A stretch of 64,000 nucleotides of DNA. Source: Vicia villosa. Its lineage: Eukaryota > Streptophyta > Magnoliopsida > Fabales > Fabaceae. Below are positions 1 through 64,000 of this stretch, piece after piece (position 1 is the stretch's first letter; every line of letters begins with the position of its first letter). Both the position numbers and the translations under genes were made by a program. The stretch spans positions 310,001 to 374,000 of the forward strand of contig NW_026705220.1 of the NCBI RefSeq assembly GCF_029867415.1, given 5' to 3'. The notes under the pieces are model-generated. The model saw only the letters and a program-made list of their open reading frames with translations, was not told the DNA's origin and did not search any database.

Positions 1-98
1 CGCTTTCTCAACTTTAATGGCAGCCTTTAATCAATGTGGAATGACGCCTGGCTAGATGATGAACTACCTTTACGCTAAGAAAAATGTTAGCAAGAGAG

Positions 99-148
<50 letters not shown>

Positions 149-180
149 AAAGGAATAATATTAAGAGAGAACAAACGTAA
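1..180 (-). other. 3' untranslated part of the copia element
   Basis: Sequence downstream of the copia pol stop, read on the minus strand. No ORF, polypurine tract or LTR start is seen here, so the 3' LTR must lie left of the window. It contains a TA microsatellite. Because no boundary is visible, a different element or flanking DNA in the first 100 bases cannot be excluded. Confidence 0.5.
102..144. repeat. (TA)n microsatellite
   Basis: An uninterrupted run of TA dinucleotides of about 42 bp, directly visible, lying just downstream of the copia pol stop codon. Confidence 0.95.
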
Positions 181-3100
181 TTAGCCCAAATTAGAGATAT
201 CGAGTATCCCTAATTCCCTACGAATGTTGAAGTATTGCTCCGTTGCTAGAGGTTTGGTGAATATGTCAGCTAGTTGCTTCTTGCTTTCTACATGTTCAAA
301 TGTAACGTCTCCTTTTTCTACATGATCTCGTAGAAAGTGATGTCTTATTTCAATATGCTTGGTACGTGAGTGTAAGACAGGATTTTTACTCAAGTTTATG
401 GCACTTGTGTTATCGCACATGATAGGTATGCGATCAAGCTTAATACCAAAGTCAAGAAGTTGTTGCTTGAGCCATAATATTTGTGCACAGCAGCTTCCAG
501 CAGCTACATATTCTGCCTCAGCAGTAGATAATGCAACCGATACTTGTTTCTTGCTATGCCAACTTATCAATGAATTTGAGAATAGATGACACGTTCCACT
601 GGTGCTTTTTCTATCGGATTTGCAGCCAGCAAAATCTGAATCAGAGAATCCTACCAAATGACACTCATTTCCCTTTGGATACCATAGGCCATATGTAGTA
701 GTTCCACGTAAGTATCGCAGAATTCTTTTGACAGCTTTCAAGTGAGATTCTTTTGGACAAGATTGATATCTTGCACACATACACACACTAAAAATGATGT
801 CTGGTCTTGAGGCAGTAAGATACAATAGTGAACCTATCATACCTCGGTATAATTTTACGTCAACCTCTTTACCTTTCTCATCTTTGTCTAGATTAGTATT
901 TGTTGCCATAGGTGTGTCAATTTCTTTTGCTTCACTCATTCCAAATCTTTTGAGCAGCTCCGTACAGTATTTAGTTTGATTCACAAACGTTCCATGACTG
1001 AGTTGCTTGATTTGTAGGCCAAGGAAGAAATTTAGCTCACCCATGAGACTCATCTCAAATTCACTCTGCATAAGCTTAGAAAAATCTTTGACAAGTTTTG
1101 CATTAGTCGACCCAAATATAATGTCATCTACATAAATTTGGACTAAGAGAATATCTTTATCTTTTCTTTTAATAAAGAGAGTAGTGTCAACTTTACCCCT
1201 AGAGTACCCTTGACTAAGGAGAAACTTGCTCAAACGTTCGTACCAAGCCCGAGGGGCTTGTTTAAGACCGTATAGAGCACGTTTCAGCTTATAGACATGA
1301 GTTGGATACATGTAATTCTCAAAGCCGGGTGGCTGAGCAACATAGACTTCTTCATTTATATAGCCATTTAGAAAGGCACTTTTAACATCCATTTGGAATA
1401 GTTTGAAGTCTTTAGAACAAGCATAAGCAAGTAAGAGACGAATAGCTTCGAGACGTGCTACAGGAGCGTATGTCTCTTCATAATCAATACCTTCCTCTTG
1501 ATTATAACCTTGGGCAACTAATCTAGCTTTGTTTCTAGTAATAACGCCGTTTTCATCAAGTTTGTTACGAAAAACCCATCTAGTGCCTATTACTTGATGA
1601 TCTCCCGGATGAGGGACTAAGTCCCAAACATCATTCCGTTTAAATTGGTTTAATTCTTCTTGCATGGCCATTAGCCAATGCTCATCAAGTAATGCATCCT
1701 TAGCGTTTTTCGGCTCAACTTGTGAAACAAAAGCAAAATGATGACAGAAGTTGCTTATCTTTGAGCGTGTTGTAACGCCCCTTGAGATGTCTCCTATTAT
1801 ATTGTCAATTGGATGGTCTTTCACGTTTGTCCAGGCCTTGGGAAGTTCTTCATTGTTTGAGATGCTTTCTTTTTCATTTTCATTGTGAGACTCATCTTTC
1901 TCTCTCTCAGCATCTTTCTTTACAATACTTTCATCCTCATCTTCCTTATCCTTGACAATGTCTTCAGTGGATGGACCTGCACCATTAAATGAAAGACCTT
2001 TCTCGACATATTTTGCATAAGATTCATCAAAAGAAACGTGTACTGACTCTTCTACTATAAGTAATCTCTTATTATATATTCGATATGCTTTGCTAGATTG
2101 TGAGTAACCAAGGAATATGCCCTCATCAGCTTTAGCATCGAATTTGCCAAGATTATCCTTACCATTGTTCAAAACAAAACACTTGCAACCGAATACATGG
2201 AGATGAGATACATTTGGTTTTCTACCTTTTAGTAATTCATAGGGAGTTTTGTTCAGTATAGGACGTATTGTTATCCTATTCAAAACATAACATGCTGTAC
2301 TAATCGCGTCAGCCCAGAAATACTTTGGTAGATTACCCTCATTCAGCATTGTTCTTGCCAACTCCTCTAGAACCCGATTTTTACGTTCAACTACTCCGTT
2401 TTGTTGAGGTGTTCTAGGAGCTGAAAAGTTATGCTCAATTCCATGTTTATCACAGTATTTTTCAAAAAGAATGTTTTCAAACTCTCCACCGTGATCACTT
2501 CGAATTGCAACTATTTTGTTGTTCATCTTGTTTTGACATAATCTTGCAAATTGTGTGAAAGCTGGAAAAGTTTGATCCTTACTAGGTAGAAAGATTGTCC
2601 AACAAAATCTCGAGTAATCATCGACAATGACAAAACCATAGGTGTTTCCACCTATGCTTTTAGTCCTTGAAGGGCCAAAGAGATCCATGTGAAGTAGTTC
2701 AAGAGGGCGTGATGTTGAAACCACGTTCTTTGATTTAAAAGAGATTTTTGTTTGCTTTCCCTTTTGACAAGCATCACATAGATGATCTTTTGAAAACTTC
2801 ATTTTAGGTAAGCCGATTACTAAATCTTTTGAGACAACTTTATTAAGTAAGTCAAAATTTACGTGGGCGAGACGTCTATGCCACAGCCATGAGTCATCGC
2901 CCAGAGCAACTAGACACTTGGTACTAGACTTAGATACCTCATCCAAGTTTAGCATGTAGATGTTGTTTACTCTTAAGCCCTTAAACATAATGTCTCTTTT
3001 CTTAGTATGTTCTATTGTGCAGCCAGAATTTGTAAACATTACTTTAAATTCTTTGTCACACAATTGACTTATACTTAAAAGATTATGTTTAAGACCTTCT

Positions 3101-3339
3101 ACTAGCAGCACATCAGTTATAGTAGTGGTAGAAGGGTTACCTACACTTCCTTTACCAAGTATGGCTCCCCGATTGTTATCTCCATAGGTGACATACCCCT
3201 TTTTCTTTGCTTGAAACTCAACGAAAAGAGATAGGTCTCCAGTCATGTGTCTTGAACATCCGCTATCAAGGAACCACAACCTTTCGGCAATGTCAAGACA
3301 CTTTTCCTGCAAGATTAATTTAAAGAGGGAGGTCCCCAA
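181..3339 (-). CDS. pol: Copia (SIRE/Maximus-like) pol: protease, integrase, RT, RNase H
   Basis: Ty1/copia polyprotein reading frame of about 1,050 codons with no internal stop. In order: aspartic protease ([13 protein letters not shown], residues 22-34); integrase HHCC zinc domain (about 154-191) with catalytic D219, D282 and E318 ([23 protein letters not shown]); an acidic hinge (about 460-500); reverse transcriptase ([11 protein letters not shown] about 649, YVDD 736-739); and RNase H with the [14 protein letters not shown] motif near 922. The integrase-before-RT order is diagnostic of copia. The frame has no convincing ATG. It overlaps the end of gag in a different frame, so translation probably needs a -1 shift at 3318-3324 (see that entry). 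The listed end is the upstream limit of the open frame. No broken catalytic motif was seen, so this is one of the best preserved coding units here. Confidence 0.92.
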
Positions 3340-5054
3340 TTTTCATTGGGTCCTTGGTAGTGAGTACACAATTTGTTGCACTTAGGCAACCATTGAAATA
3401 CTCCTTTAGGAACTAAAATTCTCCTAAATTTGCATTTTTCAATGGTATGTCCCTTTTTGCAACAATAATGACAGGTAATATGATGAGAATATGGAGTTTT
3501 GCTAGTTGATACTTTTGGTACAAAAGTGTATTTACTATATAAAGGAGTATACGATCTTTTGAACTTATTTGGATCAACCGCAAAAGTCACTTTTGGTTGT
3601 AGAGCCTTGTCTAACTTGGCTTTTAGATCTCTTACTTCTTTTTGCCAAATGTGACATGTCTCACAACCAAACCATGATGTAGGATCTATTTCAACTTTGT
3701 CCTTTTGAATGTCTAGCATAGATTGTTTTAAAGCTTCCATATCCTTTTCGGTTTTCTCAACTTTTGATTCAAGATATGAAAATATTTTCTTATTTGAGGC
3801 CAAAAGTTTGAAAGCTTTAATTGCATCTCTATGTAATTCTTCAAAAGCAAGTTTTAGTTGAGAATGAGATACCTTATCTACGAGTTCAGGTTTAAGATGA
3901 CTTACAGCTTTCTTTTTCTTGTTTTGATGAGCCATGAAACATAGGTTTGCTGATTCTTCTTCATCGCTTGATGAGCTTTCACTAGATGAATCACTTTCCC
4001 ATGCTATGTAAGCTCTTTTAGATTTGTTATGACCTTTGCTTTGGTTCTTCTCCTTTTCTTTCTTAAGGTATGGACAATCCGGTTTGTAGTGACCGGCTTT
4101 CCCACAATTGAAGCAAAGACCTTTGATCTTTCCTTTGTTGTCGTCATCTTGTTTGAACATGTTTGATTGCTTTCTATAGTTGATCAAGCCTTTGTCGGAA
4201 TGTTTTGCTCCATTTTTCTTTAGATATTTGTTGTATCTTCGCACAAACAGTCCCATTTCCTCATCATCGGAGTCTTCGTCATCACTTGTGTCACTATCCT
4301 TTGGCTCTCGTTTTGAGGTCTTGGAGCTCGAAGCTTTTAGAGCTATTGACTTCTTCTCTACCTCTTTCTCCATGTTCTTTTCTTTCTTTGTCCTTTTCTC
4401 ATGCATGTCAAGGCATTTAAGGTGTTGTTCATGTTCCTCTAGTTTACCAAATAGAGTTGTGATGTCTAAAGTGTTTAGATCATTTGCTTCCTTTATTGCT
4501 GTAACTTTGGGTTGCCATTCCCTGTTCAAGCATCTTAAGATTTTGTTAGTAGCAACTGCATTGGAAACAGGTCTATCAAGTGAATTTAACCGATTTTTCA
4601 GATGAACGAATCTCTTCTGCATGTTTTCGATGGATTCACCATCTTCCATGTGGAAGAGTTCGAACTCTTGAGTTAACGTATTGATCCTAGCTAGTTTGAC
4701 ATCATCCGTTCCCTCGTGGGCAACTTGCAATGTGTCCCACATAGCTTTAGCTGATCTACAATGGGAAACGCGATAGTATTCATCAACTCCTAGAGATGAG
4801 ATTAGAATGTTTCTCGCTTTCCAATCGTATGCATATCTCTTTTCATCTTCAGCATCCCAAGTATTTTCTGGTTTTGGAACAACTGCACCAGCTGCATTTG
4901 TCATGGTGATCTGAAAGGGACCATTGACAATAGCTGTCCAGATGTTCCTATCAATTGCATTGATGTGGACACACATACAATCCTTCCAATAGCCATAGTT
5001 TTCACCGTTGAAAACTGGAGCTCTATTATGAGCCCCTTTAGGTCCGGAAGCCAT
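3315..5054 (-). CDS. gag: Copia (SIRE/Maximus-like) gag
   Basis: 579-residue Gag, the structural capsid/nucleocapsid protein of the virus-like particle. The ATG at 5054 (MASGPKG) was chosen because the frame further upstream runs into the primer binding site and has only non-ATG codons. The N-terminal half is the copia gag/UBN2-type domain with the [15 protein letters not shown] segment. The C-terminal half has two CCHC zinc knuckles: [14 protein letters not shown] (residues 314-327) and [14 protein letters not shown] (528-541). Lysine- and acid-rich linkers ([23 protein letters not shown]) lie between, with a probable coiled coil after the first knuckle. Two knuckles and the acidic linker fit the SIRE lineage. 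The stop TAA at 3315-3317 immediately follows the slippery heptamer. Confidence 0.9.
3318..3324 (-). promoter_or_regulatory. Candidate -1 ribosomal frameshift site (TTTAAAT)
   Basis: On the minus strand the last gag codons are TTA AAT followed at once by TAA. With the preceding T this gives T TTA AAT, which fits the canonical X XXY YYZ slippery pattern in the gag frame. Slipping back one base enters the open pol frame. The pol frame is closed by TGA at 3343-3345, so the only overlap is about 25 nt and the heptamer lies inside it. A simple indel in an otherwise single gag-pol ORF is the alternative. Confidence 0.5.
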
Positions 5055-5094
5055 CTTTCCAATAAGTGTTTCACGTAGCACGGAATAAACCAGA

Positions 5095-5107
5095 GCTCTT
5101 GATGCCA
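5095..5107 (-). other. Copia primer binding site
   Basis: Read on the minus strand, TGGCATCAAGAGC starts two bases after the end of the 5' LTR. It resembles the plant copia site TGGTATCAGAGC, complementary to initiator tRNA-Met, with two differences. Position and family support a minus-strand DNA primer site. Confidence 0.7.
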
Positions 5108-6105
5108 CTTGTTAGACGCTGGCCTTAGGATCTAGAGGGGGGGTGAATAGATCGTACACAGTTTTACGGATTTAAACGACTTTTCAGCGGAAGTGATTCT
5201 GAATCGACTCGCGTCTATTCCGAACCACTATCGAAACGATTATATATGTGTTTAAAAAACCAGTCAAAGACTTGAGGTAAATGATAAGAGTATATGTTGC
5301 AGAATCAAAGCGTTTCTCTTATTGAAAATCATATTAACTTTTTGTATGATGGACAATGTTTGCAATGCAGTAAGAGTGATAGAAACAAATATACAAACAC
5401 TTGGTGATAATGATCAAATTGAGGGTAATTCAATGTGTGGTGGATTGTGATGTTTATGTAAGTTCTTAATTCACAATCTTAACACTTGAATCGTTGATCA
5501 ATTTGCTATTATAACCAAATATGAACAGAATGTAAATGAAAAAGTAAAAGCGACAAGAACACGATATTTGTTTAGGCAGTTCGTAGATCGTCCTCGCTAC
5601 GACTACGTCTGCCCCCAATTCTAAATTGAAATTGGGTAATCTTTCATTAATGTTGAAAGTAGTATATACAAAGAAGATAACAAAGCGATAAACGATAAAC
5701 CAATTATGTCGATCCTTTGAATCTTCTTCCCCCTTAATCTTGAGCAAGATCAAGGTTATCCAAGAGCTTCACTTTGATTCCCTTCTGCAGTGTCTTGATT
5801 CCTTGAACTCCCCGTTCCTTAATCGTTACACTCAGCCGAATCCTCAATGAACGCCTCTTGATAAAAACCCCAAGAACCACCCGTCGTGGAGGACAAAACC
5901 CGCAGATTTTATTCACCAACAAACCCCACAAACCTTCACCCACTAGGAATCTTCAATTCCGTTCCATGGACGTTATCGAACTCATCACTAACCCGCAACG
6001 CAAGAATGATTATGTGTAATTGTGTTTGAGATGATGAAGAATGAAGATGAGAAGCGTTTGTGTATCTTTCAGTCGTTGGTGTTCTGTTGAATAATGAACC
6101 TTTGA

Positions 6106-6115
6106 TAATATATAA
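6106..6115 (-). promoter_or_regulatory. TATA box of the copia LTR
   Basis: The minus strand reads CTTATATATT, the best TATA-like match in the LTR, and lies about 60 bp downstream (minus sense) of the palindrome array. The transcription start was not measured. Confidence 0.55.
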
Positions 6116-6170
6116 GATAGCTTAGCAGTTGGAGATGAGAGAAACAGAATTTTTGGCATTCTTGATCAGT

Positions 6171-6526
6171 TAGGTCGACCTCTTGTAGAGCTTAGGTTGA
6201 CCTAGCAGTGCTTGCAGAATTTTGCTCCCAGTTAGGTCGACCTGTTTAAGGAGTAGGTCGACCAGAATCCTCTCAAAATGCATTCTGGGGACATTTTCTC
6301 AGATTAGGTCGACCTAGTCGTTGTGTAGGTCGACCTAGCAGACTGGTATGTAAATTTCATCAATTTAGGTCGACCTGGATGATGTGTGAGTCGACCTAGC
6401 AGAAGTATGTGGATTTTTCTCCATTTTAGGTCGACCTGGGTTGACAGTAGGTCGACCTAACTGCTGGTTTTCTGCATTCTTCTTGATCTGCTTGTGTTGA
6501 GTCGACCTAAAGTATAATAGATCAAC
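6171..6526. repeat. Array of paired TAGGTCGACCTA palindromes in copia U3
   Basis: Ten exact GTCGAC cores start at 6174, 6236, 6257, 6308, 6329, 6369, 6390, 6430, 6451 and 6501. Two decayed copies start at 6196 (GTTGAC) and 6521 (ATCAAC). They form six pairs with spacings 22, 21, 21, 21, 21 and 20 bp; successive pairs are 62, 72, 61, 61 and 71 bp apart. Most copies extend to AGGTCGACCT. The spacer sequence between copies is not conserved, so this is not a simple tandem repeat. Both decayed copies differ by C-to-T or G-to-A changes at the CpG. Confidence 0.93.
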
Positions 6527-6661
6527 ATGTACTGTCATGAGTGATCAATGCTTGTTTTTCTTTGAGTTTTCTGCTTCCGCCTTGTTGTTTGAATGCTCAT
6601 TTGAGTTTGCCATAAATCAAAAACATCTTTGAGTGTAATCTTGTATTCCCAACAGTGCCAT

Positions 6662-6965
6662 ACGCGTATGGGATGAGGTCATACGCGTATGGGGGACACT
6701 CCCAATGGGCTATACGCGTATGATACGCAGTTGCCCTGTCCCAAATACCACGTACTGGTGTTTTGCGTATGAGGAGCGTATGAGGATGCTCATACGCGTA
6801 TGGAAATTTTGAAAGAGGAAAATTATTCTGGTGATACGCGTATGACAAGACTGATACGCGTATGAGGTTGCTTTTGGGCAAAACCTGGTCTGTTGAAATG
6901 CGTATGATACGCGTATGAGGCAAGGGGATACGCGTATGGGCGCGTATGGACCCTATGATACGCGT
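6662..6965. repeat. Array of ATACGCGTAT palindromes
   Basis: Exact ACGCGT cores start at 6662, 6683, 6714, 6794, 6836, 6856, 6909, 6930 and 6960. Degenerate copies are near 6725, 6763, 6774, 6898 (ATGCGT) and 6940. Many neighbouring spacings are 10-11 or 20-21 bp: 6662-6683, 6763-6774, 6774-6794, 6836-6856, 6898-6909, 6909-6930, 6930-6940, 6940-6960. Others are 31, 38 and 42. The word is unrelated to the copia word, but its length, CpG content, symmetry and spacing are alike. Confidence 0.9.
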
Positions 6966-7128
6966 ATGGTTTCCTGCATGTGAAATTTCTGTTTTGTGAT
7001 TTTTCTGGAAAGTTCGATGTTGTGTAACTTTCGATTTGTAGGCCTGTTTGTATGCTGTTTTAGACTGTGTAAACCTTGTGATGTGATTCTGCGGTTTACT
7101 GTTGATTGATTGTATTGAATGATGTAAT

Positions 7129-7137
7129 GTATATATG
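7129..7137 (+). promoter_or_regulatory. TATA-like box of the left Tekay-like LTR
   Basis: GTATATATG about 165 bp downstream of the ACGCGT array in LTR sense. It is a weak but well placed match; nothing else supports the start site. Confidence 0.35.
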
Positions 7138-7966
7138 AACATGCTTAGTATTGTTGATGATGATGATGATGATGAAATGAGTATAGATGATGCTACTCAT
7201 AGAATGGTAATGATGAAAGTATGTTATATATATGTTGCATGCATTCATAAACATGGGCTGAATCCTAGATGATGAGAGGATTCAGTGAGGGGCAGAATTC
7301 CCATTGTGTGGAATTGGTGCTGGCAGGGCCGTATCTGGATGATGATAGATCGGTCGGTGGATGATTTCCACTGGTGATGATTGGTACCACATGCATAGTG
7401 TCAGTTTCATACATGTGCATGATTTGTTTATAGCATGATGATATATGTTACATGTTGACTGTCTGTTTATCTGTGGATGTGTGAATGATGATTTGTCTGA
7501 ATATGAAACAATTGGGTGAATGATATAACTATGATATGTTATTATTTATGATGCAATAACATTGGTTAACTGTGATGAGACTCACCCTTACTTGTTGTCA
7601 TTTTCAGATTGAGGATAGCGGCGCGACTTGGTGAGGATTAGCTCATAAGTCGGTTTCTAGTTATAGTGTCGGTGTCATGCTCTGGTAGATGTAACACTGG
7701 GAACACGTTTGTTTTGAGTTGATTATAACTCTAATTGGTTTTGTTGGTTGAGTCGGATACATTAATGATGAATGTTGAGTCTATGTTTTTGATTCCGCTG
7801 TGTAAAACATGATTTTATTTAATGAGTTATAATTTCAGTTGTTTCAGTGAATGCATGATATGTACCGACATATGTTTTCTTCATTTTATGAATTGTGATG
7901 CCTCTCTACATGTTTACTCTGATTAATAATTATTTAATTGCCGCGGGTTATTAGAGGGGTGTTACA

Positions 7967-9125
7967 TAAAGTAGTAACCTCTTCACATCGGGGAGTTACT
8001 ACGGTGTAGATTGTGTTGTAATCGAGTTTTGGAGCACTTTGGTTGAAGTTTATCATATCAGCCTTCACTTTGTATCAAGATTCAATCTCCGATCGGAGTA
8101 AGGTTCAATTTACTTGCTTTATTTATTTTCTTGCTCTTACCATAGTCTACAAGTTTTATAGACTCTAAATGCTCTTACAATAGTCTACATGTGTTATAGA
8201 CTCTAAATGCTCTTACCATAGTCTACAAGTTTTATAGACTCTAAATGCTCTTACCATAATCTACAAGTGTTATAGACTCGCACCCTTTTATTACTCGCAC
8301 TTACCATAGTCTACATGTGTTATAGAATCGCAATTACTATGTCTAGCTAAATCATAAAGGTTTGAATGTAATGATTGTGATCATGTCTGTGTTCTAATTG
8401 TCGCATTAGTGAAAATACTCCGGGGATGTTTTACTTTTAACTTAAGTCAAATTGTGCTTAAAATGTTTATTGGGTAAGATCGAAAGCCGTCCATATCAAA
8501 GATAGACTTGATTATTATTTAACCAAGCAAAAGAAGTGAAAGCGATTTGGTTGGTTAAATAGGAATCATTAACTCTTTTTAGAAAACGATTTTGAAACTA
8601 TTTTCAGACGCGTTTGTAGGTTTGAAATCTGACTCTTGGTCAAAAGCCAAGAGTCTCTTTAAGTTAATCTTTCCAGGTAAAATCACTTTTCTGTTAAGTC
8701 AAAACTATCAATTTCTTAAAAATAGATTTACTACTTTAATGCGGAAGGCACCCTTTATATGTGACAATAAAGGAAGTTAAATTAAAGAGTAAATTCGGTT
8801 CTTAGTAGCCAAAAGCTACAAGTTCCTGTTAAATTGGTTCTTTGCTACGAATAGAGAATACTGCCCCATGAGTTGTTTCACTGATGCATGTCTAGAACAT
8901 TGTCTGGTTTCATGATTTACATCCCAACCTATCGCTTTTAACTGTTATTCACTCCACTCACTTACCTTGTTGCACTGCACTCACAACAATATTCCTGTTC
9001 ACCTTAGATAAGCACCTTAACAATAGTGTTGATAGATTGACGATTGGTCTCTGTGGTTTGATAATCTTTTATATTACTTCGATAGGCTGTGCACTTGCAG
9101 TACTATATTTAGGCTATACGTTACA
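7967..9125 (+). mobile_element. 5' LTR remnant of the Athila-type element
   Basis: Bases 7967-8430 align without large gaps to 58947-59411, the 3' LTR, with about 13 substitutions counted by eye. The left part of this LTR is displaced by the Tekay-like insertion. The right end is set at TTACA (9125), about 15 bp before the primer binding site; the exact end is uncertain because the matching end of the 3' LTR is outside the window. It includes a run of short repeats and no coding sequence. Confidence 0.8.
8124..8335 (+). repeat. 38-bp tandem repeats in the Athila LTR
   Basis: About five imperfect copies of a unit built on CTCTTACCATAGTCTACA followed by TTATAGACTCTAAATG, period about 38 bp. 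The same block occurs in the 3' LTR near 59113-59310, so it predates insertion. Confidence 0.85.
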
Positions 9126-9140
9126 GACCCATAAAGTTTT

Positions 9141-9160
9141 TGGCGCCGTTGTCGGGGACC
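9141..9160 (+). other. Athila primer binding site (tRNA-Asp type)
   Basis: TGGCGCCGTTGTCGGGGAC, the sequence typical of Athila/Calypso elements and complementary to the 3' end of tRNA-Asp, directly downstream of the LTR. Confidence 0.85.
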
Positions 9161-9223
9161 AACTTCGTCAAATTTCGTACCCTATTGTTATCCCGTTTAG
9201 ACTAAGGCTATTCTAGCCGGTAG

Positions 9224-9976
9224 ATGCGTAGAAATCATAGCACCGGTAACTTATTAAACCCTTTAGTGGAACCCGAACGTTACGTCCGAGCACGTCTGTT
9301 TATCCTTAAATTAAGGAAAGCAATGGCTGAAGACCGTAACCAAAGATCACTTAAAGAGTTTGCTCAACCATCTAATCAGGAGCCCAGTTCTAGTATCGTA
9401 AACCCCGTTATAACAACCAACAATTTTGAACTTAAGCCCTCACTAATTCAAATAGTTCAACAAAACCAATTCGTTGGTCTCGCTACAGAGAACCCGAATC
9501 AACACCTAAAAGTGTTTATCCAGTTAGCCGACACCCTTAAGGCAAATGGAGCCACACCTGAAGCCATCCGCTTAAGATTGTTTCCTTTCTCCCTTAAAGG
9601 TAAAGCCCGTGACTGGTTAGACGCCCTTCCAGCCAACTCAATAAAAACTTGGGAAGACCTTAGGAGAGCCTTTCTTGCCAGATATTTCCCACCGAGTAAG
9701 ACCGCTGTCCTTAGGAACCTGATCACCAGTTTCACTCAAAACCAAGGCGAATCACTTTTTGATGCTTGGGAAAGATATAAAGAACTTTTGAGAGCCTGTC
9801 CACACCATGGCCTAGAGCAATGGTTAATCATGCACACCTTTTATAATGGACTCCATTACAACACTAAAATGTCTATTGACGCTGCCGCTGGCGGAGCGTT
9901 GATGAACAAACCTTATCCCGACGCTTGTGCCCTGATAGAGGACATGGCCCAAAACCATGCCCAATGGGGGATATAA
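9224..9976 (+). pseudogene. gag: Athila-type gag, N-terminal part
   Basis: 250 codons from an ATG 64 bp downstream of the primer site. The capsid region is recognisable from FPFSLKGKARDWLDALP, WEDLRRAFLARYFPPSKT, GESLFDAWERYKELLRACPHHG and FYNGLHYNTKMSIDAAAGGALM, motifs of Athila/Calypso Gag. The frame closes at 9976 within a region where Gag should continue, and the downstream part (9977-10241) is in shifted frames. It is therefore a broken copy. Gag would form the particle shell in the cytoplasm. Confidence 0.85.
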
Positions 9977-10241
9977 CCAGCAACGGTAGAGAAAAAGGAG
10001 AGCCATGGAGGAAAGCATGAGATAAGCTGCATGAACATGATGAATGCTAAGATGGACACTCTGGCCTTAAAATTCGAAAACATGTCTCAAAACCTACCAC
10101 GGTGGCAGCAATCCAATCAGAGTTCGAGCTCTGTGGAATTCAAGGACATCAAACCATTGATTGTAACCTTTTAAACGATTCTGGCTCAAACCAAGTTAAC
10201 TATACCCATGGAAATCCTTCCTCGAACACATACAATCCTGG
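9977..10241 (+). pseudogene. Decayed C-terminal gag / gag-protease linker (Athila)
   Basis: Only short shifted frames remain. One, near 10015-10110, reads like the MNAKMDTLALKFENMSQN coiled-coil segment that follows the capsid domain in Athila Gag. Several stops and frameshifts are present, and a complete zinc knuckle could not be followed. Confidence 0.6.
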
Positions 10242-10529
10242 ATGGAGAAATCACTCGACTTAGGAAATCATATGATAGACAAAGCATTTCTGGACTTAGG
10301 AGCAAGCGTATGTCTGATGCCCTTGGCTGTCTGTAAGAGGTTAAAACTAGGAGAGCTTCAACCTACTAAGATGTCGTTACAACTAGCCGATAGATCTGTT
10401 AAATACCCCATAGGTATCTTAGAGGACATACCTGTCAAGATTCGTCAGTTATACATTTCGACTGATTTCGTAGTTATGGATATCAAAGAAGATGATGACA
10501 TCCTAATCCTTCTAGGTAGACCATTCTGA
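10242..10529 (+). pseudogene. Athila-type aspartic protease
   Basis: The retropepsin-like fold is recognised by FLDLGASVCLMPLAVCKRL, where DLGAS stands for the D[ST]GA active-site motif, followed by LQLADRSVKYPIGILEDIPV and the closing ILLGRPF. The frame ends in TGA at the position where the protein would normally run on, and the following codons still read as family sequence (TTGAIIDVKKGKLTFEV). It would cleave the Gag-Pol polyprotein. The Leu in place of Ser/Thr also occurs in Athila proteases, so it need not be a defect. Confidence 0.8.
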
Positions 10530-11086
10530 TCGACCACTGGAGCTATAATAGATGTTAAGAAAGGGAAGCTGACTTTTGAGGTAGGAGATGAAAAGATCGA
10601 GTTCATTCTATCAAAATTTCTAATGGCACCAGTGATAGGAGATGCGTGTTATGCCATCGCGTCATCGATGAATGTGTAAATGAGCTCAACGATTCCTTAA
10701 TCAGATTACCTTCTACCCCCATTTTAGAGGATAACGGATTTAAGAGTATGGAACCTTACATTGACGAAAAACTTTTTGAATGCTTAGCACTTACCCCCGA
10801 CCCTATGCCGTGCACCAAGAAACCTACCATAGAACTTAAGGAACTACCCAAGAATCTAAGATATGAGTTTTTGGATGAGGAGATGAATCGACCTGTCATA
10901 ATAAGCGTCACTCTGAACCAAATCGAAACAAACCAACTCTTAGATACCTTGCGGAAATATCCCTCAGCTTTAGGATACAAAGTCTCTGATTTTAAAGGAA
11001 TAGGTCTGTCTGTATGCATGCATCGGATTCTGCTAGAGGAAAATTCGAAACCCTCGAGAGAGCATTAGAGAAGAATAAACCCTATC
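10530..11086 (+). pseudogene. Protease-RT linker of the Athila polyprotein
   Basis: Continuation of pol. The best open stretch (10646-11068) contains LKELPKNLRYEFLDEE and LLDTLRKYPSALGYKVSDFKGIG, the segment that precedes RT in Athila. It ends in a frame break at 11068, where family sequence would lead straight into RT. No separate function is expected. Confidence 0.7.
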
Positions 11087-12610
11087 ATGAGCGATGTAGT
11101 GAAGAAAGAGGTCCTTAAGTTATTAGAAGCTGGCATCATTTACCAGATTTCGGATAGTGAGTGGGTAAGTCCCGTCCATGTGGTACCAAAGAAAGGAGGT
11201 ATCACTGTCGTGGAAAATGAGAAAGGTGAGCGTGTAGCAAAGCGGACCGAAGGAGGATGGCGCATGTGTATAGATTACAGAAAACTGAACAAGGCGACTA
11301 GGAAAGACCATTTCCCTCTTCCATTTATAGATCAGATGCTTGAGCGTCAAGCTAGACACTCGTATTTCTGTTATCTTGATGGATACTCTGGTTTTTTCCA
11401 AATCCCTATTCACCTAGAGGATCAAGAGAAAACCACATTTACTTGCCCTTATGGAACATTCGCCTACAGAAGAATGCCCTTTGGGCTCTGTAATGCGCCC
11501 GCCACTTTCCAACGCAGTATGATGTCGATTTTCGCAGACTGTCTCAATGGAATCATGGAGGTATTTATGGACGATTTTTCGGTGTGTGGATTTGATTTTA
11601 AAAACTGCTTATCGAATTTAGAGAAAATCTTAGAAAGATGTGTGGAAGTAAACCTTGTGCTGAATTGGGAGAAGTGTCATTTCATGGTGAACGAAGGGAT
11701 AGTCTTAGGACACATCATCTCCGAGAGAGGCATAGAAGTTGACAAGGCCAAGATAGAAGTTATAGAAAACCTAAACCCACCTAAGACCGTTAGGGAAGTG
11801 AGGAGTTTTCTAGGTCATGCTGGATTCTACCGACGCTTCATCAAGGACTTTTCTGGAATAACTAAACCATTAACAAACCTATTGATGAAAGATGTCGAGT
11901 TTGAATTTGATAAAAAATGTCTTGAGGCCTTTGAAGTTTTAAAGCAAGCACTGATTTCAGCGCCTATCATACAACCCCCTAATTGGACGCAACCCTTTGA
12001 AATCATGTGTGATGCAAGCGATTTCGCTGTAGGAGCCGTATTAGGGCAGAGAAAAGATAAGAAACTGCATGTCATTTACTATGCTAGTAGAACCCTAGAC
12101 GCTGCCCAGCTTAATTATACAACCACAAAAAAGGAATTGCTAGTCGTCCTGTTTGCTATCGATAAATTCTGATCTTATTTGGTAGGAGCCAAGATAATAG
12201 TATACACTGACCAGGCTGCAATCCGATACTTGTTAAGTAAGAAAGATGCTAAGCCTAGATTGCTCAGATGGGTTCTCCTACTCCAAGAATTTGACCTTGA
12301 TATTAAAGATAAAAAGGGAATAGAGAACTTAGTTGCTGACCACCTCTCTAGGTTAGAACATCTTAAACCTGAACTAATACCCATAGATGATCACTCCACC
12401 TACGAAAGGCTAGTAGCTGGGATGAACACTGTTGAGAAGGACACCCTAGATACCCTTGGAAAAGAAACCTTTGAGGAAATCTCAACCTTGAGTAGCGCGC
12501 CATGGTATGCAGATATTGTAAATTATCTGGCCGCTGATATCATACCCCCTGACCTAAGTTACCAACAGAGGAAGAAGTTTTTCAGCGATGTTAAACACTT
12601 ATTCTGGGAG
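11087..12610 (+). pseudogene. pol: Athila-type reverse transcriptase and RNase H
   Basis: RT motifs in order: VSPVHVVPKKGG, WRMCIDYRKLNKAT, YLDGYSGFFQIPI, MPFGLCNAPATFQR and the catalytic FMDD at residues 160-163 (EVFMDDFSVCG). RNase H follows with FEIMCDASDFAVGAVLGQ, then a TGA at 12170-12172 where an Arg codon (CGA) is normal. The same frame continues (12173-12610) with [15 protein letters not shown] and the connection region [11 protein letters not shown]. At 12610 the coding sequence is cut by the 39.7-kb Ogre insertion and resumes at 52325-52330 in the same protein. It would copy genomic RNA into DNA in the particle. Confidence 0.9.
12606..12610 (+). repeat. Left target-site duplication of the Ogre insertion (GGGAG)
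   Basis: GGGAG precedes the element start TGTTAGC, and GGGAC (52325-52329) follows its end TAAACA. One base differs. Taking GGGAC as the original, the Athila reading frame passes through intact. Confidence 0.75.
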
Positions 12611-13563
12611 TGTTAGCTGAAGATTTCGTTTGGAAAAAATATTCTTCGAAGGTTTGAAATTCGAAGGAAGATGGTTACTGATGACCATCTTTTTTGGGTC
12701 AAAAATGGCTACTGATGGCCATGTTCGAGAATGATGGTTTAAGTTGGAGCGGAGACAGTTAGCACTAAAGTTAAATTCGAAAGGAATCATCTTTGGAGAC
12801 TTAGACATTTTTACGAAATATGTAAAGTACTGAAGCTTAACGTATTTTCGTGGCATTCTCGATTCTGATTACGTTGCCACGCGTCGAAAGAGGATTCAGG
12901 CGGGAGGATTTGAATTTCGAAGAAGTTTTTATAACTGCACAAAGACAGATGGCATCCCAAGGATTCTCGGGAGTAACGTGGCATCAAATTAGTGTAGGAC
13001 CGTTAGGGTCGAATTTAGTATAAATAAGGGTCTTAGTATTAGGATTCCGGGTGTTCATTTTGTACAAATCACTCACATATTGCTCAAGTATCAAGTGTTA
13101 AGAGAATGAGTTTCGCTGAGAAATGTACGTATGACACCAACACCATTTTAAATACCTTTGTATCTTTCGTTATTCAAGTATCTTTTGATATTATTGCATT
13201 TCGTTTACTTTCTGTCATTTACATTCCTGCACTCTTTATTTTCATTCTATTTAGTTTCGAAGCATTTAAGTCTCTACACTTTAAGATTCTTGCACTTTAC
13301 AGTTTTTGTCTTATATTTTATCTTTATCTTACCTTTCGCTGATGTTGTATTTACGTGTATAACAAGGTGATTGTTAATCTTTATTTCTTTGATTAAGCAT
13401 TTCTTATTTCGAGACAAGCCAACCATAGACATGATTCGAACTATCATGAGTAACAACCTTTTTGACTGTCCTAGGATCAATCTAGTCGATCCTGCGAGTA
13501 ACCAAATCGTATTTATTATAGTTTAGAAGACTAGCGGTTGTTTACCGGAAATCACCGTAAACA
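12611..13563 (+). mobile_element. 5' LTR of the Ogre/Tat element
   Basis: Starts TGTTAGCTGAAGATTTCG, ends ATCACCGTAAACA, and is followed by a primer binding site. Nearly identical to the split 3' LTR. The T-rich stretch 13106-13342 holds short ORFs that are not convincing genes. A TATA-like ATAAATAAGGG lies near 13021. Confidence 0.9.
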
Positions 13564-13565
13564 AA

Positions 13566-13584
13566 TTGGCACGCCCAGTGGGAC
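13566..13584 (+). other. Ogre/Tat primer binding site
   Basis: TTGGCACGCCCAGTGGGAC begins two bases after the LTR. It differs from the TGGCGACTCTGCTGGGG site of the element at 38920-52110, so the two Tat-type elements appear to use different tRNA primers. I do not assign this tRNA from memory. Confidence 0.65.
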
Positions 13585-13648
13585 AGTGTCAAACAGATTG
13601 TTATTAATTGATTGCTTTTGTTTTCTCTAGAAAATATCAAGACCTTGT

Positions 13649-14557
13649 ATGAACCTTAGGAACGGTAAATTAACCAACAGTGCACAACCGATTCCTAAAC
13701 GAAGGTACAACAAGAAAATGGTCAATGTGGCCAGTGCAGGGGGAGATCAGGATCCCCCACAAGGGTCAGGAACGGTGGCTGCAAGTTCTACTCATGTTTC
13801 GACTTCTGCTCCAGAAACCCAGGCTATACCGGTTTCGACGGAATCTGATCCTATAGGCAATTCCCAGGCGATACCTAAAAATACTACAGGGACGACAGGA
13901 ACGCTCCCAGTTTCGAGTTCGATTGCTATCCCTTCATTAACAGGTACAAGCGAGATACCGCATTTTGCAACTAATACCACAAATCAGATGTTTACCCCAA
14001 GACCACCACCTGCCTCAGAGATGTGGAGATCCAATTTCCAATACGGAATGCCACATTCATACATGACAGGATTAGGAGGAGCAGGGCCTACATACACTAC
14101 AACTAACCCAACAGCGTTTTCGCCTAATGTTGGTTCGATAGGTCGAAGCGGGCAGAATACGGGTTTCTCTGCCCAAGTACCCCCTTTTACCACAAGTAGT
14201 CAAGCAGCATTTCGACAGGAAATCGATGCAAGTAACCATGATATGTTAGTAAATCTTGCTAAAGAATTGGGGTCCATTTTGAATCCGTTAGCAACAAACA
14301 TTGCTAGGACTAACCACGATAATGTGGAAACTTTCCAAAAAATATCATCTCAAATGAATCGAATGGCGGATTTTTTAGGAGTTCCACAAAATAGACGAAG
14401 GAGCAACCAATCAACTTATCAGGAAGGGGAACCCATTCTAGAGCAAGTTAGAGCCACAGCACCGCCACCTAGACCAACACCAGTCGAGCAAAACCAAGTG
14501 GTAGATGTAGAAACTCGAAGGCAAACGCCTAACGTTGGCCAACAAACAGTTGCCCAG
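13649..14557 (+). CDS. gag: Ogre/Tat gag, first part (split by a solo LTR)
   Basis: Open from an ATG 65 bp after the primer site (MNLRNGKLTNSAQ). It is low in complexity, rich in Pro, Thr, Ser and Gln, with a helix-forming region near the end (LVNLAKELGSILNPLATN, FQKISSQMNRMADFLGVP). This is the poorly conserved N-terminal arm of Tat-lineage Gag. At 14557 it is interrupted after the CCCAG duplication. The second duplication at 19258-19262 restores the same reading frame into the next gag entry. The ORF reading beyond 14557 is LTR sequence and not Gag. Confidence 0.8.
14553..14557 (+). repeat. Target-site duplication CCCAG, left copy
   Basis: Matches 19258-19262 exactly and flanks the 4.7-kb solo LTR; proves that this LTR inserted into gag. 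Confidence 0.88.
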
Positions 14558-17540
14558 TGTTATACCCCAAAATTTGCCCGCATCTTTTTTCAAGAAAACT
14601 TCAATCTAAAAATTAAGAGTTTCATATAATCTTGGATTTTCACATCCTGATTTATGAATACTTGGTTTTTAGAATTTTTCTTATACGGTATTTTGGCTCG
14701 CTGGTGGATTTATTCTTACGCAAACGCCAATTACTGTTTATTACTTCACACACGCTATTTATTTGATATTTATTTACAGATAAATAGTACTGACGCAATT
14801 GGTACAGAACTAAATCTTTTGCAGGCGCAGAGTCCGGGATTCAGACTGTACTGGTAACAAGTAAATTATTATTAATTTTTTGTTTACCACTAATTTTTTG
14901 TACTATATTCCATTATTTTCAAAATATTTTCCTTTCTTTTCAAATCTCTTTTTCAAAAATCAAATCTTAACTTTATTCTACACATCTCTCTTTTTTTTTC
15001 AACACTATCATACACTTTCTTTCAAATCTTACTTCCACTCAAATTTTCCTTTTGTACGGAATCACTTCATTCCCCAACATCTCTATCCTTCTTTTCATTC
15101 TATAAATACCTCTCATTTTTTCCATAAAATCTCACATCAAATTCTAACTCATCTCTCAAATTTCTACTTCATATTCATTCTCTCTTCTTCCCCCGGCAAA
15201 AATGGTGAAGCGGATAGAAACGTGTTTTCTTATGGTCATCACTGTTGTGGTGGTAATCATGTCTTTCTTCTGTCTACATAGCCCGGAAAAATGTGGACCT
15301 GGGATGTTGACACTCCCAATCATCTACATGTTATTGTTTGTAGCATTGGTTATTAATCGTCATTCTTAAAGTTTGCCGTATCTCTTATTTTCTTAAAATG
15401 TACCGTTTACTCGTCGTACCGTTCATTATAGTATGTAATGTTTGTACTGTCAGTATTAAATGTTGTACTATTTGTCATACTGTTGCTTAATTATTCAGAT
15501 AATATTTTGTGTGTTTTCTGCTAGTTAAATATTTATTTTTCTGTGCATTAAATGATTTTCAGGGATATTATCGGTAATTTTGCTCGCATACAGTATATAT
15601 TATTTATTTATTATGTTTGTGTTTTTCTAACAAGTCATGTAAATAAATTTTCACCATTAACATAATCAAAAACAATAAAAAAAACAAAAACAAAGATATC
15701 AACTTTGACTGTTGAATTTTTTCACTCTAACTGCTACATTAATACCTGAACAGTCAGTCGACAATCAAACCGCTGACAGTGCAATTCTCCGTGTTTTGTA
15801 CCATCAATCAAATCAATCTTTTGCAATTCAAAACTCCAAGATTTTTGTTCTAGAAGTCTTCTGAATATCACATGATTAGCAGAGACTCAGCACTGCACAA
15901 AAATCAGGTACGCTCAACTGTCTCCTACACAAACAGTCCCTAATTAGGGTTTATTGTTTTTTCAGGAGAAACAAGTTTTTGAGACTTCAAATGGATTTCA
16001 TGGACCTCCATATATCTCAAAGTACCATCATACAAATTTTCAAACTTCAATTCGCTCAGACGCACCGTCAGCAGCTCAAACAGTCAACAGACAACCCGTT
16101 TGACCAAAAAAGTCAACAGACAGTCAAAAATGAAATTTTTTGTCAACATCCATATTTTGTCAAAGGATTCATCATTTGATCATTGGATGATCATAATTCA
16201 TCAAGGAAAGATCAAAAATCAACAAAACCCTAAGATTCAAAATTAGGGTTTTCTCCTAAAAAGTCAACTGAACTTTGACTGGTCATAACTCTCTCATCCT
16301 TCATCCAAAAAATTCAAACCAAAGCTCATTGTGAAGGAAATTCAATTATCTTTCAAATGAAATTGGTCCCATGATCATTTGATTCACCATTTGAAAAAGA
16401 TGAATCAAGACATTACAGGTCATTTTCAAAGTCAACAAAAAGTCACTTTTTTCAAAAGGACACACAAGGAGCATGGAAAATCATTTTGACATGAGACCAA
16501 AGACATTGGTTAGAGGACTCTTTGAGGTTTCCAAAAAGTGCAAGAACTCCTTCACATGACAAAAATTGAGGGATTTACACCTTGTTGAAGTTGGCTAAAT
16601 TTTGGGAAAATGCATGAAATCAACATTGATCAAAAATGTGTTTTTTTCCAAATGGGGCCTAATTTCCATGATTCAAACATATTTCCCATGATGTAAAGGG
16701 CCTCCCACGACCAAGACAAAGCCCACATCATTTTTGTTCCATTTTTGGTTTAATTTTATCATATTTAAGATTAAATTGAAAAAGAAAATGGGAGGATAAT
16801 GCTTGGCTTAGTTTCTAAGCATGACTCATCAAGGAATCAATCAAAACTCTGCCCCAAGCCAAGTACAGCAGAAGGAGAGTGGAAAGTCAAGCCATGGTAG
16901 CTTAAATGCAAAGCTACATGTGTTGAAAAAGTCAAGAATTCAACAAAAGCACTTAATGCTTTTTAGCTTAGTTCTTAAGCACTTCAATGCTTATATAAGA
17001 GCTAGCATACTTCAGTAATGAGGAGAGACAAATTCAGAACCAATACTATGCATATGCCACTTTTGTAATCACTTGAAATTTTGAAGAAAATTTAGAATTC
17101 GAATTTTAAATTATAGCTCGTTTCAATACAAACTAAATACTCAAACACATTCCCTAACCCTCACTAAACATAATCAGATCAATTTCAAGTCTTGAAACTC
17201 ACTGAATCGAGCTACACAGGTCACGATTTGTTCAAATATAAATCAACTCGTATTTGATCATACACGCATACTTAGCAAGATGTAGACATATATTTGAGTT
17301 TAGCTTGATGTGTTGATCATTTCTGGAAGTTTAATTGAGTTTTGAATGCTTGTATACGAGGTTACCATTTTTAGGGTTCTTAGATCCTATTTAGGGATTT
17401 TCGTTACAAGCAAAATTAGAAGAAACTAAGGCCATATTCGAATTCAGGGGAGAAAACCCAGTCAAAAGAGCATATCGCGAAAAATTTATGTTTTGATTTA
17501 CCCCTGTTCGCTATTTTTGCAGATTTAGGGTTCATCAATT

Positions 17541-17566
17541 ACAGCGCTTTTGCATAAAAGCGCTGT
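17541..17566. repeat. Perfect 11-bp inverted repeat with 4-bp loop
   Basis: ACAGCGCTTTT and AAAAGCGCTGT flank GCAT. A short potential hairpin in the solo LTR; function unknown. Confidence 0.85.
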
Positions 17567-19036
17567 TAAAGGTGGTGTCTAGAGGTTGAAGACGAAGACG
17601 TGTCCTCACCCCATTGGCTTACGCGCGCGCGTTTTTTAAATTCAATTTTTCTAATCCGGTGTGTTGCAGGTGTCTTACGTGTCATACGCCTTCAGGCTTC
17701 CCACCATCAGATCCATCCATCTGTCAATCCAACGCATCAAAACACGCATCCTTATCATGGACTTTATTTAAATACCACACATGATCATATCTTTTTATAT
17801 TTTCTATTTTATTTTAATTTCTTTGCAAAATTAATTAAAAATAGTTCTAAAAATCAAAAAAATACACAAAAAATATTTTTAGGCTTCTAAAATAATATTT
17901 TATTTTCTGATATAAAAATATTTTATTTTTCTTCATAATTTAAATATTTTGCATAATTAATTAGTTTATATTTATATATTTACTTTTTAATTATTTCAAC
18001 CAATCAAAAAATCATAAAAAAATTTGTTCTTTATATAAAATATAGTTTATATATTATAGGCTAATTTTGTATATATTTAGAATAATTTTCTATTTAAGTT
18101 TTAATTACTTGTGTAATTATTTGTATAATTATATGATTGTTTGACTTAATAATTTTCAAAACAATTTCAAAAAATTCCAAAAAAATTAGTTTTGTTTTAA
18201 AATTAATTGACAAGCATTTTGAACATATTTTAAACTTTTTTTTTTAGGTTTAAATTTTATTTCCATCTTTTTCTCATTTTAATTAAATTAATCATGCATT
18301 AATTATAATTAAAATCAATCATAAAAAATCCAAAAACACTTCTTTTATTTTCTTGCAACTTAAATTCCTAGATAAATGTATAGGTTGTCAAACTCATGTA
18401 AATAGCGTAGTTTACATTTCCTGCACAATCGATGTAATAGCGTAGATTTACTTTCCGCATTTTACATTTCCGCATTTAAATTCCAGCACATATAAAACTG
18501 CGTGTATGCCAAAGTTAAAAATTGAATCGTTAGATCACTAACTTCAAAGATAAAATATCTGAATCAAAACACAATCGCACTTGCACCTCTTAGGGTAATC
18601 CCTCTTTCACTCTTTTTCAAAATCAAAACCAAACTCTACTATTTTAAATGCAAAATCGAACTTTCGTTTACATCCGGTAAAAGGATAGTTTTTTAAAGGA
18701 AATAGGATAAAGACCTTATAACTTAGGGTAGACCTCCTAATTTGCTTGCTCAGATCAAAACAAACAAATCTCTCATACACCATTGTTTTTCAAAATAAAA
18801 CTTTCAAAAAAGACAATACTTTGTATATATCCAAACAAGGATCATTACGAAGTTAACGTTCTTTTTTCAAAAACATCTTTCGAAAGATAAAAACACTTTG
18901 TATACATCCGCACAAGGATCATTACAAAGTCAATTTACAAAGGTATTTGAAACCACATACAAGCATTTCAAGGCAATAGAAAAGTGATTGAAAACAAGTG
19001 AGCTAAGCAAATTAAAGAGCCCATGGATAACCATGG

Positions 19037-19068
19037 ATACAAAGGGTGCTAACACCTTCCCTTTGTAT
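19037..19068 (+). promoter_or_regulatory. Conserved LTR hairpin (solo LTR, 14558-19257)
   Basis: Stem ATACAAAGGG / CCCTTTGTAT (10 bp, perfect) closes a loop that itself contains GTG...CAC. It lies about 190 bp before the LTR end. The same element occurs at 39056-39088 and 49002-49034, and in covaried form at 30103-30135. Near the 3' end of an LTR it would probably be in the 5' leader of genomic RNA. Confidence 0.7.
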
Positions 19069-19257
19069 AATCTACCCCCTTACCCAGAATTTCTTAAAGG
19101 TATTTTTTCTGTTTCTTTTATAAACCTTTCCTTAATTGGATAAAATAAAAGGTCGGTGGCGACTCTCTGATTTTCAAAAACACAAAAGCAGAAACAAAAA
19201 AGAGTCAGTTCGCGTATCTCTCCGCGAGAGGTATGGTAAAAAACCGAGTGCACGACA

Positions 19258-19262
19258 CCCAG
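19258..19262 (+). repeat. Target-site duplication CCCAG, right copy
   Basis: Partner of 14553-14557; the gag frame continues directly from it. Confidence 0.88.
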
Positions 19263-22200
19263 CAACAGCCTAATCTGGTGATGGTAAGAAGAAACGAACA
19301 TCCTGACGAAGTGGTCCATAGGGTTAGGAGAGACAATTTGGCAACAGAGAACAATCTCACTGCCATGATAAAGAGAATAATGGCTAACAATGGCCTTAAT
19401 ACCGGGCTTCGACGCCCAAATTATACATCCCCAATAGCAGAATATATTATGCAAACGGAATTGCCAAGGGGTACCAAAGTACCAAAATTTACTAAATTTT
19501 CAGGGGACACCAAGGAGTCTACCGTGGAGCACATAGCCAGATATCTGACGGAAGCAGGGGATCTAGCAGGGAACGAAGACTTAAGGATTAAATACTTCCC
19601 TAGTTCGCTAACAAAGAATGCTTTTGTTTGGTTCACTACGTTGCCCCCAAATTCCATAGATGCATGGGCACACTTGGAGAGATTATTCCATGAACAATTT
19701 TACATGGGTCAAACCAAGATAAGCTTGAAGGAATTGGCTAGCATCAAGAGGAAGTTCACGGAATCTATAGACGATTACTTAAACAGGTTCCGTTTGTTGA
19801 AATCAAGATGCTTCACGACTGTCCCAGAACATGAATTAGTTGAAATGGCTGCAGGTGGCCTAGATTATTCAATTCGAAAGAAACTGGATACTCAATACCT
19901 GAGGGATATGGCCCAATTGGCAGACAGGGTTCGACAAGTCGAACGGTTAAAAGCAGAAAAAGCCAGAGCAAGTAAGAGTTATAAGAAGGAGAGAGTAGCA
20001 TACGTCGAAGCAGACGACGGTGATGGCGAACCTTTTGAAGATTCATACGACATGGAAGAGGTCGAAATAGATCTTGCTGAGTTAAAAGAGGCGCCACCCT
20101 ATTCTTGCAAATTGCTTACCCCTTCTAATGAAAAGAATCCAGTAGAGAATGATAAAAGCGATAGATTTCCTAAGAAGACTTATACATTTGATGTCACTAA
20201 ATGTGACGAAATATTTGATTTATTAGTAAAAGATGGCCAGATGATAGTACCTCCCAATTCAAAAATTCCTCCGTTAGAACAACGGAAGAAGCGAGGTTTT
20301 TGCAAATATCACGGTTTTTTAGGCCATAAAACTTCACAATGTTTTCTTTTCAGGGATCTAATTCAGAATGCTATCAAGGATGGACGTCTGAAATTCGCTG
20401 ACAAAGCCAAGAATCTTATGAAGGTTGACGCAGACCCTTTGAATGTGGCTGACACTAACTTGTGTGAACCACTTGACGTCAACATGGTGGAAGTATCTGA
20501 AATTGATGTTGCCGAGTCGGAGATAATTTCAGGTGGAAAGCAGGCTACTGAAAGCCTAAATGCCAATTCAACCTTCAATACTGATGTTGAAGGATCCTTT
20601 GATGCTGAAATGACTGAAGATCTGAAAGGAAAAACAAGTGAGGCCACTGAAGACCTCACAGTGAAGCTTCAGCAGATACGAATTTCCGAGGCTCCTCCGG
20701 CAGGTGTTAACATGGTCAATGTTAGACGGCCTTTATCTGAAATAGAAGAACTAGAAAAATGGCTGAGAAGGGAGAAAGGAAACATTGAAATCCCACCAAG
20801 GGGAAACAGTCTGAAGGATTATCTTTGGGATTGTCATGTGAAAAATGGTGGAAAAAGGCTGATGTGCCCAAGATGTTCAGTTATGTTAAATCGAAGGGTT
20901 CAAGCCAATTTCGAGAGGGCCCTGCGAGAAAGAATGGAGCAGCCTTGGAGAGGAGGAAACTTGTTGCTGAAAGTATACCCAAGGTCTGAAGAAAGCTTGG
21001 TTGGTTTCTTAGTCAGATGTCACAACGACAACTCTGAAGTTGCACTGTGCCCTAGATGTGGTGCAGTCTATGACAAACTACTAGCAAGATCATTCGAAAG
21101 GGTGTATCTCTACATGGGTCGGGAGACTCAGGGACTTCGTCCTAATTTGTTTACGTTCGACAATTGGACCCCTGCGAAGAGGCCTGACAGCCCACACCCT
21201 AGAGCTCGAAGGGTCACATTCAGAGTCCCTGCAGACATACCCAGGGATAGATGGATGCAAGCTGGTACCAGAACCAACAAATGGCGAAGTTGGGACCAAG
21301 GAGGAAGAACTGCAATGGCATATAGGAAGCAATTCCAGACTTCCAATCGAGAGATGTACAGATTGGAGAACTGCAGAGGCAAAAATCCTATGTCCAGATC
21401 CCAATGGAGGAGGCACCAGAGGATGAAGAAGGCCCAAAGGGAATATAAACCAAGGGAGACTGGAGAATCAAGTAGCAATCAGATCCTAATGCAGGGGGCA
21501 AGGACAAGTAAACCTCTAGTTGAGCGTAAGTTGTTTGATTCTGAAAATGAAAAAGAAGAAGAGAAAATGCATTCCAGCCCTTGGAAGGAAGATGATAGGA
21601 TGACAAATGATTTCGACTCAGACGGAGTGTCGTCTATAAATCTCAATTGCAATGTTGTGTCAGTACTCCCTCATGAGTTTAACCAAGAGACTGAAGTTGA
21701 AGATTGTGAGGAAGCTGATGAGGAAGAGATGGCAAGACACAGACCTGTGTGTTATTATGTGCTGAACAATGGGGCAGTCGAAGAGCAGAACGCTTTCTTC
21801 GAAAGGCCTGATGAAGGTATGAGGAATCATTTGAAACCACTCTACATAAGAGCCAAGATTGAAAATGTTGGCATTAACAAAGTGTTAGTAGATGGGGGAG
21901 CAGCAGTGAACCTAATGCCCCAATATATGCTGAAGAGAATTGGTATGTTCGATACTGATATAAGACCACATAACATGGTTCTGTCCAACTATGAAGGCAA
22001 GACAGGGCAAACTTTAGGAGTAATTCAAGTGAATTTAACTGTGGGTTCCGTCACCAGGCCAACGATGTTCATGGTGATACCAGCAAAAGCTAATTACAAT
22101 CTTTTGCTTGGAAGAGAGTGGATCCATGGAGTGGCGGCTGTGCCTTCGACGATGCATCAAAGACTAACCATTTGGAGAGAAGATGGCATAGTAGAGAACA

Positions 22201-22466
22201 TCGAAGGAGATCAAAGTTACTACATGGCTGAAGTCAATCAGGTCAATAAAACTAGTTTCGACAGGAATCTGGCGAACATAGGACCTTGTCATGCTGCTGA
22301 GGATATATACACTCCAAACAGAAATGCTTTATACTATTTGTCTTTACATCCTAATGGATTCCAATGGAATAGAGAGATAATGGACGGTCCAGAAGATATC
22401 TCTCCAGCGGAGCATTCACCACCAATACGGCCAACAGGCTGGGATGATGACGTTAACGATGTCTGA
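19263..22466 (+). CDS. gag-pro: Ogre/Tat gag (main part) and protease
   Basis: Continuous frame after the solo LTR; the reading before 19263 belongs to the LTR. Residue numbers here count from 19233. The capsid region is seen as KVPKFTKFSGDTKESTVEHI, YFPSSLTKNAFVWFTTLP and KISLKELASIKRKFTESIDDYLNRF. A CCHC-like knuckle CKYHGFLGHKTSQC is at 357-370. Two further related Cys modules, CHVKNGGKRLMCPRC and CHNDNSEVALCPRC, each followed by a basic helix, look like an internal duplication of a zinc-binding unit. The protease has VDGGAAVNLMP with the catalytic Asp near 887 and closes with LLLGREW. The frame ends at 22466, overlapping pol by 23 bp in the +1 frame. In Ogre elements an intron or frameshift is reported at this junction. 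Confidence 0.88.
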   Translation, partial: QQPNLVMVRRNEHPDEVVHRVRRDNLATENNLTAMIKRIMANNGLNTGLRRPNYTSPIAEYIMQTELPRGTKVPKFTKFSGDTKESTVEHIARYLTEAGDLAGNEDLRIKYFPSSLTKNAFVWFTTLPPNSIDAWAHLERLFHEQFYMGQTKISLKELASIKRKFTESIDDYLNRFRLLKSRCFTTVPEHELVEMAAGGLDYSIRKKLDTQYLRDMAQLADRVRQVERLKAEKARASKSYKKERVAYVEADDGDGEPFEDSYDMEEVEIDLAELKEAPPYSCKLLTPSNEKNPVENDKSDRFPKKTYTFDVTKCDEIFDLLVKDGQMIVPPNSKIPPLEQRKKRGFCKYHGFLGHKTSQCFLFRDLIQNAIKDGRLKFADKAKNLMKVDADPLNVADTNLCEPLDVNMVEVSEIDVAESEIISGGKQATESLNANSTFNTDVEGSFDAEMTEDLKGKTSEATEDLTVKLQQIRISEAPPAGVNMVNVRRPLSEIEELEKWLRREKGNIEIPPRGNSLKDYLWDCHVKNGGKRLMCPRCSVMLNRRVQANFERALRERMEQPWRGGNLLLKVYPRSEESLVGFLVRCHNDNSEVALCPRCGAVYDKLLARSFERVYLYMGRETQGLRPNLFTFDNWTPAKRPDSPHPRARRVTFRVPADIPRDRWMQAGTRTNKWRSWDQGGRTAMAYRKQFQTSNREMYRLENCRGKNPMSRSQWRRHQRMKKAQREYKPRETGESSSNQILMQGARTSKPLVERKLFDSENEKEEEKMHSSPWKEDDRMTNDFDSDGVSSINLNCNVVSVLPHEFNQETEVEDCEEADEEEMARHRPVCYYVLNNGAVEEQNAFFERPDEGMRNHLKPLYIRAKIENVGINKVLVDGGAAVNLMPQYMLKRIGMFDTDIRPHNMVLSNYEGKTGQTLGVIQVNLTVGSVTRPTMFMVIPAKANYNLLLGREWIHGVAAVPSTMHQRLTIWREDGIVENIEGDQSYYMAEVNQVNKTSFDRNLANIGPCHAAEDIYTPNRNALYYLSLHPNGFQWNREIMDGPEDISPAEHSPPIRPTGWDDDVNDV

Positions 22467-24174
22467 GTCATCCTTCTTCGAAAAGATTTCGGCTTATATA
22501 GCCGAGAACAAAAGAAAAACGGCTCTTGAAGCCGAATTATCAAACATGATGGTTAACGCAGTTCCAAGAAAGGAAGAAACGACAGATTTGGGGGTATACA
22601 CGATCCCTCAATCCCTTGAAGATCCAGGTCAAGACGAAGTGATCTCAGGAGAAGAATCGAGTCAAAGATTAGACGCAATCTACGATGAAGAACCCTTGGG
22701 ATTCGAGAAAGACCCAATGGGGGCAAATATCAAAATGTTAGCCCAAGATCCACTCGAAGAAGTAAATCTCGGAGATGGAGATCAGAAGAGGGTAACATAC
22801 ATCAGTGCGAAACTGGCGCCAACGCTGAAGGCAAAAGTCATCGCGTTGTTGAAGGAGAACAAAGATTGCTTTGCATGGGACTACGACGAGATGCCTGGTC
22901 TAGGGCGAGATTTGGTCGAATTAAAGTTGCCCATAAAGGAAGGAAAAAAGCCCATCAAGCAAACTCCTAGGAGGTTCGCACCAGAAATTCATTTGAAGAT
23001 CAAAGCAGAGGTCGAAAGACTTCTACGGTGCAAGTTCATCAGAACCACGAGGTATGTTGAATGGATTTCTAATATTGTGCCGGTTATTAAAAAGAATGGT
23101 TCATTAAGAGTATGCATAGATTTTCGTGATCTTAATGCAGCAACGCCTAAAGATGAATATCCCATGCCTGTGGCAGAAATGTTAGTAGATTCAGCCGCAG
23201 GCTTCGAATACCTAAGTATGTTGGATGGATATTATGGGTATAACCAAATCTTCATTGCAGAAGAAGATGTGTCTAAAACAGCTTTTCGTTGCCCAGGGGC
23301 CATAGGCACCTATGAATGGGTTGTAATGCCTTTTGGTCTAAAAAATGCTGGGGCAACTTATCAAAGAGCAATGAATTCTATATTCCATGATTTCATAGAA
23401 ACTTTTATGCAAGTATACATAGATGACATTGTGGTTAAATCTGTGTCGGATAACAGCCATCTTGACCATCTGAGCCAATCGTTCGAAAGAATGAGAAAAC
23501 ATGGCTTGAAGATGAACCCCCTTAAATGTGCTTTCTTTGTGCAGGCTGGAGATTTCCTGGGCTTCGTGGTCCACAAAAAGGGAATAGAAATTAATCAAAA
23601 TAAAACAAAGGCTATTATGGAAACGAAGCCTCCATCCACGAAGAAAGAATTACAGTCTTTACTGGGAAAGATAAACTTCTTGAGAAGATTCATTTCCAAC
23701 TTGAGTGGACGCACGCAAGCATTTTCTCCCTTACTTCGACTAAAGCAAGGAAAGTTCGAATGGCGTGCTGAACATCAAGAAGCTTTCGAGAAAATAAAGC
23801 GATACTTGATGCATCCACCAATCTTATCTCCCCCGAATGGGAAGAAACACACGCGCCTGTATATTTCAGCGTCAGATAATACAATAGGTAGCATGTTAGC
23901 TCAAGAAGATGATAATGGCATCGAAAGAGCCATTTATTACTTAAGTAGGGTACTCAATGATGCAGAGACTAGGTATAGTGCAATAGAAAAACTCTGTCTT
24001 TTTTAATATTTCTCTTGTATCAAACTAAAGTATTATATAAAGCCAGTTGATGTTTATGTTTCGTCTCATTGTGATGTGATTAAACACATGCTATCAAAGC
24101 CTATATTGCATAGTCGAATTGGAAAATGGGCGTTGGCCCTCACTGAGTACTCTTTGATATTTCAACCCCTTAAA
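22444..24174 (+). pseudogene. pol: Ogre/Tat reverse transcriptase and conventional RNase H
   Basis: RT motifs: WISNIVPVIKKNGSLRVCID, YLSMLDGYYGYNQI, MPFGLKNAGATYQRAM and the catalytic YIDD at residues 325-328 (QVYIDDIVVKS), then LGKINFLRRFISNLSGR. The gypsy RNase H begins with LYISASDNTIGSMLAQ. A TAA at 24004-24006 interrupts it, but the frame continues to 24174 (KPVDVYVSSHCDVIKHML, KWALALTEYSLIF). The coding sequence is then split by a 6.2-kb solo LTR at 24180 and resumes at 30391. Apart from that stop and the insertion the domain is well preserved. Confidence 0.9.
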
Positions 24175-24179
24175 GCAAT
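24175..24179 (+). repeat. Target-site duplication GCAAT, left copy
   Basis: Exact match to 30391-30395 flanking the 6.2-kb solo LTR. Confidence 0.87.
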
Positions 24180-26684
24180 TGTCATACCCCAATTTTTGAC
24201 CCCCCTGAGATGACATATCTTCAGGATTTTTCATCAGGTCAAGACAAGTACCCAGAGCAGTCATTTCTCCATCTGGTACCTAATCGAGGATGCTCAAAGA
24301 CAAGAAAGCTCAGGCAAAGGATCAATCAATACAAGGATTAGTCCCTAATACAATCATGAGGCTCAAAGACTTCACTTTTCTCATCTATGATTGATTAGAC
24401 ATCCAGTCATATGAGTACAGGTTTACTCAGGTCGCCAGACTAGGGTTCTGAGCCTATCAAGGACTGAAATCAGGGATCACATTTGGGAAACCCTAAAAAA
24501 CCTCAGAGGGTCATTCAAAGACATCAATCATCTTCAAATAACTCATATTACAAGGTCTACTGGACATCACACTTCAATTCAAAGTCTACAGTCATTACTT
24601 TCACATGGTCGACAAATTAGGGTTTTGACCTAATTCACCAAGATAGTTGACTTCTGATCAGGGCATGAATCCAAAACTCAAGACATGATTCAAGGATCTC
24701 TACTACCTCCATATAATCCATTTATATCATCCATTTGTGGAGAAGATCCTATTTCTACACAAAAGCCCAAAAATTCACTTTGTCAGGAAAAAGTCAACTG
24801 TGAAGGATCATCATTGACTTTTAAGGTTTTTGGTCAAAAAATGACTTCCAAAGATCAATATCATCAATATATGGATGTCAAAGTCATTTGGCCAAAGAAA
24901 TTCAAAGAAATTCATCAAGGAGCGAAAAGTCGGGAATTAGGGTTTTTTGAAGGCATGGTGAGATCTCAAAATTTCACCTACACAACTCAAAAAACTTCCA
25001 ACATGAAAGTTGTAGATCTTGCAAAATAAAACAATATCTTACAAAGGAACTTTTTTCAAAAGATCAACCATTTATGAAGTTTTGGAAATTTTGAAGTTTA
25101 GGTCATAAACACTTAGAAATTTTTCTAAGTGTTTTAACCTAGTTTTCATCCAACTTTGGGCTCATTTTTCACAAATTTCCCAAATGATTCTGAAGAAGAC
25201 ATAAACTAATGATTTGAAGTAGATGTTTAGGGCTTTCCAAATTGTGTTCAACCTTCTCCAAATTCAATTTGAGCTAGGAGTTATGCTTGTTCAAAGTTGG
25301 CCTCATGAAGTAAAATTATAGGTCATGGACACTTTTGGACTTTGCAAATTTTGTGCAAATAACCTCTCTTATGGATGCTACACGACCCATAACACATCTG
25401 AAACCATGCCATGCATTCATTTTCACCATGCCATAAGGATTGAAGAAGATTCTAAAAACAAGAACATGTGATTATGTAATGATTACATTTGTGAATTTAT
25501 GGCAAATTGATGAATCACCCAAGGAATCTTCTCACCAACCAATTAGAGCTCATTTCTGGCTCAGAATTGTCCCCTAAGATCAAGCAAAATCGAGGGCTAG
25601 GGGATTGATCAAATGGAATCAAAATTCTCATCATTGCATAAGAGATATTTGCAAAATTCCTTCATGGCTAAGAAAGCAAATCAACTTCACTAAGGAAGCT
25701 CACTCCTCTGCAGCTATACTGATCCATTTGCCTATAAATACAGATGCATTCCTCATTCAAAAACACACCAAAGCAACCATATTACTTGCTTTCTCCTTCT
25801 CTCCTCTTGTTCATTGTTTTTCAAAGTTCTTTGGCAAGAAGAATCGATTTCTTCAAACCAAAGCTTATCTTTGGGAAGTGAGCATTCTAACATCTCAAGG
25901 GAGGTCATTTGAGGTGATCCAAGCACCTGGATCACTTCTGTAGGTGGAGGAACACCATTGTTGCTCTCACTTTGAAGCACTTGCAGTTGGAGGTCCATGG
26001 AGTGATTCAGAAGGTTTCAAGGCAAGCCAATCATCCAGACACACTCCTCAGGTCATAGTGAAGCTAACCAGATGGCTGCAGCTCATCTGTAACTCAGGAT
26101 TCAACAACCTCCATGTCCACTTGAAGCTCAAATCGAGGGAGGTCCATAGAACAATTCAGAAGGATTCAGGCTACAATAAGCATCCAGTTAGCATCATTGA
26201 GTCTCAGGGAAGCTATTGAGATCATTCATTCAAACCCAGGTGCTCTCAATCATCCTCACGATCTCCATTTTCAGAGGTAAGTTTCTGAACTTCACCTCTC
26301 TAATTTAAGTACCTTTTGTGAAATAGCTCGATTCTATCTTGTTCAGCATCATCAGAGGATTGAAAACCCTCTATCATCATCCATTTATCTTTCAGTATAG
26401 TCATTTAATTTGATTTTGAAATTTTAGGGTTCTTCACGTATTTTAGGTAATTCAGTAGATGTAGTTAATATAAATTCATGTTAGTTACATATTTGAAATC
26501 GTGAGAGAATTTAGAGCAAGTTTGGTCTTTACATCTTTGCAAATGGTTGAGAATTGAGAGAGTTCAGAAATTCAAAAATCCAAAAGCTAGAGGTTGAAGA
26601 CAACAATGGTGGTGGCGCGCAAAGTTCAAATCCAGGGCTAAAGTTTATTTTATTTTGAATGGTAGTTGTTTCATAAACGACTAA

Positions 26685-26770
26685 ATCGTTATAGCCCAGT
26701 GGTAAAGAGTGTTTGTGTGTTGCGCGTGCCCAAGGTCTGGGGTTCGAATCCCCCTCGCCCCAGACCTTTT
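26685..26770 (+). promoter_or_regulatory. tRNA-like sequence with Pol III A and B boxes (first in solo LTR)
   Basis: The A box TAGCCCAGTGG (26692-26702) and B box GGTTCGAATCC (26741-26751) fit the tRNA-gene consensus with normal spacing. The T arm pairs (GGGG/CCCC around TTCGAAT), and a TTTT run at 26767-26770 could end Pol III transcription. The 3' acceptor-like TCGCCCC has no matching 5' strand, so it is not a functional tRNA gene. It is in the LTR's sense orientation. A SINE head is the alternative, but no SINE body, tail or target duplication was seen. Confidence 0.6.
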
Positions 26771-26845
26771 GATTTTATTTCTTTTTTCTCCTCTATGCAT
26801 TAGACAACATACATATTGCAATGGATTCCCTTCTATAACACCATG

Positions 26846-26930
26846 CGCGCGTTGGCTGATTGGTGTGTGTTTTGATTGTTGGCTTCAAGGGCGTGGGTTC
26901 AAACCATGGTGAGGCCAAAACATTATTTTT
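26846..26930 (+). promoter_or_regulatory. tRNA-like sequence (second in solo LTR)
   Basis: A-box-like TGGCTGATTGG (26853-26863) and B-box-like GGTTCAAACC (26896-26905), 43 bp apart, followed by a T run starting about 26925. It is weaker than the first copy; same orientation, about 160 bp downstream. Confidence 0.45.
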
Positions 26931-28049
26931 TATCACTTTTCCTCTTCATTTTCTTCACAACTTTAACCAATTATTTAACTTATCAAATTAATTCATTTTG
27001 ACTTCATTTTTTAAACACTTGTTGATTAATATATATATTTTATAAATAATCAAAAAAATCATAAAAATATTATTTATTTCATGTATTTTAATTAGGTTTA
27101 AAATAGTATGTTTTAAACGTTTTCTTAAATACTTTAAAATATATATATTCATTTTGTTTTAACCTAATTACTTTGTGAATAATGTTATGATAAAAACCCT
27201 ATTTATTTAGGTCTTAATTAGGTATAGATTTCATCTTTGCCTTAATTAAGTTGACTTTTGTCAATCTACAAAATTGTTTTCAATCTCCGATTAAACAGAT
27301 GATTAAGGTTTTCAAACAACAAAACCTTATATCATTTCAATCTTTTCTTCAACTGTTTTCATAAACAGTAAATCATTTTTAAGTGGGCCTCTAATAGAGT
27401 ATAAGTCCCAAAAACCTTCTCTTCTTAGCTTGTTTTCAAAACTGTATTTTCAAAATCTTCTTTCTGTTTTCAAAAACATTCTTCTGGTATTTGAAGGGCA
27501 TTATTCCCGGTGAAACTCTTCAGATACCTATGTGACCTTTGTCCATCTTCACTTCTTCTGTTTTTCAAAAACCATTAACTGTTTATCATATACATTCAAC
27601 TGTTATCAACAAAAACAACAAAAATTACTGTTGAGGCTCTGTACATACTTCTTCAATGGCCTCCACTCCATCCAGGTTAGGCTTTACAAGCTTTCAATTT
27701 ACAGTCTTTATTTAAATTACTGTCAAATATAAACTGTGCATATATTAGTTTAGAACTACATTTGAGTATAAACCTTAGGACAGTTAAACTATATATATAT
27801 TATAGGAATATGACCTAGGATTGAGAATGTCTTCCCGGTGAAGGCTCTTTCCTAATTAGAGATCTGTAGTTCAAACCCCCAAGATGAATTATTCCCGGTG
27901 AAACATCTTGGCAAAAACCTTAGAATCCAAAAGTAATAGGACACATCCACCCAAAGAGGAATTATTCCCGGTGAAACCTCTTACCCATTTGCTTAGAGCC
28001 AAAATAAGTTCAAAACCACATAGCTTTCTCTTGTGCTATAACAAGGACC

Positions 28050-29450
28050 CTCGATCAGCCTCCTCTTGGGCTTTGTACAAGGACCCACAGGCTTCTTAAA
28101 AGCATTTCCAGCTTCCTCTTGAGCTTGTATACAAGGACCCATCAGGTTTCTTATAAACATAGGAACAGGTCTTTAGTCACCTTTTAGCCTACCCTGGTGA
28201 GTTTCTTCCAATTTAAACCAGACTTTAAACAAGCTAAGTTTGTCTCAATTTCACATTGAGTACATTTTTGGAATGAGAGACATGGACAGTCTCTGTCACC
28301 CTTATCTTCATCAATCCTCCTTAGTAGAGTCTAGGATCTATGTTTTGGTCATCCTCAGCATTGAGTCAGCCTTCATCTTGGGCTTTAAACAAAGAGTCTC
28401 CTCTAGATAATCTTTCTGCCATCCACTTTTCAATCATAAATATTCCCTGGAAAGGGTTAGCCTCCAAAGTCAATTAAAATCAATCCATCATTTCAATAAA
28501 AACCCCTGGAAAGGGTTAGCCTCCAAAGTCAATTAAAATCAATCCATCATTTCAATAAAAATCCCTGGAAAGGGTTAGCCTCCAAAGTCAATTAAAATCA
28601 ATCCATCATTTCAATAAAAACCCCTGGAAAGGGTTAGCCTCCAAAGTCAATTAATAAAAAATGTCAAAAAATAAAGATTCATCTCTCTTAGGAGATAATT
28701 CCCCAAAAGAGTCAAAACCCCTGGAAAGGGTCAGCCTCCAAAAAACATGATAAAGTCAGTCTTTTAACAGACAAATTCACCAGCTGAGTCAAAATCCCTG
28801 GAAAGGGTTAGCTTCCAAAGAAAAACAGTCTTTTTATAAATAAAATCTCCTCAGTAGAGTCAAAACCAACAAAAACAGTTAGCCTCAACCTTGGGCTTCA
28901 TACAAGGCACCCAAACAATAAAACTCCCCTGTCAAGAGTCAGCCTCAACCTTGGGCATTGTACAAGGCAGATAATAGAGTCTCCCCAGTGAGTTCTTCAT
29001 CACTCAGTAGCCACAACCTTGGGCTTTGTACAAGGCAGATAAATAATATTTTTCATGTGTCAAAGATTCCTAACACTTAGGATCTTTCCCCATATAGTCA
29101 TCCATACTCAATTCATTTATTTAAGAGTCCGCCACAACCTTGGGCTTTGTACAAGGCAGAAAATAATGTTTTCCCCTAGCTAGAGTTAGCCACAACCTTG
29201 GGCTTTGTACAAGGCACACAAAATAGAGTCATTCATTCAATTATCCTCAACAGTCAGCCACAACCTTGGGCTTTGTACAAGGCACACAAATAGAGTCTCC
29301 TTAAGTAGAGTCAGCCTCAATTCTGGGCTTTGTACAGAACACAAAAATACCCTGTAATTAATCCCCAGTGGAGTCATCTCCCAGAGTCAATAATATTAAT
29401 TAATCAATCAAAAAGCCTCAAGCTTGGGCCTCATACAAGCCAGCTAAAGT
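28050..29450 (+). repeat. Dispersed repeats of CCTTGGGCTTTGTACAAGG type
   Basis: About ten copies, often preceded by AGCCACAA, with irregular spacing (clear ones near 29010, 29137, 29193 and 29261). CCTTG and CAAGG at its ends can pair, so each copy is a small potential stem-loop. Further variants occur near 28071, 28117 and 29825. Confidence 0.85.
28445..28680 (+). repeat. 59-bp tandem repeats in the solo LTR
   Basis: Four near-identical copies start with CCCTGGAAAGGGTTAGCCTC at 28445, 28504, 28563 and 28622. The same first half recurs singly near 28718 and 28795. Confidence 0.93.
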
Positions 29451-30102
29451 CAAATCTTTCATACAGTAGATAGACATAGCTTATCTCTATAAAGAGATAT
29501 TTTTACTACTCTACCACATTCAAACAAACAAACATTTCAATTTCAATTTCAATCAAAGTCTCCCATTTAGGACTCTGAAAGACATGCTCTGGCACATCCC
29601 CAGACTTGTACACTTTCCCTAATTTGGACGAGCATCTTTCTTTCATTTAAGAGGCATCTGACTGGCATACTTGCACACACACAAGTAAGGTCCCCCTCTT
29701 GAATGAAATGAATTCAGTTATTCTGTCACTCCTTTAAATGTTTGTGGTAGAATAGTACAAATACCTCTCTGTAGAGATAATTTCATGTCTCTTTACTGTA
29801 AACAGAGATTTAATTCCAAGCTTCAACCTTGAGCTTCAAGCAAGGCACCAAAAACAATTAATTTCCCTAGTTAGTTCCCCGAACTACATTAAGCTCTGAC
29901 TTCCACTAGGGATATGTAGGCATGAGGTTCACAAGGAATCTCAGCGAGCTAATAAAATACCAAAAATAGTCAGTCTGTCTGTCTGTCTGTCTTTTCAAAT
30001 CAAATCAATTCCTTCTCCTAACACAAAGGAGAAACTTTCCCAATCATTAGCAGCAAACACAAACACAAATGACACAGAGAAGGTTCCTGTAGAGTACTAC
30101 AG

Positions 30103-30135
30103 ATATGTAGGGTGTTTAAACACTTCCCTATGTAT
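30103..30135 (+). promoter_or_regulatory. Conserved LTR hairpin (solo LTR, 24180-30390)
   Basis: ATATGTAGGG pairs with CCCTATGTAT through eight Watson-Crick and two G-U pairs. The loop contains the palindrome GTGTTTAAACAC. Compared with the stem at 19037-19068, one base pair has changed on both sides (A-U to U-A) and two became G-U pairs. It lies about 255 bp before the LTR end. Confidence 0.68.
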
Positions 30136-30390
30136 AACCGACCTCCCGGACTCCAGAATTTCTAGTCTAGGTGTAAATCCCCACACTTAGCAAACTCCTA
30201 GGGTTTAGTTGAGATCTTTTTTCCCCTTTCCTACTCGTAGGACAAATAAGAAAGTTCGTGTGATATCGTAGGAAGAACTGAAATAAAATTCATCCCACCA
30301 CGGGCGCATTCTCCTTCCAAATTTCGCGTGAAGGGTTTAGCGTGCCGTCCTCCCAAGTGAAACGGGGAGGTAAAAGAAAACGACACCACA

Positions 30391-30395
30391 GCAAT
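30391..30395 (+). repeat. Target-site duplication GCAAT, right copy
   Basis: Partner of 24175-24179; the polyprotein frame continues from here. Confidence 0.87.
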
Positions 30396-30975
30396 GAAAG
30401 GTCAAATTGTATCAGATTTCATTGTTGACCATGCAGTGGTCGAAAACCCTCAACAATACGTAGAATTGAAGCCTTGGAAGCTATACTTTGATGGTTCAAC
30501 CCATAAAGAAGGGACTGGCGTTGGAATACTAATAATTTCTCCTGATGGAATTCCAACAAAGCTCAAGTATAAGATTGAAGGTCCCTTATGCTCCAACAAC
30601 GAAGCTGAATATGAAGCATTGATTGCTGGACTTGAGGCTTTGTTAGAATTGGGGGCAACCAGAGTCGAAATTAAAGGAGACTCTGAACTAGTGATTAAGC
30701 AGTTGAAGAAAGAATACAAGTGTATCAAAGAAAATCTGATCATGTATTTTGTCATAGCAAATAGGCTGCTCAAAAAATTCGAGTACGTGGATCTAAATCA
30801 CGTTTCCAGGTTAAAAAATCAAGAAGCGAATGATTTGGCACAGTTAGCTTCAGGATATAGGGTATCAAAAGAAAAACTAGAAGAACTGATCGAAGTAAGA
30901 GGCAAGGCGATGGCTACCAGGCTCTCCCCAAGTGACTTGGAGAACTCACAATTAGGTTTTGCCAACAAACAATAG
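30391..30975 (+). CDS. Second, archaeal-type RNase H of the Ogre/Tat polyprotein
   Basis: Additional RNase H typical of the Tat lineage, placed between the conventional RNase H and integrase. Catalytic positions are visible in [16 protein letters not shown] (Asp), [20 protein letters not shown] (Glu), [12 protein letters not shown] (Asp) and [12 protein letters not shown] (Asp). It would degrade RNA in RNA-DNA hybrids during reverse transcription. The frame is continuous with integrase except for TAG at 30973-30975, where a Gln codon (CAG) would be expected. Otherwise intact. Confidence 0.88.
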
Positions 30976-32286
30976 TTTGAAGTTTTGAATATAGACTCTT
31001 TAGCAGACACAGATTGGAGAAGTCCAATTGTGAATTATTTAAAAGATCCTTCGACATACACGGATAGAAAGGTAAAATATCGAGCTTTATCATACTTTTT
31101 AATGGGAAATGAATTGTTTAAGAAAACTCCCGAAGGAGTTTTATTAAAGTGTCTGGGCGAAAAAGAAGCGTATTTGGCTCTCTCAAACGTACATCGCGGA
31201 GCATGTGGTGCGCACCAAGCAGGGCATAAAATGAAATGGCTTTTGTTTCGATACGGAATGTATTGGCCCTCTATGTTGAAAGATTGCATAGAATTTGCAA
31301 AGGGTTGTCAAGAATGTCAAGAGCATGCAGGTATTCAACATGCTCCTGCAAATGAATTAAGTTCAATAATAAAACCATGGCCTTTCAGAGGCTGGGAATT
31401 AGACTTAATTGGAGAAATTCACCCCAAGTCTTCTAGAGGTCAAAGGTATATTTTGGTAGGAATAGACTACTTCACAAAATGGGTCGAAGCGATACCACTT
31501 GCGAATGTGGATCAGGAATCTGTGATTGAGTTTATTCAGAAACACATCATATACAGATTTGGAATCCCAGAAAGTATAACCACAGATCAAGGATCAGTGT
31601 TCACTGGGCGAAAGATGCAAGACTTCGCCAAAGATATGGGGTTCAAGTTGTTCACTTCTACACCTTACTATGCTCAGGAAAATGGACAAGTCGAAGCAGC
31701 AAATAAGATAATAATTGGTCTTATAAAGAAACATGTAGGGAGAAAACCCAAGAATTGGCATAAAACTTTGGACCAAGCACTTTGGGCTTGTCGAACATCT
31801 CCAAAAGAAGCTACAAACACAACGCCTTTCCAACTGACGTTTGGACATGATGCAGTACTCCCAATTGAGATATATTTGCAGTCAGTTCGGATACAAAGAT
31901 AGGCAGAAATCCCTCCAAACATGTATTGGGAATTGATGATGAATGAATTAGTAGATTTGGACGAAGACAGACTTCGAGCATTGGAGATGATAAAAAGACA
32001 GAAAGAAAGAGTGTCCAGAGCATACAATAAAAAGGTGAAAGGTAAAACGTTTGTTAATAATGACTTAGTTTGGAAAGCTATTTTACCTATAGATCGAAAG
32101 AATCAAGCACTTGGTAAATGGTCCCCACATTGGGAGGGACCCTTTCGAATCTTGAAAGTGTTTTCAAATAACGCTTATGAAATAGAAGAATTGGCAGAAG
32201 ATCGTAGGATTTTAAGGGTAAATGGAAAGTATCTGAAAAGATACAAACCAAGCATGCATGAAGTAAAGATTCTTACAAAAACGTAG
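30976..32286 (+). pseudogene. Ogre/Tat integrase
   Basis: The N-terminal HHCC zinc domain runs from SNVHRGACGAHQAGHKMK to CQECQEHAG. The catalytic triad lies in WELDLIGEI, TTDQGSVFTG and YYAQENGQVEAANK. After a TAG at 31900-31902 (again a C-to-T type change of CAG), the same frame carries the C-terminal domain to 32286, including WEGPFRILKVFSNNAYEIEEL and RVNGKYLKRYKP. Integrase joins the cDNA to host DNA in the nucleus. Two stops separate it from upstream domains and split it internally, so this copy cannot make the full protein without readthrough. Confidence 0.9.
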
Positions 32287-32503
32287 ATATTCGAAGTATA
32301 TTACGTAGGCCAATATGGTTGAACTAACACCAAAATGGTTGTATGTTCAAACGAACATGCATGATAAATACAGTAAGAAGCCAAAGAAATGCCAAAATAT
32401 TTTTCATTAATATCAAAGGAGTACATTTGTTACATAGAAGGTGGTTTCTAAGAACATTGAGGATTACATAAGCCAAAACATGAAGCCTAAAATAACCCAC
32501 CTC

Positions 32504-33235
32504 CTAGTTGATCCTTTGATCTAAACCCTCTAGGGACAGCAGGGGCAAGCTTTCCGCCTCGAACATGTCCAAGGATCCAGATCTACGCATCCTTCTCACT
32601 ATTCCCTTTTTAAGGAACATGTAGGACAAGAGTCTTCCATATGGAAGACATGTTACCACACCTTGCCGAGCAGCAGCCATGGAAACGGCTTCAACAAGTC
32701 CTTTGAAGATCATCAGAGGAAAGTTAATCTTCTTCCCACGGAGGGCACAGAGTATAAACTCCAAATCCTCCACCATGATGCTATTTTGATCATGGTTTCG
32801 TGGACGAAAGTTGCCCACGAGGAGTTGGTGCCAAACCCTGATGACCTTGGCGCTGAAAGGATCATTATCCATAAGAGTCCTCAACATAAGATGGGTGGTC
32901 ATGTTGAAGGTATTGTCGTCAAAAGTCTCCCCAGAGTTATTGCATCTCAGCAGGTTGGAGATGGTGGAAGGAGTGATAGTGATATGGGCCCTTCGAACCT
33001 CAGAGACGATAGTGGTTCTGCCTTCCGGATCTATGCGCAGAGACGCAAACATCCAAAAGTCTGCTAACATATTGGGATAAACAGATCCCTCCAGGATTTC
33101 ATGGTAAAAGTCAAGCTCTTGGTTAGCAAAGAGGGCACCGATATTGATAAAGTTTTCATCAAGTTCTTCTTCAGAGATTCTGAATTCTTTCTTGATGCAA
33201 GCCCTGATGTTAGCATAAGTTAGGGGTAGTGCCAT
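32504..33235 (-). CDS. Antisense extra gene 2 of the Ogre/Tat element (plant transposon-protein-like)
   Basis: 243 codons, ATG to TAG, on the strand opposite to the element's pol, between integrase and the 3' LTR. Segments such as YHEILEGSVYPNMLADFW, VRRAHITITPSTISNLL and VEDLEFILCALRGKKINF resemble the 'putative plant transposon protein' family found in plant retroelements; this is recognition by eye. It has no signal peptide or membrane segment. A TATA box (33357-33365) lies about 120 bp upstream of the ATG, and an upstream module (33515-33539) is shared with the other antisense gene. Extra antisense ORFs are known in Tat/Retand elements; their role is unknown. Confidence 0.72.
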   Translation of the reverse strand: MALPLTYANIRACIKKEFRISEEELDENFINIGALFANQELDFYHEILEGSVYPNMLADFWMFASLRIDPEGRTTIVSEVRRAHITITPSTISNLLRCNNSGETFDDNTFNMTTHLMLRTLMDNDPFSAKVIRVWHQLLVGNFRPRNHDQNSIMVEDLEFILCALRGKKINFPLMIFKGLVEAVSMAAARQGVVTCLPYGRLLSYMFLKKGIVRRMRRSGSLDMFEAESLPLLSLEGLDQRIN

Positions 33236-33356
33236 TTGGACAAGAAAAGGTTGGAGAAGGTTTTATCTGACTCTGTATTTGAGAGGATGCAAGAAGAAAC
33301 GAAAATTTTGGGCAAAAGTTTGAAGAAAGGGTGAAGGAAGAAGTGGAATGCCAACC

Positions 33357-33365
33357 CTTTATATA
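33357..33365 (-). promoter_or_regulatory. TATA box of antisense gene 2
   Basis: The minus strand reads TATATAAAG, an excellent plant TATA box, about 120 bp before the ATG at 33235 and leaving room for an 80-90 bp leader. Confidence 0.65.
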
Positions 33366-33514
33366 GAATAAGTTGGCAGTAGAGGAACGGTTTATTTTAA
33401 TGTTTGATTGGACTGCGTTTGGTATTCCAAAGAGAAGTCATGGCTTCTGCCGTTTCCCGCCCTTGGAAGTTGAAATGTAATCATGATGAGAACTGATGCA
33501 CGCACGTCTCAAAT

Positions 33515-33539
33515 AGACGTTTTGGAAAAGGTGACGTCA
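33515..33539 (-). promoter_or_regulatory. Shared upstream module, copy at antisense gene 2
   Basis: The plus strand reads AGACGTTTTGGAAAAGG followed by TGACGTCA, a palindromic bZIP/TGA-type site. It is about 150-170 bp upstream of the TATA box. The other copy is at 38031-38070, with the same orientation relative to its gene. Confidence 0.6.
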
Positions 33540-33881
33540 GCTTTCAATGATGGTTATGGCTAAGGGTAGTAGAAACGTCAAGTCTAGGCTCAAAGGGCTG
33601 CGAAGGATAATCATGTCACGTGGTTACATTTATTAAAATTACTGTGACAGTGGAAAAAGTATATTTTGGCAAGTTTTAGAGAATTGCTAAGACATTACTT
33701 ATGATAATTGCAAAATAAAATATGTGGGGAAATTGAAAGATAAAGTTGCACATATATATATTCTTGGAGAAATTTGATTACAAAACAAGATAAGTACGCA
33801 GCACAAAAAAGAGTACAAGGTTCGAAGCAACTAATTAAAATCTTTGGGAAGGTTATCTTTTATCTTTGAGTACGGGATCTC

Positions 33882-34903
33882 CTATAAGGACATATGAAGT
33901 TCGATTAATGCCTGTTGTCTTTTCAGTTCTTCGATCTCTGGCACTAGTTGATGTGCCGTCTCGAAGTGTCGAATCCCTGACTGCGCCACTTCAGTTAATT
34001 CGTCTTGATTGGTTTTTTGGATTTCTACCTGACGAGACTGGGCATCCTTTATCTTCCCTTTGAGTTGCTCAATTTCTTTTTTCCAAGCTTTGATATTTGT
34101 CTCACACTCTTCATATTCTGGTTGGTTCTTCGAACGCTCGAGCTTAAGGGTTTCAACCCTCTTCGTTGCATCGTTAGCAGCTTTCCATGAAGAACTGTGA
34201 GAAGTCATTTTTGCTGTGAGTTGTCTGTCAATATCCCGTTTTCGAAGGAGATTAGATTGGAGTTGTTCAATCAGAGAACTCAATAAAACAATGACTTCTG
34301 AGATTTCCACTGGAACAAGAAGTAAATCCACTTTCTTCAAAAGGTTGTTTAGGCCATAATATTTGGTGGAATCCTTGCTGAGAGCTTCGACGAGGTTGGT
34401 TTCAAAGAACCTCTCTCTTATCTGATGAAGGAGTTTAGTAATATCATCCTTGTCTCCAGTACCTGCCAAGACAGTCGAAGAAGTTCCAAGAGACGAAGCG
34501 CTATCGATACTCATCATGGTCTTGAGGAAGCTCACAAGATCAGTTTTCTTGAGTTGCTCTAGTTCTGAGGGAGTATGCATCGCAGGAGCTTGCTTCGAAG
34601 TAGTCACAGGACTGACCGTAATTCCAAGGTTCGAAATTTCATTAGAACTAGGTGTAGCCAGTTTGGAAGTTTCTTCTGCAGCATCTTGTTCAGATATAGT
34701 GTCTTCGCTGCCAGTTGGTTGTCCAGCTGCGTTACCACTATTCGAACATTGCAGATTTTCCTCCATAGTTTCATATTGATGAGTGGGTGGAGACTCGTCA
34801 TTTGAGTGGCTTTCTTCAGCAGACGCAGTCAGAATGATGGTTGTAAGAGGTTGATTGTCTTCGAGAACGGGAGAAAGCACATGATATTCATGTTGAGAAA
34901 CAC
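33882..34903 (-). CDS. Antisense gene 1, last exon: coiled-coil region
   Basis: About 340 codons ending in TGA. The first part is Ser/Thr/Glu-rich and unstructured. From about the middle it is a long coiled coil (KMTSHSSSWKAANDATKRVE, EECETNIKAWKKEIEQLKGK, ELKRQQALIELHMSL). It begins after an acceptor-like TCCATCACAG at 34904, in phase with the exon ending at 34980 (donor GTAAATGTC). Such coiled-coil tails are common behind plant mobile domains. Little more can be said about function. Confidence 0.6.
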
Positions 34904-34979
34904 CTGTGATGGACAGTCAGGATCGATTAAAACGAAAAGGCAGAAAATTCATCTGTCATTCGAAAGAGCAGACATTTAC

Positions 34980-35586
34980 CTCGAAGTTTGTCAAGGTCAA
35001 TGTGTAAACTTGAGGCTTTGAGATCAGAAGTAGCGGTACCAGCATCATCCTACATTTACAAGGTAAAAATGTGAGCTTAATCATTAGAATTAGAATGTAA
35101 AGAAATGATTAAATGATGAAACCCAAAATACCTTGGTCGGAATGTTGTCTGGACTGGAGTTATGACTCTCCATAATGGGGATAGTGCTAGCGGCCTTCAA
35201 GGAAGAGTCCTCGGAAGACACCTTGTCACTCGAAGAGGTGAGCTTCGAAGTCCCAGATCCCTTTCCTTTGGCTGAAGGGGTAGCAGCTTTTTGTCTTTTC
35301 TTTATCGTTTGTCTGGTGCGAGGAGGAGATTTATCTTCATCATCTGAGTCGGCTGTTGGAGGAGTTTTTTCGTTTTGAATGCGCTGGAGGTTTCGAGCTC
35401 TGAAGTACATATTAAAACCAAGTGAGTGACATTCATTAAATTTTACAAGCTAAAATATAAGGGATCCATGTACCGTAGGTTTTTTGCAAGTGGTGATAGA
35501 ATCACTCCCACTCGCCCTGGTAATTCTCGAAGTCCCAGAACCCTTTTGTACAGGGGCTTCCTTGATTTGTCTCTTTCGGGCAACAG
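34980..35586 (-). CDS. Antisense gene 1, middle exons (linker)
   Basis: Three short open blocks bounded by GT/AG-like sites: about 35474-35586, 35132-35399 and 34980-35049. They encode a charged linker with basic, nuclear-signal-like stretches (RTRQTIKKRQKAAT, AVARKRQIKE) and Ser-rich runs. The junctions at 35132/35049 and 34980/34903 agree in phase. The 35474/35399 junction does not by my reading, so an indel or a different splice site is likely there. Exon limits are predictions. Confidence 0.45.
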
Positions 35587-35652
35587 CTGTGAACAAAATA
35601 TAAATCAGTATTTCAATGAAAAAGGGGGAATTAGTCGAAGGATTATCTAAAC

Positions 35653-37732
35653 CCCAACCTTCAAGCAGTGGAGTTAAAACGCGGACATGCTCAATATCTA
35701 TATGAAGATGTCCTTTGAAAGTATCCAAGGTATGCTTAGTCGGGACCACTCGTTCAGCGTGTTTTTTAGTTTGTTCCTGAAGAATTTTCATAGGATTTCC
35801 ACACACAAACCAGTCTGGAAAAGGAGGACTTAAAGCCACACCAAAATCAGCACTTGGCAGTGGAGGGAATTTTGGAGGATTAAGTTTGAAAGCCACTTCA
35901 TAACGCAGTTCTGGTCGAACAGACGGGGGCAGTTTCAACTTATCCAGTTTAGCAGAAAAGTTTTCATGTAAAGTAACCGCAGCCTCGCAAACGGTCCGAC
36001 TAAGGTCATCAGGCCTGTAGATAGTTTCAAAGAACTTTTGAAATACTTGAATTTCTTTAATATGAGTCGAAGTACCTTTCTGGAAATTCTCCTGCACATC
36101 AGCAAAAGCTGCAATTAGTTCCCGAGTAAGGCTGTCAGCATCAAAGATTTGCGTAGAATAATAATCTGTCCACCATTGATGAAAATCTATGGTAGAATAA
36201 AAAGCAGGCTCGAAGGAAATAGGAGACAAAGTGGTGATGCCAACATATCGGGAGATTTTTTATTCATATTTATCTTCTGTCAGATGCGAAGTGTGTAGAC
36301 ACATGTGATTCCTTTTGTCATACAAACACTTCGGTTTGAGTTGAACCAGCCCAAATTATCTTGAAACCAGATTCGGTTGATAGCAGAGGAGACAGCAATG
36401 ACTTTTTGGAGATCGAAGTCGGTGATATAACAGCTTTGGGGTGAGGAAAGCCTCCCAGATGGCCATAGATTCAGCTTGTTGATCAGGAGAAGTGGCTGGA
36501 AATTCTCGAGTAAACCATTCGGGACCCACCTTACGTTGTACGGATGGAGCCATCGAAGGAGTGAATTGATGACGTTCAGCGAACATCATCATGAATGCCA
36601 GGAAAGTTTCACGAAGTTTGCCACTTTCTTCCTTTGGAGTTAGGTAAGCCAATGTTCGATCCTTTATGGCTTCACTTTCTTCATCCACGACATTTTTATA
36701 TGGGAGGTGAGCCTCGAAAGTGGCATTAAGCCATAGTTGCAACAGCCAGAAAGGACCAGCGAAAAGAAGAGACCCTGTTTTGTAGTTCTTAACAAGGTCC
36801 GTTGCCTCACCAAGATTCTCATAAAGAAATCCTAGGATTAACTGGCCTAGGTTTAACTTTATCCCAGCATTTAGCTGGTTAGCCATGCAAAGATATCTTT
36901 TTGCTACTTGTATGGACCTAGAGCAAAAGACACATCTCGAGAGCCAAAGTGCTAGAAACGCTATGTGTTCTTTGTCAGAAACGTCTGGGTCCGTTTCATT
37001 ATGGTATTGTTGAATGAAGGCAGTATAGGTGACTGTTGCTTCGTTAAAATTAATGGTGTCAGTATCCATGAAATTAGGGTCGAAGGTTTCCCCAGTTGGT
37101 CGAAGCCCTGTAATGGCAGCTACATCGAAGAGGGTAGGGGTAACCATCCCGCATGGAAGGTGAAAAGTATTGTGAGAAGCATCCCAGAAGTAAACTGACG
37201 CTACTAACATGGTTTGGTTATATTCTAAACCTGTTTTGGATAATTGGATTAAATCGTAAATGCCTAGTTGTTTCCAGAAAGGCGCTTTTTGCTTTTCTAC
37301 CTTCGTTAGCCAAGCATAATACAGGTCAGGATCCTTTGCTAATGGGATTGACCTAAATACTTTCACAAAATTGGTTACATAGTTTAACCTAATTTTTTCT
37401 AAGGCCAAAGGAGTTTCAATTGAGGTCTCTGTTGGGCTATCAGGGTTTGCTGAGACTGGGTGGCCTTCATCGTCTATCTTATTCTTGCTAACTAAAGGCC
37501 TAGTCTTGTAATAAGCAGGAAAGAATTTATTCAAAGAGGAGTTATTTTCTCCTGATAAAGGACCCATGAAGGCATGAGTTTTTCCTGAAAGTTCAAAGGG
37601 AATGATTACCTGAGAAGCATAGATGGCGCGCGCCTCTGCAGTATTTGGATTTGGTATGTGTTCTTGATCCCCTGTCTGCATAGGATTTTGAAGTTTTAGA
37701 ACAGGTTGAAGAACATTTGAAGAAGACGCCAT
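35653..37732 (-). pseudogene. Antisense gene 1, first exon: plant mobile domain protein
   Basis: Starts at ATG 37732 (MASSSNVLQPVLKLQ) and carries a plant mobile domain (PMD, found in MAIN-like proteins and in transposons), recognised by FWKQLGIYDLIQLSKTGLEY, FHLPCGMVTPTLFDVAAITG and FLALWLSRCVFCSRSIQVA. The frame meets TAA at 36356-36358 and another about 90 bp on. The same frame then continues (PAFYSTIDFHQWWTDYY, VRPELRYEVAFKLNPPKFP). Both stops are one C-to-T step from CAA. A short intron near 35587-35653 is possible. TATA at 37840-37847 and the shared module at 38031-38070 lie upstream. The gene probably came from a host or DNA-transposon PMD gene. Confidence 0.7.
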
Positions 37733-37839
37733 GGGTAAATTTGATTTGGGAAATGGGTTTGAATGTAACCGGAGATGTTCTTTTCTGTGAAGAGAATGAG
37801 GAGATAGAAGTGAAAGTTATATGGAGGTGGAAGTTCAAG

Positions 37840-37847
37840 TATTTAAA
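37840..37847 (-). promoter_or_regulatory. TATA box of antisense gene 1
   Basis: The minus strand reads TTTAAATA about 107 bp upstream of the ATG at 37732. A second weaker match, CATATAAC, lies at 37816-37823. Confidence 0.5.
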
Positions 37848-38030
37848 GGTTTAACGGAAACCCTTTCAAATCTTTTGGGTAAAAGCCAAGAGACACGCGA
37901 CAGGCGTTGATTTAATCCAACGGAGGTCGAATAATTATTAGCTTTACTCCTAGTATATAGGAGTAATGATCATGAAGTAAGACCAGAACGTGGGAATGTA
38001 AGTTATGAGAAGACATCTTTGAAAATGACA

Positions 38031-38070
38031 AGACGTTTTGGAAACGGAGTCATAAATGATTATGACGTCA
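38031..38070 (-). promoter_or_regulatory. Shared upstream module, copy at antisense gene 1
   Basis: AGACGTTTTGGAAACGG (38031-38047) matches 33515-33531 at 16 of 17 bases. TGACGTCA follows at 38063-38070, 15 bp further away than in the other copy. It lies about 190 bp upstream of the TATA box. Confidence 0.6.
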
Positions 38071-38160
38071 GTCAATAGTCTTGGAACTCTAAGAAGTAAG
38101 TAAAACGAAATCTTATTATAACAAGAAACGCCTATTTCTCTTGTTTTCGAAACAGGCATT

Positions 38161-38174
38161 TATTGGGGGCAATT
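38161..38174 (+). other. Polypurine tract of the Ogre/Tat element
   Basis: TATTGGGGGCAATT directly precedes the 3' LTR start TGTTAGCTG; it is the expected plus-strand primer position, although interrupted by pyrimidines. Confidence 0.7.
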
Positions 38175-38919
38175 TGTTAGCTGAAGATTTCGTTTGGAAA
38201 AAATATTCTTCGAAGGTTTGAAATTCGAAGGAAGATGGTTACTGATGACCATCTTTTTGGGTCAAAAATGGCTACTGATGGCCATGTTCGAGAATGATGG
38301 TTTAAGTTGGAGCGGAGACAGTTAGCACTAAAGTTAAATTCGAAAGGAATCATCTTTGGAGACTTAGACGTTTTTACGAAATATGTAAAGTAATGAAGCT
38401 TAACGTATTTTCGTGGCATTCTCGATTCTGATTACGTTGCCACGCGTCGAAAGAGGATTCAGGCGGGAGGATTTGAATTTCGAAGTAGTTTTTATAACTG
38501 CACAAAGACAGATGGCATCCCAAGGATTCTCGGGAGTAACGTGGCATCAGATTAGTGTAGGACCGTTAGGGTCGAATTTAGTATAAATAAGGGTTTTAGT
38601 ATTAGGATTCCGGGTGTTCATTTTGTACAAATCACTCACATATTGCTCAAGTATCAAGTGTTAAGAGAATGAGTTTCGCTGAGAAATGTACGTATGACAC
38701 CAACACCATTTTAAATACCTTTGTATCTTTCGTTATTCAAGTATCTTTTGATATTATTGCATTTCGTTTACTTTCTGTCATTTACATTCTTGCACTCTTT
38801 ATTTTCATTCTATTTAGTTTCGAAGCATTTAAGTCTCTACACTTTAAGATTCTTGCACTTTACAGTTTTTTTCTTATATTTTATCTTTATCTTACCTTTC
38901 GCTGATGTTGTATTTACGT
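38175..38919 (+). mobile_element. 3' LTR of the Ogre/Tat element, first part
   Basis: Near-identical to 12611-13354. It is interrupted after TACGT (38915-38919) by the element at 38920-52110. Short ORFs in its T-rich part duplicate those of the 5' LTR and are not genes. Confidence 0.92.
38915..38919 (+). repeat. Target-site duplication TACGT, left copy
   Basis: Exact match to 52111-52115, flanking the pol-less Ogre relative. Confidence 0.92.
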
Positions 38920-39055
38920 TGTAATACGGTGAACTGACTTTTACGAAATGTGCAGATAGCAAGAGTCGCCACCGACTTTTATTTTATCCAATATAGAAAG
39001 GCTAAAAGAACAGGAAAAGACCTTTTAAAAAGATTTTGAGCTCGGGGGGTAAGTT

Positions 39056-39088
39056 ATACAAAGGGAAGGTGTAAGGCACCCTTTGTAT
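39056..39088 (-). promoter_or_regulatory. Conserved LTR hairpin (3' LTR copy)
   Basis: ATACAAAGGG / CCCTTTGTAT with a 13-nt loop, about 140 bp from the LTR 3' end on the minus strand. Flanked by the CCATGGTTATCCATGG block as in the other Ogre-type LTR at 19021-19036. Confidence 0.7.
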
Positions 39089-40763
39089 CCATGGTTATCC
39101 ATGGGCTCTTAATTGCTTAGCTCACTTGTTTGTTTGAATCATTTGAAAAGATTTTGAATAAGAAAAGATTTTGAAGAAGAACTTTAGCTTGTAAATAAGC
39201 GTAGTCTTTTTGAAAAGATTCTTTGAAAAGAGGTGTGAAAAGTAATTTGAATTTTAGAGCAACCAATTAGTAGCAACTACCCTAAGTTTGAAAAATCGTT
39301 CTTTTAGCTTTTTGGGCGAAAGGATCTATCCATACCATGAGAGGGCAGGAAGTCTTTCAATTGGATGTTAAAGGGTCATCGAGAAATTATCGTTCACCAC
39401 AAGACTGTACCTTGCCATAAAAAAGGCAGGTAGTCTAAGGAAAGGATATAATAGTCATTGAATCTGTTTAGGCATCATGCGAGGATACCTTAGCAATAGG
39501 GACAATCACTCTTTATAAGGCAACCTCGGGGGAGTTTCAATAACTTTGAAGGCAACATTACATTAGGTATCCTCGGAATCGAGGGACTTTGACTATTTAG
39601 CATACTTAGAGGCAACAGGTTTATAAGGCAACAGGCAACAAAGGCAACAAGAGGGATTACCCTAAAGGTGTGTGTGTGGCACAATCACGTGGTTAATTCA
39701 GATATTGTTATCTTGTAATTAGTGATCTAATTTAGTTCAAGGCTTGCACTCCCTAAGATTACTAACCACAGCAGAAAAATAAAGGCAGAATGAAAATCCT
39801 ACGCTATTACAATAAACACCTGCGGGGATGGGGAATTAAAAGGCAAAGAATAAGAAGGAACAATAATTAATCAAAAAATCTTGAATGTCCTGATCTTCCT
39901 TGAACCTTCGATTGACCCGACTAATTGAGCTTTGACGGTTGGCTAACCCTGAAAATTGGAAAAAGAAAAATAAACACACAGGGTGAGTGTATGGCCAGTT
40001 CATTGATATTGAAGATAAAACCATAATTTCAAATCAGAAAGGCAAAAATAAATAATTAACTTAAAAGGCAAAAAATAAATATTTAAATTAAAAGTCAAAA
40101 ATAAATATTTAAATTAGAAGAATAGAATCAAGAACTTAGCTTTGATCCGATATGGCTCGTAGTCGGAGGAAATCCTGGTGCTAACCCTGAAAAACTACAC
40201 AAGAAAAACATTTTCAGTGCAGGCATGATCTTCGTAAACCTTGATTAGGTCACAAATTAACTATGATTAGTAGAATAAATAAAAAACCAAATTAATTAAT
40301 TATTGGTTTTTAATCTAATCACCTAATCCTAATATGTATTTTTTTTATAAAAAAAAATTATAATTAATTAAATAATTAAACAATTAATCTAAACATTTAA
40401 TTATTTAAGTCAATTAAAATAAATATTTTTAATTTGAATGTTTTTATTGAGAAAAAAGAAATTTATAGCAAAATGTTAAAATAGAATATAAATATAAAAA
40501 AAGTTTTGAAAGACTAGATATAAACAAATAAATAAAAACTATGTTATAAAAAATAAAAAAAATAAAAAATTTAGAAACACTCAGCTCATGTTCCGGTGTG
40601 GTGAGCTTGTGGAGGTGCATGGTGGTCCTTCGTATTCAGGTGCGTTGGATCCATTGAGAAGCTGATCGGATGGCTGCTGTAGCGAGGGTCCATCAGGCAC
40701 ATGCGTGAGCCAACCATACTGAATCTGCGAGCAACAAAGTTCATGAAAAATTAAAGGAAATAA

Positions 40764-40840
40764 ACGCAAGAGGCAGGGAACGAACCCCTGCCCTTGCGTA
40801 TGAAAGACGTAGCGCACTGCCAACTGAGCCAGTTACGATT
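40764..40840 (-). promoter_or_regulatory. tRNA-like sequence with A and B boxes (3' LTR)
   Basis: On the minus strand: A box TGGCTCAGTTGG (40820-40831) and B box GGTTCGTTCCC (40776-40786). The T arm pairs perfectly over six bases (GCAGGG/CCCTGC), and an anticodon-like stem-loop has loop CTTTCAT. The acceptor stem is not formed. Same sense as the LTR. The copy in the other LTR is at about 50710-50785. Confidence 0.6.
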
Positions 40841-41984
40841 GCTGATATTGAATTGGGCTGGGATTAATATAAGCAATTAAATGACGTTAATGAACTAAAA
40901 AAAAAACGCCCAGACTTTGTCTTCCTCGTGAAAACTAGAACTTTCAGCCACGGTTACTTCATGTTGCTGTGGACCTGTGTAAATCAAAACCAAAATAATA
41001 CTACAGATAATTTCAAGATAAAACCATGGATCAATGCGACATCGACCCCTGAATTCAACTGCGTTATTAGTTTCGTCCGATTTTGGCTCTAACCCGATTT
41101 CCCCAAAATCACGAACATGAACCATGGCTATGGTGATTCATAGTACCTGCAACTAAACTCCAATTAAACATCACAGATAGTTTGCAAACATCATTCTAAA
41201 CGCAATAGTACAATCCAAACATGTTTATGATGCACAAATTCGGCAATTCGATTTAAAAAAAAAAAAAGAAGAGGAAAACCGTGAGGTGTGAGACTGAGTT
41301 TCTGGAGGCTTCGATCAATGGAAGCGATATGGTTCGTTTCAGAAAGCCACGAGAAAAGCGTTTTGGATGCGTGAGAGAGCTTGAATTGGCCTCAAAATTT
41401 GTTTGCCACAGCACTTGAATTCACGGTTTGTTTTTTGGAACTCCCCTATCTTTCTTGCCGCGGCCAATCCTCTTCTTCTGTGTGATGCTGCTCTGTATTT
41501 ATAATGCCAAATTAGGTCTTTCAAATTAATTCCGGATTCAATCTTGTTAAATGCTGATTGAGTGATATTGAGGATGATTGAGATCTAATGTATCTGAAAG
41601 TTTGTAACCGAAACCGTGAATCTTGGATGTCCTCTTTTGCTTTGCTTTAAATCTGGTACTTGTGAGAAATCTCTTGTTGCAGCTTTTGACTAATTCTTTT
41701 ATAATAACAACATTAATAATGAAATCTACCTAAAATAAGAGAAATTAAAATTCTATAAAAACTAAAAAACTTTACTAAAAACGTGACACAAAGAAATTAT
41801 TATATATATATATATACATATATATTTTTTATTTTTATGATGATACTAAATCCTAATATAAAAATAGTAAGTGTTTATTTTATTTATTTAATGGTAATAA
41901 TATTATTATGGTAGTAATAACATAATAAAATTATAATTAAATGCAAAATGACATTAGAAAATAAGTTTAACATATGAAAGGAGG

Positions 41985-42056
41985 CGAAATTCGAACTCGG
42001 GTCTTTTCACCTTTGTACCTTTCACGCTTAAATTCTTACCAACTGGACCATGTCAA
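41985..42056 (-). promoter_or_regulatory. Second tRNA-like sequence, near the LTR start (3' LTR)
   Basis: On the minus strand: A-box-like TGGTCCAGTTGG (42039-42050) followed by GTAAGA, and B-box-like AGTTCGAATTT (41987-41997). It begins only about 55 bp after the LTR's 5' end. Weaker than the 40764 copy. Confidence 0.45.
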
Positions 42057-42113
42057 TTATCGAAATAAAAATGACATTTGCAAATATATGAGGGCAAATT
42101 TTGGGGTATGACA

Positions 42114-42126
42114 GCTGCCCCTGTTC
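42114..42126 (-). other. Polypurine tract of the non-autonomous element
   Basis: The minus strand reads GAACAGGGGCAGC immediately before the LTR start TGTCATACCCC. Confidence 0.7.
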
Positions 42127-42419
42127 AATCTTCTTGAACCTGAAGATGTAGAGTGGTTTGTATGCCAATAGGAATATGAAGGTGGAAGAGGATTGAACAC
42201 TAGAATACCCAGGAATTTGTCCTAACTGATGATGAAGGGACTCTTGTCGGAGATGGGCTTGAAGATGCCATCCAGGTGTTTGGAGAAGATGTATGATTGA
42301 GATGGTCTTGAAGATGCCATCCAACTTGATATACTTGAGAGTCAGAATGTGTCGTACGTTAGACTGTTTCTGAGGAATAGACTTAGGTTGAGTCGTACGT
42401 TAGACTGGGTCTAGTTTGC

Positions 42420-42660
42420 ATCAGCAGATGTCTGGAAAACCGTGCGTTAGGTTGAAGGATGAGTCGTGCGTTAGACTGAATCCAATTTGCATCCGTAGAT
42501 GTCTGGAAAACCGTGCGTTAGGTTGAAGGATGAGTCGTGCGTTAGACTGAATCCAATTTGCATCCGTAGATGTCTAGAAAACCGTGCATTAGGTTGAAGG
42601 ATGAGTCATGCGTTAGACTGAATCCAATTTGCATCCGTAGATGTCTGGAAAGTCGTGCGT
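42420..42660 (-). repeat. 71-bp tandem repeats
   Basis: Four copies with period 71, marked by AGATGTCTGGAAAACCGTGC at 42426, 42497, 42568 and 42639, in the non-coding interior close to the 3' LTR. Confidence 0.9.
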
Positions 42661-42699
42661 TAGGCTAGATCCTTTGTATTGAGAAGTATTTGTTAGAGA

Positions 42700-43065
42700 T
42701 TAATCGTGTCCACACCGTTCGTGATGATGAAATTTGATCTTTTGTCGTGTCAGCACCGTTCGTAGTAACTGAATTAGACTTTGGAGAAGTTGATCGTGTC
42801 CACACCATTCGTGATGATGGAATTAGATCTCTTATCGTGTCAGCACCATTCGTAGTAACTGAATTAGACTTAGGAAAAGTTGATCGTGTCCACACCGTTC
42901 GTGGTGGTGGAATTAGATTTCTGAGAGTTGATCATGTCAGTACCGTTCATAGTAACTGAATTAGATCTTTGGAAATGATCTTGTCTACACCGTTCGTGAT
43001 GATAGAATTAGACCTTTGAGCGTCGACCATGTCAGTACCGTTCGTAGTAACTGAATTAGATCTTT
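42700..43065 (-). repeat. 90-bp composite tandem repeats
   Basis: Alternating half-units CGTGTCCACACCGTTCGTGA and CGTGTCAGCACCGTTCGTAG, period about 90 for the pair (starts near 42705, 42795, 42885), then two decayed pairs. Confidence 0.85.
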
Positions 43066-45368
43066 GACAATTGGAGATTTTGTTTATCTGCTTGTACCTG
43101 TGTCTTGAAAAAAGTAAAGTTAGTCTTTATGCAATGTCATGATCCATGTATTATATGACGAGTCTCTCAAAGTAAATGAGAAGTCTATATGTTTATCATG
43201 AAGTAATGTAGGTAATGTATGAATACGTATGTGATGTATATGATGTGTGACTGATGTTTATGATTTATGACGTATGACTATGATTTATGCTATTTGACAC
43301 ATCTTGATTGAGAAGATGGATCTCCATGTCATTGTAATTTTGATGTTTGATTTTATCTTGTAGATGCTCAGTTGGGGATTTATGATCTCTGCTTGGGGAT
43401 GATCACTAACTTGATGTATCCTGACTGGGGATAAGAGAGATGAATAAACCTATTTGGGGAAGAGAAAAGTGTCGGGGAACCGCCAGTGTTGAAGATGTAA
43501 ACTCCGTTGGGGAGCCATGTCTTCGTCGGGACGAGAGCATTTGAAGGTATCTTTTTAATGATTACTCTATGGGGATATGATCTTGTGAACCCGGCTCTGT
43601 GGGGAGACAAGGGTGTCTTGAAAGTTGCCCCCAGTATTATAGTAACTACCATTCCTGGATTTGATTAGGACATACCAATGAATATTGATCGAAGTATCAA
43701 CTGGACTCGCATAGATTTGTCCCTGCTAGTAGGGACTTTAGAAAGATTCGCCTCGCGAGGACTTTATGAGATGTGCACTATGGGCGACATGCCCCTGGTA
43801 ATCGTAAACTTAGGATGATGCCCATGATTGTTTTGGCATCCTGAGAGATTCTTGGAATCTTGACTTGATTGCCCCAGATTGATTGGGAAATAGTTTGAAA
43901 CCCACTTGAGATGTATGCCTTTGACTGTTTGGCACTTGAGAGATTCTTTGAATCTTGACCTGATTGTCCCAGATTGATTGGGCAAAATGTGTCATGCCCC
44001 TTGTATACGTAGGAGACATTGCTTCTTGGAGTAATCTTTGTTGGTCGGGATAACTTGGAGTCATTAGTTGTACCCTGTGCAAATTCTTTCAGTTGCTAAC
44101 ATTTGAAATTATGTAGCAGAATTTGTTTAATAATGAATTCATGAGATGCAATGCATACGTTTGTCTTGAGTTCTTTAAAAAAACATTAAAACAAAAGATG
44201 TAAAAGTGTGATATTTGTAAAAACATGCTATTTTTGTAGAAGCGAAATATCGACTCAGCATTTTTGGTAAACCTTAAGGAGTCAGAGTACCTTTTGGTGA
44301 CAGTATGCTTTCGAACTAACCATGCTTCAGTTAGGACTTCCAAGGTTTATAACGTGGCTTGGTTCACGGTTTAAGAAACAAAGGATAACGGCTCAAAATT
44401 TGATTGCACCCACCCCTCTTCGTGATGATCTTCAGTCCTAAGCTCAGTTAATTCAACTTATGCATTCATGTTCCAAGAGACTTTTGGATTTGCACTTTTG
44501 ATAATGATGATGGTTCACAAGCAAAGAGAACTTTTGAGATGGCAGTCACTTCTTCCTTTTGGTAGTCACAACATTGTGTTGTTCAGGAATTTATTGACTT
44601 CTCTTCTTTCATCTTTTTGATATCCCTAACTTTTGCCTGAACTGTTTATTTTTGAGATTACAGTCAGCGGGATGCCTTGATTTTTGCCTAAGTCATCCTT
44701 TTGATTTTTGACTTAGCAGGCTTTTCTTTGTATATATGTTTTTTCATTTTTTTTCTTTTTGAAAGATATTGACTGCCTCGCTTAATGATTGATGAACCAT
44801 CATTTGCTTTTAATTGACATCTCGAACACTTCTTTGATGTGTGCGGACGAACACTTGTGCTTGAAACCTTTGTTGAAAGGTGTACGGAATGATTCTCTTA
44901 AAATAGAATGCACAGTCAAATTAATTGAGAACTACCCTTCCCCAGGTTAAAAATGCGGGTTTTTTCGTACAGAAAAAAAAACTCCTACTTCGAAGGCTCA
45001 AACTGGTTGACAAGGGATTAACATCCTTATATCTCCGCTGTTTAGGAATTGAAACAATGCCTGTACATCGTCAGCATAGTCCGCTCAAAAGCATACTGTA
45101 TGAGGTTGCGGTATCGTTTTCGTCATCCTCCCTCAAAAGGTATACAGCTTTAGCAGGAGTTGAGTATCATAAAACATATGCAAAGTAAAGATGCAATTTA
45201 AAATGAGTGATAGCGAAGTAAATTATTCAAGACAAACATATGCAATGCACTGATGATGATTATTAAGACAAATAATGTCTATCATAAGTCGAATGTTTAA
45301 ACAAACAGAAAAAGAAATTGCAACTGAAAGTAAATCTAATGATCTAAAAAAGTTCATCCTTCTAAACA
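43066..45368. other. Non-coding interior where pol would be expected
   Basis: 2.3 kb between gag remnant and repeats. No protease, RT, RNase H or integrase motif could be read on either strand, only chance ORFs. Stretches such as GGGATG and ACTGGGGAT recur loosely. Confidence 0.7.
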
Positions 45369-46526
45369 TTAATCAATCTTGTCGTGACTATGAATGGGAG
45401 CGGTGATCACTACAGGAGTCTTGGGATGATTGAATTCAATTTCACCAGCATCGATCATGTCTTGAATCTTGTTCTTCAATGGCCAACAATCATTTGTATC
45501 ATGTCCAGGGCTATTGGAATGATATGCGCACCTCGCATTGGGCTTATAGCTAGGAGCGGAAGTGTTGGGCTTTACAGGAGGATCCCTCACAGTAATCAAG
45601 TTTGCTTTCAACAAATGTTGTAATGCCTGAGCCAGTGATATGTTGATCTTCGTGAACTGACGCTTAGGTGCATTTGGCTTGCGTCTTTGTTGTTGTGGAA
45701 ATGCCCCAGCGGATAGGTTGTGTTTATTACGACCTTTCGGGTTATGCACAATATTAGCCATAGGAGGTTCCTCAGGTAAGTTGAAGTCAATGATCTGGTC
45801 GTCGATTAAATCTTGGATCTTATTCTTCAATAGCCAGCAATCGTTAGTGTCATGTCTGATGCTATCGGAGTGATAGGCACATCTTGCATTAGGATTATAC
45901 TGATGAGACAAAGTGTTAGGATTCCGAGGAGGATCCCTCAAAGTAATTAGCCCTTTCTTTAGCATCTGTTGCAACGCTTCAGCCAAAGTCATGTTGATCT
46001 TTGTGAATTGTCTTTTAGGCGCGCTACGCTTACGTTGTGGTTGTGATGCTAATGTGGAGATCAGAACTTCCCCAACTTGTTGGTTACGCACAGTATTAGC
46101 CATGTAAGGCCCCTTAATTGAATTGAAGTCAATGATCTTGTCGTCAATTAAGTCTTGGATCTTATGCTTCAATGGTCCATAATCCTCTGTGTCATGACCA
46201 GGACTATTCGAATGATAAGCACATCTCGCATGGTGCTTATACCCAGGAGCAGGATTTGTAGGAATTGAATATGAAGGTAATAAGGTTATCAAGTTCTGAT
46301 TGAGCAGTTGTTGCAGAACTTGGGACATCGGCATGTGCAACGGAGTGAATGATCGCTTGGGTTTGGATTTCCATGTACCTTGACCATCTTGTTGCCTATG
46401 TTGATCTTTTTCCTTCTCGATCAAAAGTGCCTTCAGTTCTTCTTGCCCCTTGGCCAAGTTAAAAATTATTTTCTGGAACTGGTTATTCTGAGCCTGAAGA
46501 TTTTTGACAGATTGTTCGAGATCCAT
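45369..46526 (-). CDS. Gag remnant with three zinc-knuckle-like modules (no capsid)
   Basis: About 385 codons from MDLEQSVKNLQAQ. The N-terminal 45 residues form a coiled coil. Three related modules of about 110 residues follow, each ending in ARCAYHSxSxxHDTxD(C/Y)xxLKxKIQD(L/M)ID. Modules 2 and 3 keep all C, H, H and C positions; in module 1 the last Cys is Tyr. Ogre Gag usually has such a motif after a capsid domain. Here the capsid domain is missing and the knuckle unit is repeated. The protein could bind nucleic acid but probably cannot build a shell alone. No stop interrupts it. Confidence 0.75.
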   Translation of the reverse strand: MDLEQSVKNLQAQNNQFQKIIFNLAKGQEELKALLIEKEKDQHRQQDGQGTWKSKPKRSFTPLHMPMSQVLQQLLNQNLITLLPSYSIPTNPAPGYKHHARCAYHSNSPGHDTEDYGPLKHKIQDLIDDKIIDFNSIKGPYMANTVRNQQVGEVLISTLASQPQRKRSAPKRQFTKINMTLAEALQQMLKKGLITLRDPPRNPNTLSHQYNPNARCAYHSDSIRHDTNDCWLLKNKIQDLIDDQIIDFNLPEEPPMANIVHNPKGRNKHNLSAGAFPQQQRRKPNAPKRQFTKINISLAQALQHLLKANLITVRDPPVKPNTSAPSYKPNARCAYHSNSPGHDTNDCWPLKNKIQDMIDAGEIEFNHPKTPVVITAPIHSHDKID

Positions 46527-46797
46527 TTCCTTGCTGAAATAAACAGCGGAAAGATGAGGCATTTGTTTTTATGAAACCTGTGATGCGATGTTTATGAAGG
46601 ATATGATTATGCATATGCAATGTTTTCAAGGACCTTGAAATTTAAATTTGCTTAAACAAGAAAGAAAGAACAAATTTATTAATAATAATAATAATTAACT
46701 TGTACTTAGTTATGGTTCTTTGCCACTTTTAGGCTTACAAAAGAAAACAAATAAGTAAAACAACTAGATATAATAATAGTAATAAGATAAAACTCCT

Positions 46798-48140
46798 TCA
46801 AGTCTCCCATGGGCGCTTCCTCTTTGATCCAATGAAGTTGTTGATACCTTGCTCCGCCTGAAGTAGTCTTGTGAGTTCTAACACTTGTTTCTCTTTAGCA
46901 TGGAATTGAGCCTCAAAAGTATCTCTTTCTTCTTTCAATTGAACCCATGACTTTTGTAGTTCTTCTAAATCGGTAGGCATGTCCGGATGGAGAATAACCA
47001 AAGGAACCTTTTCTTCACATTCAGGTTCAACAATCACAGGTCTAACATAGGGATATGGCATGACAAAACGTTGAGCGCGAGTGCGCACCCATCTAAGATA
47101 AGGTTCTGAAGGAAAGGAGTTCTTTTGCCCCCAACTTTTGCTATCAACCTTGTACACTTTATTCCAAGCGCGTATGAACTCTCGGCGTTGGTTTTGAACA
47201 TCTTCTTCATAGTTGAAAACAACCCCTTCAATAATCAAGTGATGAGGACCATCTCTTAGAGCATAACCAAACTGTCGTAGGGCTAATGAAGGATTGTAGG
47301 TGATTCCCCCTCTAATGCCAAGGAGAGGCACATTAGGGAATTTCCCACAATGATCGATCATAGTGACGTACTCCTGAGATATGACGTGCCAACGGATATC
47401 TGAATGAGAAAGTGACATGATTCTTCGAGACCATTGCATCTTTTGATCGTTTCTGACCACTGAACGCGGAAGGTGCGAAATAAACCACCTAGCTAGCAAG
47501 GGTGTGCAACACATAAGAGTCCCTCGCTTCTTCATGATACGGGAGTGAAGAGAGTGCAGAATGTCTCCCAGTAGTGTAGGCACTGGGTTGTGGGTTAAAA
47601 GATCTTGATTGCGTGCACGTCAATGAATTGATCAGGATTAGGAAACAAAACCAAACTATATATCAATAAAGCCAAAACATCTTCAAAAGCATGGTAACTC
47701 ATGACTTTCAGAAATTGTCGAGCTTTTCCAAATAAGAATTTGGCCGAGAGACCTTCGACTCCATTCTTGGTGTCCCAGTTGGAAGCAATGTCTGATCTCT
47801 TTAGGTGTAGTGCAGCAACAATAGTCTCAGGTTTGGGAGTGCTCTCCAAACCAGTAAAGGGTAAATGCTCAGAGATGGGTATACCAAGTAAATCCGAGAA
47901 CTCCTCCAAGGTAGGTACCAACTGATAATCTGGAAAAGTGAAGCAATGATGATCGGGATCGAAGAATTGGCATAAGACTCTCATCATATCTTCTTCAAAT
48001 TGGGAGGTGACCAGTCGGAGTAGATAACCATGTCTTTCAGCAAACTTAGAATCTCCAGGAACTTCTAAGGCAAGCTCCTTAAGCTCAGAAGGTATCCCCA
48101 CGAAGTTGAGTCGTACATAATCCCTAGTAGCAAAAGCCAT
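46798..48140 (-). pseudogene. Ogre-type ORF1 (DUF7745-like), one frameshift
   Basis: ATG at 48140 (MAFATRDYVRLNFVGIP). Segments CFTFPDYQLVPTLEEFSDLL and GIPISEHLPFTGLE are hallmarks of the ORF1 protein found upstream of gag in legume Ogre elements. The frame stops near 47595 at a run of four Ts and resumes one frame over from 47593 (PTLLGDILHSLHSRIMKKR, CCTPLLARWFISHLP, YALRDGPHHLIIEG). It ends in a coiled coil (LEELQKSWVQLKEERDTFEA) and a basic tail at 46798. One lost T in the run explains the break. Its biochemical role is unknown. Confidence 0.8.
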
Positions 48141-48844
48141 GTCCTACAAAACAGTACAAATATAAATTTCTTGGTCCTTGAAATTGTTAGTGGATATGAT
48201 ATGCCATGATGTCGTAATGCCAAGTAGATAACAAACACAAGCAAGTCACACAATTGCCTTAAGGGTAGGCTTGCATGAAGTCCATAGGTATATACCCTTC
48301 TTCCTTTCGTTTAGTTGGTTCAACCTGTCCTAAAAGTAACCAGGTTCTATGGTGCTCATATCCCTGATCTTTCTCGTGGGCATTGTCTCAACATAGCACT
48401 CAATCGGCCAGCCAAAAGCATCCCTTGAGTCCAATCTCAATGAGTGTAGCATCGAGTATCAACCGGCTTCAGTCAGGAATCCGAAGCCTGCCATCTCGCT
48501 ACTTCTTATAAGCCAAAGTCAAGTTCAACTAAGGTTCTAAAGGCGAATTAGTGCTCATGACACCACGCGGTAGCCAAATGTCTCCTCGATCAGATTCAAG
48601 GGCCATCAAGACAAACCAAAGCGTCGCACTAACGGTGGCCACCAGTTCAACCATAACGATACATGTCGTACAACTTCCCTGGTCTCATGCCACATACTTA
48701 AGGTACACTAGATCCGGGTGTAGGATCTTTCACACAGCAGAATTCCTAAAACAGCCTTGAAAATTAAGACAAGCAAAACAAACAATAGAAAACAATTAAA
48801 GTGAATCCTAAACTTTTAAGGTAACCCCTCTTTTATCGAATTTT
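48141..48844 (-). other. Leader of the non-autonomous element
   Basis: About 700 bp between the primer site and ORF1 on the minus strand. No gene seen. It would be the 5' untranslated and packaging region. Confidence 0.6.
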
Positions 48845-48861
48845 CCCCAGCAGAGTCGCCA
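48845..48861 (-). other. Primer binding site of the non-autonomous element
   Basis: The minus strand reads TGGCGACTCTGCTGGGG four bases after the LTR end. This is the primer site usually reported for Ogre elements (tRNA-Arg). Confidence 0.75.
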
Positions 48862-49001
48862 GTTCTGTAATACGGTGAACTGACTTTTACGAAATGTGCG
48901 GATAGCAAGAGTCGCCACCGACTTTTATTTTATCCAATATAGAAAGGCTAAAAGAACAGGAAAAGACCTTTTAAAAAGATTTTGAGTTCGGGGGGTAAGT
49001 T

Positions 49002-49034
49002 ATACAAAGGGAAGGTGTAAGGCACCCTTTGTAT
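49002..49034 (-). promoter_or_regulatory. Conserved LTR hairpin (5' LTR copy)
   Basis: Identical to 39056-39088. In the 5' LTR it would lie in the leader of the genomic RNA if the transcription start is upstream of it. Confidence 0.7.
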
Positions 49035-50709
49035 CCATGGTTATCCATGGGCTCTTAATTGCTTAGCTCACTTGTTTGTTTGAATCATTTGAAAAGATTT
49101 TGAATAAGAAAAGATTTTGAAGAAGAACTTTAGCTTGTAAATAAGCGTAGTCTTTTTGAAAAGATTCTTTGAAAAGAGGTGTGAAAAGTAATTTGAATTT
49201 TAGAGCAAGCAATTAGTAGCAACTACCCTAAGTTTGAAAAATCGTTCTTTTAGCTTTTTGGGCGAAAGGATCTATCCATACCATGAGAGGGCAGGAAGTC
49301 TTTCAATTGGATGTTAAAGGGTCATCGAGAAATTATCGTTCACCACAAGACTGTCCCTTGCCATAAAAAAGGCAGGTAGTCTATGGGAAGGATATAATAG
49401 TCATTGAATCTGTTTAGGCATCATGCGAGGATACCTTAGCAATAGGGACAATCACTCTTTATAAGGAAACCTCGGGGGAGTTTCAATAACTTTGAAGGCA
49501 ACATTACATTAGGTATCCTCGGAATCGAGGGACTTTGACTATTTAGCATACTTAGAGGCAACAGGTTTATAAGGCAACAGGCAACAAAGGCAACAAGAGG
49601 GATTACCCTAAAGGTGTGTGTGTGGCACAATCACGTGGTTAATTCAGATATTGTTATCTTGTAATTAGTGATCTAATTTAGTTCAAGGCTTGCACTCCCT
49701 AAGATTACTAACCACAGCAGAAAAATAAAGGCAGAATGAAAATCCTACGCTATTACAATAAACACCTGCGGGGATGGGGAATTAAAAGGCAAAGAATAAG
49801 AAGGAACAATAATTAATCAAAAAATCTTGAATGTCCTGATCTTCCTTGAACCTTCGATTGACCCGACTAATTGAGCTTTGACGGTTGGCTAACCCTGAAA
49901 ATTGGAAAAAGAAAAATAAACACACAGGGTGAGTGTATGGCCAGTTCATTGATATTGAAGATAAAACCATAATTTCAAATCAGAAAGGCAAAAATAAATA
50001 ATTAACTTAAAAGGCAAAAAATAAATATTTAAATTAAAAGGCAAAAATAAATATTTAAATTAGAAGAATAGAATCAAGAACTTAGCTTTGATCCGATATG
50101 GCTCGTAGTCGGAGGAAATCCTGGTGCTAACCCTGAAAAACTACACAAGAAAAACATTTTCAGTGCAGGCATGATCTTCGTAAACCTTGATTAGGTCACA
50201 AATTAACTATGATTAATAGAATAAATAAAAAACCAAATTAATTAATTATTGGTTTTTAATCTAATCACCTAATCCTAATATGTATTTTTTTTATAAAAAA
50301 AAAATTATAATTAATTAAATAATTAAACAATTAATCTAAACATTTAATTATTTAAGTCAATTAAAATAAATATTTTTAATTTGAATGTTTTTATTGAGAA
50401 AAAAGAAATTTATAGCAAAATGTTAAAATAGAATATAAATATAAAAAAAGTTTTGAAAGACTAGATATAAACAAATAAATAAAAACTATGTTATAAAAAA
50501 TAAAAAAATAAAAAATTTAGAAACACTCAGCTCATGTTCCGGTGTGGTGAGCTTGTGGAGGTGCATGGTGGTCCTTCGTATTCAGGTGCGTTGGATCCAT
50601 TGAGAAGCTGATCGGATGGCTGCTGTAGCGAGGGTCCATCAGGCACATGCGTGAGCCAACCATACTGAATCTGCGAGCAACAAAGTTCATGAAAAATTAA
50701 AGGAAATAA

Positions 50710-50785
50710 ACGCAAGAGGCAGGGAACGAACCCCTGCCCTTGCGTATGAAAGACGTAGCGCACTGCCAACTGAGCCAGTTATGAT
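50710..50785 (-). promoter_or_regulatory. tRNA-like sequence with A and B boxes (5' LTR)
   Basis: Same as 40764-40840: B box 50722-50732, A box 50766-50777, one substitution outside the boxes. Confidence 0.6.
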
Positions 50786-51736
50786 TGCTGATATTGAATT
50801 GGGCTGGGATTAATATAAGCAATTAAATGACGTTAATGAACTAAAAAAAACGCCCAGACTTTGTCTTCCTCGTGAAAACTAGAACTTTCAGCCACGGTTA
50901 CTTCATGTTGCTGTGGACCTGTGTAAATCAAAACCTAAATAATACTACAGATAATTTCAAGATAAAACCATGGATCAATGCGAAATCGACCCCTGAATTC
51001 AACTGCGCTATTAGTTTCGTCCGATTTTGGCTCTAACCCGATTTCCCCAAAATCACGAACATGAACCATGGCTATGGTGATTCATAGTACCTGCAACTAA
51101 ACTCCAATTAAACATCACAGATAGTTTGCAAACATCATTCTAAACGCAATAGTACAATCCAAACATGTTTATGATGCACAAATTCGGCAATTCGATTTAA
51201 AAAAAAAGAAGAGGAAAACCGTGAGGTGTGAGACTGGGTTTCTGGAGGCTTCGATCAATGGAAGCGATATGGTTCGTTTCAGAAAGCCACGAGAAAAGCG
51301 TTTTGGATGCGTGAGAGAGCTTGAATTGGCCTCAAAATTTGTTTGCCACAGCACTTGAATTCACGTTTTGTTTTTTGGAACTCCCCTATCTTTCTTGCCG
51401 CGGCCAATCCTCTTCTTCTGTGTGATGCTGCTCTGTATTTATAATGCCAAATTAGGTCTTTCAAATTAATTCCGGATTCAATCTTGTTAAATGCTGATTG
51501 AGTGATATTGAGGATGATTGAGATCTAATGTATCTGAAAGTTTGTAACCGAAACCGTGAATCTTGGATGTCCTCTTTTGCTTTGCTTTAAATCTGGTACT
51601 TGTGAGAAATCTCTTGTTGCAGCTTTTGACTAATTCTTTTATAATAACAACATTAATAATGAAATCTACCTAAAATAAGAGAAATTAAAATTCTATAAAA
51701 CTAAAAAACTTTACTAAAAACGTGACACAAAGAAAT

Positions 51737-51738
<2 letters not shown>

Positions 51739-51813
<75 letters not shown>
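51739..51813. repeat. (TA)n microsatellite, expanded in the 5' LTR
   Basis: About 75 bp of TA repeats; the matching site in the other LTR (41799-41815) has only about 17-20 bp, so the length changed after insertion. Confidence 0.93.
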
Positions 51814-51819
<6 letters not shown>

Positions 51820-51981
51820 TATTTTTTATTTTTATGATGATACTAAATCCTAATATAAAAATAGTAAGTGTTTATTTTATTTATTTAATGGTAATAATAT
51901 TATTATGGTAGTAATAACATAATAAAATTATAATTAAATGCAAAATGACATTAGAAAATAAGTTTAACATATGAAAGGAGG

Positions 51982-52054
51982 CGAAATTCGAACTCGGGTC
52001 TTTTCACCTTTGTACCTTTCACGCTTAAATTCTTACCAACTGGACCATGTCAAT
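51982..52054 (-). promoter_or_regulatory. Second tRNA-like sequence, near the LTR start (5' LTR)
   Basis: Same as 41985-42056: B-box-like 51984-51994, A-box-like 52036-52047. Confidence 0.45.
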
Positions 52055-52110
52055 TATCGAAATAAAAATGACATTTGCAAATATATGAGGGCAAATTTTG
52101 GGGTATGACA

Positions 52111-52115
52111 TACGT
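52111..52115 (+). repeat. Target-site duplication TACGT, right copy
   Basis: Partner of 38915-38919. Confidence 0.92.
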
Positions 52116-52324
52116 GTATAACAAGGTGATTGTTAATCTTTATTTCTTTGATTAAGCATTTCTTATTTCGAGACAAGCCAACCATAGACATGATTCGAAC
52201 TATCATGAGTAACAACCTTTTTGACTATGTCCTAGGATCAATCTAGTCGATCCTGCGAGTAACCAAATCGTATTTATTATAGTTTGGAAGACTAGCGGTT
52301 GTTTACCGGAAATCACCGTAAACA
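52111..52324 (+). mobile_element. 3' LTR of the Ogre/Tat element, second part
   Basis: Begins with the second TACGT copy and continues with the right-hand 209 bp of the LTR to TAAACA (52324), differing from 13355-13563 by one substitution and a 2-bp indel. Confidence 0.92.
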
Positions 52325-52329
52325 GGGAC
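52325..52329 (+). repeat. Right target-site duplication of the Ogre insertion (GGGAC)
   Basis: Partner of 12606-12610 with one mismatch at the last base; the Athila coding frame resumes here. Confidence 0.75.
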
Positions 52330-53514
52330 GAACCCCTCCTATTTAAAAGGGGAATAGATAATATCTTCAGACGATGTGTGCCAGAAGAAGAAGTAGGCAA
52401 CGTCATCGAACACTGCCATGCTGCCCCTTATGGCGGACATGCAAGAACATCTAAGACATACGTCAAGATTTTCCAAGATGGTCTTTATTGGCCTACAGTT
52501 TGGCGCGATGTCCACGCTTACATTTCAAAATGTGACCGATGCCAACGCATTGGGAACATCTCAAGACGTGACGAAATGCCTTTGAGTAACATCCAAGAAG
52601 TAGAATTATTCGACGTTTGGGGTATTGATTTCATGGAACCCTTCCCTTCCTCAATGGGTAATAAGTACATCCTAGTGGCCGTTGACTACGTATCAAAGTG
52701 GATCGAAGCTGTTGCATCACCCACAAATGATACCAAGGTAGTTGTCAAACTATTCAAGAATATCATTTTCCCTAGGTTTGAAACTCCGAGGTTAGTCATA
52801 AGGGATGGAGGATCACACTTTATATCTAAGATATTCAACAAACTTCTAAGTAAGTACGGAGTAAAACATAGAGTGGCAACACCATATCACCCTCAAACTA
52901 GTGGCCAAGTGGAAGTGTCGAATAGGGAAATTAAGAAGATCTTGGAGAAAACTGTATCATTGTCTAGAAAAGATTGGTTAGCAAAACTTAGAGACGCTCT
53001 ATGGGCCTACCGAACGGCCTATAAAACCCCTATTCGAACAACCCCTTATCAATTGGTCTACGGAAAGTCCTGTCATTTACCTTTTGAATTGGAACATAAG
53101 GCCTATTGGGCAATTAAAACATTGAACTTAGATTACTTGAAGGTCAGAGAGAAACGTATTCTGGATATCCATAAGTTGGAAGAACTCCGCTTAAATGCGT
53201 ACGAGAATGCCATCATTTACAAGGAAAGAACCTAGATAAGGCATGACAAGAAGATCATAAAGAAAGATTTCAACATTGGCGACCCAGTCCTCCTATTCGA
53301 TTCAAGACTAGGTCTCTTCCCTGGTAAGCTTCGCTCACGATGGACAGGTCCATTTGAAGTTTCGAAAGTTCTACGGTCAGGAGCAGTAGAAATTAAGAAT
53401 GATTCATGTGCCCCGTTTGTGGTAAATGGACAAAGACTGAAGTTGTACAAAGGGGGAGATCAGCCCGTTGGTTACTCTAGTCATATTCTTATAGACTCTC
53501 CAATACCTACATAA
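52330..53514 (+). pseudogene. Athila-type integrase (resumes after the Ogre insertion)
   Basis: The Athila polyprotein continues from 12610. The HHCC zinc domain runs from [16 protein letters not shown] to CDRCQRIG; the catalytic triad lies in [20 protein letters not shown] and [18 protein letters not shown] at 53233-53235 interrupts the start of the C-terminal domain. The same frame continues through DFNIGDPVLLFDSR, LFPGKLRSRWTGPFEV and VNGQRLKLYKGG to TAA at 53512-53514. The core domain is well preserved. Confidence 0.9.
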
Positions 53515-53658
53515 AGTAAGATCTAACCGTCAAGCTAATGACGTTAAACGAGCGTTGCGTGGGAGGCAACCCATGGTTTATTTTTACTTTTATTTTGTTT
53601 TTAGTACATATGTATATATATTATCTGAACTAATTTCTCGTGTTTTCTGATATTTAGG
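53515..53658 (+). other. Spacer between Athila integrase and the first extra ORF
   Basis: 144 bp including GGGAGGCAACCCATGGTTTA, a phrase common after integrase in Athila elements, then AT-rich DNA. No gene. Confidence 0.6.
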
Positions 53659-54967
53659 ATGAATTACCTCGATGGTATGGTTGTGATTTTCAGGGATGAG
53701 GCGCAGAGAGCCCGTTTTACCGCTTTATTCGCTAGACCTATGGTACCCACTAGGTACCCCGATCAGAGCTGCATGAGAGCACTCGGGATTGAGCCGAGTA
53801 GCAGGTATCTGTGCAACCAACTTGGCTGGAATGATTATGCTGACGATGTCCACAAGACCTACAGGAACCTTACTTTAGAGTTCCTTAGCTCCTTAGACTA
53901 TAACCCATGGGTGGGTGAAAGAGATGGCCGAGGACGGATTAACTTCCGGATGTTTGGCACCGAGTACACCCTAAACATCAAGGAGTTTGGGGATTTACTT
54001 GGTTTCCAAACTGGGCCGACTGCCATTACTTAGATGCCACTGAATTACTTTCTGAGAAGGGATATTGACAAGTTTTGGCAGAATATTACTGATGGAACTA
54101 GCCTTGACCCTTCTGCCCAGCTGTCGAGGAAGATCCATAACCCAGCTTTCTGGTACTTTGAGATGATCCTTTACCACACTTTCTTTGGGAGGAGCTATGG
54201 TGACCACCTAGTCACTGCTGAGGAGGTCTTGTTCCTATATTGTGCTAGCCAGTCCAGACCCATCGCTAGTGGAGGTTTTCTGATAGAGAGCTTAGACTAG
54301 ACCGCCAGATCCACCGTAGGTTTCATACATTCCGGAGGGAATGTGACACAGATAGCTTCTGCTCTAGGCTTGGACAGGATGTTATTTCAGCTGACTCCTT
54401 ACTATGGGTACACCTTTCTGGATCTAGACTTCTGTATGGACCGTGGACTCATGAGGAGAGCCTCTTTCCATCCTTATCAGCACAGGTTGCTCATAGACGA
54501 TCAGACAGTTTACACCTTTACCCTACCTGACCCCCTGATGACATGTGTTTTCAACCCTGCCAACTAAGTATTCTGTGGACGGTTGGGGCAAGACATCCTA
54601 TTCTACACCAGAGGATCCGATTCTTGAGTACACCCCCGGCCCTGAGGACCCTATTCCTGAGTATACCCCCGGACTTGAGGATCCCGTCCCTGAGTACACA
54701 CTCGGACCCGAGGTTGTACACACTACTGTTCTTACTAACAACCTCAACTTGCAGGAACCTGACATCCGCACTCTATTGATCGCCATGCGTACCGAGATAG
54801 CCACGCTCCGGAGTGAGGTGGCCGACCTTCATTTACAATTGGAGCTGAATGATGCCTCCTTTGCTAGTGAGTTAGATGATCTAGCTCACGAGGTGGCAGA
54901 GATGCGGCGCCAGTTTACCAAGTTACGTGGTCCAGACCTTCCTGCAGGGCATCCTCCTGGTTGGTGA
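53659..54967 (+). pseudogene. Athila extra ORF, copy A (ATHILA ORF-1-like)
   Basis: One frame from ATG 53659 to 54567 with two internal TAG codons (54031-54033 and 54298-54300), then a frame change into 54545-54967. The first part (FRMFGTEYTLNIKEFGDLLGF, RKIHNPAFWYFEMILYHTFF) resembles the ATHILA ORF-1 family protein encoded between integrase and 3' LTR; function unknown. The tail has three Pro-rich repeats (DPxxEYTPG type) and a coiled coil (TEIATLRSEVADLHLQLEL). No clear envelope-type membrane segments are seen. Paralogous to copy B at 55884-57346. Confidence 0.7.
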
Positions 54968-54999
54968 TAGATCTATGTTGTTCACGAGATCTCTTGTTT

Positions 55000-55240
<241 letters not shown>

Positions 55241-55335
55241 TATGTTTTTTTCTCTTTTTTGTTGTTGTTATACTAATGTTTTGTTTTCCTGGTCATCATA
55301 ACAAAAATAGAAAAAAAAAATAATATTAACAAATA

Positions 55336-55404
55336 TATATATATATATGTGTTCATATACATGTATATATATACTTCACTAAATATAAAAAAAGGTATAA
55401 AGGA

Positions 55405-55462
<58 letters not shown>
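55336..55462. repeat. TA microsatellites
   Basis: An imperfect TA tract at 55336-55372 and a long pure tract at 55406-55462. ORFs through these encode only Tyr-Ile repeats and are artefacts. Confidence 0.95.
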
Positions 55463-55464
<2 letters not shown>

Positions 55465-55570
55465 TACAAAAAATACATATGTTAGGTACACCCCCAAGAT
55501 ATGAGAAATGATGCAAGAGAAGAAGCCCAAAGGCCCAAGGAGACAGAACCAGTCCAGCCAGTTTTCAACT

Positions 55571-55608
55571 TGCCGCGCCCGCGGTGAGCCTGCCGCGGCC
55601 GCGTGACG
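55571..55608. repeat. Paired CpG words upstream of Athila extra ORF B
   Basis: TGCCGCGCCCGCGGTGA at 55571 and TGCCGCGGCCGCGTGA at 55591, 20 bp apart, in an otherwise AT-rich area. The same CCCGCGG word is paired 20 bp apart in the Athila LTR (58771, 58791). Confidence 0.8.
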
Positions 55609-55784
55609 TAACGGTCACCTAACGGCTAGTTGCTCGAAAACCACACCATTCTTCCCCTTTTCCATTTCCAATCCCATTCTCTACCATTCCTAATCCCCCA
55701 TAACTCCCATTATAATCCATAACCACTCCACCACATTAATTTCCACCATAAATACTCATCAACCACCACTTTCTTCCACCACCT

Positions 55785-55792
55785 ATAAATAC
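55785..55792 (+). promoter_or_regulatory. TATA box upstream of Athila extra ORF B
   Basis: TATAAATA followed by a pyrimidine-rich leader to the ATG at 55884, with the CpG word pair about 190 bp upstream. Suggests an internal promoter. Confidence 0.5.
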
Positions 55793-55883
55793 CCCCTCTC
55801 TTCTACTTTCTTTCTCATACCTTCTCCATCTCTACACTCCATAACCTTCCTACTCTCTTTGCATCCATTTTCAAAAAGATCCC

Positions 55884-57346
55884 ATGGAATACCAAGGCTA
55901 CATTTTGCGAGAAGGCAAGCATGGCGACAAGCAACGTCAACTACTCGAAAGGTTGACAACTACACCCATCCACTCTACAAGGTATATCGATGAAAACTCT
56001 CTCTACTCTTTAGGCATATACCATAGTGTTTTCTTCCTTTTAGATAAACTAGGCATGCATGATATCTTTGCCACACAAGCACCCACCTTCCCTAGGCTGA
56101 CGTGCGAATTTCTAAGTTCCTTAACATATAACGTCTCGCCTAACACTGCTAGTACCGTAGGTGGAGTCAAATTTAGAATGTTTAATGTTGAATATGACTA
56201 CTCCACCGACGGTCTAGCAGCCTTGTTAGGGTTTCCTTATAGGGAGGGTGTCATTTGTGAAGCACCCCTGGACACGGATTGGGCATTCGAAGCATTTTGG
56301 GCCAGAATCACTACTCAAAATTCAAACTCTTTTGATGGCCTACTTGCTTCGCATATCCACAATCCTGCCCTTCGCGTCTTCCGTTTCCTTTTAGCATCCA
56401 CCATCTTTGCTCGGGAGAACCCGAACAAAGTGAATGCTAAGGAACTAATTATCATGCAGAGTTGCCTAGCGGACACCAAAGTGAATCCGGTCCCGTTTAT
56501 GATTGCCCATATGCACCATGTTGTAAGGAAGGGAGGACCGATTTCCTTTGGTGGCTTGATTACCACTATTGCTCGTGCCATTGGTTTGGACACCGAGCTT
56601 GCCACTCTCGACCCACTTCCCCTCGTATTGCAAACCTTAAGTTTTTAAAAGATATGCGTTTGTCCAAGACGAGGCGGGAAGGTGGTTATTACCTTATGGT
56701 TGGTGGTGCCGCCGTACCATGTGTTGTTATGCCTTGTACCCATCGCACTGATATCAGATTTGAGCACAACTGGACCTACGATATAAATGCCCCAGATTTT
56801 ATTGGTCCGTTTCCCCCAAATCTACCTACAGATGAGGGTAATAACACCGATGATGAGTTCGACTACCGTACGGAGGAACCACCCCACTTTTCACCATCAC
56901 ACACTGCACCCTCTTCTTCTAACCCTCATGCAGGTACCGCTCCCACTTTCCATGTCACTGAGGACATGTGGCGTAAGCTCATGGCCCGAGAGGCCCAGAG
57001 GGATACCCTCCTTGCTACCATACAGCAACAGGCCGCTGACAACATGGCCTTCATGCAAGCATCCCAAGTGTAGAATGCCCGCTCTCTGCAAACCATTATG
57101 GAAAGTCAACTGGCTTTCCAGAATGAGCAGCACCGTCATCAGACAACATATGTTAGTCACTTCCGCCTGATGGAAGCTACCCAAGGTACCCTCCTTGGTA
57201 GGACACAATAGCTACAAGCGGCAAATGTCGTTTTGACAGAGAGGATGGAGCAGCTGGCATTGGGAAGAGAGCGCCGCCGCCGTAGTCGTAGCCGCCGTTC
57301 CGACCGTACCGACCAGGACGGTGAGGGAGCTAGTGGCCCCCACTAG
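55884..57346 (+). pseudogene. Athila extra ORF, copy B (ATHILA ORF-1-like)
   Basis: Starts MEYQGYILREGKHG. Shares with copy A the segments TRYIDENSLYSLGIY, LDKLGMHD, TCEFLSSLTYN, FRMFNVEYDYSTDGLAALLGF and HIHNPALRVFRFLL. A frameshift near 56600-56640 moves the reading into 56640-57073 (LSKTRREGGYYLMVGGAAVP). Two TAG codons (57071-57073 and about 57209) interrupt the tail, which ends in an Arg/Ser-rich, nuclear-signal-like stretch (RERRRRSRSRRSDRT). Preceded by its own TATA box. Two such genes in one element suggest duplication or a second capture. Function unknown. Confidence 0.68.
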
Positions 57347-57379
57347 CATTTTCAGGTACCTCCTACCTGCCTTATCTTG

Positions 57380-57415
57380 GAACATTGGGGACAATGTCCG
57401 ATTTAAGTGTGGGAG
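57380..57415 (+). other. Internal polypurine-like tract
   Basis: GGGGACAATGTCC followed by TTAAGTGTGGGAGGAG, very like the true tract at 58461. Athila-type elements often carry such a second tract after the extra ORF. Confidence 0.6.
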
Positions 57416-57868
57416 GAGCATTTATCACTTTCATTTCCCTTCAATATGTTTTTTTCTTAGTTAATAATAAAATGCATGTGATAGATGAGTCCTTATGCAT
57501 AGTGTATACCCCCCCACTTTTTAGACTTACAAAATTTTACTTTTTCAAAGGAAATTATGGTTGTTTTTAAGGATTTGGGCTATGAGACAGGTTCTGGATA
57601 GAGTTTATTTTGTTTTAGGCACTCGTTTTTTCGAAAAATTGTTATTGTTTTAGCACCTTAAGCTTTATGAAATAGTTAGATTAGACCCTTTTTCTTCCCA
57701 TTGTGCTATGACTTGAAAATATGTACATATAGATCCTTAAGTAGTTTATCTTAGCAGTCGACTCCGACCTAAGCATGCTCTAAGTATAGGATTGATGAAT
57801 ATAAGTGAATGATCTCCATCGCCTAAAAAAAGAAAAAAAAAGTATATATATATATATATATATATATA

Positions 57869-57919
<51 letters not shown>

Positions 57920-58460
57920 AACTATGAGTTGGGTGACCCTCACAAGATTACCTAACTCGAGAGTGTTGTAAGCATCAATAAAAACAAAGAAAAAATTATA
58001 AAAGGCACACCCGTTGTAGTTGATCCACAGGTATCTGGTGCTGGACTTGGTAGGGAGGACTACGGTCTGATCCCCCGCAACTTCAAGTGGGTGAAATAAA
58101 AGGGGTTACACCAACTCTTGTACCAAAGTCCCGTTACTTGATATCAGAATCACTAACCGGTCACTATACCATGAGTACGTACGGATAACGGGCTTAATGT
58201 GATTGCGCCTGAATGAAAAAGGACCTCGTACCAAAAAGAGTTTTAGCATAGTAGGATTTTAGGGGTCAGTCTACATACTCATGAGGCTTATGTTCGCGTT
58301 CTCGCGTTTAGTGTTACCATGATACCTTTAGTTCGGATAGCTAGTGCCTAGCAACACACCTTTACTCGAACTTAGAAGCCCTCTTTGCCTAAAACCTGTA
58401 AACACCATAACTTCCCTTTATCTACTTTTGAGAGTTGTTGCTTGAGGACAAGCAAGAGTC
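57416..58460 (+). other. Non-coding 3' region of the Athila element
   Basis: About 1 kb with no recognisable gene; contains a (TA)n(TG)n microsatellite (57843-57918). Confidence 0.7.
57843..57918. repeat. (TA)n(TG)n microsatellite
   Basis: Compound dinucleotide repeat, directly visible. Confidence 0.95.
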
Positions 58461-58476
58461 TAAGTGTGGGAGGATT
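58461..58476 (+). other. Polypurine tract of the Athila element
   Basis: TAAGTGTGGGAGGATT directly before the LTR start TGATCACACTG, after TTGAGGACAAGCAAGAGTC, as in Athila/Calypso elements. Confidence 0.8.
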
Positions 58477-58677
58477 TGATCACACTGAATCGCATTATGC
58501 TTCTGGCTCGAATATCACATGTTTTCCTTAGTTTTTATTATCTTTATCTTGTATTATGCTTGTATTTCCTTTGTTTTTAGGATTCTTGACCTTTCGAAGC
58601 CTCTAGTGAAGAAACGAGCCAAAACGCCAGGAAAATAAGGCTTTTTCAAGAAGAAATGCACTTATGGCATTCTGCAC

Positions 58678-58797
58678 CGCGCCGGCTATAGGGGACGCGA
58701 TGACATGGCCCACTTCATGATGGAGCCAAATGCCACGATCACACGATCATGTCCGTTACTCCTCACTGTGCCCGCGGTGGAGCTGCCTCGCCCGCGG
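58678..58797. repeat. CpG word pairs in Athila U3
   Basis: CCCGCGG at 58771 and 58791 (20 bp apart), and CGCG words at 58678 and 58696 (18 bp apart), in the U3 about 70-190 bp upstream of a TATA box. Confidence 0.75.
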
Positions 58798-58867
58798 CCT
58801 TCACAAAAAGACTCCCGCTCAAAAGGAGTTGAGGGGCACTCCTGTCTTTACGCTGATCCAGAATCCA

Positions 58868-58876
58868 CTATATATA
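58868..58876 (+). promoter_or_regulatory. TATA box of the Athila LTR
   Basis: CTATATATA in the 3' LTR about 70 bp after the last CpG word. Confidence 0.6.
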
Positions 58877-60691
58877 GTTTAGTTTTTCATTTTCGTTTTT
58901 TTATCCAAGCTTAGTACAAACTTAAGCCATATACCATCAGTATATGTAAAGTAGTAACCTCTTCACATCGGGGAGTTACTACGGTGTAGATTGAGTTGTA
59001 ATCGAGTTTTGGAGCACTTTGGTTGAAGTTTATCATACCAGCCTTCACTTTGTATCAATATTCAATCTCCGATCGGAGTAAGGTTCAATTTACTTGCTTT
59101 ATTTATTTTCTTGCTCTTATCATAGTCTATAAGTTTTATAGACTCTAAATGCTCTTACCATAGTCTACATGTGTTATAGACTTTAAATGCTCTTACCATA
59201 GTCTACAAGTTTTATAGACTCTAAATGCTCTTACCATAATCTACAAATGTTATAGACTCACACCCTTTTATTACTCGCACTTACCATAGTCTACATGTGT
59301 TATAGACTCGCAATTACAATGTCTGGCTAAATCATAAAGGTTTGAATGTAATGATTGTGATCATGTCTGTGTTCTAATTGTCGCGTTAGTGAAAATACTC
59401 CGGGGATGTTTTGTAACACCCTTCTAAACCCCGCGGAAATTAATAAAACAATTCAGAGTAAAACATGAAAACAAGGGTGCCACAATTCAATTATAACAAA
59501 TTTTCATAAATCAATTGTCATGCTTCACTTAGGGGAAAATCATCCATTTAACAGAATCATGTTTCTATACAGCGGAACAATAATCAACAGATAAGCATAA
59601 CATCATCTATGCAATATCCCACAAAATTACTCCAATAACAACAAAATAGAGTATCATCATAAACTCTAAACTAACGTTCCCCCAGGGTTACAATATCAGA
59701 GCATGACACCGACGCTATACCAAATAAACTGACTCATGAGCTAATCCTCACCGAGCCAAAAGCCGCTACTCGCCAATCTGAAATCATCAAAGTAAGGGTG
59801 AGTCTCATTCTCAATTAATCAATGTTATGCATTCATAAGCAACAAAACATCATAATATATCATTCACCCAATTTGTCATATATTCAGATTCACATCTACT
59901 ATTCATCAATTCACACAATAAAAGAATACATTACCAAAAGACAACACCATAACAATTACACCGTCATCAAATATTATAACATTGGACAATCTTCCATTCA
60001 TGTTATAATTATACACAACAACCTAATGCAAATGCAACTATATGCATGTGGTACCAAACATGGGATAACCCATCTCACCGATCCACCACCATAAAGATTC
60101 GGCTACTTCTCTCACCAATTCCACACAATGGGAATTAGCTACCGCTGTCCCACCACCATAAGGGATACAGCCCACAACATGATTATGAAATGCATGTATC
60201 AACCATAACATGCTCACCATCAACATTAAACAACCAAATGTCATAATCATCAACCACCACGACAATCAATAGCCACACACAGTTATGCTATTTCTCAACT
60301 ATAAATAAATACATATTTTACATCAACAATATATGTATATCAATTACCAGTTACAACCACGACATCATAGCAGATAAAACATTCACCACACAGTGCAACA
60401 ACATTAGCACCCCTCACAATCGTGTACCAAGTACAACAAAACAACCCAACAATAACAGAGTATTTACATCATCATTCATCAAAACACATGATAACCATAT
60501 TTACCATGAACAACATCCATTTTGCATAACAAGCAGAAACAATTACATTATAACAACATCCATCATTGCACGTATTCAATTATGCAAACAACAAACCATG
60601 GCACCTCATCAACTATACAAAACAAGAATAAACCACATTTGGAGAAAACGATACTTTTCAAAAGAAAATCAAGTTATTGTTGTTATATTTA

Positions 60692-60699
60692 TTTTATAT
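60692..60699 (-). promoter_or_regulatory. TATA-like box of the right Tekay-like LTR
   Basis: The minus strand reads ATATAAAA about 115 bp downstream of the CpG word array in LTR sense. Confidence 0.4.
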
Positions 60700-60811
60700 G
60701 GTAGAACATTCAATTTAAGGAACAACGTCCAAAACGGCGTCTAAAACGGACTTACGGTTTGAAAGTTACACATTTTTACATTTTTCAAAGAAAATAATTA
60801 CCGCTACAGCA

Positions 60812-60957
60812 CGCGGCGCCAACCGGGTTCGCGGCGCGAAACGAGAAAAACTTACGCCTTCGCGGCGCCAACACATGGACGCGGCGCGACCTGAGCGTAT
60901 CACAACTTCCTGGTTTTCTGCCCAACGGTTCGCGGCGCAAACAGTGGTTCGCGGCGC
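60812..60957. repeat. Array of paired CGCGGCGC words
   Basis: CGCGGCGC starts at 60812, 60830, 60861, 60880, 60931 and 60950: three pairs with spacings 18, 19 and 19 bp. The first of each pair continues CCAAC or AAAC, the second GAAAC or GACCTG, so the pairs are ordered, not random. Confidence 0.92.
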
Positions 60958-61782
60958 GACCTGGCGATTTTGCAGAATTACGGGTCTACATTCAGACTCT
61001 ACGATTTCACATCCTTTTCACCCAAAAACGATTCCATACATCGCATACAAGCATATAATCATCGAATTTCTCATCACACATCATTATACATCAAAACAAC
61101 ACATCAATAACCAACAATCTATACAAATTCATCAATTATCCCAAATCATAACATACCTAACAATATCAAATCCCAATATACCAAATCGAATCGAATCATA
61201 CGTTAATCCATCTCATTACTCATAATCACATAATAGAAATTAACCGGAAGAGTCCCCCCTTACCTTAGCCAAGAATCTGGACTTTTTCCCTTCTTCTCCA
61301 TCAAACCCGTAAGCCTCTTTTCTTCACTTTCAGCAAGAATCTCCAATCTTTAAACCCGCTTTTCTCCCTCATAGAGAACCTCCCTGACACGAATTAATAT
61401 ATCAAATCGAAGGAAATTTCGTGTAGAATCCGAATCTTCAAGAATTACCTGATTTGGAGTTACGAGCAGAAAGTTATGACCCATTTTGTGAGGGCTGCAT
61501 CATGAATACGAAAATGCTCTTGTCCATGACTTCTCCATCTCTCCATGTTAGGTTTTTCTCTTCTATTTTTCAAATTCTTCTTATTTTCTTATTTTATGAA
61601 AACATAGCATATAATTTAGTAATGGGCTCCTTCATATTAACACCCCCACGTTACTAACTCCACCAATGGCCCAACAACTAACATTTTATTATTTCCAATT
61701 AATCTCAATAAAATGCTAATTTCGAATAATTAATTTAAAACTTAATTAAATTAATTAAATAATAATTTTCGGGATGTTACAA

Positions 61783-61797
61783 CTCTCCCCCACTAGA
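61783..61797 (-). other. Polypurine tract of the Tekay-like element
   Basis: The minus strand reads TCTAGTGGGGGAGAG, preceded by TTTTCGAGGACGAAAAC, the usual Tekay/Del context just before the 3' LTR. Confidence 0.75.
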
Positions 61798-61799
61798 AG

Positions 61800-61995
61800 A
61801 GTTTTCGTCCTCGAAAACATACTTCGAGTGAAAAGTTCCGGATAGGAGTCCTTCATCTGACTCTCCAGTTCCCAGGTAACATTTGCCTAGCCGATCCTCA
61901 AAATTCATCTGACATAACCAACAGAAGCATGTCTCGTGCGTTCAATCTCAGCTCTCACGTCGCATTCGACTACCTCAAAGATGTACCACTCGCCA
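61800..61995 (-). pseudogene. End of Tekay-like pol: chromodomain remnant
   Basis: Read on the minus strand, VTWELESQMKDSYPELF is the C-terminal end of an integrase chromodomain, as in chromoviruses of the Tekay/Del lineage. Upstream the frame is broken by stops. A chromodomain targets integration to particular chromatin. Confidence 0.65.
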
Positions 61996-64000
61996 TATCT
62001 CCAAAAAGGTTAACAACAATAGAACATTGAGGTACAACCCATACAATACGCCCAATAACTGAATACTAAAATTATGCAACCATGGTATGATCACGTTGAT
62101 CAACACTGCAGTGGTGCATTCTATCTACCAAACGTACCAACCTTAGACACACTCTTCCATCTGAACGATAAAATAATACTTACACTTTTCACCAACTGCT
62201 TCCTTCAAGAAACTCAATACTCATATTCCTACACCATTGAATTCCAATTATCTGTCTCCTCTTAAGTCACACCATCAACTATCCAACACGTTACATTCCT
62301 CTTTTTCCGCGCTACTCTGACTACTCATCACAACCATCTATACCAAATAGATTTCTGAGTTTTACCCGATTCCGACTCTCTTTACTCATTCGTTTCAAGA
62401 ATCATTCTTCATCATTCATGGTACTAATCTACCATTTAGCAATCCTTACTCGCATCCAACGAACCAATTCCTGATTTACTTCCTCTATTTAAACATCATA
62501 ACCATCAGAACAAATACACACTCATCAGCCTCAGTATACCATCGCTTACAAAAAAAAGCTCAACTAAGTTATGCTCTCTACTAAGAATCAAATCAACTCC
62601 GTCCTTCATAAAGTGTAATTCCTCATTATATATGGAATTTACAATATCACCTCAATAACAGCACCAAATTATTACAGCATCATATATTATCAATCCTTCG
62701 TTTTAATTTCGCCGACTACATACTCGTTAACTACGTACAACCGTAATGACATATTCATCACCTCGAAAATTATTCAAAAGAGTTATAATTCTTCGACACG
62801 ACATCCTTACATCCAATGGATTCTAAAACCAACATATAAATCAATACATATTCTCTATGTAGGCTTTCCGACATATTAATTCCTTACTTCCCGCGAGTAG
62901 TACTCATAACACTACTCCTCATCACAATTTCGCTGCGCGACTCTGATTACCCGTCTTAAGCCATCATCCACCATGTTGCACTCTTTCATATTCACTTCTT
63001 CATAAGTTCACACAACATGGTGAGTGATTATTCTCACAGCTTAGCATTCATCACATCTTAAACCATTAAGGTAACAAAACAAGCTTATCTCTTCCATATG
63101 ATTCCATCTACTACCAACAAGAGATTTAGGGTGATCAAGTCCTAAATTTGTCAATATTAGTTGAAAATCATATCTAAGCATAAACCGTCGTTACTACATA
63201 ATAGTGTCCATTTTCCGAGTTTGCACCCAAACTCATTAACATCGTCATAGTTCAATAATTCACTATGGTGTCCTTTCTTCTAGAATATTCTTCCGAAGCT
63301 CAAAACATCAGTTACACAAATCCAATCACTCAACCTCATTATACTATTCTCGTTGATTCTGAATCCACCGCCTTTACCTTGGTAATTCAAAGTCAACCTA
63401 TCGATCAAGTCAACATCATCTTTCTGACCTTCTCTAATCTTGTTAAGAATACTACTAGTCATCTTCTAGCACACTCAATCTAACACTATTAGGAGTGCCT
63501 TCACATACCAACTCAAGTCTCAAAATTGTCCAATTAAATCCAACTCATTCATCATTAGCACCGACATATTTAAAGACTTCATACGCAACACAGTAGCACA
63601 ACATTCTCCCTACCCGAATGGTAATTCAAACCAAAATTATAATCCTAGAAAAATACTTTAATCATCTCTGTCGCCTCATATTAGGCCCTTTCTGATCAAA
63701 GAGGTACTTCAAATCTTATAATCCCAAAACACTTCAAATCTTAAACTATACAGTTAACCTGCAAGACCAAGACAACGTTCATAACTCGTGGTCCTACTCC
63801 AAATTTTACGACATATTTCGTGCCTAATTATCATTCCACACGACATCTCAACAAAGTCTTCCTCCCATAAATTAGAGCACAATCCCTCCTCTTCGTAGGT
63901 TCAAACGGCACATTAATCCGACACTCGGAACTCAAGATATGAATTTTCCAATCATTGCCCGAAAAATGCAACACTGACATCATGCAACGACACTCTATAC
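61996..64000 (-). pseudogene. Decayed internal region of the Tekay-like element
   Basis: 2 kb in which only short chance ORFs occur on both strands. By position it should hold integrase and RT, but I could not read their motifs; heavy decay or rearrangement is likely. Confidence 0.45.

Follow-up and report, generated by a model that had tools for sequence, protein, structure and literature searches.

What activates plant retrotransposons, and how they outpace silencing, is a largely open field. The 64 kb stretch of DNA analyzed here, called the window throughout, poses this question for short CpG-containing words that recur in its LTRs: are the arrays real, and what could read them? A first-pass annotation had described GTCGAC, ACGCGT, CGCGGCGC and CCCGCGG as the words of a copia, two Tekay-like (Tek1 and Tek2) and an Athila LTR, respectively. 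All four were located by exact word search where it had placed them, with 10 GTCGAC copies at 6174-6501, nine of ACGCGT at 6662-6960, six copies of CGCGGCGC at 60812-60950, and CCCGCGG at 58771 and 58791 in the Athila LTR and at 55578 in the internal part. The features are compiled in Table 1.

Table 1. Retrotransposon features of the window.
Feature	Position	Strand	Basis or remark
Ty1/copia internal part	181-5111	-	
Ty1/copia LTR	5110..6655	-	LTR ends, poly-C stretch, PBS-like sequence; Pfam RVT_2, rve, Retrotran_gag_2 in ORFs
TATA-like stretch, ~55-60 bp 3' of last copia word	6108..6118	-	read from sequence; putative
array of the copia word TAGGTCGACCTA, with GTCGAC exact in 10	6172..6508	-	
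Tekay-like LTR 1 (Tek1), 5' part removed by copia insertion	6656..7966	+	homology to LTR 2; 40 scored family copies; chromovirus-type gag/protease beside one family copy
Tek1 array, ACGCGT nine times in 12-mers of the CATACGCGTATG type, half sites besides	6659..6968	+	
Athila env-upstream module, CCGCGCCCGCGG + CCGCGGCCGCGT, 20 bp start to start	55573..55604	+	
TATA-like CTATAAATA between env-upstream module and ORF	55783..55791	+	putative
Athila env-position ORF (stop to stop)	55845..56648	+	Pfam PF03078 ATHILA, E 3.5e-20
Module of the Athila 3' LTR, CCGCGCCCGCGG twice, both CpG-decayed, with starts 20 bp apart	58766..58797	+	exact pairs exist elsewhere in genome
TATA-like CTATATATAG, ~70 bp 3' of Athila LTR module	58868..58877	+	putative
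Tekay-like LTR 2 (Tek2)	59413..61781	-	then PPT-like GGGGGAG at 61785-61791
Tek2 word array, 6 x GCGCCGCG, single orientation	60804..60962	-	odd-centred dyad CGCG-C-CGCG in three
Splice-donor-like AGGTAAGG, upstream of Tek2 array	61258..61265	-	read from sequence

Arrays of CpG words in the LTRs

The whole 64 kb window was scanned blindly for identical dyads with 4-base arms, a gap of 0-3 bases and an internal CpG, lying within 400 bp. Clusters of at least three were found at exactly three places, which are the copia, Tek1 and Tek2 LTRs; 50 shuffled windows contained no such cluster and 0.28 pairs per window. In addition, the copy number of the commonest CpG palindromic hexamer was compared with 2000 dinucleotide shuffles for nine stretches, U3-side ones among them. 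The counts for copia (10 copies) and Tek1 (nine copies) were equalled in 0/2000 shuffles each. Since the Tek2 word is odd-centred, Tek2 failed this test for even palindromes (2 copies, 940/2000); it passed the blind dyad scan. The CpG-decayed Athila LTR copy also failed (157/2000), and the env-upstream site gave a modest result (12/2000). Genome-wide, however, the 12-letter dyad CCGCGCCCGCGG forms 33 exact pairs, 31 of them with starts 20 bp apart (8-base spacer), so that the annotated Athila array is confirmed by copies elsewhere but not by the one in the window. The CpG word arrays are real and non-random.

Arrays are not a property of every LTR. By the same criterion 14 of 20 sampled LTRs lacked one (a sample of 3032 primer-binding sites, drawn by taking one in five of the 100 that head the list, all on contig C1). 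Viral contigs yielded no relatives. The Ogre-like element at 38933-52110 yielded a single copy in the hexamer test (nonsignificant), in line with the annotated absence of an array from Ogre-type LTRs, but a Tat/Ogre LTR at 12612 carries TTCGAA four times, a weak set with 3/2000 in each of its two LTRs before any correction for nine tested stretches.

The Tekay-like LTRs are adjoined by Ty3-type capsid, RVP_2 and Tf2-1-like SH3 domains; in two family loci Gag, protease and SH3_Tf2-1 were matched and no chromodomain match was obtained. We assign Tek1 and Tek2 tentatively to the Tekay/Del chromovirus lineage. The splice-donor-like motif of Tek2 recurs in 57/63 Tekay-type loci, and in 13 representatives the array follows it at a distance of 302-354 bp. 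Judged from this conserved upstream site, the Tekay-like arrays may be located downstream of the start site; the annotated position upstream of a TATA box fits the copia array and both Athila sites, but not clearly the Tekay-like LTRs. A pattern search for spliced LTR copies without the stretch between donor-like and acceptor-like sites returned three matches, all of them acceptor variants which retain the upstream sequence; no spliced copy was found, and splicing would be hypothetical. At one and the same LTR position at least four different words are found in Tekay-type LTRs. The Tek2-type word is directional, with all 151 exact copies (151/151) in one orientation, although tandem duplication alone could preserve this. 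Dimer binding, as proposed by the annotation, is plausible for the symmetric words.

In the Athila element, Ty3-type RT, RNase H and integrase domains were also identified (Pfam), and PF03078 has at least 151 matches genome-wide. CTATATA stands at the TATA position of the LTR in 17 of 20 fetched copies; of 20 copies fetched for the env-upstream site, 10 have CGCG-N2-CGCG dyads and 15 a TATA-type site at the corresponding place. The LTR and env-upstream modules of the window agree in 24/28 columns, a value reached in 0/1000 shuffles. One module is present at both positions.

Phasing, conservation and sharing of words

The pairing at 18-22 bp reported before does exist, but it belongs to a wider series of spacings that lie close to multiples of 10.2 bp. 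In the copia array the successive spacings are 50, 21, 40, 21, 40, 21, 51, 21 and 62 bp. Under a null which keeps repeated spacings together, the word starts of four word groups were phased at a period of 10.2 bp (0/2000); this set omits L001, a second copia copy, and L003, which is close to L002. With the period fixed at 10.2 bp, a hold-out test of six loci gave 4/10000, including locus L123, which an earlier hold-out run had omitted. Two loci, L055 and L123, do not fit the 10.2 bp phase, and Tek1 taken alone prefers 10.7 bp.

Across Tekay-like families the words are less divergent than the spacers despite CpG mutability, with one exception, a Tekay-2 sub-group of four in which the words had changed more. 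(The Tekay-2 comparison was made without L059, which has no donor motif.) In 30 copies of the Tek1 family the divergence was 1.5% in words, 9.1% in spacers and 3.9% in the rest of the LTR. Non-CpG sites of the words diverged by 1.6%, so the flanking letters are retained too. The ratio of singleton to shared variants was 36:6 in Tek1 words as opposed to 78:54 for the spacers (P=0.0014), which marks a shortage of inherited changes within the words. No such excess of conservation was seen for Athila, where words and surroundings diverged by 4.8 vs 4.6% in the LTR and by 13.9 vs 14.7% at the env-upstream site (the latter comparison used the copy of the window plus 14 of 20 fetched ones; L080 and L083-L087 were excluded).

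The idea that each family has its own word did not survive. Words of 12-13 letters with GTCGAC and with ACGCGT are found in LTRs of both Ty1/copia and Ty3/gypsy elements, and one word is common to a copia and Tekay-type LTRs with dissimilar spacers. Two further cases were not counted as sharing: CGCG-N-CGCG of L120, from a Sirevirus-like clade, and the Tek2-type CGCG-C-CGCG have similar cores and different flanks, and AACCGGTT is common to L123 and L125, two loci of uncertain lineage. The sharing could also stem from old exchange between elements, or from chance.

Possible readers of the words

Helical phasing, low word divergence in the Tekay-like families and the presence of one Athila module at two positions favor the annotation's suggestion of DNA-binding sites. 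We estimate a probability of about 60% that the words are sites for sequence-specific DNA-binding proteins, most likely of the host, arranged on one helix face, with the arrays as cis-regulatory modules of the retrotransposons. Sequence-specific proteins, presumably supplied by the host, would bind the words; arrays on one helix face would act as enhancer or promoter modules; binding would drive transcription of the element; and families would exchange words yet hold the array in place. If shared host proteins read the arrays, the LTR of each family advertises its reader. The Tekay-2 word is similar to the E2F consensus, and the words with CGCG are similar to the CAMTA site; neither E2F nor CAMTA is put forward as the reader.

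More tentatively, and with somewhat less than even odds, plant LTR retrotransposons of both superfamilies might follow a common regulatory grammar, in which a limited set of CpG dyads lies on one helix face in steps of ~10.2 bp, with a few host proteins as readers. Families would replace their words, even inside a lineage and at an unchanged LTR position, as though to evade silencing directed at a given word or to take on other activators; one Athila module would serve the LTR and the env-upstream promoter.

Alternatively, the words could act at the RNA level, with neighbouring palindromes forming transcript hairpins that feed small-RNA silencing or aid RNA packaging; such a role has been proposed for the LTRs of maize Sireviruses. 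The copia and Tek1 arrays indeed fold far more stably than shuffles (z -8.8 and z -5.8, respectively), and Martin et al. 2023 (PMC10760457) describe structure together with small RNAs where palindromes cluster in the LTRs of maize Copia elements. However, no excess structure was detected in the Tek2 array (z -0.26; 69/200 shuffles equally or more stable), a hairpin arises as a by-product of any two palindrome copies, and RNA hairpins would not predict helical phasing of word starts. We regard this explanation as unlikely.

An equally unlikely explanation is a VANC-like protein that binds the word of its own family and removes methylation, encoded by every family or by a single master family. 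Two findings disfavor an element-encoded factor of this kind, which the annotation had raised: LTRs of Ty1/copia as well as Ty3/gypsy elements carry the ACGCGT and GTCGAC words, and in most Tek1 pairs the LTRs, of ~1.95 kb, are ~6.5 kb apart and leave an interior of ~4.5 kb, roughly what gag-pol requires. Among ten window ORFs scanned with Pfam, which cover the copia and Tekay-like elements incompletely, no DNA-binding family beyond retroelement domains was matched. The VANC targets of VANDAL elements nevertheless resemble the arrays: they are dense short motifs in non-coding tandem repeats, upstream and in introns, in one orientation and with turnover between families (PMC5735166, PMC10398659), and one VANC6 motif is also present in an unrelated element (PMC5735166).

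A methylation-sensitive switch, in which the symmetric CpG of each word is read as methylated or not, was also proposed by the annotation and is very unlikely. A CpG is part of every word discussed, the RM clusters of Sireviruses delimit CpG islands in predictions (PMC2829016), and in monocots the 5' CpG island of Del LTRs is variable (PMC4029996). Singleton transitions per site, however, amount to 0.25 in word CpGs and likewise 0.25 in the LTR 5' part, compared with 0.08 in spacers and 0.09 in the LTR 3' part; the word CpGs thus decay after insertion like the 5' part and no lasting protection is seen. Conservation of the flanking letters also speaks against a switch, and methylation sensitivity may be an added property of protein binding sites.

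Finally, functionless words expanded from a random unit by tandem duplication, with the period set by nucleosome wrapping (nucleosomal DNA has a period near 10.2 bp) or by copying, would explain the repeated units of ~61 bp in the copia and 51 bp in the Tek2-type arrays but neither the reduced variation and depleted inherited changes of the words nor phasing under the null described above, and have little probability.

Comparison with known systems

VANDAL elements are DNA transposons that encode their binding protein, and no such gene was found among the ten window ORFs; their motifs YAGTATTAY, AGTTGTCC and AGTTGTAC, as given in the available parts of the papers, are free of CpG, whereas the array words of the window differ and contain it (PMC5735166, PMC10398659). 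Del (Tekay) LTRs possess a plastic, CpG-rich and fast-changing 5' part (Cruz et al. 2014, PMC4029996). In the portion of that article available, CpG islands are described for monocots, and none was seen in five eudicots; "palindrom" has no occurrence in its text. The arrays described here probably belong to the same chromovirus lineage, but are dense word arrays in a eudicot. Clusters of palindromes in the LTR cis-region are common to maize Sireviruses and the arrays here; in maize they were read through RNA structure (Bousios et al. 2016, cited in PMC10760457), and the accessible part of the maize study describes no obvious structure peak in Ty3 elements (PMC10760457).

The closest parallel are the RM boxes of Sireviruses, many palindromic and family-typical CpG words in the LTR just before the TATA box, which in env-bearing Sireviruses also lie upstream of env (PMC2829016). 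The copia element of the window has the Ty1/copia coding order gag_pre-integrase, rve, RVT_2 (Pfam), and its array, with 10 exact GTCGAC and eight exact copies of GGTCGACC, against the minimum of eight copies of a palindromic CpG word applied here for RM boxes, lies shortly upstream of the TATA-like stretch. CCCCCCC is present near the LTR 3' end, the PBS-like sequence AGTGGCATCAAGAGC deviates from Sirevirus GGTATCAGAGC, and the multiple-PPT region falls outside the window. The Vitis RM box CGGTCGACCG shares its core with the window copia word; the CGG-CCG core of 12 of the 13 published RM boxes is absent from this word (AGGTCGACCT), as in Tnd-1 (PMC2829016). The copia case is already known from Bousios et al. 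2010 (PMC2829016), contrary to the annotation, which knew of no description.

In the available sections of that paper RM boxes are called Sirevirus-specific among the copia elements compared (PMC2829016), and "helical" and "spacing" occur once each in its text, neither concerning RM boxes. The Tekay-like and Athila arrays would be RM-like in working, but their elements have Ty3-type domains and are not Sireviruses. New, compared with the Sirevirus boxes, are the extension to Ty3/gypsy LTRs of the Tekay-like and Athila type, the helical phasing, the words common to both superfamilies and the selection test. If the proposed reading is true, one testable system would take in the Sirevirus boxes, the CpG islands of Del elements and the site upstream of env in Athila.

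Word arrays in a nest of retrotransposons

The window consists of nested retrotransposons, one element being inserted in another. Repeat pairs revealed the nesting order: Athila contains a Tat/Ogre-type element, which itself contains an Ogre-like element. Where the lineage names go beyond the Pfam matches they are presumed. Tandem repeats of about 38 bp were seen in both fragments of the Athila LTR (8132-8279 and 59112-59259).

Features of the window and the dyad clusters located in it
Feature	Position	Remarks
Athila coding parts	9224-12172 and 52225-53235	outermost host element of the nest
Athila env-position ORF	55845-56648	Pfam PF03078
Tekay-like LTRs	6656-7966 and 59413-61781	one in each Athila LTR, interrupting both
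Ty1/copia element	inserted at 6655	minus strand; in the first Tekay-like LTR
copia dyad cluster	6173-6450	eight dyads; blind scan
Tek1 dyad cluster	6661-6959	nine dyads; blind scan
Tek2 dyad cluster	60830-60950	three dyads; blind scan
Donor-like and acceptor-like sites flanking the Tek2 array	61258-61265 and 59773-59784	also in loci L006, L035, L055 and others

Direct location of the exact CpG-rich words confirmed the positions claimed in the first-pass annotation. Independently of these words, we scanned all 64 kb blindly for identical dyads (palindromic arms with or without a gap) containing CpG and lying within 400 bp. Clusters of at least three dyads were found in exactly three places, namely the copia element and the two Tekay-like LTRs (Tek1 with ACGCGT words and Tek2 with an odd-centred word), and in none of 50 shuffled windows scanned in the same way. 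Five clusters of two dyads were present, one of them at the site upstream of the Athila env-position ORF (55574 and 55594). In a palindromic-hexamer test none of 2000 shuffles was as high as copia or Tek1. Tek2 was not significant (940/2000) because its word is odd-centred, and the window's Athila LTR copy was not significant either (157/2000). Of the four LTR families said to carry such words, the blind scan supported copia, Tek1 and Tek2, and the hexamer test did not support this Athila copy.

The Tat/Ogre-type LTR (12612-13020 and 38177-38583) contains TTCGAA four times per copy, including a pair spaced about 19 bp (raw 3/2000 shuffles for each copy, with nine stretches tested); this set is possibly a weak array in a family earlier said to have none. 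CCGCGG was also observed at 7941 and 59430, about 20 bp from the same end of both Tekay-like LTRs, which are only 73% alike around it and yet have both kept it.

Spacing, sharing and conservation of the words

The word spacings of copia (21, 40, 50-51, 62), Tek1 (20-21, 30-31, 42, 54, 79) and the Tek2 type (19, 32, 51) group near multiples of one helical turn. Pairing at 18-22 bp, as first proposed, is one step of this series. When periods of 8-14 bp were scanned with four word groups, the best was 10.2 bp with a mean coherence of 0.76. A null in which each spacing class was shifted by up to 5 bp reached this coherence in 0/2000 runs, and in 3/2000 without the GTCGAC Tekay-type group. Tek1 taken alone preferred 10.7 bp, and the single locus L055 was out of phase at 10.2 bp.

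As a hold-out set, 20 of 3032 Met-type primer-binding sites were chosen independently of the words. Six of these loci (L109, L117, L118, L120, L123 and L125) contain a dyad cluster, each with 0/100 shuffles, and the mean cosine at a fixed 10.2 bp was 0.58 with L123 included (4/10000) and 0.77 without it (0/5000). For the 13-letter ACGCGT word, the distinct spacings in 15 listed clusters of contig C1, which include Tek1 copies and are non-independent, gave 11/5000. The period may also have a nucleosome-related cause. No dyad cluster was detected in the other 14 sampled LTRs, and 11 of them still had none when 951 more upstream bases were included; judged from these 20 sites, arrays are frequent in LTRs but by no means universal. 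L136, a Sirevirus-like LTR without a dyad cluster, has CGGTTCC six times upstream, repeated about every 45-48 bp.

The idea that each family has its own word had to be abandoned, since TAGGTCGACCTA-type words occur both in the Ty1/copia element (in the window and in its second copy L001) and in the Tekay-type LTRs L002-L004, and TGATACGCGTATG is shared by the Tek1 family and L109. The latter, known from its LTR alone, has a poly-C signal and a primer site as described for Sireviruses. In the assembly used for all genome-wide counts (2.03 Gb, 1888 contigs), TGATACGCGTATG has 7892 copies versus 2 for the reversed control. After masking of the words, the similarity of the spacers of word-sharing LTRs was not significant (69/300, 25/300 and 69/300 shuffles as high). 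Words shared without significant similarity of the spacers favour one reader protein per word across unrelated elements, and such a reader would probably be a host protein. Alternatively, the sharing may stem from an old exchange of arrays between elements or from chance, or a factor of one element may be used by others, for which the accessible text on VANC6 (an anti-silencing protein of VANDAL transposons) motifs in AT9TSD1 offers a precedent.

To assess Tek1, family copies with a similar 3' part of the LTR were selected; they are mutually related and the P values are approximate. CpG divergence was 1.3% in the words, 7.7% in the spacers and 5.2% outside the array. The ratio of single-copy variants to those shared by at least two copies was 36:6 for words and 78:54 for spacers (P=0.0014, Fisher test), and 722:335 outside the array (P=0.017 versus words). 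CpG transitions seen once amounted per site to 0.25 in both the words and the LTR 5' part, 0.08 in the spacers and 0.09 in the LTR 3' part, and none of the nine in the words was shared. These counts argue that word changes arise after insertion and are seldom inherited, as is typical when purifying selection acts on the lineage that transposes. Among 25 LTRs of the GCGCCGCG type, one from the window and 24 from other loci, divergence was 8.5% in words, 27.2% in spacers and 17.6% outside; a sub-group of four showed the opposite trend (words 2.5%, spacers 0.0%).

Position of the arrays and possible binding

The words of the window's Athila LTR have lost CpGs. Among 20 fetched Athila LTR copies CCGCGCCCGCGG was found exactly twice at 20 bp in eight, one or both words were altered in 12, and 17 have CTATATA some 70 bp further downstream. 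Genome-wide, with spacers of 6-10 bases allowed, 33 exact pairs were identified (spacer of 8 bases in 31, of 9 in two) and zero with the reversed words; two of the 8-base spacers seem unrelated to the others. For the region ahead of the env-position ORF 20 copies were likewise fetched; one or more CGCG-N2-CGCG dyads are present in 10, the full CCGCG-N2-CGCGG form occurs in nine of these, and two copies (L078 and L081) have a dyad pair 20-21 bp apart. Copies L071, L072, L074 and L077 have no intact dyad there, and the module was not seen in six distant copies (L080, L083-L087; 37-74% protein identity). In 15/20 of these copies the equivalent position, some 100 bp ahead of the ORF, has a TATA-type site. 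The window's LTR and env-upstream modules are identical in 24 of 28 aligned columns; 0/1000 shuffles and 0/73 other Athila segments matched this alignment.

In the Tekay-like LTRs variable arrays are followed downstream by a 23-letter block, ATTCCCATTGTGTGGAATTGGTG (7262-7360; loci L035-L064), which is common to both window LTRs and has 1178 exact genome-wide copies, against 0 matches for the control. In the 1000 bp upstream of this block, 29 of the first 30 loci contain a CpG-containing word at least three times (GCGCCGCG type in 25, ACGCGT in 3, GCGTCGAC in 1); L045 has no repeated CpG word there. A word-masked comparison placed L002-L004, with their TAGGTCGACCTA type, near the Tekay-like lineage, and Tekay-type LTRs have at least four different words at one LTR position. 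The donor-like AGGTAAGG was found in 57/63 Tekay-type loci. The array begins 302-354 bp downstream of this site in 13 representative loci, and an AACTTT-type block comes after the array wherever enough of the locus was fetched. An acceptor-like TTTCAG lies downstream of the arrays, and many copies also have a TATA-like CATAAAATA about 110-140 bp upstream of the donor-like site. These three kinds of sites suggest that the Tekay-like array may be within a transcribed, intron-like stretch of the LTR; a pattern search for intron-less copies found none. The claimed position upstream of TATA fits copia and both Athila sites and is consequently unproven for the Tekay-like LTRs.

We propose that the words would be bound at the DNA level by putative sequence-specific proteins, because they are phased, are conserved amid drifting spacers and are present before two Athila TATA-type sites. 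The Athila copies count against this reading, since their words are no less diverged than the sequence around them. The orientation of the Tekay-2 type word is fixed (151/151 copies), and a symmetric dimer may not fully explain the binding there; inheritance by tandem duplication would equally fix the orientation. That the words act instead as RNA hairpins in the transcript is improbable: RNA folding fits the copia (z -8.8) and Tek1 (z -5.8) arrays, but the Tek2 array shows no excess structure (z -0.26).

Comparison with known LTR motifs

As far as the accessible texts go, Del LTRs of monocots have variable 5' CpG islands and those of five eudicots none (Cruz et al. 2014, PMC4029996), and a study of maize (Martin et al. 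2023, PMC10760457) reported structure peaks in Copia LTRs that had no obvious counterpart in Ty3 elements. In the open-licence literature we found no RM-like architecture in Tekay or Athila, no helical period of the words and no words common to both superfamilies, and for each an earlier account elsewhere is possible. The first-pass annotation knew of no description of this as a shared system; for the copia case an earlier description exists. According to the part of the text available to us, Bousios et al. 2010 (PMC2829016) described palindromic RM boxes in 13 Sireviruses, located in the LTR near the TATA box and, in nine Sireviruses with an env-like gene, also near that gene and nearly always upstream of it. 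On this basis the copia array of the window is of the same kind as the Sirevirus RM boxes.
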